Assembly (NCBI GenBank): GCA_036273715.1
Contig: DASUHB010000035.1
Location: 1 to 37,454, forward strand
Direction of reading: 5' to 3'
Length of the DNA stretch: 37,454 nucleotides
Origin: Gemmatimonadaceae bacterium
GTDB lineage: Bacteria > Gemmatimonadota > Gemmatimonadetes > Gemmatimonadales > Gemmatimonadaceae
Positions 1 through 37,454 of this stretch are shown here, one piece after another. Numbering within the stretch: position 1 is the stretch's first letter; every line of letters begins with the position of its first letter. Below the pieces are notes generated by a model. It searched no databases. It was not told the origin of the DNA and worked only from the letters and a program-made list of their open reading frames with translations. The translations under genes and the position numbers were made by a program.

Positions 1-1418
1 CGCCTAACGGATCGAGCGGCGGTGCGGGCACGGCCAGCTCGCCCTGGAATCTGACGACGGCGCTGGCTGGCGCCGGTGGCCGGATCCATCCGGGCGACAC
101 GGTGTGGATGCGCGCCGGTACCTACGGGAGCGGCGGCTACAACCAATACACCAGCACCCTCACCGGAACGGCGAGCGCACCGATCATCGTGCGTCAGTAT
201 CCCGGCGAGCGTGCGACCATCAACGGCTTCATGACCGTGAACGGCGGCTACACCACGTTCTGGGGCATGGAGTTCATGGACTCCGATCCGTTGCGCATCT
301 CGCATCAGTCCGGATCCTTCGCCACGGACATTCCCCGCGCCAACTACCAGGTGACGGTGAATGGGCCGGGCACAAAGTTCGTCAACGTCGTGGTGCATGA
401 CCTCGGGAACGGTCTCGCCGCCTGGGAGTCCGCCACCAACGCCGAAGTCTACGGATCGCTGTTCTACAACAACGGCTGGCAGGGCACTGATCGCGCCCAC
501 GGACACGGACTCTACATTCAGAATCTGAGTGGAACGAAGTTGCTGCAGGACAATATTGTGTTCGACAACTTCGATTACGGCATCCAGATCTATTCGCAAT
601 CGACGCACATCAACAACATCACGCTGGACGGCAACATCGCGTTCAACAACGGCACCCTCGGCACCTCCGAAGCGCAGGACATCGTCGCCGGCGGCACCGA
701 GAACGGCATGCAGAACTTCGTCGCGACCGGCAACATGACCTACCGGAATGACCGCTGGAAGACGGCCAAATTCGGTCTCGACTATGGCGTACCCAGCTCC
801 AACGGCCGCATCACGGGCAACTACTTCGGCGGAATGGTGCAGTTGCAGAACTGGAGCTCGTTGACATTCACCGGGAACACGCTGATCGGTGGCACGCCGC
901 AAGTCGTCGCGATCGAGCTGATGAGCGGACAGTCATTCTCCTCGTACTCGATGACCGCGCAGCAGTATTTCGAGCCTGGTTCACTGGGCATCTCGCAGCC
1001 GTTCGGCACGGTGACCGCCACAGCCGGCGGCAACGGCTACACATTCAGCGATTGGCAGCGAGTCACCGGACGCGATGCCGGAAGCTCCTTCGATGCAGGA
1101 TCGCCGAGCGGCCAGAAGATTGTGGTCGAGCCGAACAAGTACGAATCCGGTCGCGCCAACATCGCCGTGTACAATTGGAGCCATGGCGGTGCGGCGTCCG
1201 TCGACCTCTCGAGCGTTCTCAAGCCGGGCGACCAATTCGAAGTCCGTAACGCACAGAACTTCTACGGCGCACCCGCGTACAGCGGCACGTACGCCGGCGG
1301 GACGGTCAGCATCCCGCTGCCCAGCGTGGCACCGGTTGCGGCAATTGGTGGTTCGCCGACCGCTCCGTTGATGACAGCGCCAACGTTCTACGCATTCGTG
1401 GTGCTCAGGACGTCGTGA
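1..1418 (+). CDS. Right-handed parallel beta-helix protein, 5'-truncated at window edge
   Basis: The reading frame is open from base 3, so the true start lies to the left of the window; about 471 residues are visible and an ATG at 102 is internal. The visible N-terminus is Gly/Ser/Ala-rich and runs into a PGDTVWMRAGTY segment, typical of the cap of secreted pectin-lyase-like beta-helix proteins. The middle (roughly residues 100-290) has many short Asn/Gly-rich beta-strand turns of the parallel beta-helix type, and the last ~100 residues look like a small beta-sandwich ending in hydrophobic strands. Proteins of this fold are often extracellular polysaccharide lyases, epimerases or depolymerases. 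No catalytic residues can be assigned here, so enzyme activity is only inferred from its place beside a glycan locus. It converges on the minus-strand operon and shares the terminator at 1468-1520. Confidence 0.8.
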   Translation, partial: PNGSSGGAGTASSPWNLTTALAGAGGRIHPGDTVWMRAGTYGSGGYNQYTSTLTGTASAPIIVRQYPGERATINGFMTVNGGYTTFWGMEFMDSDPLRISHQSGSFATDIPRANYQVTVNGPGTKFVNVVVHDLGNGLAAWESATNAEVYGSLFYNNGWQGTDRAHGHGLYIQNLSGTKLLQDNIVFDNFDYGIQIYSQSTHINNITLDGNIAFNNGTLGTSEAQDIVAGGTENGMQNFVATGNMTYRNDRWKTAKFGLDYGVPSSNGRITGNYFGGMVQLQNWSSLTFTGNTLIGGTPQVVAIELMSGQSFSSYSMTAQQYFEPGSLGISQPFGTVTATAGGNGYTFSDWQRVTGRDAGSSFDAGSPSGQKIVVEPNKYESGRANIAVYNWSHGGAASVDLSSVLKPGDQFEVRNAQNFYGAPAYSGTYAGGTVSIPLPSVAPVAAIGGSPTAPLMTAPTFYAFVVLRTS

Positions 1419-1467
1419 CGCTCGCTCGATAAGAAACAGAGTCGTCCCGTTAGGAAACGTGCAAACG

Positions 1468-1520
1468 AAACGTCCCGGGCGCATCCGCTGGTTGCGGTGC
1501 CGCCCGGGACGTTTTTTTTT
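1468..1520 (+). terminator. Strong intrinsic terminator between convergent genes
   Basis: A 14-bp stem (AAACGTCCCGGGCG at 1468-1481 with CGCCCGGGACGTTT at 1501-1514) encloses a 19-base loop and is followed by a run of nine T (1512-1520). It lies 49 bases after the stop of the plus-strand beta-helix gene and just past the stop of the minus-strand glycosyltransferase (1534). The T-run serves plus-strand transcription. Read from the minus strand the same hairpin is followed only by TTTCGTTTGC, so it could work weakly in both directions. It marks the left end of the minus-strand operon. Confidence 0.85.
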
Positions 1521-1533
1521 GGCTGCGCTCGCG

Positions 1534-2655
1534 TCAGACCGGGATGCGCTTTCCGCGTGCGATGCATCGGTACGCCTCACGGAGACGCTGTCCAAGCGTC
1601 TCCAACCCGCTTTCGTCGATCACTCGTTGACGACCGGCAGAACCGAGGCGACGACGGAGCTCGGGCGACTTCGCCAACTGGAGAACACAGTCCACCAGTG
1701 CGTCCTCGTCCCCGACTGGAACGTGAAAGCCGGTGTGACCGTCGCGTACGACATCGACGGTGCCGCCCGCGGCCGTAGCGACGACCGGAAGCGCAGCCGT
1801 CATCGCTTCCAGGACCACATTGGGAAATCCTTCGTGATCGGAGGACGATACGTAGATGTCGGCCTTGCCTAACTGGGCCGGAACGTCGGAGCGCTCGCCC
1901 AGCATCTCGAGTCCGTCCGGGAGAAGGCCGAGTTCCGCGGCCTGGCGTGACAGTTCCGCGCGCAATTGGCCGTCGCCGATCAGAACGCCCCGCAATCCGG
2001 GAATAGCCTGGCGAGCACGCGCAAGGACACGGAGCCAGACGTCGAATCGCTTGGCCGCGATCAAACGGCCCACCCCGAGCAGGACGACATCGCCCGTTGC
2101 CGGAGCTGCGCGGCGACCCGCCAAGGAAGCTAGCTCATCGAATTGCGGGACATCGATCGCGTTGGCCACCATTCGCACACGCGCCGGATGGGCACCAAAT
2201 GCGAGAGCGGCGCGGCACCCCGCGCTCGAATTGGCGATCAGCCCATGCGGGGCGCGAGCCAACCACGGCGTCCACCGGCCGTTCTCGCTTTGCTCGAGCG
2301 TGCCGTCGCTGCGTAGCGTTCCGACGGAAAGCGCGCGGGTCCCGAGCGCTGTCGTCGCGGCGTAAAGGTTGGCGAAAAAGTGCGTGCTTTGGACGATGTG
2401 CGGCCGAAACCGGCGCGCCTCTGCTCGCAGCGCCGAGATTCGCTTGGCGCGACCGTGTCGCTCGCCGATCCACACGGGCGAGAATCCCGCATTGCGAACA
2501 TCGGCCTCGAACGGCTCGCCGCGCGTGAGGGCGTACAGCCGTACCTCGGCGCCGCTGTCGCGGAGCGCTCGCGCCCAATAGAGCAGCTGTTTTTCTGCTC
2601 CGCCTCGCACCATGCTGCCGACGACCAGTGCGACACGGAGCCGCTCACTCCGCAT
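1534..2655 (-). CDS. Glycosyltransferase family 4 (GT-B)
   Basis: A 373-residue GT-B glycosyltransferase of the GT4 type, predicted to move a sugar from a nucleotide donor to a lipid-linked glycan on the cytoplasmic face of the membrane. The N-terminal domain begins with a Rossmann strand followed by the GGAEK acceptor-loop motif (about residues 18-22). The C-terminal donor domain carries the GT4 signature SSSDHEGFPNVVLEAM, with the E(x7)E arrangement that contacts the nucleotide sugar, followed by GGTVDVV and the DGHTGF loop. Length is normal for the family. The ATG at 2655 overlaps the stop of the upstream Wzy-like gene by 11 bases, so it is the last gene of the left minus-strand operon. 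Donor and acceptor cannot be told from sequence. Confidence 0.9.
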   Translation of the reverse strand: MRSERLRVALVVGSMVRGGAEKQLLYWARALRDSGAEVRLYALTRGEPFEADVRNAGFSPVWIGERHGRAKRISALRAEARRFRPHIVQSTHFFANLYAATTALGTRALSVGTLRSDGTLEQSENGRWTPWLARAPHGLIANSSAGCRAALAFGAHPARVRMVANAIDVPQFDELASLAGRRAAPATGDVVLLGVGRLIAAKRFDVWLRVLARARQAIPGLRGVLIGDGQLRAELSRQAAELGLLPDGLEMLGERSDVPAQLGKADIYVSSSDHEGFPNVVLEAMTAALPVVATAAGGTVDVVRDGHTGFHVPVGDEDALVDCVLQLAKSPELRRRLGSAGRQRVIDESGLETLGQRLREAYRCIARGKRIPV

Positions 2656-4063
2656 GACCGAGGCGAGGCGTCAAGGCTCTGCGAAGGCGGTTCGCCTGTT
2701 CGGCCGGCATCAACTGGCGGAGAATCGCGACGATCTGAACTCGTTCCATCTCTGCATACACGCCGGCGACGAGAAACCAGAGTCCCTTCGATTGAAATTC
2801 CGTTACGGCGAACGAGATCGCGAGCACCGCTGTAACGAGCAGCCCGAGATGAAAGAGCCGTCGTTGTCGGCTACGCCATCCGACTACGGTAAAGGAGAGT
2901 AGGAACGCACTGAGAAGCACACCGCCCGGTATACCGTTCTCGGCGAACGTCTTTACCCATGCCGAATGCGCTTGCTTGTATTCGCCGGCAGCAAAGCCCG
3001 ACTGTCCGCTCAACAGCGGCAACTGCTCCCACGTTTTTGCGAACCCGCCAGTGCCGACGCCAAGCGGATGCTGGCGGGAGATGTAGAGGCCGCCGATCAG
3101 TAGATCAGACCGGCCGCTCGTGCGGCCCGCCGCACTCCACTGGCTGCTGAAAAGTTTGTTCACGCGAAACAGCGCGCGGTCCGTCATGCCCGTGAACTGG
3201 GTTGCAATCATTGCCACAATCACTGCGGCCGCGAGGATCGCACCGAGGCGCCGGTGCAATCCAGAGATCGACATTGTGATGAACAGGACGCAACAGAGGG
3301 CGACCATCATGCCGCCGCGACTGGCGCTCAGAAAAACCCAAACGGCGTTGATGCCTAACAGCAGCGACAGCGTGGCGGTCCCACCGCGAAGCTTGCCACC
3401 CTCGCTATAGCCAAGGCAGATCGCGAGCATCGCGGTCACCGGGCACAGCGCCCACGCGTTTTCGTCGATGTAGGGCAGGACGAGGATTTGCAGGTTATAC
3501 GCAAGTCCGACGAGCGCGCCCGTCACTCCGCACACGACGCCTAACCAATACAAGCCTTCCGTGTCGCGGGCCACGGCGACGAAATAGACAATGAGGCCAA
3601 ACGTCGACACGATGTTCAGGACGTGCTGGATGCCGGCAGCCGGGTCGGGCGTAATCGTGAAACCGATGAGCAAATAGACGATGAACAATTGGAGTGTGCG
3701 CACGGTCGCTCCGCCGAGGCGAAGCACGAATGGAGCGCACAACACTGCCACCAGGACGAGCCAGTAATTGAACGTATTGAAGCGAAGGAAGCCGCCCGTG
3801 AAAACGAAGACTCGTGCCGGCGCATCCGTTGTGCAGATGATGCCGACGGAGAGCAGGCCGATGGCCGGATAACGGAGGCCGACGACGGCGCCGACGAAGC
3901 CAATGAGCGTGAGGAACAGCAGACCGTTGTGCAGTCCGAGCACGACACCAATCGCGCCGCCCGTCGCAGCCAGCACGGACGCCGTTAGGCCCAGGCGCTG
4001 CCAGCGTCCGTGGGAACGACTGACGCGAGCGTGGGGCCGGCGCGAGACGGCAGTCGTCGTCAC
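2645..4063 (-). CDS. O-antigen ligase/polymerase-like membrane protein (Wzy/WaaL type)
   Basis: A polytopic membrane protein of about 472 residues with some ten hydrophobic segments. A periplasmic region in the second half has the O-antigen ligase (PF04932-type) signs: an SASRGG stretch after a membrane segment, a HPLGVGTGGF segment, and an AHSAWVKTFAENGIPGG segment leading into the last helices. Such proteins either polymerise undecaprenyl-linked repeat units or ligate the chain to an acceptor; sequence alone does not separate the two. I chose the GTG at 4063 because it makes a GTGA overlap with the preceding stop and has GGGAG a few bases upstream. A longer GTG start at 4105 is possible, with a GGAGGAG about a dozen bases upstream. 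Its place in the operon fits the polymerase of this locus. Confidence 0.85.
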   Translation of the reverse strand: MTTTAVSRRPHARVSRSHGRWQRLGLTASVLAATGGAIGVVLGLHNGLLFLTLIGFVGAVVGLRYPAIGLLSVGIICTTDAPARVFVFTGGFLRFNTFNYWLVLVAVLCAPFVLRLGGATVRTLQLFIVYLLIGFTITPDPAAGIQHVLNIVSTFGLIVYFVAVARDTEGLYWLGVVCGVTGALVGLAYNLQILVLPYIDENAWALCPVTAMLAICLGYSEGGKLRGGTATLSLLLGINAVWVFLSASRGGMMVALCCVLFITMSISGLHRRLGAILAAAVIVAMIATQFTGMTDRALFRVNKLFSSQWSAAGRTSGRSDLLIGGLYISRQHPLGVGTGGFAKTWEQLPLLSGQSGFAAGEYKQAHSAWVKTFAENGIPGGVLLSAFLLSFTVVGWRSRQRRLFHLGLLVTAVLAISFAVTEFQSKGLWFLVAGVYAEMERVQIVAILRQLMPAEQANRLRRALTPRLGHAE

Positions 4064-5244
4064 GCGATCTCCCGAACGTCGTCCGTGTCCCACCGGTCGC
4101 GACACCGGTCCGCGATCTCCTCCGCCCAGCGCTCGAGCGTGTGCTGCTCGGCGAATCGCCGGCAGCGCGCGCGGCGCGCGGGCCAGTCATCCCAAGCGGC
4201 GGCACGCCTGACGGCGTCGGCAATCGCGTCGGCCAGCCCAACGGGCACGAGCAGTCCGCGTTCGCCGTTGGGACCCGTGATTGCGCGACCGGAGCCGACC
4301 GGAGTGGTGATGACCGGCGTGCCGCAGAGCATCGCATCGAGGCGCGCCTTGCAATAGCTCTCACTCAAAGACGGCAGCACACAAACGTCCGACTGCTGCA
4401 ATCGATCGAGCAGCGCCCCGCGATTCAGCTGGCCGAGAAAGCGCACGCCTGTAGCATCGATCCGTCGAACCAGCGCCTCGAGCTCCGCACGCGACGGCCC
4501 ATCACCCATAATCTCGAGCTCGATGCGCGGTGCGTCAGCCTGCGCGCGCAACGAGGCGATCGCTTCGATGAGGTAGCGAATTCCTTTTTCGCGAGAGAGG
4601 CGGCCCGCAAAACTGAGCCGCAGCACGCTGCCAGGCAGTCGATCGAGGTCCGGCTGCACGCGCTTCACTTCGCTGTCGGTGATGCTCGTCGCAAACACGG
4701 CCCGAACACCGTCCGCCGGGAAGTCGGCGGCGGCGCCTGTGGCGAGCATGACGTGCTTTCCCGTAGCGAGTGCGCGCATCCACGCCTTCGTGAGCCGATT
4801 CCAGACCGTGGTTTGCGTGTTCGTCTCCCAGGAACTGCAGTAGCGGGCGAAAATGCGCTTCCGCTCAGCGATCGCGATTGCCATGCCTAACAGCGGAACG
4901 TCGCCCGGCAGCGGCACATGGACGACGTCGGCGCCGCCGATTTCGCGCCGTATCGTACGCGAATAACCCGGAACGCGCGTCAGAAACGACAGCTTGCGAC
5001 GCCAGTCGTGTCCCGTCGGGCGCGCGAGTGGCACCACCCGGGCCGTCGCGGGCAGCGGGCTTCCTCCGTCACGCGGCGGAATCTCGCAGATGACAATCGT
5101 CATCGGGCCGAACACGGAGGCGAGTGCCGCCATCTGGCCTGGAAAGCCGCCATCGGTCAGCCACACGCCATCGGCGTCGCGCCAGCACTCCTTGAACGTG
5201 ACGACGCACACTGGCATCGATGCGAGGGCGGGCATGTAGATCAT
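4060..5244 (-). CDS. Glycosyltransferase family 4 (GT-B)
   Basis: A 394-residue GT-B glycosyltransferase. The C-terminal half has the GT4 donor-site pattern: LRLSFAGRLSREKGIRYLIEA (start of the second Rossmann domain, about residues 208-228), EIMGDGPSRAELE, and VLPSLSESYCKARLDAM, where the usual E(x7)E becomes E(x7)D. The exchange of the second Glu for Asp (ARLDAM instead of VxLEAM) is a mild departure from the consensus. The ATG at 5244 overlaps the stop of the deacetylase gene by ATGA, and its own stop overlaps the Wzy-like gene by GTGA, so translation is probably coupled on both sides. Predicted cytoplasmic, membrane-associated assembly of the repeat unit; sugar specificity unknown. Confidence 0.88.
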   Translation of the reverse strand: MIYMPALASMPVCVVTFKECWRDADGVWLTDGGFPGQMAALASVFGPMTIVICEIPPRDGGSPLPATARVVPLARPTGHDWRRKLSFLTRVPGYSRTIRREIGGADVVHVPLPGDVPLLGMAIAIAERKRIFARYCSSWETNTQTTVWNRLTKAWMRALATGKHVMLATGAAADFPADGVRAVFATSITDSEVKRVQPDLDRLPGSVLRLSFAGRLSREKGIRYLIEAIASLRAQADAPRIELEIMGDGPSRAELEALVRRIDATGVRFLGQLNRGALLDRLQQSDVCVLPSLSESYCKARLDAMLCGTPVITTPVGSGRAITGPNGERGLLVPVGLADAIADAVRRAAAWDDWPARRARCRRFAEQHTLERWAEEIADRCRDRWDTDDVREIA

Positions 5245-6119
5245 GCCTCGACCGTGGTAGGCACGGCGGCGCCGACGAGATCACGGGGCAGCGCGCACCG
5301 TAACCGGCCCGCTCGCTTCCACTCCGAGACGGTTGCCAGGAAGTGCTCGAGCTTCGAGTCCGACTGCGTGCTATCCGGATCCGAAATCGAGTGCGGATGT
5401 CCGTACACAACCCACAGCCCGGGCTTGCCGAGGTTCGCGCGCATGGCGTTGAGGACATCGTCGCGAAAGCCGCACGTCGTGTTGAGCTGAAGGCAGAGGA
5501 TGCCCGAGATCGAGCGCGGCATTCCGGGAGCGCGATGGCACTCGGCTGTAATGCGGTCGCGGACGCGCAGCAGCGCAGATCTGAACGCAGTGCGGCACAC
5601 CTGATATCCCGCCTCGCGCAGCGTCGTGCACAAACGGGGAATATCGATGCGATCGCGTGGCACGCTCCGGCGTTCGGACAAGCTTATGGATGCGGCGCGC
5701 CAGTAGTCGAACGGCTGGTTGAAGGGCGGCACGAACGTGATGACGCGCGCTCCAATGCACTGCTCGAGCGCATCGCGGCTTTCCCGGACGGTGGTTTCGA
5801 GCCCGCGGATGCCGACCGCCGGCAGCCACTCGTGGTGAAACGAATGACTCGCGACTTCATGCCCCGCGCCGTGAATGCGCCGGATCTGCTCCGGATCATG
5901 GTATGGGCGCTGGCCATCGAGCGCAGCGGCACCAACCACGGCGAAACAGGCGGGCACATCGTAGCGGGCGTGCGCTTCCAGGACGCGCTCGGTGTTCTCG
6001 AACTCGAGATGCCCCCACGTCGCTTTCCCGTTAGACAACCGCGACCGATCCGCACCCCATTGGGTGTCGTAGTCCCAGAACATCACCAGCGTCGAATCCG
6101 CGATCCGCATGGCCGTCAT
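5241..6119 (-). CDS. Polysaccharide deacetylase family (NodB homology) protein
   Basis: A 292-residue protein with the NodB/CE4 layout. The first motif is WDYDTQWG (Asp16 and Asp18), where the catalytic base and metal-binding Asp normally lie. The second is SHSFHH (His92 and His96), the metal-binding H-S/T-x-x-H motif. Later there is a PPFNQPFDYW segment matching the RxxPY-like motif region. The family removes N- or O-acyl groups from sugars with a divalent metal. No signal peptide is seen, so it would act in the cytoplasm on a precursor or lipid-linked intermediate rather than on exported polymer. It is joined by ATGA overlaps to the GT2 gene upstream and the GT4 gene downstream. The substrate is unknown. 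Confidence 0.85.
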   Translation of the reverse strand: MTAMRIADSTLVMFWDYDTQWGADRSRLSNGKATWGHLEFENTERVLEAHARYDVPACFAVVGAAALDGQRPYHDPEQIRRIHGAGHEVASHSFHHEWLPAVGIRGLETTVRESRDALEQCIGARVITFVPPFNQPFDYWRAASISLSERRSVPRDRIDIPRLCTTLREAGYQVCRTAFRSALLRVRDRITAECHRAPGMPRSISGILCLQLNTTCGFRDDVLNAMRANLGKPGLWVVYGHPHSISDPDSTQSDSKLEHFLATVSEWKRAGRLRCALPRDLVGAAVPTTVEA

Positions 6120-7204
6120 GCCGCCGTGTGCGGCGCCGCCGGTACGGTTCGCCCGCGCGTCGACCCCGGCGCAAGGGTTTCGAGAGCGACGTCGTATTCA
6201 CGCTGTGCCTTCGGCTCGATGTATCGGGGCGGCGCCGTTAGGCAGCTGGCAAGGCCCCTCACGACGCCCCATGCGTGCCGCAGGGGCGACGACGAACGGG
6301 GATCGGACGCGAAGGTCGCGACATCGTACACGGCGCCGTAGGCGAGATCCGCCCAAAAACGAAAGCGGTCGAGACGCGATGGCGCCGCGTGCCGCTTCCA
6401 GATGAAGTAGCGGTTACGCACTTCCATCCGTCCTTTTGCCACCGATGCGGGACGTCCCTCGACGGCGTGAAAATGGGACACATGCGCGTCGCCGCACCAC
6501 ACGAGCTTCCAACGTGCGCCGGCTCGCAACGACATCTCGAGGTCCTCCCCCTGTGCGTAGCCGGAAAAGAAGAGTGAAAACCGGCACTCGTTGAGAACCT
6601 CGCGGCGATACGCGACCGCACCACCCGGTACCACCTGCACGTGTCGCAGTCCGGTGAAGGGTGCCACCGTGCTCGCGGGAACGGATACACCGCTCGAAAG
6701 ATACGAGCCCGGCTCTCCGCGCTCGGCAAGCCGCAAGGCCAAGCGTGCGCGCCAGCGCCCGGACAGCCGATTGTTCATCTCGTTGATGATGGCGCCGGCG
6801 ACTGCCCCGATCTGTCGTGAGGCATCCTCTACGAACGCGCGCCGAATTTCACGGAAGTATCCGTCGTGCGGCACGCAGTCGTCATCCAGAAAGAAGACGA
6901 ACGCTCCTGCAGACGCGTCAACGCCGACGTTGCGCTGGAGCGTCAGGCCGGCCGGGCTGCGCACGTAAATGAGGTCGAACGGCGACTCGGCAGTCAGACT
7001 CCAGTCGCGGACGGCGCGCTCGGTATCTCGGCCGCTCGAGCCGTCGACGACGACAACCTCACCGGGTGGATCGGCCATCTCATTCAACGCGGCCAGCAGC
7101 GTCACGATGGCGACGGGCCGCTCGTACGTGGCAACCACCAGCGAGCAGTCCGGTAATTCGGGCCGACTGGCCCAAGCCTTCCGGAATCCGGTCAACGGCG
7201 TCAC
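6116..7204 (-). CDS. Glycosyltransferase family 2 (GT-A)
   Basis: A GT-A glycosyltransferase of about 362 residues. The catalytic domain starts almost at the N-terminus with CSLVVATYERP and contains VVVDGSSGRDTE, the nucleotide-binding VGVDASAGAFVFFLDDDC segment with the DDD metal motif, VVPGGAVAYRREVL, and GYAQGEDLEMSLRA (the ED catalytic-base region). A longer frame runs upstream to 7369, but that part lies inside the preceding gene. The GTG at 7204 makes a GTGA overlap with that gene's stop and has GAGG just upstream, so I place the start there. Predicted role is addition of one sugar of the repeat unit at the inner membrane. Confidence 0.9.
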   Translation of the reverse strand: MTPLTGFRKAWASRPELPDCSLVVATYERPVAIVTLLAALNEMADPPGEVVVVDGSSGRDTERAVRDWSLTAESPFDLIYVRSPAGLTLQRNVGVDASAGAFVFFLDDDCVPHDGYFREIRRAFVEDASRQIGAVAGAIINEMNNRLSGRWRARLALRLAERGEPGSYLSSGVSVPASTVAPFTGLRHVQVVPGGAVAYRREVLNECRFSLFFSGYAQGEDLEMSLRAGARWKLVWCGDAHVSHFHAVEGRPASVAKGRMEVRNRYFIWKRHAAPSRLDRFRFWADLAYGAVYDVATFASDPRSSSPLRHAWGVVRGLASCLTAPPRYIEPKAQREYDVALETLAPGSTRGRTVPAAPHTAA

Positions 7205-8343
7205 GTGCCTCTGTGCCGCGGCATCGCCGCCACCCGTTCGACGAGCGAGAGCATCTCCGGGAACCAGCGCTGCAGCGAGTATTCGCGCACGCACCGATCG
7301 CGACCGTTTGCGCCTAACGCCGGCAGGATCTCCGGCGATCGCGCCACCGTGCCGAGCGCCTCGTGCCACTCGTCCGGCGTCTGGGCGAGGAAGCCGGTCT
7401 TGCCCGGCTGCACGATTTCACTGTTGACGCCGACCGGCGACGCGATGGTCGGGAGTCCGGCCGCCATTCCCTGCAGCAGCTTGAGCCCGCATTTGCCGCG
7501 CTGAAACTCATTGTCGGCGAGCGGCATGATGCAGACGTCGAACAGGCGGCCGAGCGCGCCTTCTTCCTCGGCGCGCCACGGGTGAAACGTCCAGCGAAAT
7601 CCGGGGGTCGAGATCGATGGGTGCGTGTTCGTGACGATGACGAACTCGAAATCGAACTCGCGTTGGGCGCGTGCGATCGTCTCGAGGTACGGAAACAACG
7701 TATGGGCGATCGATGCATCCGATCCGGTCCAGCCGATCCGCACGGGCCTGGACGCATCGGCGGCCGACCATTGTCGGCTCTCGTATCGATCCGTGTCGAC
7801 GACGGTCGGAATGACGGTCACGTGATCGTTGTACCGGCGCGCCCAGTCGGCGAGGTACGCGTTGCCTGGTGTGACCCACGCGGCGTGTTCGCACATCCAT
7901 CGGACGCGCTGTTCGGCGCGCTGCGAGCCGGAGAAGATCGCGTCGTCGAAGTCGAAGATGACGCGAGCGTTAGACCGGAGCAGCAGGCGCTCGTGGAAAT
8001 GCCGGCCCCCGGCCAGATCCCGATTCACGAACACGACATCGACGCCGCGCGAGGCGGCGATGTCGGCGAAGCGGCGCACCTTCATGACGCCGCGTCCCGA
8101 GCGATAATGCATGCCGCGCGCGAGCCGGGTGGGCAGCCGGCTGCGCCACTGCCGGTCCGGCTTGTTCGGTCGGTGCAGCACGTCCCAGCCGGCGTCCTCG
8201 AACAGTGGAATGAACTGGACGAAGCGCATGCGGCTGGCCGGATCGAAGGCGCTCTGGGTCATGCCCATGAGCCGCCCAACGGGGCGGCGTCGTGCCGCGG
8301 GTTCGGTCCGACTCATCGTGCTCAACGTGGCCTGCGGCGTCAT
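7201..8343 (-). CDS. Glycosyltransferase, GT4-like (GT-B)
   Basis: About 380 residues. The N-terminal domain is divergent. The C-terminal domain has a clear GT-B donor site: VRIGWTGSDASIAHTLFPYL, then GKCGLKLLQGMAAGLPTIASPVG, in which the EALACG-type helix is changed to KLLQGMAAG, then GKTGF. The IFDFDDAIF segment near residue 130 is typical of GT4-like proteins from polysaccharide clusters. The frame opens at 8379, but the ATG at 8343 forms an ATGA overlap with the upstream stop and is the better start. The stop overlaps the GT2 gene by GTGA. Specificity is unknown. Confidence 0.85.
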   Translation of the reverse strand: MTPQATLSTMSRTEPAARRRPVGRLMGMTQSAFDPASRMRFVQFIPLFEDAGWDVLHRPNKPDRQWRSRLPTRLARGMHYRSGRGVMKVRRFADIAASRGVDVVFVNRDLAGGRHFHERLLLRSNARVIFDFDDAIFSGSQRAEQRVRWMCEHAAWVTPGNAYLADWARRYNDHVTVIPTVVDTDRYESRQWSAADASRPVRIGWTGSDASIAHTLFPYLETIARAQREFDFEFVIVTNTHPSISTPGFRWTFHPWRAEEEGALGRLFDVCIMPLADNEFQRGKCGLKLLQGMAAGLPTIASPVGVNSEIVQPGKTGFLAQTPDEWHEALGTVARSPEILPALGANGRDRCVREYSLQRWFPEMLSLVERVAAMPRHRGT

Positions 8344-9548
8344 CGATCGCTCCGATCCGTTCGTGGGGACCGCGACCACAGGCCTCGCGCGGCGTCGAGC
8401 AAGCGGCGGCGGCGCCGCAATTTCTGGTTTTCCTTCTGCAAGCGGGCGAGCCGCACTTGCAGTTGCCGGATGTCGTGCTCGCCGAAAATCGGCTCGTCGG
8501 GATAGAGGTCGCCTAACGGCGGCGCTCCCTGCCCACCCGACGGGACGTGCGATGGCCGTATCGCGTCACCGCGCGCCAGGCGCTCCAGCACCTCGGCCAC
8601 GCGCGGCGCAGCCGGTCCGTCACACTCGAGGCAGTCGTGCAGGACGTCGTTCTGGTAGGCTAGTTTTCGCGCAGTCGGGGCAAGCACGTCACCGAGAACC
8701 GGACCGATCTGGTCGCGCGCCGAAATGGTCCACGCCGTAGGGACGAAGCGCGGGACGTTGTGATAGTCGAGCGCTGCAACCGGCCGGCCCAACAGCATCG
8801 CTTCGAGCATCGCCGTACTCGGCGTCGTCACTACGGCGTCGGCTCGCTCGACGATGGCGGCGAGCTCGGTGCTCTCCATCTCTCGCACCAGATTCTCGAT
8901 CGCGAGCGGACGCGCGATCTCGCGCCCGACGCGCCACAGCACCGTGAGGTCCGGTCGCGTCTCGAGATACGCCTTCACATCGAGTAGCGATTGAAGTGTC
9001 GTCGCGCGCTGACGCTCCGTGAATCCGGGATTCTTCGCCGTCATCACGAGGATCGTGCGCCCCGGCGTGCGGCGCGGCACAGCGGTCCGCGAGACCAGGT
9101 GGTCCAGGCGCGGCATTCCGATGGCGAGCGTTTTCCCAGCGTTGCCCCACCCCGCGATTTGGCGCGCGCTCTGGTTGCCGAGACACGCAATGTAGTCTGC
9201 CAGCACGGGCTGGTGCTGCGGGGCCCCGCCGCCTTCACCGAAGAGCGGATTCTCGTATTGGCAGCGCCACTCGAGGATCCCGTCCTGGAGAACGAGCGAT
9301 GGAATGTGCTCCGCGCGTGCAGCATCGAGACACTGCGCGATCTCGTACGGCCAATCGTTCACGCATACGACGACGTCGGGACGCGCACGGACCAGGGCCT
9401 CGGGATCCCACGTCTCATCGTACGTGAACTCGGCGCGCGCGCCTAACGCAGCCTCGACGGGCCTGACGTGCGCAAACTGGTCGCGCAACAGACACCAGAC
9501 GCGAATCGGCGTCACGGGTGCGATCCCATTGGAAGGCGCGGCGTTCAC
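8340..9548 (-). CDS. GT-B-like surface carbohydrate biosynthesis protein with C-terminal coiled coil
   Basis: About 402 residues. The fold looks like the GT-B/CDP-glycerol-transferase-like group: a CVNDWPYEIAQCL segment, a PSLVLQDGILEW segment, and a C-terminal donor-type site VVTTPSTAMLEAMLLGRPVAALDY that resembles capsule and 2-epimerase-like enzymes. It lacks enough standard motifs to name a reaction. The last ~45 residues (IRQLQVRLARLQKENQKLRR and on) form a basic, heptad-like helix that could pair with a partner or with the membrane. The start at GTG 9548 is chosen for its GTGA overlap with the epimerase stop; no clear ribosome site is seen. A role in adding or priming an unusual glycan unit is inferred from context. 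Confidence 0.65.
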   Translation of the reverse strand: MNAAPSNGIAPVTPIRVWCLLRDQFAHVRPVEAALGARAEFTYDETWDPEALVRARPDVVVCVNDWPYEIAQCLDAARAEHIPSLVLQDGILEWRCQYENPLFGEGGGAPQHQPVLADYIACLGNQSARQIAGWGNAGKTLAIGMPRLDHLVSRTAVPRRTPGRTILVMTAKNPGFTERQRATTLQSLLDVKAYLETRPDLTVLWRVGREIARPLAIENLVREMESTELAAIVERADAVVTTPSTAMLEAMLLGRPVAALDYHNVPRFVPTAWTISARDQIGPVLGDVLAPTARKLAYQNDVLHDCLECDGPAAPRVAEVLERLARGDAIRPSHVPSGGQGAPPLGDLYPDEPIFGEHDIRQLQVRLARLQKENQKLRRRRRLLDAARGLWSRSPRTDRSDR

Positions 9549-10534
9549 TCGAGCCACACCGGCGGCAACTTGCGCATGATCTCGATGTTCTCGAAGCGCT
9601 TGGCGCGCCGCGCACCGACCACGCGGGCCCATGTGGCCATGCGCTCGATTCCATCCTCGAGCGATACGGGCTGCGCGGCGCCGAGAAAGCGGCGCGCCTT
9701 TTCGTGCGTCGCGTATGCGTGCAGCACCTCGTTGCGCGGCGGTAGATATCGAATCGTCGGCTCGACACCGAGCGCCGACCCCACGACGCGCGCCAGCTCG
9801 TTGACCGAATAGGGCGTATCGGCGCCGACGTTGAACGTCTCGTTGTATGCGGAGGAGGCGCAGACGCTGCGTGCGATGAGCGGCGCGACGTCGCCGATGT
9901 AGCTGAAGGCGCGCGTCTGCGTGCCGTCGCCGAAGACCGTCAGAGGTTCACCGCGCATCAGCTGATTCATGAAGATGCCGATCACGTTCCGGTAGCGATC
10001 TCCAATGTTCTGGTTCTCCCCGTAAACGTTGTGCGGCCGAAAAATGATCGAATTGAGACCAAACATCTCGTGCGCCGCGCGGAGATCCAGCTCCACGGCG
10101 TACTTGCTGACGCCGTACGGATCTTCGGGTTGCGGGACCATTGCTTCATCCATTGGCAACTGCCCTGCGCCGTAGACGGCAATGGACGAGGTGAACACGA
10201 AGCATTTCACGTCGTGCTTGACCGACTCGTTGATCAGATTCGCGCTGCCGATCAGGTTGTTCGTGTAGTTGAACCGGCGGATGAAGTGGGACAATCCCTC
10301 GGCGGCATAGGCCGCCAAGTGATAGACGAATTCGAATTTTCGCTCGGTAAAGAGGCGCGCGACGAGGACGTCGTCGGTCACGGATCCTTCGACGAAATCG
10401 GCAGCGGCGGGCACCTGGTCTTTGAACCCGCCGCTGAGGTCGTCGAGAACAGTCACCTCGTGCCCGAGCTCCAGGCAGTAACGTGCCACGTGCGACCCAA
10501 TGAAGCCGGCGCCGCCTGTTACGAGTGAACGCAT
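9545..10534 (-). CDS. NAD-dependent nucleotide-sugar epimerase/dehydratase (extended SDR, GalE-like)
   Basis: A 329-residue extended short-chain dehydrogenase. The NAD-binding glycine motif TGGAGFIGSH is at residues 6-15, and the catalytic pair is Tyr140 and Lys144 in YGVSK with Ser/Thr at TSS (115-117). The substrate domain has a FRPHNVYGE segment and FGDGTQTRAFSYIGD, the usual NDP-sugar epimerase pattern. It probably supplies a C4-epimerised or otherwise rearranged nucleotide sugar for the local glycosyltransferases. I take the ATG at 10534, preceded by GGAG at good spacing, over the TTG two codons earlier. It overlaps the preceding GT4 gene by 16 bases. Confidence 0.9.
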   Translation of the reverse strand: MRSLVTGGAGFIGSHVARYCLELGHEVTVLDDLSGGFKDQVPAAADFVEGSVTDDVLVARLFTERKFEFVYHLAAYAAEGLSHFIRRFNYTNNLIGSANLINESVKHDVKCFVFTSSIAVYGAGQLPMDEAMVPQPEDPYGVSKYAVELDLRAAHEMFGLNSIIFRPHNVYGENQNIGDRYRNVIGIFMNQLMRGEPLTVFGDGTQTRAFSYIGDVAPLIARSVCASSAYNETFNVGADTPYSVNELARVVGSALGVEPTIRYLPPRNEVLHAYATHEKARRFLGAAQPVSLEDGIERMATWARVVGARRAKRFENIEIMRKLPPVWLE

Positions 10535-11748
10535 CTGCAATCTCCAAGTTGTGCGGAAGCGACCGCTGGCGACGTGATTTCATCGACCAACGCCGCGTAT
10601 CGCTGGATGAGCTTCTCGCGCGAGAACAACCGGCGATATCGATCGCCGCCGCCGGATGCGAGTTCGGCCGCAAGTCCGGGCACCCGATGGAGCTTGGCAA
10701 GCGCTTCGGCGAACCCGTCGGGCGCGCTCGGGTTCACGAGCAGGCCCGTGTGCCCGTCTACAATCATTTCGGGAACTCCGTCTACGGCAGCGGCAACGAC
10801 CGGCGTGCCGAGCGCCATCGCTTCGAGTACGACCAGCGGCATGGCTTCGGCGCGCGATGGCAGAAGCAGCACGTCCGACGCGTAGATGAAATCCAACGCG
10901 TCATCGCGGCCGCCCATGAAGTGCACGCGTGCGCGCACCGGATGCTGCGCCGTGCGGCGTCTCAATTCGTCAGCCCACGCGCGGTCGTGCACCGGTGCGC
11001 CGACAAGGTAGAGTTCGAGGTTGGGCGCCGCCGCGATGAGCGCGTCCAACTGATCGAGGAGCGTGTCCTGGCCCTTGCGATGCTGCAACGTCGCGACGCA
11101 CGTCGCCGCATAGCCGTCGCGCGGTATGCCTAACCGTGCTCGCACGGCTTCGCGCGCCTCCAGTTGGACACGGGCGACGTCAGCCTCCCTACAGCAGTTG
11201 GGCACATGGTACGCCGGCTTCGCCGCGAGCTCCGGGAACGCGAGCCATTCGTCCCGGCAGCGCGATGACACGAAGATGAGATGGGTGTAGGACGCCAGGA
11301 TCCGGAGCGCCGACTGCAGCGCGACGGGCTGATGAGGTCCGCCGAAATGCCGCGGTGATTCGTGCACGATGAGCGCGGCAGGGCCGTTGCCCCGCACAGT
11401 GCGCACGATGGTCTCTCGGTGGCTGCCGAAGGCATTAACCAACGTGAGGGCAGGACTCAGATGGCGCAGCGCCCGCCGATGACGCATATCGAGCACGCCC
11501 CATTTCGCCCAGCGTGCCAACGCCCGCGTAGTTTTGCGATGACGCATGCTGGCGGGGAACGGAACGAGCTTCGGCGCTTCGAGCCAGCGCGTCGTGGACA
11601 CGCCGGCGGAGCGCACTGCGGCGAGACGCGCGTCGTCGGTTACGACGGATACCACCTGCCCCGACGCGGCGAGGCCGTCGAGAATGTCACCCGCGAGGAG
11701 ATCGGCGCCGTTGTAACCCGTGAGGGAACGCGCGATGAACGCTAACAT
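10519..11748 (-). CDS. Glycosyltransferase family 4 (GT-B)
   Basis: About 409 residues. The donor domain begins near CVATLQHRKGQDTLLDQL and continues with ELYLVGAP, VHFMGGRDDALDFIYASDVLLLPS and RAEAMPLVVLEAMALGTPVVA, which carries the full E(x7)E GT4 signature, then DGVPEMIVDGHTGLLV. The frame extends to 11865, but those residues lie within the preceding gene. The ATG at 11748 has GAGGAA directly upstream and overlaps the previous stop by seven bases. It is predicted to add a hexose-type residue to the growing lipid-linked unit. Confidence 0.9.
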   Translation of the reverse strand: MLAFIARSLTGYNGADLLAGDILDGLAASGQVVSVVTDDARLAAVRSAGVSTTRWLEAPKLVPFPASMRHRKTTRALARWAKWGVLDMRHRRALRHLSPALTLVNAFGSHRETIVRTVRGNGPAALIVHESPRHFGGPHQPVALQSALRILASYTHLIFVSSRCRDEWLAFPELAAKPAYHVPNCCREADVARVQLEAREAVRARLGIPRDGYAATCVATLQHRKGQDTLLDQLDALIAAAPNLELYLVGAPVHDRAWADELRRRTAQHPVRARVHFMGGRDDALDFIYASDVLLLPSRAEAMPLVVLEAMALGTPVVAAAVDGVPEMIVDGHTGLLVNPSAPDGFAEALAKLHRVPGLAAELASGGGDRYRRLFSREKLIQRYAALVDEITSPAVASAQLGDCRCVHS

Positions 11749-13139
11749 GCTTCCTCGCTGCGCTCTTCCGCATCGGCACACACGGCGTCGAAACTCCGGT
11801 ACAACTCGTCGACCGCTTCTCGCGTTGGGCGCGTCACGGGGGCGCGCTGTCGCGCCCACCGCCACGGACGCAGCGAGGTATTGCGCGACATGCCGATGGC
11901 ATCCTTCAATCGGCTGGTCAGCGTCGCGCTCTCGGAGCGGACACCGTGCTGCGCAGTCTGGTGTGCGAGGGCCGCGCTCTCACCGCTTTCGGCATCAGTG
12001 CGCATCGGCGGCAGTATCAACGCGGCGATTTCGTCGGCGCACCGTACCGCCGCCATGCCATCGCTGGCGAAAAAATTGTTCCGCACGAACGTCTCACGCG
12101 CGTCCCGTCGTTCTCCTGTCTGAGACGCACCGCCAACGATGTCGCATAAAACGCGTTCGCACTCTTCCAGATCGGCGACGTCCTGGTTCGCGCGGTGATA
12201 GAGCGGTGGCAGCTCGTCGTTCCACGATGCAGTCGACGGCAACTGGATGACCGGCTTGTCCAAGAGCCACGCTTCGGTGGACGTCGTCGAGCCGCATTGC
12301 AACAACGCCTCGCAATGATAGAGAAACATGCGCGCGGGCTCGTTGGTCGCCAGCCGGACATTCGGCTGACCGCGGACAAGCGACTCGTACTTGAGCGGCG
12401 ACTCCCTGGGATGGACCTTGATGATCACGACCCAATCGCGGTGACGGCGCGCGAGCTCCATGACCAGGGCGGAGTGTTCTCGAAAGACCGTGCGCTGGTC
12501 GCCGATCTCGCGTCTGATCTGCTCTTCCGTTAGGCTTCCGAGCTCGGCGCGCTCGGCGATCTGGTGGTCCGTGAGGCCGTCGGCCTCGGGCGTTCCGGTC
12601 GCCCACACCAGTATCGGCGCACCTGCGCCATCGAATCCCTGACGTCGCAGGAACTCCACGCGCGTTCCCATCAGCCGGTGGTAGCGCGCGTGATAGAAGT
12701 CGAATCGAGGAACGCCCACGGTCCGGATCCGCGACGCCGAGATGCCGTGCGAAGCGAGGTGCTCCGCGCTTCGCGATCCCCACACAAGGAAGCGATCGAC
12801 TTGCTCTCGCGCTTCGGTGTCGTTGCCTGCGATGTGGTCGGCATCGGACGGATACAGTCCGGCCACCGGTACGATCACGACGCGCATGCCGAGGGTCTTT
12901 GCGCGCGCCACCTGGCGCACGCGAGAATCCCAGCCGAGTATGTCGAGGACGATTGCGTCCGGCGCCTGCCTTACGCAGGCGTCATCGACATCGTCGGGCA
13001 GGCAGAAGCTTGCGGACACGCCGTGGCGGCGCGAGAGGTGGTACGCGACGAGTGCCAGCCCATCGAGGTCGCGGCTCGGTCGTGGCACCGAGATGAGCAC
13101 GCGGCGCTCGACACGCGTACGGGGACGCGGCTCGATCAT
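11742..13139 (-). CDS. Surface carbohydrate biosynthesis protein (GT-B-like, capsule type)
   Basis: About 465 residues. The N-terminal part has RRVLISVPRPSRDLDGLALV, a phrase common to surface-carbohydrate biosynthesis proteins of the CDP-glycerol transferase-like group. The C-terminal part has VVIIKVHPRES, RMFLYHCEALLQCGSTTSTEAWLLDKPVIQLP (a donor-site-like GST-S-x-E pattern) and a segment with SDGMAAVRCAD. The exact transfer reaction is not known for such proteins. The ATG at 13139 makes an ATGA overlap with the pyruvyl transferase stop, so the long upstream extension of the frame (to 13379) is rejected. It is the second GT-B-like protein of this kind in the operon (compare 8340-9548). Confidence 0.7.
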   Translation of the reverse strand: MIEPRPRTRVERRVLISVPRPSRDLDGLALVAYHLSRRHGVSASFCLPDDVDDACVRQAPDAIVLDILGWDSRVRQVARAKTLGMRVVIVPVAGLYPSDADHIAGNDTEAREQVDRFLVWGSRSAEHLASHGISASRIRTVGVPRFDFYHARYHRLMGTRVEFLRRQGFDGAGAPILVWATGTPEADGLTDHQIAERAELGSLTEEQIRREIGDQRTVFREHSALVMELARRHRDWVVIIKVHPRESPLKYESLVRGQPNVRLATNEPARMFLYHCEALLQCGSTTSTEAWLLDKPVIQLPSTASWNDELPPLYHRANQDVADLEECERVLCDIVGGASQTGERRDARETFVRNNFFASDGMAAVRCADEIAALILPPMRTDAESGESAALAHQTAQHGVRSESATLTSRLKDAIGMSRNTSLRPWRWARQRAPVTRPTREAVDELYRSFDAVCADAEERSEEAC

Positions 13140-14503
13140 GAGCGGCCCACCAATGCGGCAGTGGAGGGCGCGGGACGACGCCGCGCCGCGCCGCGAGCAG
13201 CCACTCGTGACGCGACCAACTGAGCGAGGTCGAGATACGCCCGGCGCCCGGCGGCAATTTGGCGCGTCGCCGCGTCGAGCAGCGACGGACGCGTCGCGGT
13301 CGCGCAGTCCCACGCGCGGGCGATCTCGCGACGGAGGCTCGCGTCCGCACCATCTTCCTCCAAGGCAACGACGCTGCATCCGTCACCGAATTGGTCGGCG
13401 AGACCGCGAAACTTGCCGAGGAAGTACGATGACTTGGCGAGACACACAACTGGAATGCCCTGCGACGCTGCGAACACCGCGGCGTGATAGGCGCACGTGA
13501 CAACGATGCGGCAACGCGACACGCGTTCGATCATCGCCGCCGGTGTGTCGATGGCGCCGCCGTCGTTTACGTCTCCCGTATAGTCCGCAAGCAGGGCGCG
13601 GATGGAGTCGACATCACTGCCGTCGATAGGGAGCGGCACCATGGCCGCGCGTTTCTCATGCGCGAACCCGTGGAGCGCCGGTCGCAGCAGGTCGCAGATC
13701 GAGGCGTCGAGTGCCGACGAAGACGACAGCCGCACGTTGACGCCGATGGCTTCGCCTAACACCGGATGGCGGGCGCGGTACGCCGGCTCGATCGCGTCGT
13801 CTCCGGTGATGCGCACGCGGCGAGCATCGACACCGGCGTCTGCCAGCAACGGCTTCCCCAGCCGCTGTTCTCGAAGGGCGATCAGATCGAGGTGCGGCAA
13901 GACCTCTCGGGCGCGCCGACGCAGCTCGTCGTCCGTGTCGAGGGGGCCCAGTCCGTGGCTCATCATCGCCGCCGGGGTTCCCCGTCTGACGGCCATGTCG
14001 AGCAGCTCGAGCACGGGCATCGCCCATCGATGTGCGTGATCGGTGATGCCGCCAGCACCAGCGACGATCACCAGATCCGCCCTGTCGACGGCCGAACGGA
14101 ACGTGTCCATGTCCTCGGCGACGTCCGCCGGGACCGCACCGCGAACGCGCAGCGCGAGATCGATCGCCCCCGGCCACCTTCTCCTCACCGCATGCCGTGA
14201 GCGCACCAGTGCCCGGGACGCGGCCTTGGGCAAAAGACCGTGTAACCGGCCAAGCAACGTGCGATCTGCAAGCCACGCATCGCGCCCACGCCCGGCGACC
14301 GGTTGCACGCGGGGGCAGTAGCGTGCGAGGCGCGCGGGATCCCACGTCATGACGCGGATTTCTCCGTCGGGCCAGATCTCGCCTAACCGCTCGGTCGCGA
14401 CCTGCAGCATCGCGACGTCGCCCATGTTGCCGCAACGATAGTCGCCGCAGTCGACCAGGACCCGCACACCCGGCACGGACGCGGCCGGTTCAGGATGCTC
14501 CAT
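13136..14503 (-). CDS. Polysaccharide pyruvyl transferase family protein
   Basis: About 455 residues, matching the PF04230-type (CsaB/WcaK) fold. The N-terminal VLVDCGDYRCGNMGDVAML gives the GNxGD motif; an LVIVAGAGGITD motif follows, then GVNVRLS, and a C-terminal CRIVVTCAYHAAVFAASQGIPVV with the conserved His in the R-x-H-x-x-I/V-like region. Members transfer a pyruvate ketal from phosphoenolpyruvate onto a sugar, adding negative charge to the polymer, and act in the cytoplasm before export. I use the ATG at 14503; a GTG at 14512 is also in frame. The stop overlaps the next gene by ATGA. Confidence 0.85.
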   Translation of the reverse strand: MEHPEPAASVPGVRVLVDCGDYRCGNMGDVAMLQVATERLGEIWPDGEIRVMTWDPARLARYCPRVQPVAGRGRDAWLADRTLLGRLHGLLPKAASRALVRSRHAVRRRWPGAIDLALRVRGAVPADVAEDMDTFRSAVDRADLVIVAGAGGITDHAHRWAMPVLELLDMAVRRGTPAAMMSHGLGPLDTDDELRRRAREVLPHLDLIALREQRLGKPLLADAGVDARRVRITGDDAIEPAYRARHPVLGEAIGVNVRLSSSSALDASICDLLRPALHGFAHEKRAAMVPLPIDGSDVDSIRALLADYTGDVNDGGAIDTPAAMIERVSRCRIVVTCAYHAAVFAASQGIPVVCLAKSSYFLGKFRGLADQFGDGCSVVALEEDGADASLRREIARAWDCATATRPSLLDAATRQIAAGRRAYLDLAQLVASRVAARGAARRRPAPSTAALVGRS

Positions 14504-14516
14504 GGCCCGCACAGCG

Positions 14517-16319
14517 TTAGACCGTTGGGACGTACGCGTTGTCGAGCTCCTGCGCCTCGCCGGTCTGGAACTGCCAGAGACGCCGGTAGGTGTCGCACGT
14601 GCTGAGCAGCATCTCGTGCGAATCGAGCCCCATCAGGCGGCCGCGATCGAGCACCATGATGCGATCCGCCGCGCGCAGCGTGGAGAGGCGGTGTGCCACG
14701 ACGAACGTCGTGCGCCCTTCCATCAAGCGCTCGAGCGCCTCCTGCACGCGTCGCTCGGATACGGAGTCGAGGCTGCTCGTTGCTTCATCCAGGAAGAGCA
14801 ACGGCGCGTTCTTGAGCAACGCGGCAGCAATGCAGATGCGTTGCTTTTGTCCCGTCGAAACGCCTCGGGCGTCGCGCCTCCGACCAACAATGGTGTCATA
14901 GCCGCGCTCCATCCGCATGATCTCGTCATGCACGTTGGCCGCGCGTGCCGCAGCCTCGACCTCTTCCATCGTGGCTGTGGGCCGCCCAATGCGAATGTTG
15001 TTCGCGACCGTGTCGAGAAACAGAAACGGCTCCTGCATTACGATGGCGCAGCGATCCATCAAGTCCTTGTAGCGAATCAGCCGGAGATCGACGCCATCCA
15101 CGAGAATGCGTCCCGATGCCGGATCGTAGAAGCGCAAGAGCAAGGACACCAACGTCGACTTGCCCGATCCGGAAGCTCCCACGATTCCGATCGTCTCACC
15201 ACGCTTGAACGTCGCCGACACCCCCTGCAGCACGAGCGCCTCACCGTACGCAAAAGAGACGTCCTGTAGCTCGATCTCTGCCGGCGCATCGAGCAGGGGC
15301 TGCGCCTCGCGCGCATCGCGCACGTCCGATTCCGTGGAGAGAATCGCAGCGACGCGGCCGAGGTGCGGGAGGTACTGGCGAACGGTGTTGTAGACGCCAA
15401 GCAAGTCGACGATCGGCGAGTACACGGCCATGATCGCGATGAGAAGGCTGAGCAGCGATTGCCACGACAGATGATTGAGTGCGACGTCACGGCCGCCGAT
15501 GATGAGCACCGCGACCAGTCCCAAACCGGACACCGCTTCGACCAACAAACGCGCAAGGTTCTTCGCGCCGTTCTGTCGCACGACGAACCGGTAGAGATCG
15601 TGTCCAATAATGCGCGCGCGCTCGAGCACCCGCGGTTCAGCGCGGTTCACCTTGATGACGCGGAACCCGGAAGCAACCTGGAAGAAGCTGTCGAACAGCG
15701 TGCTCACCGTGAGCCGCTCACTTTCGGATGCGCGGGTGATGTGCTGTCCGAAGTAGTACGCCGGGACGAGGCCTGCCGGCAGCGTGATCAGTCCAACGAT
15801 CGCCAACTTAGGACTGATCACCCAGCAAACGACCGCCAGGCCCGCAAGTCGCGACAGCGAGAGCACGATCGTTCCGAGCGCCAAGGTCACCTGCCTGATG
15901 CCCTTCACGTCTTCGTACGTCGACAACACCATCTCGCCCTGGCTGTTGCGTTCGATGCTCCGAACGGAGAGCGTCATGAACTTGGCGAGCACACTCTGCA
16001 TCTCACCGATCTCGACGTGGTGTGCGAGCCGAACCGACGCTTGCTGGCCGAGATACGTCGTGAACACGCGAAGCAGCCAGATGCCGAAGATTGCGATCGC
16101 ACCCCACACGAGGGTGCCGGCATCCCGGTGCATCTCGTTGCTGAACAGCAACAGCACCTTCCGCAGTGCCCACACGAGCATTCCCTGAAGGAACCCCTGC
16201 GACAGGGTCGCGATGAGCAGCATGATGCTGAGCAGCGGATGCCGCCGCATGGCGCGGACGCCTAACATTAGCGCCCGGCGCACGGTGTACTCGCGGGCGT
16301 GCTGCAGAAGCTCCGTCAT
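14517..16319 (-). CDS. ABC exporter (MsbA/PglK-like half transporter)
   Basis: A 600-residue fused permease/ATPase. The N-terminal ~330 residues hold about six membrane helices of the type-IV exporter fold. The ATPase domain has Walker A GASGSGKSTL (near residue 383), a signature read as VSTGQKQR (near 486) instead of the common LSGGQ, Walker B LLFLDEATSSLD (near 508) and the H-loop VVAHRLS (near 540). It would work as a homodimer in the inner membrane. As no Wzx flippase is seen and PglC/D/E-type genes are in the locus, a PglK-like role flipping a lipid-linked oligosaccharide is an attractive inference; lipid A-type or other export is possible. The ATG at 16319 is set by an ATGA overlap; the longer frame upstream is rejected. 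Confidence 0.88.
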   Translation of the reverse strand: MTELLQHAREYTVRRALMLGVRAMRRHPLLSIMLLIATLSQGFLQGMLVWALRKVLLLFSNEMHRDAGTLVWGAIAIFGIWLLRVFTTYLGQQASVRLAHHVEIGEMQSVLAKFMTLSVRSIERNSQGEMVLSTYEDVKGIRQVTLALGTIVLSLSRLAGLAVVCWVISPKLAIVGLITLPAGLVPAYYFGQHITRASESERLTVSTLFDSFFQVASGFRVIKVNRAEPRVLERARIIGHDLYRFVVRQNGAKNLARLLVEAVSGLGLVAVLIIGGRDVALNHLSWQSLLSLLIAIMAVYSPIVDLLGVYNTVRQYLPHLGRVAAILSTESDVRDAREAQPLLDAPAEIELQDVSFAYGEALVLQGVSATFKRGETIGIVGASGSGKSTLVSLLLRFYDPASGRILVDGVDLRLIRYKDLMDRCAIVMQEPFLFLDTVANNIRIGRPTATMEEVEAAARAANVHDEIMRMERGYDTIVGRRRDARGVSTGQKQRICIAAALLKNAPLLFLDEATSSLDSVSERRVQEALERLMEGRTTFVVAHRLSTLRAADRIMVLDRGRLMGLDSHEMLLSTCDTYRRLWQFQTGEAQELDNAYVPTV

Positions 16320-18547
16320 CGGTCGGCGGGCCGATGGGAGGCCATCGGGCTCGCCGTGCTCGCGGCCGGCACGGGGCCCAACCGCAGAATCCCGCGGCGC
16401 TCGAGCTCGGCGATCGTACCGCGTGCGGCTTCGAGAGAAATGCCGCACTCCTTCGCGATCTGCCTCACAGTTCTGGTGCCATCGACAAGAAAAAGAATGT
16501 CGAACAACGCCTTGTTGCCTTCCGGGTTCGTGTAGAAATCGATGTGCGCGCCGAATCGCGAGCAGAACACTTCGCCCTTGTACAGGTTCACGGGGACGCA
16601 CTCCGCTTCGAGCGCATCGATCATGCGCAGCACCAGATCTCGGGAAGCTTCCAGGCTCTCGCGCCGGGCGAGCGCGGGCGTGTCGTTGCTCGAGTGATAG
16701 CCGCGATACGGCCACTCCGGTGACTCGGGGCGCACCACACGAGAGAGCGACAACATCGGGGCGCGTACACCGGGCGCGTTGTACTGGCGCTCGTCGTTTC
16801 CGATGACGGTACGGAACGCACCCGTCCATCCCTGCGGGTCGGCTGCACGCAGCGCCTCACCGAACACCTCATCGAGCGGCGTATTGCCGGCAAACGATAG
16901 CTGCAGTGCGTGCGGATGCTCGAGCCCGAGCATCTCGAGAAAGAGGCCGCCGGTTAGGCGCGGAATGAGATGTTCGTTCCGACTCAGGTACGCGACGGAT
17001 CCGATGGTCTCGGGGACGATCGTGAAGCGGTAGGTATAGTGAAGGTCCCGCCGCGCGAGCAGCGCGCGCATGACATCAATCCCGACCACGACGCCGCTGA
17101 GATCGTCGTTCACCATGTGCGGATGACACAAGTGCGCGCACAGCATGACGATTTCGTCGCTCGAGCCGCGCGCGACCACTTCGCCGACCTTCAACGTGTC
17201 GAACGCGAAGGTGGTGCGAATAACAACCCGATACTCGTCGTCGTGCAGCGAGTCGCGAAGGGTCTTGCTGCAGCACAGTCCCCAATCGCGCTCGTAGTAC
17301 TTGAAGATGAACGGAATCGCATCCGGCTGCTTCTCATCGACGTGCAAGTGGGCAAGCAGCGTCTCTCGCGAGACGACTCCATCGAACGGCAGCGAGTACG
17401 ACACCACGTGCAACGGATGATCGGCGTACGAAAACAGCCGCTGGCCATCGACGGTTTCGAGATACGCCTCGTGGCAGGTCCACCTCTCGGGCACGATCCA
17501 GCTCCAGCATTCGCTGCCTGCCGGATATTCGTGCACCGCCATCGGCACTTGCCGGGCGAGCGCGGCCAGCGCGGCGTCGTAGCCGTCGGAGACGATGTCG
17601 CGCGGCAAACGCCAGAGGCCGTCGATCATCTCGGTCATGGACGCGTTGGCGCCTAACGAAACCGGGAAGCGCCTCGGCGGCACGCGCCGGCGTTCCATCT
17701 CGATCGGATCCGCCGCCGGTCCGCGCGCGGTGAACCAGGGATCACGCCGCAACTCGCGCGCGATCAAATCGTACAGCGGCGCGCAGGCGGCCGTGCGCAC
17801 CGCGTCACGCCCAACGGGCGCGAGCGTGCAGATGCCTGCCGCGCGAGCCGCGGCTTCGAGGCGAGTGAGGTGCGGTTCGCTCTCGTCCCCGAGGATACGA
17901 ACGTTGAACACCCATCCCGTTTTCCGCTCCCGTCCCTGCTCGCGGACGACGCCGGTGAAGAGTTTCCGGAAGCGGAATGGCACGCCTACCGACTCCTCGA
18001 CGAAGTGCTGAAAGCTGGCTTCGCTCAACCCGACGCCGATCGTGCACACCTTGCCGTTCGCGGCACGCAGGCGATCGAAGACGCTGCCCGGACCGAAGCA
18101 CGTCGGCGGCACGTCGCCCAGGATGGCGGCGGCGAGCGGACCACACCCGGCCACCGAATGAATGGGGTCGCCCGACCGGACGGTCCCGGCGCGCCGACGA
18201 AAATACTCGAGAAACGGACCGAACGTGCTCCAGGGTCCGCCTTCCGTCGGCGTGTGTTCGATGTCGAACGGCTGCTGGCGGCAGAACGAGAACGTATAGG
18301 TTGGAACGAGCAGCGTGCCCGTCGGACCAAGCACGTCGTCGAACGCGCGCATGAGCATCGCGCTCGTCTCGTCATCGGTCGCGCAGCCGTACGGGCTGCC
18401 TAACGCATCGAGACCGATGTGGGCAAAGATGAGGTCGCCTGATTCGATTCCAGATGCGCGCAGCGCGTGGACCAGATCGGCCTGCGTGTAGTCGCTCGCG
18501 CCGGTCAACGGGGGGCGAATCGGAGCGGACAAGGTGGTTTCCGTCAT
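16316..18547 (-). CDS. Fusion: AAC(3)-like N-acyltransferase + DUF4910-like aminopeptidase + winged helix
   Basis: A 743-residue fusion. Residues about 20-270 match the aminoglycoside 3-N-acetyltransferase fold: ESGDLIFAHIGLDALG, GPTGTLLVPTYTFSF, GDPIHSVAG (His130 where the conserved His lies) and HFVEESVGVPFR. Residues about 310-660 match the DUF4910/DUF2172 group, an M28-like zinc aminopeptidase fold, with WSWIVPERWTCHEAYLE, LHVVSYSLPF, AHLCHPHMVNDDLSG (His472, His475, Asp481/482), VPETIGSVAYLS (Glu513) and GYHSSND (His618). Residues about 675-725 form a helix-turn-helix-like tail. In glycan loci AAC(3)-like proteins acylate amino sugars, and the second domain might remove an acyl or aminoacyl group; both are inference. 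ATGA overlaps on both ends fix the start at 18547. Confidence 0.82.
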   Translation of the reverse strand: MTETTLSAPIRPPLTGASDYTQADLVHALRASGIESGDLIFAHIGLDALGSPYGCATDDETSAMLMRAFDDVLGPTGTLLVPTYTFSFCRQQPFDIEHTPTEGGPWSTFGPFLEYFRRRAGTVRSGDPIHSVAGCGPLAAAILGDVPPTCFGPGSVFDRLRAANGKVCTIGVGLSEASFQHFVEESVGVPFRFRKLFTGVVREQGRERKTGWVFNVRILGDESEPHLTRLEAAARAAGICTLAPVGRDAVRTAACAPLYDLIARELRRDPWFTARGPAADPIEMERRRVPPRRFPVSLGANASMTEMIDGLWRLPRDIVSDGYDAALAALARQVPMAVHEYPAGSECWSWIVPERWTCHEAYLETVDGQRLFSYADHPLHVVSYSLPFDGVVSRETLLAHLHVDEKQPDAIPFIFKYYERDWGLCCSKTLRDSLHDDEYRVVIRTTFAFDTLKVGEVVARGSSDEIVMLCAHLCHPHMVNDDLSGVVVGIDVMRALLARRDLHYTYRFTIVPETIGSVAYLSRNEHLIPRLTGGLFLEMLGLEHPHALQLSFAGNTPLDEVFGEALRAADPQGWTGAFRTVIGNDERQYNAPGVRAPMLSLSRVVRPESPEWPYRGYHSSNDTPALARRESLEASRDLVLRMIDALEAECVPVNLYKGEVFCSRFGAHIDFYTNPEGNKALFDILFLVDGTRTVRQIAKECGISLEAARGTIAELERRGILRLGPVPAASTASPMASHRPADR

Positions 18548-19329
18548 GCGTCGACAGGGGTCGGCGTTGCAGCAAGGGCGAGCAGCCGGCCCGACTGCGC
18601 GACCGTCTGCGGAACAATGTACTGCGCATTCGACCGCGAGAGCTCGGCGTCCTGTTCGGCCTGTCGAACGAGGTCTTCCATCGTGAACGAAGCGCCGTGC
18701 GATGGATACAGGGTCTCGATGAGGTGCCGGATGAGTGCGTAGTCCTCGGCGTAATCGAGCGTCCAGCGATGATGCAGATAGAGATTTGCCGGGTGCTCGA
18801 GGTTGTGGACGCGAAGTCCGGCGTCCCAGAAGTACGGAATCACGTGCTCGCGCTGCTGCTGCGTCATCGCCTCGCGCCACGCGCGCGCGAGGGCGTGGGA
18901 CGGGATGACGTCCAGGTCGAGTCCGTCCGGGAACGTGAGGGGGTGCCGATTGGTCACGAGATCGGCCTCGCCATCGTGGTCGAGCGCATAGCGGACCATT
19001 GCATCCACGATCATCGGATCCACGAGCGGACAGTCGGCGGTGACGCGCACGACCAGGTCGGCGCCTGCGAGAACGGACGCGCGATAGTACCGATCGAGGA
19101 CATCGCTCTCGCTCCCACGAAACGTGTCGACGCCTAACGATTCGCAGCAGGCCACGATCGGATCGTCGCGGCGGTCGCCCGATGTCGCGACCACGATGCG
19201 ATCGACGGTTCGAGACCTGCCCAGACGCTCGAGGAGGTGCGCAAGCAGTGGACGGCCGGCCGCCGGCATGAGGACCTTGCCGGGCAAACGCGTCGACCCC
19301 ATCCGCGCCTGTACGATCGCCGCGATCAT
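18544..19329 (-). CDS. spsF: Cytidylyltransferase, SpsF type (CMP-sugar synthetase family)
   Basis: A 261-residue GT-A-like nucleotidyltransferase beginning MIAAIVQARMGSTRLPGKVL, the hallmark of SpsF and the wider CMP-KDO/CMP-neuraminate synthetase group. VVRVTADCPLVDP (near 98) supplies the metal-binding Asp residues, and LTFPDGLDLDVI is the usual substrate loop. With a NeuB-type synthase in the same operon (26888-27940), the likely job is CTP activation of a nonulosonic acid. The ATG at 19329 overlaps the aminotransferase stop by ATGA, which removes the upstream extension of the frame. Substrate identity is inferred from context only. Confidence 0.87.
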   Translation of the reverse strand: MIAAIVQARMGSTRLPGKVLMPAAGRPLLAHLLERLGRSRTVDRIVVATSGDRRDDPIVACCESLGVDTFRGSESDVLDRYYRASVLAGADLVVRVTADCPLVDPMIVDAMVRYALDHDGEADLVTNRHPLTFPDGLDLDVIPSHALARAWREAMTQQQREHVIPYFWDAGLRVHNLEHPANLYLHHRWTLDYAEDYALIRHLIETLYPSHGASFTMEDLVRQAEQDAELSRSNAQYIVPQTVAQSGRLLALAATPTPVDA

Positions 19330-20783
19330 ACCGCGCCTTCGGGACCGGTGCAGCACGCGAGCTGCGGCGCATCCGGATGCAAGCGGCCGCAACGAGTTTG
19401 ACAGCATCGATTGAACGTCCGGAACACCGGCTTCACGGCGTCGCCGAGGAACGACGTTTCGACGTTGTCCTCGTCGATGGCGCGGCGCACCTTGCGCATG
19501 CCGTGTTGCAGCGCTTCGAGCGTGCGTGCGATTTCCTCATCGCCGTGCGAGTACGTGATCGTGATCCATGGAACGAGCACGCCCCACGAGATCACTTCCT
19601 CATGGAACGAGGTGTGCAGCGCAGGCCACGGCGAGCCATCGGCGCGGGTACAAATGATCTGCGGATTGCAGTCGAAGCCGATCACGCGCACGTGATCGGA
19701 CACGCCTTCTGCCGCGGCGAGGTCGCGAACGCCCTTGACGAGCTTTGCGCCGAGCGACCAGATGTGATCGCCGACGTTCTTACGCTGATACTCCTCGAGC
19801 GTTGCGCGACACGCCGCGAGGCCGACGGTTTCCGAGGTGTGTGTCTGCGAGAGGAGGAACACGCGGCGGGTGTCGTGGCGCAGACCGCCTAACTCCATGA
19901 TGTCCCGGCGGCCGGCCAGACACGAAAACGAGTATCCGTTGCTCATTGCCTTACCGTAGCAAGCCAGATCCGGATACACCTTCCATCGATGGTGCGCGCC
20001 GCGCAGGTCGAACTTGAGTCCGCTGATCATCTCGTCGAAGATCAGCACCGTGCCTTCCCGGCGCGTCAGGTCGCGCAGCGCCTGCAGAAAGTTGTCGCGC
20101 GGCTCGTCGTTCTTCACCGGTTCCAGGATCACGGCAGCGATCTGCCCGGGATACTGTGCGTACAGCGTCTCGAGGCTCGCGATGTCGTTGTATCGGAAGC
20201 TCACGGTGAGCGCCGACACTTCGTCGGGCACACCGGCATTCGTCGGCGTCGTGCCGATGAACCAGTCGTGAATGCTGAAGAACGGATGCTCGCGGCACAC
20301 GGCCACGATTTTTCGGTTGGTGTACGCACGTGCGAGCTTGATGGCCGCCGTCGTGACGTCGGAACCGTTCTTCCCGAACTTTACCATCTCGGCAACCGGC
20401 AGCAGATCGACGAGATATTCGGCCAGCTCGTACTCCAGCAGGCCGGGGCGCGTGAAGTTCACGCCTAACTCGATCTGGCGGCGTACCGCCTCGTTCACCG
20501 CCGGATAGGCGTGGCCGAGGACCATGACGCGATTGCCCATGGCCCAGTCGACGAATCGATTGCCGTCGACGTCCCAGCAGTACGCACCTTGGGCGCGCGC
20601 AATCAGCTTGGGCGACCGCGCGGGAAACTGATCGTCTCCTTTGCTGTAGGTATGCGTCGCCGCGGGCACGATGTCGTGAAAGTGCTCGTTGAGCTCCTCG
20701 CTCCTGGCGAAGTTGCGAACGGGGCCGGTCGGCGCGGGAGGCGTCGCGGCGTGGAGGCGAATATCGGTAGCAGCGTCAGTCAT
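19326..20783 (-). CDS. Class III PLP aminotransferase, HemL (glutamate-1-semialdehyde aminomutase)-like
   Basis: A 485-residue fold-type I aminotransferase. The N-terminal HTYSKGDDQFP and WDVDGNRFVDWAMGN segments and the FGKNGSDVTTAAIKLARAYT PLP-phosphate region are typical of glutamate-1-semialdehyde aminomutase-like enzymes. VLIFDEMISGL gives the PLP-ring Asp, and YGKAMSNGYS holds the Schiff-base Lys near residue 277. It is longer than HemL (about 430) owing to a C-terminal tail of some 35 residues with five Cys in RCCQTRCGR and LACC. Its position between the nitrilase and cytidylyltransferase genes, coupled to both by ATGA overlaps, argues for sugar or acyl-side-chain amination rather than tetrapyrrole synthesis. 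The substrate is not known. Confidence 0.85.
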   Translation of the reverse strand: MTDAATDIRLHAATPPAPTGPVRNFARSEELNEHFHDIVPAATHTYSKGDDQFPARSPKLIARAQGAYCWDVDGNRFVDWAMGNRVMVLGHAYPAVNEAVRRQIELGVNFTRPGLLEYELAEYLVDLLPVAEMVKFGKNGSDVTTAAIKLARAYTNRKIVAVCREHPFFSIHDWFIGTTPTNAGVPDEVSALTVSFRYNDIASLETLYAQYPGQIAAVILEPVKNDEPRDNFLQALRDLTRREGTVLIFDEMISGLKFDLRGAHHRWKVYPDLACYGKAMSNGYSFSCLAGRRDIMELGGLRHDTRRVFLLSQTHTSETVGLAACRATLEEYQRKNVGDHIWSLGAKLVKGVRDLAAAEGVSDHVRVIGFDCNPQIICTRADGSPWPALHTSFHEEVISWGVLVPWITITYSHGDEEIARTLEALQHGMRKVRRAIDEDNVETSFLGDAVKPVFRTFNRCCQTRCGRLHPDAPQLACCTGPEGAV

Positions 20784-21610
20784 TGCCGGTTGGCGAGTTG
20801 AGCGGGCGTGCCGTACACGTCGGAACGGCGATCGCCCAAGAGATCCATCTGCGCACGCGCATGCGTCACGCGGGAAAAGTCGAGTGTCGCGAACAACAGG
20901 TCTTCCTTCTCGCCGCCTTCGACGATCGGCTGGCCTAACGGATCCACGATCATGGAGTGGCCCGCGAACTCGGTGCTGCCGGACGTGCCTGCGCGATTGC
21001 AGGCGATGATGAACAGTTGATTTTCGATGGCGCGTGCCCGCACCAGCGTGCGCCAATGCTCCACACGAACGGCCGGCCATTCAGCGGGCAGAATGACCAG
21101 GTGCGCGCCCTCGAGAGCATATAGTCGGAACAGCTCCGGAAAGCGCAGGTCATAGCAGATCGCGGCGCCGGCCGTGCACTGCGGCAATGCGAAGGTGACG
21201 GATGCATCGCCGGCCGACAGATAGTGCGGCTCATCCATGAGGCCGAACAAATGCACTTTGGCGTACTCGGCGATGAGCGATCCGTCGGGGCCATGAACGG
21301 TGAGCGTGTTGCGAACGCGACCCAGCTCATCGGACAGCAGGAGCGACCCGGCGATGAACAGTCGATGGTGCTGCGCCAGACGCGCGATTTCGGGCAGGAC
21401 CGATGCGCGGTTTTCGTGCGACAGCGCGGACGCATGCTCGAGGTCATAACCGGTCGACCACAACTCGGGCAGAAGCACGAGCTCGGCGCCGACACTGCTC
21501 GCCGCGCGCACCTGCGCCGCGGTGCAATCGACGTTTGCCCGGATGTGGCCTAACCGGACGTCGGACTGGACGACGGCGACGCGGAGCGCGCGCTGGGTGG
21601 CGTCGGACAT
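20780..21610 (-). CDS. Carbon-nitrogen hydrolase (nitrilase superfamily, omega-amidase-like)
   Basis: A 276-residue protein with a complete Glu-Lys-Cys triad: Glu49 in LLPELWS, Lys118 in YAKVHLFG and Cys152 in ICYDLRFPELFR. The layout and length match omega-amidase/Nit2-like cytoplasmic amidases, which hydrolyse terminal amides such as alpha-ketoglutaramate. The start at ATG 21610 follows a GAGG at good spacing, eight bases after the methyltransferase stop. Its stop overlaps the HemL-like aminotransferase by ATGA. In this context it may remove ammonia from an amide formed during amino-sugar or side-chain synthesis, or recycle the glutamine-derived amide; this is inference. Confidence 0.87.
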   Translation of the reverse strand: MSDATQRALRVAVVQSDVRLGHIRANVDCTAAQVRAASSVGAELVLLPELWSTGYDLEHASALSHENRASVLPEIARLAQHHRLFIAGSLLLSDELGRVRNTLTVHGPDGSLIAEYAKVHLFGLMDEPHYLSAGDASVTFALPQCTAGAAICYDLRFPELFRLYALEGAHLVILPAEWPAVRVEHWRTLVRARAIENQLFIIACNRAGTSGSTEFAGHSMIVDPLGQPIVEGGEKEDLLFATLDFSRVTHARAQMDLLGDRRSDVYGTPAQLANRQ

Positions 21611-21618
21611 CGGACGCC

Positions 21619-22380
21619 TCACTCGCCCATGCGCGCCGCGACGAACATCCACGGCAGGTACACCGGCCCGGTGAACTGCATGCGGCGGCCGCTCTGCATC
21701 GTCTGCGTGAAGGTGCCCAGACCGCCCGAGTCGGGCCGGGGCAAATCGATGTCGATGTCGAACGGCTGCGCGCGGAACTCGCGACATCCGTGCATCTCGC
21801 AGAACGCGCGAATGCGGCGCAGGCTGTAGACGTTGATGTGATACGGCGGCAATTCGGGAACGACGGCGTGGTCGTACACGAGGCACTCGGTATCCACGTC
21901 GGCCTCGGCGAAGAGTGCGCTCAACACCAGCCATCCACCGGGCTTCGTCGCGCCGAGCAACTGGGCAAGCGCGCGTTCGTGGTCGGGGAGCCAGGAGAGC
22001 GTCTGCAAGAGCATCACGAGATCGTACGACCGGCCGCCTAACGCTTGATCGAGATCGAACAGGTCGCCGGTGACGAGGGACACATCGAGCCCGGCCTCGG
22101 CGAAGTGTTCGCGGGCGACGGGGAACAGCATGTCGCCGGCAAGATCGAGTCCCGTCCACCGGAAACCGCGGAGTGAGCGGCTGAGATACATGATGTTCGC
22201 GCCGGCGCCGCACGCGACGTCCAGCGCGTCGCCGCCCCGCAAGGAAAGCCGCGACAGGAACGTGTCCAGGTGCACCGTGCTGCGATACGGGCGATCGAAC
22301 TGCCGCGTGTGATACGCGAGCTGGCTTTCGTCGGTCCAGAGCTTCTTTTCGTCTTCGCTGATGCGGGTTTCGGTTTCCAT
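21619..22380 (-). CDS. Class I SAM-dependent methyltransferase
   Basis: A 253-residue Rossmann-fold methyltransferase. Motif I is LDVACGAGANI (residues 53-63), an acidic residue after beta-2 lies in GLDLAGDML, and motif IV-like LVMLLQTLSWLPDHERAL precedes the KPGGWLVLSALF strand. The C-terminal ~90 residues, ending with FVAARMGE, are of the small-molecule methyltransferase type. It starts two bases after the aminotransferase stop and has GAGGAGGGC as ribosome site. It probably methylates a sugar, nucleotide sugar or acyl side chain made by this operon; the target cannot be named. Confidence 0.85.
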   Translation of the reverse strand: METETRISEDEKKLWTDESQLAYHTRQFDRPYRSTVHLDTFLSRLSLRGGDALDVACGAGANIMYLSRSLRGFRWTGLDLAGDMLFPVAREHFAEAGLDVSLVTGDLFDLDQALGGRSYDLVMLLQTLSWLPDHERALAQLLGATKPGGWLVLSALFAEADVDTECLVYDHAVVPELPPYHINVYSLRRIRAFCEMHGCREFRAQPFDIDIDLPRPDSGGLGTFTQTMQSGRRMQFTGPVYLPWMFVAARMGE

Positions 22381-22382
22381 GG

Positions 22383-23597
22383 TCAGCCCTCCTCGCGAGC
22401 GGCGATGACCGCGTCGATGACGCGGGTCTGCTGCTCTGACTGAAGCCCAACCGAGCACGGCAGGCTCAACGCCTGTCCGTGCAGCCGCTCGCTGACCGGA
22501 CATCCGAGCGCCGGCGTCATGCCCCGGTACGGCTTCGACTGATGGATGGGCTGCCACAGCGGTCGCGTCTGGATCTTTCGTTCGCCGAGGCGGCGCATGA
22601 GCGCACGGGCGTCCATCCCGAATTCCACGGCATCGACGAGCACCGTGTACAACCACCACGCGCTCTGCGCCCATGGTGCCTGGCGCATCACCGTAAGGCC
22701 CGGGACATCCGACAGGGCGGCCGCGTAGCGGTCGGCGATGCGCCGCTTGGCCGCGAGGTAGTCGTCGAGCTGCTCCATCTGCGCCACGCCCATCGCCGCC
22801 TGGATGTTCGTGAGGCGATAGTTGTAGCCCACGGCGCCGTGCTCGAACTCGATCGGATCGTCCTTGGCTTGCGTGGTCAGGTACTTCGCGCGGCGTGCCC
22901 AATGTTCGCGATCGGTTACGAGCATCCCGCCGCCGCCGGTGGTGATGAGCTTGTTGCCGTTGAAACTGAAGCAAGCAACGTCGCCCATGTGACCAACCGG
23001 GGTGCCGCGATAGCGGGCGCCCAGACTTTCGGTTGCATCTTCGATGACGATCAGGTCATACCGGCGCGCGAGATCGAGCAGCGGCGCCATGTCGACCGGG
23101 TGCCCCATCACGTGCACGGGCAGAAGCGCGCGCACGCGGCGATCGGTGGCCCGGTCGTAGAGCGCGTTGCCGCGACGCTCACATTTCGTTTCGAGGAACC
23201 GCGCGACGACCGCCGAGTCCATCTGCCAATAGTCAGGCTCGGCGTCGATGAACACGGGCCACGCGCCCACATAGCGGATGGCGTTGACCGGCGCGATGAA
23301 CGTCAGCGTCGACACGAGCACTTCGTCATCCGCTTCGACGCCGGCGACCATCAGGGCGGTGTGCAACGCGGACGTGCCGCTGGATGTCGCGACCGCGTAC
23401 TGGGCGCCGGTCGCGTTCGCGAGTGCGCGCTCGAAGCGATCGACATATTCGCCGACCGACGACACCCAGTTCGTGTCGAGGCACTCCTTGATGTACGCCC
23501 ACTCGTTGCCGCGAATTTCCGGCACGCAGAGCGGAATCGGAGACGCCACGGCCGGCGCCGGCTCCGCGAACGGAGCCTCGTGCGCGAGGGTGCTCAT
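22383..23597 (-). CDS. DegT/DnrJ/EryC1/StrS aminotransferase (LegC-like)
   Basis: A 404-residue PLP-dependent sugar aminotransferase. ATSSGTSALHTAL binds the PLP phosphate, VIEDATESLGARYRG gives the PLP-ring Asp, and SFNGNKLITTGGGGM holds the Schiff-base Lys near residue 215. GYNYRLTNIQAAMG and QTRPLWQPIH complete the family pattern. Such enzymes convert a 4-keto nucleotide sugar to the 4-amino sugar with glutamate. Its place beside a PtmE-type nucleotidyltransferase, an SDR and a NeuB synthase suggests a LegC-like step toward a diamino nonulosonic acid. The ATG at 23597 shares a base with the SDR stop (TGATG). A second, related DegT protein lies at 35295-36464. Confidence 0.9.
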   Translation of the reverse strand: MSTLAHEAPFAEPAPAVASPIPLCVPEIRGNEWAYIKECLDTNWVSSVGEYVDRFERALANATGAQYAVATSSGTSALHTALMVAGVEADDEVLVSTLTFIAPVNAIRYVGAWPVFIDAEPDYWQMDSAVVARFLETKCERRGNALYDRATDRRVRALLPVHVMGHPVDMAPLLDLARRYDLIVIEDATESLGARYRGTPVGHMGDVACFSFNGNKLITTGGGGMLVTDREHWARRAKYLTTQAKDDPIEFEHGAVGYNYRLTNIQAAMGVAQMEQLDDYLAAKRRIADRYAAALSDVPGLTVMRQAPWAQSAWWLYTVLVDAVEFGMDARALMRRLGERKIQTRPLWQPIHQSKPYRGMTPALGCPVSERLHGQALSLPCSVGLQSEQQTRVIDAVIAAREEG

Positions 23598-24562
23598 CAG
23601 TTGCGGTAGCTGGGGTGCGACGCGTCTCCGACGACACCGTCCCGCACCAGGCGGGCGACTTCGCGGATCCCGTCGTCGAGCGTGCGCGAGACCTCGAAGC
23701 CCAGCGTCTTGTTGATGCGCGCGAACGAGACGCGATAGTCGCGCGGGTCTTCGGTCCGCTTGACGAACTCGACCACTGCGTTAGGCGCGATCGGCCGGAT
23801 GTGGTCGACGATCTGTTGCTTCTGATAGTTCTCTTTCGTGGCGCCGACGTTGAAGACCTGGCCGCGCACCTGCGGCTCCGGCGCTTGCAGTACCGCCACG
23901 ATGGCGCGCGCCGCATCGCGGACGTGGACATACGGCCGCCAGAACTGCTCGCCGAAGACGACCAGCTTGTCGCGCAGCACCATCTCCATCGTGAATTCGT
24001 TCACCGTGAGGTCGAAGCGCATGCGGGGCGACACGCCGAAGACGGTGGCGAACCGCAGCGGCGTCATCGCCGTCGCGCCGATGCCGTCTTCCAGCATCGC
24101 TCGTTCGACGCCGACCTTGGTTTCGGCATAGAGCGACACGGGCCGCAAGTCCGACGACTCGTCGACGTATCCATCGGATTCGGCCATCTTGCCGTAGTTG
24201 CTGCACGTAGAGGCGAAGAGGAACCGGGCGACGCCGGCGCGGCGCGCGGCGTCGAGCAGCGAGAGCGACGCGGAGAGATTGACATCGCGCGCGACATCGG
24301 GCTGTCTGGCGCACGCCGGGTCGCCGACGATGGCGGCCAGGTGCACGACGGCCTCGATCCCGGACACGGCTTGCCTAACGGATGGCTCGTCACGGACATC
24401 GCCGCGCACAAACTCGAAGCGCGGGTGGGTCCACACGGGCAGCAGCGCCTGTCCGCCGTGCAGCAGACTGTCCAGCACGCGCACCGAGTGTCCGGCTGCG
24501 AGCAGCTCGGGCACCAACGTCGATCCAACGTATCCTGCACCACCGGTCACCAGAACCTTCAT
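23597..24562 (-). CDS. Nucleotide-sugar epimerase/dehydratase (extended SDR)
   Basis: A 321-residue extended SDR. The NAD motif TGGAGYVGST is at residues 6-15, STCSNYG at 118-124 supplies the Ser/Thr, and YAETK gives Tyr145 and Lys149. FGVSPRMRFDLTVNEF and FWRPYVHVRD are typical of NDP-sugar epimerases and reductases. In the cassette it sits between the nucleotidyltransferase and the aminotransferase, where a 4,6-dehydratase (LegB-like) is needed. The motif set looks as much like an epimerase as a dehydratase, so the reaction is left open. The start codon shares one base with the upstream stop (TAATG), implying coupling. Confidence 0.88.
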   Translation of the reverse strand: MKVLVTGGAGYVGSTLVPELLAAGHSVRVLDSLLHGGQALLPVWTHPRFEFVRGDVRDEPSVRQAVSGIEAVVHLAAIVGDPACARQPDVARDVNLSASLSLLDAARRAGVARFLFASTCSNYGKMAESDGYVDESSDLRPVSLYAETKVGVERAMLEDGIGATAMTPLRFATVFGVSPRMRFDLTVNEFTMEMVLRDKLVVFGEQFWRPYVHVRDAARAIVAVLQAPEPQVRGQVFNVGATKENYQKQQIVDHIRPIAPNAVVEFVKRTEDPRDYRVSFARINKTLGFEVSRTLDDGIREVARLVRDGVVGDASHPSYRN

Positions 24563-25755
24563 TACGCCCTCACCTGGAGTACGTCGTGCTGCGCTCGCTC
24601 GTAGTCGGCCGGCTTCCCGATGTCCAACCAGTATTCCACCACCGGGAACGCGACCACCTTGCGGCCCTCGGCGAGCAATTTTTGAATGAGATCCGTCATG
24701 TCGAAGCGCTCCCCCTCGGGGATGTACGCGACGGCAGCGGGGTCGAGCAGATACATCCCGGCATTGACGAGGAACTGCTGCACCGGCTTTTCGCGCAGCG
24801 CGGAAACGGACACGCCGGAGCAGTCGATCACACCGTACGGCACCTCGAGATCGAATTTGCGCACGCCGACGGTGGCGATCGCGCCGTTCTCACGGTGGTA
24901 GGCCAGCATGTCCTGGTAATTCACGCCGGTGAGGATGTCGCCGTTGACGACGAGGAGCGGGCCGGTCGGCGGCTCCATGAGGCGCAGCGCGCCGGCGGTG
25001 CCTAACGGACGATCCTCGGTGACGTACCGCATCTCGACGCCGAACTCGCGGCCGTCGCCGAAGTGGTCCGTGATCTTGTCGCTCAAATAGTGCGTCGCCA
25101 CGTTCACGCGACGGATGCCCGCGTGGCGCAGGCGCTCGATCGTGCGCTCCATGAGCGGGCGATCGCCGATGGGAAGGAGCGGCTTGGGCGTGTCGGTCGT
25201 GAGCGGCATCAGGCGCTTGCCGAAGCCGCCGGCCATGATGACGGCGGTGAACGTGTCGTCGGCGCCGACGAGATCGCGCCGCAGGACCAGGCCGACCACG
25301 ATGCCGTCGTCCGTTAGGACGGGCAGGTGCTCGACCGTGTCGTCGCGGGAGCGGCCCATGAGATCGAGCAGCTCCGACGCCGTCATCCCGCGGCTCGCGA
25401 CGCGGGGGTGGCGAGAGGCAATGCTCTCACAGGATACGGTGAGCGGTGCGCCGGACAGGATGTGGCGGCGCACATCGCCGTCCGTGATCACGCCGATGAG
25501 ACGGCGGTCCGCGTTGGCCAGCATCAACACGCCCATGCCGTTCGCATCGAGAATCCTGAGCGCCTCCGACAGCGGAGTGCTCGGCGGGACGATCGCCTCC
25601 CTGAGCCGTTGCTGCATGCGATCGTCGGAAATCATGCGCACGTTTTCCGGTGGAGAGATAATGGACGAGGTCGCCAATGCCTGGAGCATTATTAGGAATC
25701 TCTCATCTTCTGAGCAAGAGGCATCCCCAACCGGGATCGGATCGGTCTGGGTCAT
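24562..25755 (-). CDS. CBS-pair nucleotidyltransferase (PtmE-like sugar-1-phosphate nucleotidyltransferase)
   Basis: A 397-residue protein. Residues about 45-165 are two CBS domains (GVLMLANADRRLIGVITDGDVRRH and VGLVLRRDLVG mark them). From about 165 the GT-A-like nucleotidyltransferase domain follows with IMAGGFGKRL and TPKPLLPIGDRPLMER. This order is that of PtmE, the GlcN-1-phosphate guanylyltransferase of the Campylobacter GDP-linked legionaminic acid route, so a GDP-amino-sugar role is inferred. The first ~40 residues (from the ATG at 25755) are unlike the family and less GC-rich; an internal ATG at 25635 could be the true start. The 176 bases upstream are non-coding and may hold a promoter. 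Confidence 0.85.
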   Translation of the reverse strand: MTQTDPIPVGDASCSEDERFLIMLQALATSSIISPPENVRMISDDRMQQRLREAIVPPSTPLSEALRILDANGMGVLMLANADRRLIGVITDGDVRRHILSGAPLTVSCESIASRHPRVASRGMTASELLDLMGRSRDDTVEHLPVLTDDGIVVGLVLRRDLVGADDTFTAVIMAGGFGKRLMPLTTDTPKPLLPIGDRPLMERTIERLRHAGIRRVNVATHYLSDKITDHFGDGREFGVEMRYVTEDRPLGTAGALRLMEPPTGPLLVVNGDILTGVNYQDMLAYHRENGAIATVGVRKFDLEVPYGVIDCSGVSVSALREKPVQQFLVNAGMYLLDPAAVAYIPEGERFDMTDLIQKLLAEGRKVVAFPVVEYWLDIGKPADYERAQHDVLQVRA

Positions 25756-25931
25756 GTGGTGTCGGTGGCGGAGGGATTAGCAGTAAATGCGCCCGGTGGA
25801 GCGCGCCACCTGAAGGGCTCGGTCACGTCGTACAAGCCTTTTGGCTACATGGTGATAGGCTCATGCGATAACCGGGCAAAGCGCTGCGTTTGAGCGGCCC
25901 GAACCTGGTGGAATCGCCTTCGGGCAACACT
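25756..25931. other. Intergenic gap inside the nonulosonate cassette
   Basis: One of the few non-coding gaps on the minus strand, between the formyltransferase stop and the nucleotidyltransferase start. It includes an imperfect signal, CCCGAA (25898-25903) with TTCGGG (25919-25924), a six-bp hairpin with a 15-base loop just past the formyltransferase stop, without a T-run. I see no convincing -35/-10 pair. It could carry a transcript-processing site or weak internal promoter. Confidence 0.35.
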
Positions 25932-26891
25932 CTACCGTGGCGGCCGTGCAACGGGCGGGGCGTCCTCGCACACGCAACGATGTTGCGAGAGGCGCGTTCC
26001 GATTCGCCAGGTTGGCTGCTCTCGTCCGGTTTGGCCTTCGATCGACTGGACGAGGATGGTCGAGTCGCCGGTTTTCACGAGGGCGCCGCCCGGCTGGCGG
26101 CCGACGACCTGACCTGGTGTGGCGACGTAGTTAGGCCAGGATGGGTCATAAAACGCTCGCCACACAATCACGGGTGTGCGATCGAGCATCGTTCGCGCGC
26201 CGGGGCCGGGCTCGGAGATCGCGCGGATGAAATTATGGATCGTGCGGCTCGACGCGTTCCAATCAATCCATTCATCGCCTTCTCGGCGGCCGCCAAAGTA
26301 GGTGCCCGGGTGATCGGCTTGACGTCGGCGCTGTGCTGTGCCGTTGGCGATCTCGCGCACCGTGTCGACGACCAGGGACGGCAGTCGCTCGACGACGCGG
26401 CGCAGCACATCGCCGTAGCCATCGGTCCATCCGATCGGCAGCGTGACTTGCATGATGATGTCGCCCGTATCGATGCCGTCGTCCACGTAGTGTCCCGTTA
26501 GGCCAATCTCCGTCTCGCCGTTGATGATCGCCCAGTTGATGATGTTGCGGCCGCGATAGAACGGGAGCTTGCCGGCGTGGAAGTTGATCACGCCGAGCGC
26601 GTGCGCCTCGCGGATGGGGGCGCGCAGGATCTGGTTGCAGGCCACCGAGATGCCGAGGTCGGGCTGGAGCGCTGCGATTTGACGAACCACATCCGGCGCA
26701 TTGATCCTGGCCGGTTGCAGCACCGGCACGCGCAGCCGCGCCGCGGCGTCGCCTAACGACGCATCACTCGGCGATTGGCGGAGAACGGCGACGACGATGC
26801 GGTGCCCCGCATCGGTCAGGCGGGCGAGCGTGTCGGCGGCCCACTGGCCGTCGCCGTACATGGCGATGCGCAGGCCGCCGGACGCGGTCAT
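25932..26891 (-). CDS. Sugar N-formyltransferase (formyl-THF dependent)
   Basis: A 319-residue protein with the methionyl-tRNA/sugar formyltransferase fold. The Asn-His-Asp catalytic set is visible: Asn in SVACNQIL (near 86), His in NFHAGKLPFYRG (near 104) and Asp in VDDGIDTGDII (near 140). The C-terminal ~100 residues look like the small beta domain found after the catalytic domain. Sugar formyltransferases move a formyl group from N10-formyltetrahydrofolate to an amino sugar. As it directly follows the NeuB gene (ATGA overlap) and precedes the amino-sugar genes, it likely makes an N-formyl nonulosonate or its precursor. The TTG at 26906 is rejected in favour of ATG 26891. A housekeeping Fmt role is unlikely here. 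Confidence 0.88.
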   Translation of the reverse strand: MTASGGLRIAMYGDGQWAADTLARLTDAGHRIVVAVLRQSPSDASLGDAAARLRVPVLQPARINAPDVVRQIAALQPDLGISVACNQILRAPIREAHALGVINFHAGKLPFYRGRNIINWAIINGETEIGLTGHYVDDGIDTGDIIMQVTLPIGWTDGYGDVLRRVVERLPSLVVDTVREIANGTAQRRRQADHPGTYFGGRREGDEWIDWNASSRTIHNFIRAISEPGPGARTMLDRTPVIVWRAFYDPSWPNYVATPGQVVGRQPGGALVKTGDSTILVQSIEGQTGREQPTWRIGTRLSQHRCVCEDAPPVARPPR

Positions 26892-27940
26892 GCGAGGTCC
26901 GACCAATCGAGCTCATCTTCGGCGCGCACGTCGCGCGTGATGGCGCGTCCGACGACGTAGCGCAGCTCGTCGGGTTGGATGCCGGTGCCGGGGCGCTTGA
27001 AGTCGACGTCGGCGGCGGCGAGGCGGTCGCCCTTGCACATGTCGCGGCGCGCGACCATGCGCCGGCGGAAGACCTTGCGTTTTGCGATCTCGTCGGCGCT
27101 CACGCGGCGGGCGGCGCTGCCTAACGCAGCAAACGCGTCGCGCGCGCCGTCGACGATCGCACGCAGCTCGGCCGGGTCCGCCGAGATGGCGTGGTCCCAG
27201 CCCGGGAGGTTCTTGTCGGTGGTGAAGTGCTTCTCGATCATGCACGCGCCTAACGCAACCGCCGCGATCGGGACGGCGGAGCCGAGCGTGTGGTCGCTAT
27301 AGCCCACCGGGACGTCGAAGGCCGCGCGCCACGTGTCCATCGTGCGCAGGTTCACCTGCGCCGGAGGCGACGGATAGATCGACAGGCAATGGAGAATCGC
27401 AACCGGCCCGGAGCCGGCCGCGCGCAGCGTGCCGATCGCACGCTCCACTTCGCCTAACGTCGCCATGCCGGCCGAGAGGATCACCGGCTTGTGCGTGGCG
27501 GCGACGTACTCGAGGAGCGGCAGGTGGTTCACGTCCATCGACGCGATCTTGTAGGCCGGGACATCGAGCGATTCCAGCATGTCGACTTCGGCGTTCGAGA
27601 AGCAGCTGGAGAAGAACACGACACCGGTCTTGCGGCAGTACGCCGAGATTTCTTCGTGCTGGGCGCGCGACAGCTGGTATTGGTCGACGGATTCTTCCAG
27701 CGTCGGCTGGTTGCGCTGCTTGCTCACGTACGCGGTGTTGCGGTCGTATTCGGCGCGCGAGATGAGGGACGACTTGCTCCACGACTGGAACTTGACGGCG
27801 TCGGCGCCGCATTCGCGCGCGGCGTCGATCATCGCACGGCAGAGCGTCATGTCGCCGTTGTGGTTGGCGCCGATCTCAGCGACGATATAGGGCGGCTCGC
27901 CGGGACCGACTGAGCGGCCGGCGATGTTCAACTTATCCAT
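26888..27940 (-). CDS. neuB: Nonulosonic acid synthase (NeuB/SpsE/LegI family)
   Basis: A 350-residue protein of the sialic acid synthase family, which condenses phosphoenolpyruvate with a C6 amino sugar to make a nine-carbon acid. IVAEIGANHNGDM (residues 19-31) opens the TIM barrel, ADAVKFQSW lies near 45-53, VGYSDHTLG near 215 and MIEKHFTTDK near 235. The C-terminal ~60 residues (RRMVARRDMCKGDRLAAADV and on) are the antifreeze-like SAF domain. Length is normal. The ATG at 27940 has GAGG just upstream and overlaps the glycosyltransferase stop by 13 bases. Which acid (neuraminic, legionaminic or other) cannot be decided; the LegC/PtmA/PtmE-like neighbours favour a legionaminic-like product. 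Confidence 0.92.
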   Translation of the reverse strand: MDKLNIAGRSVGPGEPPYIVAEIGANHNGDMTLCRAMIDAARECGADAVKFQSWSKSSLISRAEYDRNTAYVSKQRNQPTLEESVDQYQLSRAQHEEISAYCRKTGVVFFSSCFSNAEVDMLESLDVPAYKIASMDVNHLPLLEYVAATHKPVILSAGMATLGEVERAIGTLRAAGSGPVAILHCLSIYPSPPAQVNLRTMDTWRAAFDVPVGYSDHTLGSAVPIAAVALGACMIEKHFTTDKNLPGWDHAISADPAELRAIVDGARDAFAALGSAARRVSADEIAKRKVFRRRMVARRDMCKGDRLAAADVDFKRPGTGIQPDELRYVVGRAITRDVRAEDELDWSDLA

Positions 27941-28824
27941 AGGTCCTCGAGCTCGGGGTTGGCCACGCTCCACCACCAGATGTAGCGCGGGGGAAGGTTG
28001 TTGAGCGCGCGCACGTACGAGGCGAGTCGTTCGGGAGACGCAATCGCCTCCGCGAACACGCCACAGCGGTCGCGCGCGGCGGCGACCTGGCTGCGATACG
28101 GCTCGGCGAGCTTCCACGAGCTGTCGAGCACGCAATTGTAGTGAGCGAGCACGCGCGACGTGGCGTCTCGCACCTGCTCGATGCTGAACGGCGGCAGCAC
28201 GGCCGCGGTGTTGGCGCCGTACTGGCGATAGCGCATGCGCGGCGTCCGGTCGAAGGCCAGGCGCGCGCCTAACGACCAGGCGCGCGTCGTGAGCAGCCAA
28301 TCGAAGAGCCGGCACGATGCCGGAATCGGCAGGCAGCGCCGCAGCATGTCGGTGCGCCAGACGACGTTGGAGAAGCCGAAGACGTTCCAGCGCGGCAGCA
28401 TGGTGTCGAGGCGCAGGTCAGCCGGCGGCACGAACACGACCCCGAGGTCGCTGCCGGATTCGTCGATGACATCGAGGGCGCAGGCCGTGATGTCGGCGTC
28501 ATCTAGCGAAGCGCGGGAGGCGGCGACGCGGGACGGGAGCATCACGTCGTCGATGTCGGCGGCGACGATCCCATCGTACGCGTCGACCATGGCGGCGAGC
28601 GCGTCCTGCCGCACGGCGGACGGCGTTGCGTTAGGCGGCGCCATGCGCCAAGTGACGTGCGCGGGCTCGCCGATGACGGCGAACACCTCGCGCTCGGTGA
28701 CGTCATCGAGGCTGATCCAGACGTCGAAGTCCTGGTCCGTTTGGGCGCGCACCGACGCGTACCAATTGCCGAAGAACCGCAGTGCAGCGCGATAGACTGT
28801 CGCGTGGATGGCGAGACGGCTCAC
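27928..28824 (-). CDS. Glycosyltransferase-like protein (GT-A fold)
   Basis: About 298 residues. The N-terminal part reads as a GT-A fold: FFGNWYASVRAQTDQDFDVWISLDD, then VDAYDGIVAADIDDVMLPSRV, in which DIDD may serve as the metal-binding DxD. The second half is rich in Arg and aromatic residues and has LFDWLLTTRAWSLGARLAFD. It resembles GT2-type enzymes found beside nonulosonate synthases, but I cannot name a family member. The GTG at 28824 forms a GTGA overlap with the SDR stop, so the longer frame upstream is a shadow. Confidence 0.7.
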   Translation of the reverse strand: MSRLAIHATVYRAALRFFGNWYASVRAQTDQDFDVWISLDDVTEREVFAVIGEPAHVTWRMAPPNATPSAVRQDALAAMVDAYDGIVAADIDDVMLPSRVAASRASLDDADITACALDVIDESGSDLGVVFVPPADLRLDTMLPRWNVFGFSNVVWRTDMLRRCLPIPASCRLFDWLLTTRAWSLGARLAFDRTPRMRYRQYGANTAAVLPPFSIEQVRDATSRVLAHYNCVLDSSWKLAEPYRSQVAAARDRCGVFAEAIASPERLASYVRALNNLPPRYIWWWSVANPELEDLWIS

Positions 28825-29600
28825 CACGCGGTCCAGCCGCCTTCGATGAGCACGTTGCTGCCGGTGGCGTACGAGGATGCATCGGACGCGAGAAAGAGCA
28901 CGGCGCCGAGGACTTCGTCGGCGGTCATGAGGCGGCGCATCGGCGACTTTCTGGCGAAGCGCTCGACGAACGCGGGCTCGTGATTGTTGGCAACGCCATG
29001 CGGCGTGACACAGTTGACGCGCACGCCGCGCTCGGCCCAGTAGGCGCCGAGGTAGCGCGTGAGCATGATGACGCCGCCTTTGCTCGCGGTATAGGCGACC
29101 GGATTGCCAAGGCTGTTGTTCTCGTACAGATCCGGATTGGATGAAACGACGCCGTAGGTCGACGCAACGTTGATGATGCTGCCCTTCCCTTGCTCGAGCA
29201 TCACGGCGCCGAAATCGCGGCACGTGAGGAACGTGCCGGTGAGGTTGACGGAGATGATCGAGTCCCAGAGCTCTTGCGGAAACGATTCGGCTTTGGCGTC
29301 GGTGAAGCCTTTGGGCTTGAACTGGTGGTTGTTGATGAGCACGTCCACGCGACCGAAGCGGGCGAGCACTGCATCGCGCAGCGCCGCGACCTGGTCGGCA
29401 TTCGACACATCGCACTCGAACGCGGCGGCCGGTTCGCCTAACGATTTGGCGAGGCCGGCGGGCGATGCCGCCGAGATGTCCACGAGCGCGAGCCGCGCGC
29501 CGCGCTCGTGAAACGCGCGGGCGAGTGAGCGACCGATGAGGCCGCTAGCGCCGGTGAGGACCACGACACGATCGCTAACGTCGAAAACCGGGTCGGACAT
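28821..29600 (-). CDS. SDR oxidoreductase, PtmA-like
   Basis: A 259-residue classical short-chain dehydrogenase: TGASGLIG (residues 16-23) for NAD(P), INNHQ at 89-93 in place of NNAG, Ser147, Tyr170 and Lys174 (YTASK). The phrases STYGVVSSNPDLYE, GNPVAYTASKGGVI and TPHGVANNHEPAF are those of the PtmA group of flagellin-glycosylation/legionaminic acid clusters. In Campylobacter PtmA acts early, in making the GlcN-6-P used by the GDP-linked route. It is the first gene of the left minus-strand operon. ATG 29600 with GAGAGG six bases upstream is preferred to GTG 29606. Confidence 0.88.
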   Translation of the reverse strand: MSDPVFDVSDRVVVLTGASGLIGRSLARAFHERGARLALVDISAASPAGLAKSLGEPAAAFECDVSNADQVAALRDAVLARFGRVDVLINNHQFKPKGFTDAKAESFPQELWDSIISVNLTGTFLTCRDFGAVMLEQGKGSIINVASTYGVVSSNPDLYENNSLGNPVAYTASKGGVIMLTRYLGAYWAERGVRVNCVTPHGVANNHEPAFVERFARKSPMRRLMTADEVLGAVLFLASDASSYATGSNVLIEGGWTAW

Positions 29601-29754
29601 GTACACCTCTCGAGTGGGACGACAATATCGCTACTTGGCGAGCCGAACAGGTAGCCGTGTCAATGCTGAGTTTGCCTCGGTGGCCATGGGCAGCCATACA
29701 TTAGCGCGTCTCGTACAGCTTCGTGCGGTTCGCATTCCACCTGGGAGACGTGCG
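29601..29754. promoter_or_regulatory. Divergent promoter region
   Basis: These 154 bases separate the first gene of the left minus-strand operon from the plus-strand methyltransferase, so promoters for both should lie here. On the minus strand there is a perfect TTGACA (bases 29664-29659), but no good -10 at 17 bases; GATATT occurs about 28 bases later. On the plus strand TTGCCT (29672-29677) and a CATACATTA stretch (29695-29703) form a weak pair about 17-19 bases apart. The divergent layout is certain; the exact promoter elements are not. Confidence 0.45.
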
Positions 29755-30867
29755 ATGTCCGCAACGCTACAAGTTGCCGATCGCCCCGACTTGTTGAAAT
29801 TGATGTTGGATGATCTCGGGTCGGCACCTGCGATGTTCAAACCGACGAACTATTGGTCGGTGTACGAGCGGCGATTCGTGCCCGAGCTCACGCAACGCGG
29901 GCTGGTCGATTTTCGTCGGAGGCGCCGGACGGTACTGACGAGCTTCGGCGCGTCCGACTATCGTCCGCGCGGCGCGTATTTCGATCTCAATCAGAGCCGG
30001 CTCTTCGGCAACCGCGTTACACAGCGCCTGCCCGGATGGAAAAGCTTGCTCGCATCGCTGAACAACCTGTTCAACCGCGATGGATGGTCGCCGGTGGCAC
30101 TCGACGTATACGAATGCGGGATGCGCGAGCTGCAGGAAACAGCCTTCCGCCTAACCCAGTTATACGGGCGCCAGACCGGTGCTCGGCCCATCGATTCCAT
30201 CGAGCTTTCGACGGCGGGCAACCCGGAGGATGCCTTCGAGATTGCGGGGCGACCGTATACGATGCGCGCGTTGTATTACTATCTCCGCTACGCGTACTGC
30301 TGCCAGTTCGTGGATTTCGAGAAGGTAGATCTGCTCGTCGAGTTGGGATCCGGCGTTGGACGCCAGGTCGAAATCATTCGCAAACTCCATCCGCACGTTC
30401 GCATCGTCGCGTTCGACATACCGCCGCAGCTCTATGTGTGCGAACAATTCCTGTCGTCGATTTTTCCGGATTCGGTGACGGGATACGAAACGACGCGGAA
30501 CTGGCGCACGCTGCCGAGTCTTCCGGCTGGCGGCATCGCAATCTGCGGGACTGCGCAGTTTCCCCTGCTGCGCGACCAGCACGTCGATCTCTTCTGGAAC
30601 GCAGTGAGCTTTCAGGAGATGGAACCGGACGTCGTTGCAAACTACCTCGGGTATGTCGCGCCGGCAGCCAAGGCCGTCTATCTGCAACAGCGTATGAGCG
30701 GCAAGGAAGTCTCGCGTGCACCGGGTGAGCCGGGCGTCCTTCGACAGACGACGCTCGACGACTACCGGCGAGGCCTGCCTAACCACACCCTCGTCGACAT
30801 GTCGCCCTGCATCCGTCCCCTCGGCATGCTGCGCGATCATCACGATTCGTTCTGGCGGGCATCCTGA
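29755..30867 (+). CDS. Putative sugar O-methyltransferase (NanM-like)
   Basis: A 370-residue protein, the only plus-strand gene within the glycan block. The N-terminal ~190 residues form a helical lead domain with FKPTNYWSVYERRF. A SAM-binding Rossmann core follows: LLVELGSGVGRQVEII (near 194-209) and VRIVAFDIPPQLYV. This layout is that of the putative sugar O-methyltransferases found with nonulosonate genes (TIGR04371-type), so O-methylation of a sugar in this polymer is likely. ATG 29755 has GGGAG eight bases upstream; the frame continues to 29536, but the extra part lies in the promoter region and over the SDR gene. Its stop is 15 bases from that of the convergent minus-strand gene, with no terminator between them. 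Confidence 0.8.
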   Translation: MSATLQVADRPDLLKLMLDDLGSAPAMFKPTNYWSVYERRFVPELTQRGLVDFRRRRRTVLTSFGASDYRPRGAYFDLNQSRLFGNRVTQRLPGWKSLLASLNNLFNRDGWSPVALDVYECGMRELQETAFRLTQLYGRQTGARPIDSIELSTAGNPEDAFEIAGRPYTMRALYYYLRYAYCCQFVDFEKVDLLVELGSGVGRQVEIIRKLHPHVRIVAFDIPPQLYVCEQFLSSIFPDSVTGYETTRNWRTLPSLPAGGIAICGTAQFPLLRDQHVDLFWNAVSFQEMEPDVVANYLGYVAPAAKAVYLQQRMSGKEVSRAPGEPGVLRQTTLDDYRRGLPNHTLVDMSPCIRPLGMLRDHHDSFWRAS

Positions 30868-30882
30868 GCCGCCGGCGCGTAT

Positions 30883-32040
30883 TCATCGGGCAACCCAGCG
30901 CCTGCCGTGTTCGACCGCTAATCGAAGCGGTCTGACGACGTGATACAGCGCGCGCAGCTCGCGCGGCAGGCGTACGGCAGTCAGGTCCGACACGTGGGGA
31001 GAACCGACCACGTCGATCGAAAAGAGGATGCGATCGAGGAGGTGGTCTCGCGCCCTGAGCTGGAGACGAAGCTGCTCGCCGGTGGACAGCGGCCGTTCGG
31101 TTAGGCATCGAGCCGCGGCTTCGTCGATAAGCGATTGAACGACCGGAGATCTGCCGGCCATCCATCCGTATTCCCGGAGTCCTGTGCCTAACAGGACATC
31201 GCACAGGCCAAGGCCAACGTCGAGCATGCGAGCGACGCCGGCACCTGCGGCGAGATCGCGAACGGCACCGGGGCTCACGTCCGGCGCCGACCGAATGGCC
31301 GCATACACATCGCACACGCGCACGAGCTGCGTCCAATTGTGTTTGGCGCCGTGCACGCACAGATACACGATCAGCGCCGCGGGGTCGAGCGCGGGAAGAA
31401 CGCGACCCAGGAGCGAGACCGTCGTCATATGAGTCCACGCCCAATCATCACGGCGCAGCGCCCCGAGTCCGCGGCGGCCGAGCGCCCAATGGATCTCGAG
31501 GAACACGCCGGTCGCATCGTTGTACAGCGGCAGGTGATACTCGGGTCCAAGCAGCACGTCGTCCAGAGAGTCGGGAACGACGTTCAGCGGCATGTAGCCA
31601 TCGTTGTGCAGAAGGACCCGCACGCGGCCGAGGTCGCGCCGGTGGACGACGAGATCGAGGTCGCTGAACTGGCGCAGCGACAGGTCTCCGTAGGCTGCCA
31701 CCGTAAGCGACGGTCCTTTGATGGGCATCAAGACGATGCCGACGGCGGCGAAACGGTCGGCCAACTCCAGCAGCGTCGTTGCGAGAGCTACGTTCCGAAG
31801 CGCATTGGCGTCGAAGTCGTGTTTCGTCGCTTCGACTGCCATCGGTGCGACCTGGCGCCCAACTGACTGTGCCGCAGCAAGTGCAACATGAATCAGCGGA
31901 GACACTGCGTGGCGTCTTGCCGCGCCAATCAGGTCATCCCAATCGGTGATGGCGGAGGCGGCGCGCGCGACTTCGTCCAGGTCGGCAAGACCGAGCGTCG
32001 AACGACACGCTGCGAGCAGCAGGTTGTGTCGGGGATGCAC
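30883..32040 (-). CDS. Nucleotidyltransferase-like protein (PF14907 type)
   Basis: About 385 residues. The LMPIKGPSL segment (Lys108-Gly109), followed by QFSDLDLVVHRRD with Asp127 and Asp129, is the KG ... DxD pattern of the uncharacterised nucleotidyltransferase family often found in exopolysaccharide and exosortase-linked clusters. The first ~95 residues are helical, and the rest contains HWALGRRG, ALIVYLCVHGAKHNW and a long helical tail. The reaction is unknown. The start is a GTG with no visible ribosome site, 48 bases after the OPX stop. It is the last gene of the right minus-strand block. Confidence 0.75.
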   Translation of the reverse strand: MHPRHNLLLAACRSTLGLADLDEVARAASAITDWDDLIGAARRHAVSPLIHVALAAAQSVGRQVAPMAVEATKHDFDANALRNVALATTLLELADRFAAVGIVLMPIKGPSLTVAAYGDLSLRQFSDLDLVVHRRDLGRVRVLLHNDGYMPLNVVPDSLDDVLLGPEYHLPLYNDATGVFLEIHWALGRRGLGALRRDDWAWTHMTTVSLLGRVLPALDPAALIVYLCVHGAKHNWTQLVRVCDVYAAIRSAPDVSPGAVRDLAAGAGVARMLDVGLGLCDVLLGTGLREYGWMAGRSPVVQSLIDEAAARCLTERPLSTGEQLRLQLRARDHLLDRILFSIDVVGSPHVSDLTAVRLPRELRALYHVVRPLRLAVEHGRRWVAR

Positions 32041-32088
32041 CGTGCGATCCGGTGCGCGCTCTGCAGAAGCGCGCGCGGAGATCGAGAC

Positions 32089-32715
32089 CTATTTCGTGCG
32101 GATCAGGTTGATGATGGCAGCGGCTGACCCCGTTAGCCCGACAAGCGGGAAGAAAACATCCCGGAAGAAGGAGCCATGACGCGTGATGATGATCTGATCG
32201 CCCGATTCGATCGGCCTGGTTGCCCACTCATTCAGCGGACTGCGGAGATCGATTTTGTATTCCTGACCGCCGCGGAAGAGGAGCACCTTGCCGAGGTTCC
32301 CGTCTTGCGTTGGGCCGCCGGCGGTGGCGAGCGCTTCGCCGATCGTCGTTTCGCGCGGCAGATTGTACAAACTCGGCTTGCTGACTTCGCCGGCGACGGT
32401 GATGTGCAGCAGCGGAATGACGACGATCTGCGGATCCGACACGTACTTGGTGAGAAACTGCCGCAGCCGATTGTCGACTTCCTGCATGGGAATGCCGGCG
32501 ATCGGCACCGCTTGATAGAGCGGGTGCAGCAGCGCGCCGTTGATGCCGATGGCGAAGTCGCCGCTCATTTCGGGACTGCGCCAGACGGTGACGCGGACGA
32601 GGTCGCCCGGGTGCAGCACGGTATTCGTGTCGATTGGCGGCGGGGTCTGTTGTTGCGCCATCGAGGGCAGCGCGACGGCGGCGCAGCACAGTACGGCCAG
32701 AAGGAGAGATCGCAT
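32089..32715 (-). CDS. Polysaccharide export protein (OPX/Wza type)
   Basis: About 208 residues. A Sec signal peptide (LLLAVLCCAAVALPSMA, cut before QQQ) has no proper lipobox, so it is probably not a lipoprotein. The Poly_export domain follows with LHPGDLVRVTVWRSPEMSGDF and INGALLHPLY, then one SLBB-like domain with ITVAGEVSKPSLYNLPRETTIGEALATAGG. The C-terminus has a hydrophobic stretch (FFPLVGLTGSAAAIINLI) where Wza carries its amphipathic barrel helix. It would form the periplasm-to-outer-membrane conduit with the BY-kinase of the next gene. ATG 32715 gives a compact signal peptide; GTG 32730 is an alternative. Confidence 0.9.
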   Translation of the reverse strand: MRSLLLAVLCCAAVALPSMAQQQTPPPIDTNTVLHPGDLVRVTVWRSPEMSGDFAIGINGALLHPLYQAVPIAGIPMQEVDNRLRQFLTKYVSDPQIVVIPLLHITVAGEVSKPSLYNLPRETTIGEALATAGGPTQDGNLGKVLLFRGGQEYKIDLRSPLNEWATRPIESGDQIIITRHGSFFRDVFFPLVGLTGSAAAIINLIRTK

Positions 32716-32785
32716 GGTCAGGGCGAGCACGGTGTGAAGTGGGTGACGAACGCCGTATGAAGACGACGCCGGGGCGGCGCCGCCG

Positions 32786-35245
32786 TCATGCTTCGACAGT
32801 GTCGTAGTAGTCGTAATAGTAGTAGCCGCCGTACTGCGGCACCTTGTGGTCCGGGTCGTTGAGCACCGCGCCGACCACGCGCACGCCTAACGACGACATG
32901 CGCTGCACGGCATCCTGCGCCACCTGGCGATCGGTGTGTCCGGCGCGCAGCACGAGAATGACGCCGTCGGCCAGCGAGCCCAAGATGAGCGCGTCGGCGG
33001 CGGCGTGGACGGGCGGCGTGTCGAGAATGACGGTGTCGTACTCTCTGCCTAACCGCTCGAGCGCCGCGCGCATCTGCGGACCGCCGAGGAGCTCCGATGG
33101 GTTCGGCGGCAGCGCGCCGGCCGGCAGCAGCGAGAGGTTGTCGACCATCGTGTGCTGCACCACCTGTTCGAGCGACGCCTGGCCCAGCATCAGTTGCGTG
33201 AGGCCCGGTTCGCGCGCGGCGTGGAAGACCTTGTGCAGGCGCGCGCGGCGCAGGTCGCAGTCGACGATCAACACCCGCATGCCTTGCTGCGCGAACGTCA
33301 CCGCGAGATTCGCCGCGGTCGTGGTCTTGCCATCCTGCGGCGACGGGCTGGTGATGACGATGGTGCGCAGCGACTGCACCGCCTGCGAGAAGATCAGGTT
33401 GGTGCGCAGCGTACGGAACGCTTCGGCCGTGCTCGACCGGAAGTCGGAGACGGTGACGAGCGATTCGCCGTTCTGCGTGCCGTTGCCCACGCGCCAGCCG
33501 GCGCGCGGGGTCGGTAACCGCAGCGACATGCTGCCCATCTTGAGCCGGCGGACCGAATGCGGACTGACGATTTGCGGAATGATCGCGAGGCCCGGAATCT
33601 GGAGCATGCTCTCGATTTCCTCGCGGCGGCGGATGGCGGTATTGAGCCGCTCGACGAGGAACGCGGCGCCAGTGCCTAACAGAAGACCGACGATGATGCC
33701 GGTGAGCAGTTTGGTGCGGCGGCTGGTGCCGATGGGTGCGTACGGCGACGTCGCGAGATCCACGATCTCGACCTCGCCCGCCTCGACCGCCTCGGCGATG
33801 CGCGCCTTCTGATATTCGTCGCGCAGCTCGTCGGCCATGTTGCGGGCGGATTGGACCTGCTCCACGAGCCGGGCTTCGCCGGCCTGCGTGGCGGGCAGGG
33901 TCTTGAGCGCGTCGGTGCTGCGCTGGCGGAGCTCATCCAGGGCGGCGACGCGCGCATCGATCGACGTGATCTGGCTGCCGACGGCGTCGCCTAACTGACC
34001 CTGCGCGGTGGCGACGAGCGCGTGGAGCCGTTGGACATCGGGGTTGGTCTGCGCGCTGCCCCACTTGCCCACCGAGGTCGAGTCGAGTGCGGCCTGGTAG
34101 CCGACGAGCTGCGTATAGATCGCCTGCACCACCGGGTTGTCGGCGATGCCCGGCGACGCGACGAGCGCGCTCAGCGTCTTCTGGCGCGATGGGCCCGAAT
34201 CATCCTTGGCGAGCTCGTTGAGCAGCGATTGATACGTCGTGCGATCGGCGACCAGCTGCGCACGCTGCACGTCGAGGTTGAGCAATCCCGTCTGCTCGGC
34301 GGAGACGACGGCATCGGACGAACCGTAGACCTGCTTGTTGGTCCGGTAGGCGCTCAGGTGGTCCTGCGCGATCTGCAGGAGCGAGTCGGTCTGGTGCAGC
34401 TGCGCTTCGACGAAGATGCGCCGGCGGCGCGACTGCTGCTGCGCGTTGGCGGCGTTCTGCACCTGGAAGACGTCGACGGCCGTGTTGACGATTTGCTGGG
34501 CGACGTACGGATCCTGGGCGGTGTACGAGACGTCGACGACGTCGGTGCGATCGCGCTGGTGCGCGCTCAGGCCGGCGAGCACCATGTCGATCGCGGCGGT
34601 GCGCGAGATGGTGTAGAGCGCGCCCTTCTGCGAATTGGCGGGCCTGGCGTGCACGGAGAACGCGATGCCGCCGGCGTGCACGGTGCTGTCGTACGGGACG
34701 AGCGTCGTCGTGGGGCCCGACACGACGTTCACTCCGTTAGGCATGAACTCCAGGCGGACCGTGTCGCCGCTCGTTTCGGACGCGAGCGAGACGTTGCGCA
34801 GCGCGGACGCCGGGAAGCCCCGGCTCTGCACGCGGAGTCCCAATGCTTGCGAGTCCACCACCGCCGCGGCGACGGCGCGGCTGCGCAGCACCTGCATCTG
34901 CGAGGTGATCGGGTCGGTCCAGTAGCCGCCCATCATGCCCTGGCCGGCGTTGTCGTCGAGGTTTCCGGCGAGCTCGCGCCGCTCATCCACCAGGCGGATC
35001 ACTGCGGTGGCCTGATACTCGAGCGCCTGCTTGCTGATGCGGTAGGCAGCGATCGCGGTGGCCGCGGCGGTCACGGCAATGATGAGCCACAGGTGGCGGC
35101 GCAGCGTGGCCACCGACTCCTTGATGTCGATGGACTCCGCGCCGCCTTCGACGTCGTCATTTGGACGAGTCGTGGGCGTGCTCGCTGCTGTGCCCGGCGT
35201 GAGGGCAGAACCGTGCGGCGTGCCGCTAGGGAGCAAATCGGACAT
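32786..35245 (-). CDS. Polysaccharide co-polymerase/BY-kinase (Wzc type)
   Basis: An 819-residue fused chain-length regulator and tyrosine autokinase of the inner membrane. One membrane helix (LWLIIAVTAAATAIAA) follows a ~50-residue cytoplasmic head; a periplasmic coiled-coil region with Wzz and GNVR-like parts leads to a second helix near residues 512-530. The cytoplasmic kinase has Walker A SPSPQDGKTTTA (near 635), Walker A' VLIVDCDLR (near 658) and Walker B VILDTPPVHAAADA (near 740). The tail has seven Tyr in QYGGYYYYDYYD, the autophosphorylation cluster. Phosphorylation cycling should set chain length and assembly with the OPX protein encoded downstream. Confidence 0.93.
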   Translation of the reverse strand: MSDLLPSGTPHGSALTPGTAASTPTTRPNDDVEGGAESIDIKESVATLRRHLWLIIAVTAAATAIAAYRISKQALEYQATAVIRLVDERRELAGNLDDNAGQGMMGGYWTDPITSQMQVLRSRAVAAAVVDSQALGLRVQSRGFPASALRNVSLASETSGDTVRLEFMPNGVNVVSGPTTTLVPYDSTVHAGGIAFSVHARPANSQKGALYTISRTAAIDMVLAGLSAHQRDRTDVVDVSYTAQDPYVAQQIVNTAVDVFQVQNAANAQQQSRRRRIFVEAQLHQTDSLLQIAQDHLSAYRTNKQVYGSSDAVVSAEQTGLLNLDVQRAQLVADRTTYQSLLNELAKDDSGPSRQKTLSALVASPGIADNPVVQAIYTQLVGYQAALDSTSVGKWGSAQTNPDVQRLHALVATAQGQLGDAVGSQITSIDARVAALDELRQRSTDALKTLPATQAGEARLVEQVQSARNMADELRDEYQKARIAEAVEAGEVEIVDLATSPYAPIGTSRRTKLLTGIIVGLLLGTGAAFLVERLNTAIRRREEIESMLQIPGLAIIPQIVSPHSVRRLKMGSMSLRLPTPRAGWRVGNGTQNGESLVTVSDFRSSTAEAFRTLRTNLIFSQAVQSLRTIVITSPSPQDGKTTTAANLAVTFAQQGMRVLIVDCDLRRARLHKVFHAAREPGLTQLMLGQASLEQVVQHTMVDNLSLLPAGALPPNPSELLGGPQMRAALERLGREYDTVILDTPPVHAAADALILGSLADGVILVLRAGHTDRQVAQDAVQRMSSLGVRVVGAVLNDPDHKVPQYGGYYYYDYYDTVEA

Positions 35246-35294
35246 CAGGTCTCGCTGGATCGATCAATCGCCCGGCACGCACGCTGAAGCGCGC

Positions 35295-36464
35295 TCAGGA
35301 CACCGCCCGCGACAACACCGGCTGCCGGGCTGCTTCACGAACCACGGTCACGACTCGCTCCAAGTCATCCGCGGTCATGGCCGACCCGGACGGCAGGCAC
35401 AGCCCTCGGCGAAACAAGTCTTCGGCGACGGAGCCGCCAAGGGCCGTGCATTCGCGATAAATCGGCTGCAAGTGCATTGGCTTCCACACCGGCCGTGCTT
35501 CGATATTCGCTGCATCGAGGCGTTGGCGCAACTCATCGCGGTCGATTCCGAACTCGGTCGGGGTGATCACGGCGGTGGTGAGCCAGCGGGTGTGGCTGCC
35601 CCACGGGGCTTCGGGCATGAACTCGATGCCCGGCACGTCGCGCAACGCGGAGGTGTAAAACTCGAAGTTTCGGCGGCGTGCCGCCACGCGCTCGCTCAGC
35701 ACGCGCAATTGTCCGCGCCCGATGCCGGCCAGCACGTTGCTCATGCGATAGTTGTAGCCCACCTGCGAGTGCTCGTAATACGGCGCCGGATCGCGCGCCT
35801 GTGTGGCGAGCTTGAACGCGTGCGTGACCAGGCGACGATCTTCACTCACGAGCATTCCGCCGCCCGAGGTCGTGATGATCTTGTTGCCGTTGAACGAGAA
35901 GACGCCGGCGCGTCCGAGCGTCCCGACGGGGCGACCCTTGTAGGTGGCGCCGAGCGCTTCGGCGGCATCTTCGATGAGCGGCACCTGGTATTGGCGGCAG
36001 GCCTCGAGAATCGGATCCATGTCGGCGCTCTGTCCATACAGGTGCACGACGACGACCGCTTTGGGCAGCTTGCCGGTTTTCGCGCGATCTTGCAGCGCCT
36101 GTGCGACGAGGTGCGGATCGATGTTCCAGGACTCGCGCTCGCTGTCCACGAGCACGGGCGTGGCGCCGAGGTAGCGAACCGGATTGACGCTCGCGGCAAA
36201 TGTGAGCGTGCTAACGAACACGTCATCGCCGTGTCCGACGCCGACGAGTTGCAGCGCGAGGTGCAGTGCGGCGGTGCCGGAGATGGTCGCGAGCGCGTGC
36301 GACACGCCGACGGTCGCCGCGAATTCACGCTGAAAGGATTCGACGTGGGGACCGAGCGGCGCGATCCAGTTGGATGCGAACGCTTCGGCGATGTACTTCT
36401 GCTCGAGGTCGCCCATGTGCGGGGGCGAGAGGAAAATGCGTCCCTGCTTCTTCCCGGATTTCAT
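35295..36464 (-). CDS. DegT-family sugar aminotransferase (PglE-like)
   Basis: A 389-residue PLP enzyme. LSPPHMGDLEQKYIAEAFASNWIAPLGP is the N-terminal phrase of PglE-like aminotransferases; TISGTAALHLAL binds phosphate, IEDAAEALGATYKG gives the PLP-ring Asp, and SFNGNKIITTSGGGM holds the Schiff-base Lys near residue 194. PglE turns UDP-4-keto-6-deoxy-GlcNAc into the 4-amino sugar. The gene follows the PglD-type acetyltransferase with an ATGA overlap, which supports a bacillosamine-like first sugar. The frame upstream of 36464 is shadow. Confidence 0.92.
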   Translation of the reverse strand: MKSGKKQGRIFLSPPHMGDLEQKYIAEAFASNWIAPLGPHVESFQREFAATVGVSHALATISGTAALHLALQLVGVGHGDDVFVSTLTFAASVNPVRYLGATPVLVDSERESWNIDPHLVAQALQDRAKTGKLPKAVVVVHLYGQSADMDPILEACRQYQVPLIEDAAEALGATYKGRPVGTLGRAGVFSFNGNKIITTSGGGMLVSEDRRLVTHAFKLATQARDPAPYYEHSQVGYNYRMSNVLAGIGRGQLRVLSERVAARRRNFEFYTSALRDVPGIEFMPEAPWGSHTRWLTTAVITPTEFGIDRDELRQRLDAANIEARPVWKPMHLQPIYRECTALGGSVAEDLFRRGLCLPSGSAMTADDLERVVTVVREAARQPVLSRAVS

Positions 36465-37120
36465 GTCGCTCGTTGTCTCAAGACACGGGCGGGTACGCCC
36501 GCCACCACCATGCCGGCTTGGACATCGCCGGCGACTACGGCACCTGCGCCTACCACGACATCGGCTTCGATCGTCACTCCAGGCAGCACCACCGATCGCG
36601 CGCCCACGAGTGTTGCTCGTCCAACGCTCACCCCGCCAGTTAGCACGGCGCCGGGCGCGACGTGCGCGCCGTCGCCCACGATACAGTCGTGCTCGACAAC
36701 CGAAGCGGAGTTGATGATCGCCGCGGTGCCGATGGTCGCTGCTGCATTGACGACCGCGCCCGCAAACACCACGGTGCCGGCGCCCAGTTGGGCAGACTCG
36801 CTGACCGTCGCCGACGGGTGCACGAGCGCCGGCATGAGCGCGCGAGCGGCGCGCTCTGCGCTTCGCAGCCGCGTGTCGTTGTCGCCCAGCGCGAGCGCAA
36901 TGGCGGTCGCGCGGCACGGCAGCGAGGAGCCCTGGTCGAGCAATTGGACGAGATCAGCCTCGGAGATGACGACCGTGGCTCCGCCGGGTTCCACGGTTGC
37001 GCCCCACTTGGCCTGATCCGCATCGGCGTAACCAGCCACGGCGTGACCGGTTGCACGGATGAGGTCGGCGACCACTTTTCCGTGGCCGCCAGCGCCCCAG
37101 ATCAGGACCAACTCACGCAT
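36461..37120 (-). CDS. Sugar N-acetyltransferase, PglD/NeuD type
   Basis: A 219-residue acyltransferase. The N-terminal Rossmann-like domain begins [16 protein letters not shown]; a left-handed beta-helix of hexapeptide repeats follows from about residue 100. VEHDC with His144 matches the catalytic-His region of PglD, and VPARVL ends the protein as usual. PglD adds acetyl from acetyl-CoA to the 4-amino group of the sugar made by PglE, giving UDP-di-N-acetylbacillosamine. The ATG at 37120 overlaps the sugar-transferase stop by eight bases. A related NeuD-type O-acetyl transfer cannot be excluded. Confidence 0.9.
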
Positions 37121-37454
37121 CGTCGCGTCCGTGTCCTCCGCGGAACGGCTGCATGGTGACGTGCCCGTGATGGCTGATGCCTTCGCTGCGCACGACGCTC
37201 ACGATGGTCAATAGCAGAATGCGCAGGTCGAGTGCGAGACTCACGCGGTCGACGTACTCCACATCGAGTGCAAACTTCTCGCGCCACGTGAGCGCGTTGC
37301 GTCCGTTGACTTGCGCCCAACCCGTGACGCCAGGGCGAACATCGTGACGGCGTCGCTGCTCGGGAGAGTATAACGGCAAATACTCCATGAGTAAGGGCCG
37401 CGGCCCAACGAGACTCATTTCTCCGCGCAGCACATTGATGAGCTCGGGCAGCTC
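37113..37454 (-). CDS. Phosphoglycosyl transferase (bacterial sugar transferase, PglC-like), cut at window edge
   Basis: The C-terminal ~113 residues of a PglC/WcaJ-family enzyme; the N-terminal membrane anchor and catalytic Asp-Glu lie beyond the right edge. [39 protein letters not shown] and [13 protein letters not shown] are the family's conserved tail. It would transfer the first sugar phosphate to undecaprenyl phosphate. PglD- and PglE-type genes directly downstream suggest the first sugar is a bacillosamine-like diamino sugar. The stop overlaps the acetyltransferase gene by eight bases. Confidence 0.9.

Follow-up and report, generated by a model that had tools for sequence, protein, structure and literature searches.

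What one short DNA word, GTTAGGC (complement, GCCTAAC), is doing throughout the genes of a member of the Gemmatimonadaceae is the question raised by this locus. The window (the whole stretch analyzed, 37,454 nucleotides of contig DASUHB010000035.1) holds 45 exact matches (2-8 through 34736-34742; Table 1). Dinucleotide shuffles of the window (n = 100) gave a mean of 1.62 and a maximum of 6, the first-order Markov expectation was 1.36, and the word was the top-ranked 7-mer at that order. The 45 copies reported in the initial annotation, 35 in one orientation and 10 in the other, are thus real (expected, about 1.6), and its "ten times expectation" was an underestimate, the enrichment being about 30-fold. 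To our knowledge, few bacteria carry a dispersed word at such density.

The bias in orientation within the window (10 copies forward, 35 reverse) tracks gene direction, with 29 of 31 open reading frames (ORFs) lying on the reverse strand. For phase assignment, 31 ORFs were chosen by eye from the ORF list. Twenty-six copies were read only as TTA-GGC, 7 as CTA-AC, 5 as CCT-AAC, and 1 (24373) only as GTT-AGG; 5 fell in two-ORF overlaps, with TTA-GGC in one ORF and GTT-AGG in the other, and the copy at the window edge (2-8) lay outside any listed ORF. These phases agree with the initial annotation at every coordinate that it named.

Table 1. Copies of GTTAGGC/GCCTAAC in the window, with strand, coding phase, and ORF
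Coordinates	Strand	Phase	Context
2..8	-		window edge
1867..1873	-	TTA-GGC	glycosyltransferase ORF 1534-2655
3353..3359	-	TTA-GGC	O-antigen ligase ORF 2645-4105
3539..3545	-	TTA-GGC	
3984..3990	+	CTA-AC	O-antigen ligase ORF 2645-4105
4885..4891	-	TTA-GGC	
6237..6243	+	CTA-AC	
7312..7318	-		two-ORF overlap
8511..8517	-	TTA-GGC	
9441..9447	-	TTA-GGC	
11128..11134	-	TTA-GGC	
12529..12535	+	CTA-AC	
13754..13760	-	TTA-GGC	
14381..14387	-	TTA-GGC	
16260..16266	-	TTA-GGC	ABC transporter ORF
16953..16959	+	CTA-AC	
17651..17657	-	TTA-GGC	
18398..18404	-	TTA-GGC	
19132..19138	-	TTA-GGC	cytidylyltransferase ORF; within an over-long ORF too
19887..19893	-	TTA-GGC	aminotransferase ORF
20463..20469	-	TTA-GGC	
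20933..20939	-		two-ORF overlap
21548..21554	-	TTA-GGC	
22036..22042	-		two-ORF overlap
23780..23786	+	CCT-AAC	
24373..24379	-	GTT-AGG	
25000..25006	-	TTA-GGC	nucleotidyltransferase ORF
26130..26136	+	CCT-AAC	formyltransferase ORF
26497..26503	+	CTA-AC	
26751..26757	-	TTA-GGC	
27119..27125	-	TTA-GGC	NeuB ORF
27248..27254	-	TTA-GGC	
27452..27458	-	TTA-GGC	
28267..28273	-		two-ORF overlap
28630..28636	+	CCT-AAC	
29436..29442	-	TTA-GGC	
30149..30155	-	CTA-AC	+ strand ORF 29536-30867
30777..30783	-	CCT-AAC	+ strand ORF
31100..31106	+	CTA-AC	
31186..31192	-	TTA-GGC	
32885..32891	-	TTA-GGC	ORF 32786-35245 (AAA_31)
33047..33053	-	TTA-GGC	
33674..33680	-	TTA-GGC	
33989..33995	-	TTA-GGC	
34736..34742	+	CCT-AAC	

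The genome from which the window comes (4.34 Mb; here G000), a metagenome-assembled genome assigned to the Gemmatimonadaceae from its rpoB, carries 5,785 copies (1.33 per kb), nearly balanced in orientation (2,845 forward versus 2,940 reverse). A 345-kb sample of it that includes the window held 423 copies (expected, 14.6 under a first-order and 45 under a third-order model). Its called genes contain 240 TTA codons, 185 of them within GTTAGGC. A count near Markov expectation or copies confined to this locus would have spoken against the initial annotation; neither was found. All four stop-free coding phases are occupied, and because the word is read in four phases, and so many compatible sites are filled, codon-pair usage or a protein motif is ruled out as the cause. 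The selection on DNA itself proposed at the outset was borne out, as selection or drive, by these phases, by both orientations, by some copies outside called genes, by flank preferences beyond codons, and by the genome-wide spread.

At TTA-GGC sites, position -3 is T in 0.36 of cases in G000 (control sites, 0.04), and position -1 is C in 0.91 of cases in a second word-rich genome, G021 (control sites, 0.40). Such preferences are graded, differ between lineages, and extend to 10 to 13 bp. CGTTAGG outnumbers GTTAGGC in G025, G032, G016, G010, G030, and G033 and is outnumbered by it in G000, G021, and G035. The commonest near-miss in G000 is GTTGGGC (194 copies, 4-fold enriched); GTAAGGC (25 copies) is 4-fold enriched at order 3, and GTTAGGA, GTTAGTC, and GTTAGAC (21 to 24 copies each) are enriched 3- to 4-fold at order 2 and about as expected at order 3. 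GTTAGGG and GTTAGGT are enriched in G025 (7.5-fold and 4.1-fold, respectively). A constant core whose flanks vary from lineage to lineage as dialects, one of the criteria for uptake sequences, is seen here.

Integron attC/attI core sites follow GTTRRRY, a pattern matched by GTTAGGC and by the enriched GTTGGGC and GTTAGAC. Relatives in a second family (f2) carry attC-like pairs about 83 bp apart, and in a sample of G019, 12 of 13 CGTTAGG copies stand at intervals in a 9-kb array adjoining an integron integrase, from which we conclude that integrons supply copies in word-poor genomes. Integron sites, or codon-pair usage, are nonetheless very improbable as the source of the word: GTTRRRY words as a group show no enrichment in G000 (0.6 of order-2 expectation for GTTAAGC and 0.67 for GTTAGGT), where copies are single, dispersed, intragenic, and in four phases, and the integrase (above cut-off in 33 of 60 relatives, 8 of 13 word-rich genomes of family f1, and many word-poor ones) does not track the word. 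Integrase nontracking and single dispersed copies refute an attC origin as a general explanation, arrays accounting for some word-poor genomes only.

Among 395 Gemmatimonadota genomes, 22 have at least 600 GTTAGGC copies, and the distribution is patchy, the word being abundant in several related lineages and not in their sisters. The only one of six genomes of genus g1 to lack it is G003 (9 copies), called the same genus as G000 and 87% identical to it over 6.4 kb in the rpoB region. The G003 genome is 88% complete. Samples of word-poor G026, G020, and G027 showed no substitute word; candidate signals proved mostly to be local repeats in G010, G011, G022, and G027 and one cassette-like array in G019. 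Avoidance of the word was not supported in 120-kb samples of G026 (1 versus 1.4 expected) and G020 (0 versus 1.1) or in a 60-kb sample of G027 (0 versus 1.4); the reversed-word control lacks composition matching. Positions change between relatives, and of 8 words of G000 that were aligned with G002, 1 is present in both. Between G000 and G004, retention (19 of 24 words one way and 19 of 20 the other) did not differ clearly from that of control 7-mers (52 of 71, both ways). Patchiness, lineage-specific flanks, and spacing go beyond what the initial annotation could know.

Gaps of 30 to 200 bp between words are scarce in G000 (48 versus 78 expected), G021 (7 versus 25), G035 (7 versus 22), and, for CGTTAGG, G025 (16 versus 28; weaker with GTTAGGC, 13 versus 19.7, P = 0.058). 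The deficit remains in G000 and G021 with draws restricted to protein-compatible sites. Gaps below 30 bp exceed expectation in G021 (13 versus 4.6), 12 of the 13 being same-orientation and 9 in tandem-repeat runs. No excess of close inverted pairs was found in G000 (37 pairs below 150 bp: 15 ++, 9 -+, 7 +-, and 6 --) or G021 (19 pairs: 9 ++, 7 --, 2 -+, and 1 +-). By a crude gene caller, intergenic words in G021 seem denser where genes converge (17 in 5.9 kb) than where they diverge (3 in 7.2 kb).

The word is present on every G021 replicon sampled, including 19 copies in 20 kb of a 21-kb replicon. A type I restriction-modification island had 0 words in a 20-kb sample, the other 19 samples averaging 13. 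Low density extends beyond this island to a housekeeping stretch, L144 (UvrC, EngA, SurE, and DapF homologues), with 3 words in 20 kb (Poisson P of about 0.002, one of 20 samples).

Chi, KOPS, and AIMS are words oriented with replication. GTTAGGC is likewise short, over-represented, and within genes, but no replication polarity was detected in G021 by a coarse sampling of that one genome (214 words across 18 samples, each of 20 kb; the best split was 44, versus a random mean of 32; P = 0.096). The early comparison with Chi thus fails, no orientation switch being detected along the sampled chromosome, and a Chi-like word is rejected. The binding site of another chromosome-organizing or recombination protein, for which spacing would be relevant, we consider improbable. 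Scarcity at 30 to 200 bp in four lineages and words on all G021 replicons sampled are in its favor, whereas no orientation or replichore pattern was detected in G021. Such sites, as far as we know, seldom number thousands and do not appear or vanish between sister species.

The main rival, which we rate as unlikely, is a word like HIP1 of cyanobacteria: GCCYAAC/GTTRGGC would be modified by an orphan methyltransferase, and new copies would then be favored, to about one per kb, through methyl-directed mismatch repair or some other factor that recognizes the modification. The near-miss GTTGGGC preserves GCCYAAC, and the word-rich 21-kb replicon is compatible with intracellular drive. Eco57I/MmeI-like enzymes recognize nonpalindromic sites of 6 to 7 bp, and one of about 1,050 amino acids, its N-terminal consensus without a visible nuclease motif, occurs in 57 of 60 relatives; among the f1 genomes searched, its ortholog is missing only from G003, also the only word-free g1 genome. 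The enzyme is present in most word-free genomes too and therefore does not track the word, and G003 is incomplete, as given above. The methyltransferase search covered PF01555, PF00145, and Eco57I/MmeI-like (IIG-like) enzymes. The search for PF01555 enzymes came up empty in 8 of the 13 word-rich genomes of f1 (including G000, G021, G025, and G010) and that for PF00145 enzymes in 7 of 11 tested (including G000, G021, G025, G033, and G035), and these beta-class and C5 families are rejected as the driver. Graded preferences reaching 10 to 13 bp, which the usual methyltransferase site lacks, also argue against this rival, as does the lack of a palindrome. Elhai's model, in the available text of PMC4390886, predicts density near one per kb and few gains close to an existing site; even spacing is thus expected under methylation as well. 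In the same text, HIP1 (GCGATCGC) is about one per kb, patchy in relatives, and proposed to accumulate by a drive-like process. HIP1 itself is a palindrome with linked cognate methyltransferases. The initial comparison with HIP1 holds in part, for density and patchiness, and fails for the palindrome; no methyltransferase tracking the word was found in the families tested. No gene tracking the word was found among ComEC, integron integrase, PF01555, PF00145, and Eco57I/MmeI-like enzymes, and a literature search returned nothing on a methylated motif or methyltransferase in Gemmatimonadetes.

Tentatively, and a little short of an even chance, we favor GTTAGGC as the core of a self-DNA signal with dialects, similar to a DNA uptake sequence and spread by molecular drive. 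A DNA-binding receptor for natural transformation would favor word-bearing fragments, and uptake of kin DNA with recombination would propagate every new copy. A single word per fragment would suffice, so that words would stay apart; drift in receptor specificity would yield dialects, and the word would decay to background in a lineage losing the preference. The observations are thousands of dispersed copies, graded flanks, scarcity at 30 to 200 bp, turnover of positions with density kept high, and the word in separate lineages beside relatives without it. The enriched near-misses, the word-free restriction-modification sample, and the undetected replication polarity in G021 also speak for this reading. 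ComEC, the one competence gene searched, was found in 12 of 13 word-rich f1 genomes (exception, G001, 75% complete) and in 55 of 60 relatives; being equally common in word-free genomes, it fails to explain the word pattern. Counted against an uptake signal are the absence of inverted-pair excess, low-density L144, the excess of gaps below 30 bp in G021, and the weaker spacing deficit of GTTAGGC in G025, as well as the words on the 21-kb replicon, which are not an obvious product of recombination with chromosomal DNA.

Comparable traits are described for the DUS of Neisseriaceae and USS of Pasteurellaceae (available text of PMC3630211 and PMC1939737): a short nonpalindromic core, about one per kb in both orientations, graded consensus, lineage dialects, enriched near-misses, and no replication polarity detected. 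On evenness of spacing, the text of PMC1939737 is itself divided. GTTAGGC differs in its phylum, its unrelated sequence, its 7- to 8-bp core in high-GC DNA, its patchiness even inside one genus, its lack of excess close inverted pairs, and its putative receptor and competence. The DUS comparison first suggested holds in part, for density, dialect flanks, and undetected polarity. Literature searches found nothing on competence, natural transformation, or DNA uptake sequences in Gemmatimonadetes/Gemmatimonas; judging by title, no match for Gemmatimonadota and DNA uptake concerned such a word, and none of the matches listed for GTTAGGC concerned Gemmatimonadota.

Uptake-sequence systems are known to us only from two proteobacterial families. 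With somewhat more doubt, we suggest that the Gemmatimonadaceae may have, outside those families, a putative uptake-sequence-like self-recognition with a GTTAGG core and lineage dialects, which would have been gained or lost independently even between near kin, as in one pair that shares 87% identity in the rpoB region. Word-bearing lineages and word-free near relatives of one family can be aligned site by site, which opens the origin of such words, whether by biased uptake, methyl-directed repair, or other drive, to direct tests, both comparative and in a cultured relative. If the word is an uptake signal, kin-biased transformation would be routine in this soil phylum, which is large and little studied.

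Exact GTTAGGC occurs 45 times in the window, 10 copies on the plus and 35 on the minus strand, as the initial annotation had counted; 100 dinucleotide shuffles averaged 1.62. At order 1 (1.36 expected) it is the most strongly enriched of all 7-mers there. The excess first noticed at this locus holds well beyond it: the host genome (G000; 4.34 Mb, 81 contigs) carries 5,785 copies (2,845 plus, 2,940 minus; 1.33 per kb), and the window is typical at 1.20 per kb. The excess also stands against a Markov background. In a 345-kb sample of G000, window included, GTTAGGC was the top 7-mer, with 423 copies (expected, 14.6, 13.2, and 45.2 at orders 1, 2, and 3). Genes in the window form an exopolysaccharide cluster (glycosyltransferases, O-antigen ligase, NeuB, cytidylyltransferase, aminotransferases, and export protein). 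The nearest named matches of G000 rpoB were Gemmatimonadetes and Gemmatimonadaceae MAGs (79 to 82% protein identity), and family f1 was therefore taken as Gemmatimonadaceae and the phylum as Gemmatimonadota.

Genes in the 345-kb sample were called with a simple ORF caller that misses some (69% and 80% called coding in two runs). All four stop-free phases were in use, and those named in the initial annotation were right; protein-compatible sites were filled by the exact word at 62/139 Pro-Asn (CCT-AAC), 41/135 Leu-Thr (CTA-AC), 188/648 Leu-Gly (TTA-GGC), and 15/238 Val-Arg (GTT-AGG) positions. The word contained 185 of the 240 TTA codons in called genes. Copies outside called genes (136/423 and 117/423 in the two runs) are an inflated figure, because the caller missed genes. 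With four phases used and compatible sites filled in each, DNA, not protein, carries the demand for GTTAGGC, as had been proposed.

Over 6.4 kb aligned with the related genome G003 (87.0% identity), G000 had 13 words and G003 none, Leu-Gly being kept by other codons at 10 of the 11 TTA-GGC sites. Across the same stretch, G004, of the genus of G000, was 96.1% identical and had 10 of the 13 words in common; at the other three, G004 reads GTTGGGC, once on the opposite strand (GCCCAAC). In two aligned regions, 19/24 G000 words were kept in G004 and 19/20 G004 words were present in G000 (control 7-mers, 52/71). The more distant word-rich G002 had 1/8 aligned G000 words in common. Sites turn over, and density stays high.

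The preferred sequence extends past seven bases, with flank dialects between lineages. In G000, T occupied −3 in 0.36 of Leu-Gly sites versus 0.04 of control sites (13/30 in G004), C at −1 was preferred, T at +7 avoided, and A at +9 raised; in G021, C at −1 reached 0.91 of such sites (control, 0.40), and A, avoided at +8, was more frequent at +7. CGTTAGG outnumbered GTTAGGC in samples of G025 (GTTAGGG and GTTAGGT enriched) and G016 (GTTAGGT enriched) and, by whole-genome counts, in G025, G032, G016, G010, G030, and G033; GTTAGGC was the more numerous in G000, G021, and G035. The near-miss GTTGGGC showed 4-fold enrichment in G000, against 2.5-fold in G021; signals for rarer near-misses were mixed.

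At least 600 copies (word-rich) were found in 22/395 genomes of the phylum (next highest, 436). Family f1 accounts for 17 of them, counting G000, and another family, f2, for 5, all from genus g44 and with moderate counts (G055, G134, G158, G188, and G374 at 642 to 960 copies; G054 of this genus had 203). On an rpoB tree (27 rows, six without a genome count of the word), word-rich genomes fell at four positions or more, next to word-poor relatives: G003 (9 copies in about 3.8 Mb) adjoins G000 and G004 (support, 100/100), G019 adjoins word-rich G025 (96/96), and G020 lies among word-rich G021 and G035 (G020-G035 support, just 87/75). A further such position is the clade G016/G010/G030/G033, with 785 to 1,167 copies.

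Within G021, the two megabase replicons carried 15 and 18 words per 20 kb, and its 21-kb replicon exceeded the mean of the other samples (Table). One of 20 samples, L141, had no words and the GC of the surrounding DNA; it may have been recently acquired. Housekeeping sample L144 has only 3 words, so low density is no clean mark of foreign DNA.

Integron integrases, over the cut-off in 33/60 relatives, were rejected as a driver, their presence not tracking the word. In the G019 sample, 12/13 CGTTAGG copies came from a 9-kb array adjoining an integrase.

Table. Locations of features bearing on the word
Feature	Location	Observation
Window cluster	window 1-37454	Sialic-acid-like character; NeuB, cytidylyltransferase, two DegT/DnrJ/EryC1 family aminotransferases
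L141	G021:C2:2660001-2680000	0 words in 20 kb; type I restriction-modification HsdR, HsdS, HsdM and Mrr homologues
L144	G021:C2:3750001-3770000	3 words in 20 kb; UvrC, EngA, SurE, DapF homologues
L210, 21-kb replicon	G021:C1	19 words in 20 kb
G019 array	L184 (G019:C36:1-20000), ~919-9209	CAGCTTAG and CGTTAGG repeated at spacings from a few hundred to ~1,100 bp; probable attC cassette array
Integron integrase	G019:C36:9819-10733	Adjoins the G019 array
Word pairs	G036:C43, G051:C55, G051:C109	Minus/plus GTTAGGC copies separated by ~83 bp, the pairs recurring at intervals; probable integron attC arrays
G021 tandem 12-16 bp repeats with word	L131:18236, L137:15630, L140:18710, L149:8118	Some within called genes
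Eco57I/MmeI-like protein	L190:2434-5655 (G000:C34:21433-24654)	

Gaps of 30 to 200 bp were too few against random placement in G000 (48 versus 78 expected), G021 (7 versus 25), G035 (7 versus 22), and, scored with CGTTAGG, G025 (16 versus 28). The deficit was repeated in later-fetched samples (G035, 3 versus 11.8; G025, 13 versus 20.8) and was weaker in G025 scored with GTTAGGC (13 versus 19.7; P 0.058). Under a stricter null, a random draw among protein-compatible sites only, gaps of 30 to 100 bp numbered 9 versus 24 in G000 and 2 versus 7.8 in G021, and those of 100 to 200 bp 19 versus 28 and 2 versus 8. An excess of gaps below 30 bp (G021, 13 versus 4.6; slight in G035, 7 versus 4.1) runs counter to a simple spacing picture; 9/13 in G021 fell within tandem-repeat runs.

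Spacing alone does not decide between uptake and methylation, since under Elhai's methyl-directed repair model for HIP1 (PMC4390886, section 3.4) a word would likewise be expected to saturate at about one copy per kb. A methylation-linked, HIP1-like word, which that prediction would suit, seems less likely than the uptake reading and is its main rival. No PF01555 methyltransferase was found in 8/13 word-rich f1 genomes (G000, G001, G004, G005, G010, G021, G025, and G032) and no PF00145 in 7/11 tested genomes (G000, G004, G021, G025, G032, G033, and G035). PF07669 was present in 22/22 genomes tested, mainly because of one conserved protein, an orphan-looking Eco57I/MmeI-like adenine methyltransferase (~1,050 aa) that was strongly matched in 57/60 relatives. 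Its ortholog was not found in G003, alone among the family f1 genomes searched (weak paralogues only), and no PD-ExK-like motif was seen by eye in its N-terminal consensus. This enzyme is a candidate reader of the word, not a switch. Some other DNA-binding function for the word is improbable. ComEC was present in 55/60 relatives, regardless of the word. By analogy, we tentatively favor GTTAGGC as a possible uptake-sequence-like signal under molecular drive; uptake sequences so driven, as described in passages of PMC1939737 and PMC3630211, would fit what these genomes show: flanks that are graded and differ by dialect, spaced copies in either orientation, turnover of sites, and an enrichment of near-misses.

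What the first reader, a model, noticed from the sequence alone, without database searches (positions are those of the whole stretch)
16316..18547. Three-part fusion: AAC(3)-like acyltransferase, DUF4910-like aminopeptidase and winged helix in a glycan operon
One 743-residue protein combines an antibiotic-acetyltransferase-like domain with a zinc-peptidase-like domain with apparent ligands (His472/475, Asp481/482, Glu513, His618) and a DNA-binding-like tail. An acylating and a de-acylating activity in one chain suggests editing of an amino-sugar side chain, or aminoacyl decoration and trimming. The gene is coupled by ATGA overlaps to the CMP-sugar synthetase and the exporter, so it acts between activation and export.
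Basis: partly seen in the sequence, partly recalled or inferred. Interest (0 to 1): 0.68.

Follow-up and report, generated by a model that had tools for sequence, protein, structure and literature searches.

The report
Fused acyl-swapping enzyme for sialic-acid-like sugars
One bacterial gene joins an enzyme that adds acyl groups to amines to a metal-site enzyme that probably removes or moves them, and because the same two genes sit side by side in many bacteria's sialic-acid-like sugar clusters, the pair most likely swaps a side chain on that surface sugar.

Summary
A 743-residue ORF on the minus strand (18547..16316) joins an Antibiotic_NAT/AAC(3)-like domain to a DUF4910 domain (with inserted DUF2172) and a permuted winged helix. 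It lies in a nonulosonate operon (NeuB, LegC, LegB-like, cytidylyltransferase). It is no artefact: four congeners carry it, it recurs in several phyla, and it arose at least twice. The unfused pair is adjacent in many genomes (AAC directly upstream of DUF4910 in 46 of 103 loci). Published annotation puts the same pair in Campylobacter jejuni (Cj1295 beside Cj1296/7).

Both sites look live here: AAC dyad H181/E184, and metal-site positions H475, D481, E513, E538, H618. The M28 catalytic Glu is Pro512, so this is not an ordinary aminopeptidase. The tail matches a module that makes trimer contacts in 3k9t, not a DNA binder.

Most likely mechanism: N-acyl exchange on a nonulosonate, probably at C5 (inferred; a C5 swap was hypothesised for Cj1295 in 2010 and sugar transacylation for DUF4910 in 2014). 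Against strict coupling: three fused homologues lost the AAC His, and Cj1295 worked with Cj1296/7 recorded out of frame. Known parts, under-described pairing: a new variant of a known kind.

The parts
16316..18547 (-). AAC(3)-DUF4910-wHTH fusion gene, 743 aa
17717..18499 (-). Antibiotic_NAT / AAC(3)-like acyltransferase domain, residues about 17-277
   Evidence: Pfam PF02522 E 2.4e-30; AAC(3) structures Z 25-27
17996..18016 (-). AAC catalytic motif S178-F-Q-H181-F-V-E184 (family motif TxPhiHPhiAE)
   Evidence: motif from PMC8956665; H in 73/76 and E in 75/76 homologues
16601..17644 (-). DUF4910 M28-like metal-hydrolase-fold domain, residues 302-649
   Evidence: PF16254 E 4e-59; 3k9t Z 44.5
17210..17482 (-). 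DUF2172 insert (lid-like, protease-associated-domain derivative), residues 356-446
   Evidence: PF09940 E 1.3e-28; PMC4000134
17105..17125 (-). metal motif H475-P-H477-M-V-N-D481 (H475 and D481 ligands; H477 stands where M28 has its Asp)
   Evidence: H475 105/105, D481 96/105; alignment to 3k9t and M28 2ek8
17009..17014 (-). P512-E513: M28 general-base Glu replaced by Pro; E513 at a metal-ligand position
   Evidence: P 102/105, E 93/105
16934..16936 (-). E538 in FLEMLG, at the fifth M28 metal-ligand position (LDMVG in 2ek8)
16694..16696 (-). H618 metal ligand
   Evidence: 103/103; = H324 of 3k9t
16373..16600 (-). C-terminal permuted winged helix, residues about 650-725
   Evidence: 3k9t alignment extends to model residue 724; weak MarR_2
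18544..19329 (-). SpsF/KdsB-like CMP-sugar synthetase (CTP_transf_3), ATGA-coupled to the fusion
19326..20783 (-). class-III aminotransferase of the PRK06209 family
   Evidence: 566 bits, over cut-off 486
20780..21610 (-). carbon-nitrogen hydrolase
21619..22380 (-). SAM methyltransferase
22383..23597 (-). LegC-family aminotransferase
   Evidence: TIGR04181, 465 bits over cut-off 420
23597..24562 (-). NAD-dependent epimerase/dehydratase, LegB-like
24562..25755 (-). CBS-nucleotidyltransferase (PtmE-like)
25932..26906 (-). sugar formyltransferase
26888..27940 (-). NeuB nonulosonate synthase with SAF domain
14517..16319 (-). MsbA-type ABC transporter, ATGA-coupled downstream

Best explanation
The protein is a bifunctional N-acyl-exchange enzyme of nonulosonate (Leg/Pse-type) sugar biosynthesis. 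In the model, the DUF4910 domain, with its metal site of H475, D481, E513, E538 and H618, removes or activates the N-acyl group that the sugar carries from GlcNAc (probably at C5, possibly C7, of the free or CMP-linked nonulosonate). The AAC(3)-like domain then puts a different acyl group from an acyl thioester on the freed amine, using the H181/E184 dyad. The DUF2172 lid and the C-terminal winged helix serve for substrate access and oligomerisation, not DNA binding. Shown here by sequence and structure prediction: the fold of each part, conservation of both active sites in the close family, the nonulosonate context, and the recurrent adjacency and fusion. Inferred: deacylation as the DUF4910 reaction, the C5 position, the order of steps, and the nature of the new acyl group.
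For: AAC and DUF4910 are partners. In 298 Gemmatimonadota genomes 7 of 19 strong DUF4910 genes have an AAC-family gene within about 3 kb, against about 0.005 expected by my hand estimate; in a wider but biased set AAC is fused in 17 and directly upstream in 46 of 103 loci. The DUF4910 tree needs 3 changes of state for fusion, at least 2 forced by starred branches, and fused clades sit beside or among split ones. The window's genome has one copy of each family, both in this gene. AAC His/Glu dyad in 73/76 and 75/76 homologues; H475 105/105, D481 96/105, H618 103/103; all five M28 ligand positions are H-D-E-E-H in 79 of 105, including every fused protein that is complete there. Experimental anchor: the DUF4910 gene Cj1295 is required for the C5 2,3-di-O-methylglyceroyl form of Pse, and its authors proposed acetamido cleavage and replacement (PMC3068675); its neighbour Cj1296/Cj1297 is annotated as an AAC(3) family acetyltransferase (PMC3025981, PMC5135748). 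Agrobacterium pDG3-1a carries a full pse set including pseH plus AAC(3) and DUF4910, and Occallatibacter (L034) carries a PglD-like acyltransferase next to the fusion, so the pair is extra to the ordinary C7 acylation. General pathway knowledge: the C5 nitrogen comes acetylated from GlcNAc, so a different C5 acyl needs removal and replacement.
Against: No activity has been measured for any DUF4910 protein in what I could read. The M28 general base is Pro512 and the M28 Asp is H477, so classical hydrolysis is doubtful unless another residue (for example invariant E586) takes over. Three of 17 fused homologues (L026, L029, L034) have lost the AAC His, so in them the AAC domain is either inactive or works otherwise. 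In C. jejuni NCTC 11168 the acyl change depended on Cj1295 while Cj1296/7 was recorded as out of frame (PMC3068675 Table 1). Many DUF4910 genes have no AAC gene nearby (28 of 103, some on short contigs; all of one Gemmatimonadota clade). The substrate is not identified, and no coordinates were available to measure the distance between the two sites.
Confidence: 0.5

Rival explanations
1. Additive acylation without removal: the AAC domain acylates the new 4-amino (future C7) group made by LegC, standing in for LegH/PseH, while the DUF4910 domain transfers a second acyl or amino-acyl group by itself.
For: No LegH or PseH gene was seen in the window, and none is annotated in the Tritonibacter pse cluster. 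Das et al. proposed transacylation for DUF4910 (PMC4000134). Cj1295 alone suffices for the acyl change with Cj1296/7 out of frame.
Against: The window has a sugar formyltransferase that can serve the C7 amine. pDG3-1a has pseH as well as the AAC gene; Occallatibacter has a PglD-like enzyme.
Confidence: 0.28
2. The AAC domain has become a binding or scaffold domain for the sugar or for an acyl carrier, and DUF4910 is the only enzyme.
For: The catalytic His is lost in three fused homologues while the DUF4910 site stays intact in all.
Against: The His/Glu dyad is intact in the window, its closest relatives and 73 of 76 AAC homologues.
Confidence: 0.12
3. A true aminopeptidase or protein-processing enzyme with a DNA-binding regulatory tail.
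For: M28 fold (Z 25-30 to M28 aminopeptidases); five ligand positions filled.
Against: M28 catalytic Glu is Pro in 102/105; no target protein in the operons; the Cj1295 mutant changes the glycan, not the peptide (PMC3068675); the wHTH is permuted and mediates trimer contacts in 3k9t (PMC4000134).
Confidence: 0.05
4. An aminoglycoside resistance gene fused by chance.
For: Weak hits to resistance AAC(3) models.
Against: Scores far below every resistance cut-off (64.9 bits against 270); conserved glycan context; recurrent fusion.
Confidence: 0.02

Closest known systems
CA_C2195 / PDB 3k9t (DUF4910 + DUF2172 + HTH_47), Clostridium acetobutylicum
   Same: Same three C-terminal parts in the same order; three Zn ligands correspond; nonulosonate (spsE/spsF) context
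   Different: No AAC domain; only three of five M28 ligand positions retained according to its authors (one Zn seen); Ser191 where the window has H477
Cj1295 with Cj1296/Cj1297, Campylobacter jejuni flagellin glycosylation locus
   Same: DUF4910/DUF2172 protein beside an AAC(3)-family acyltransferase in a nonulosonate locus; Cj1295 is needed for a C5 N-acyl change
   Different: Two separate phase-variable genes, DUF4910 first; pseudaminic-acid flagellin pathway; sequences not compared here
FrbF, BA2930, YokD and AAC(3) enzymes (Antibiotic_NAT family)
   Same: Fold and His/Glu catalytic dyad
   Different: Single-domain; FrbF acts in phosphonate antibiotic synthesis, AAC(3) enzymes on aminoglycosides; none is fused to DUF4910
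Tritonibacter mobilis p4 and Agrobacterium salinitolerans pDG3-1a pse clusters
   Same: Annotated DUF4910 and AAC(3) genes inside pseudaminic-acid clusters
   Different: Split genes; different DUF4910 subclass (N481/E482, T or S at 538)

Membership tests
Antibiotic_NAT (PF02522) | profile score over curated cut-off | tested here: met
   106.3 bits against 25
Antibiotic_NAT (PF02522) | TxPhiHPhiAE motif with His/Glu dyad | tested here: met
   S178-F-Q-H181-F-V-E184; His and Glu present, Thr replaced by Ser, Ala by Val
Antibiotic_NAT (PF02522) | fold of solved AAC(3)/FrbF structures | tested here: met
   Z 24.8-27.3 over about 240-250 residues
AAC(3) aminoglycoside resistance enzymes (NCBIfam) | score over curated cut-off of a resistance model | tested here: not met
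   64.9 bits against 270 at best
DUF4910 / DUF2172 (3k9t family) | profile scores over cut-off, with DUF2172 inserted in DUF4910 | tested here: met
   199.9 against 26.6; 99.7 against 27
DUF4910 / DUF2172 (3k9t family) | Zn triad H189/D195/H324 | tested here: met
   H475, D481, H618
DUF4910 / DUF2172 (3k9t family) | C-terminal permuted winged helix | tested here: met
   3k9t chain 16-434 aligned to model 302-724; Pfam HTH_47 gave no hit
Peptidase M28 | five metal ligands | tested here: met
   H475, D481, E513, E538, H618 by alignment to 2ek8 and 3k9t; Glu instead of Asp at 538; binding not shown
Peptidase M28 | catalytic Glu and the Asp two residues after the first His | tested here: not met
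   P512 and H477 (PMC4000134)
N-acyl-exchange enzyme on nonulosonates | measured de- and re-acylation of the sugar | not testable with these tools
   no assay possible

The most novel reading that the evidence does not exclude
A single polypeptide that swaps the C5 N-acyl group of a nonulosonate: an M28-fold metal site without the M28 general base deacylates, and an Antibiotic_NAT site re-acylates, a two-step editing route fused independently in at least two lineages and present as the split Cj1295/Cj1296-7 pair in Campylobacter.
Probability: 0.42. Interest if true: 0.62.

Novelty: new variant of a known kind. Interest (0 to 1): 0.45.

Why it matters
How bacteria install unusual N-acyl groups on sialic-acid-like sugars is largely unassigned: the papers read here still call the glyceroyl gene in Tannerella elusive (PMC6120980) and the Cj1295 mechanism a hypothesis. 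A natural fusion puts both suspected activities in one protein whose substrate class is known, so the 2010 and 2014 hypotheses become directly testable. It also explains why genes annotated as 'AAC(3) family N-acetyltransferase' and 'response to antibiotic' sit in glycan clusters: they are probably glycan acyltransferases, not resistance genes.

Tried and rejected
Frameshift or assembly artefact: rejected, since the fusion recurs in congeners and other phyla. Resistance gene: rejected. DNA-binding regulator: rejected from the 3k9t precedent (PMC4000134). AAC as a general stand-in for PseH/LegH: weakened by pDG3-1a and Occallatibacter. 'of' with locus ids is not accepted, so an even survey outside Gemmatimonadota was not possible. 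Phage collection: one AAC-only hit. Literature searches for nonulosonate deacetylation or re-acylation gave nothing further. The link between acidic residues at 513/538 and an AAC gene in the locus (Fisher p 0.0017) is confounded by clade and is not used as independent evidence.
Full report
WHAT IS THERE. The minus-strand ORF 18547..16316 encodes 743 residues. Pfam finds Antibiotic_NAT (62-263), DUF4910 (306-648) with DUF2172 inserted at 356-446, and a weak MarR_2 match in the tail. The best PDB sequence match is 3k9t (E 3e-55), then AAC(3) enzymes and FrbF. The AlphaFold2 model is confident throughout except for the ends (pLDDT 91.8, pTM 0.88). VIA-align matches 3k9t over 302-724 at Z 44.5 and AAC(3) structures over about 15-277 at Z 25-27. 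ATGA overlaps join it to the cytidylyltransferase before it and the ABC transporter after it.

CONTEXT. Upstream on the same strand are NeuB, a sugar formyltransferase, a CBS-nucleotidyltransferase, a LegB-like dehydratase, LegC, a methyltransferase, a carbon-nitrogen hydrolase, a PRK06209 aminotransferase and a KdsB/SpsF-like cytidylyltransferase. This is a legionaminate-type nonulosonate operon inside a larger surface-polysaccharide cluster (Wzc, Wza, Wzy, pyruvyltransferase, glycosyltransferases). No hydrolysing 2-epimerase (Epimerase_2) was found in the window; the genome's only match is on another contig. The window's genome has exactly one PF16254 and one PF02522 match, both in this gene.

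ACTIVE SITES. The AAC domain keeps the family's His/Glu dyad as H181 and E184 in the motif SFQHFVE (motif from PMC8956665); across homologues the His is 73/76 and the Glu 75/76. In DUF4910, H475 is 105/105, D481 96/105 and H618 103/103; these are the Zn ligands H189, D195 and H324 of 3k9t. Alignment of a DUF4910 profile to the M28 aminopeptidase 2ek8 puts E513 and E538 on the two other M28 ligand positions. The set H-D-E-E-H occurs in 79 of 105 homologues, including 16 fused proteins (the 17th is cut off before E538), whereas two other subclasses lack one or two of these. Das et al. described only three ligands retained in 3k9t. The M28 general-base Glu is Pro512 (102/105 Pro), and the position of the M28 Asp is variable (H477 here). 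The domain is therefore M28-like in its metal site but not in its acid-base residue; the invariant D585, E586, R603 and D622 are candidates for a different chemistry (inference).

HOW COMMON, AND IS IT CHANCE. A degenerate-pattern scan of 84,980 species genomes kept 80 loci. Classified with plasmid and Gemmatimonadota loci, 103 DUF4910 loci divide into 17 fused, 46 with AAC directly upstream, 1 directly downstream, 11 with AAC elsewhere in the locus and 28 without, some of these on short contigs. That set is biased because it was seeded on the fusion. In an even sample of 298 Gemmatimonadota genomes there are 19 strong DUF4910 genes and 49 AAC-family places; 7 of the 19 have AAC within about 3 kb, 3 of them fused, where about 0.005 would be expected by chance (hand estimate: 0.16 AAC per genome, 6 kb of 3.9 Mb, 19 genes). 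Fused or directly adjacent pairs with at least 4.5 kb on both sides have a NeuB nearby in 25 of 33 loci. The tree of 102 DUF4910 domains needs three changes of the fused state, at least two forced by starred branches: one clade across Gemmatimonadota, Acidobacteriota, Sumerlaeota, Myxococcota and Verrucomicrobiota, next to Chloroflexota with AAC directly upstream, and one clade of four Anaerolineales among split relatives (quick tree, long branches flagged).

SPLIT VERSIONS IN NAMED RECORDS. Tritonibacter mobilis p4 reads pseB-pseC-hypothetical-DUF4910-AAC(3)-FlmD-ATP-grasp-oxidoreductase-pseI-TPR-pseF. Agrobacterium salinitolerans pDG3-1a has pseB, C, F, G, I and H plus AAC(3) and DUF4910 parted by an IS3 element. 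In Campylobacter jejuni, Cj1295 is a DUF2172 / putative M28 protein (PMC6321876) and its neighbour Cj1296/Cj1297 is annotated as aminoglycoside N3'-acetyltransferase or AAC(3) family (PMC3025981, PMC5135748). I did not have the Campylobacter sequences to test this myself.

MECHANISM. Hitchen et al. showed that Cj1295 is required for pseudaminic acid carrying a 2,3-di-O-methylglyceroyl group on the C5 nitrogen and proposed that it cleaves the C5 acetamido group so that it can be replaced (PMC3068675). Das et al. proposed transacylation on a sugar from the 3k9t neighbourhood and mentioned gene fusions without naming them in the main text (PMC4000134). The fusion fits both: the C5 nitrogen arrives acetylated from GlcNAc, so a new C5 acyl group needs removal and replacement (pathway knowledge). 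The presence of a separate C7 acyltransferase beside the pair in pDG3-1a (pseH) and Occallatibacter (PglD-like), and of a formyltransferase in the window, suggests the pair does something extra. I therefore favour N-acyl exchange at about 0.5. Two facts limit it: three fused homologues lost the AAC His while keeping the DUF4910 site, and Cj1295 acted while Cj1296/7 was recorded out of frame. DUF4910 is thus the constant part and AAC the optional one.

Gene order does not place the step between activation and export: in the orthologous cluster L022 a second cytidylyltransferase-HAD gene and a second NeuB intervene before the ABC gene. The tail is unlikely to bind DNA. H472 and D482 are not ligand positions, and E538 was missed.

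NOVELTY. Each domain, the glycan context and the acyl-swap idea are published. What appears new is the identified AAC(3)-DUF4910 partnership with repeated fusion, the five-position metal site of this subclass, and loss of the AAC His in some fusions. The supplementary tables of PMC4000134 could not be read here, so I cannot exclude that this fusion is listed there.

Noticed in passing
L046:7589-10753: In a Zixiibacteriota genome LuxE- and LuxC-family genes lie directly upstream of the AAC-DUF4910 pair, which hints at a dedicated acyl-activation step for the acyl donor.
   Followed up: no
L026, L029, L034: Three fused proteins have Q, T or D in place of the AAC catalytic His.
   Followed up: partly
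L137-L145 and others: A Gemmatimonadota DUF4910 subclade without any AAC gene has Gly or Ala at position 513 and Asn at 482; a pse-type subclade has Asn481/Glu482: three metal-site subclasses of DUF4910.
   Followed up: partly
window 19326-21610: A PRK06209-family aminotransferase and a carbon-nitrogen hydrolase sit beside the cytidylyltransferase; among the surveyed loci this trio recurs only in the close Gemmatimonadaceae clusters L022 and L023. Role in the sugar unknown.
   Followed up: no
window 1-37454: No NeuC/LegG-type Epimerase_2 found in a cluster that has NeuB; the genome's single copy is on contig C44.
   Followed up: partly
L062 and L084: Two Chloroflexi loci carry two DUF4910 ORFs in tandem downstream of one AAC gene.
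   Followed up: no
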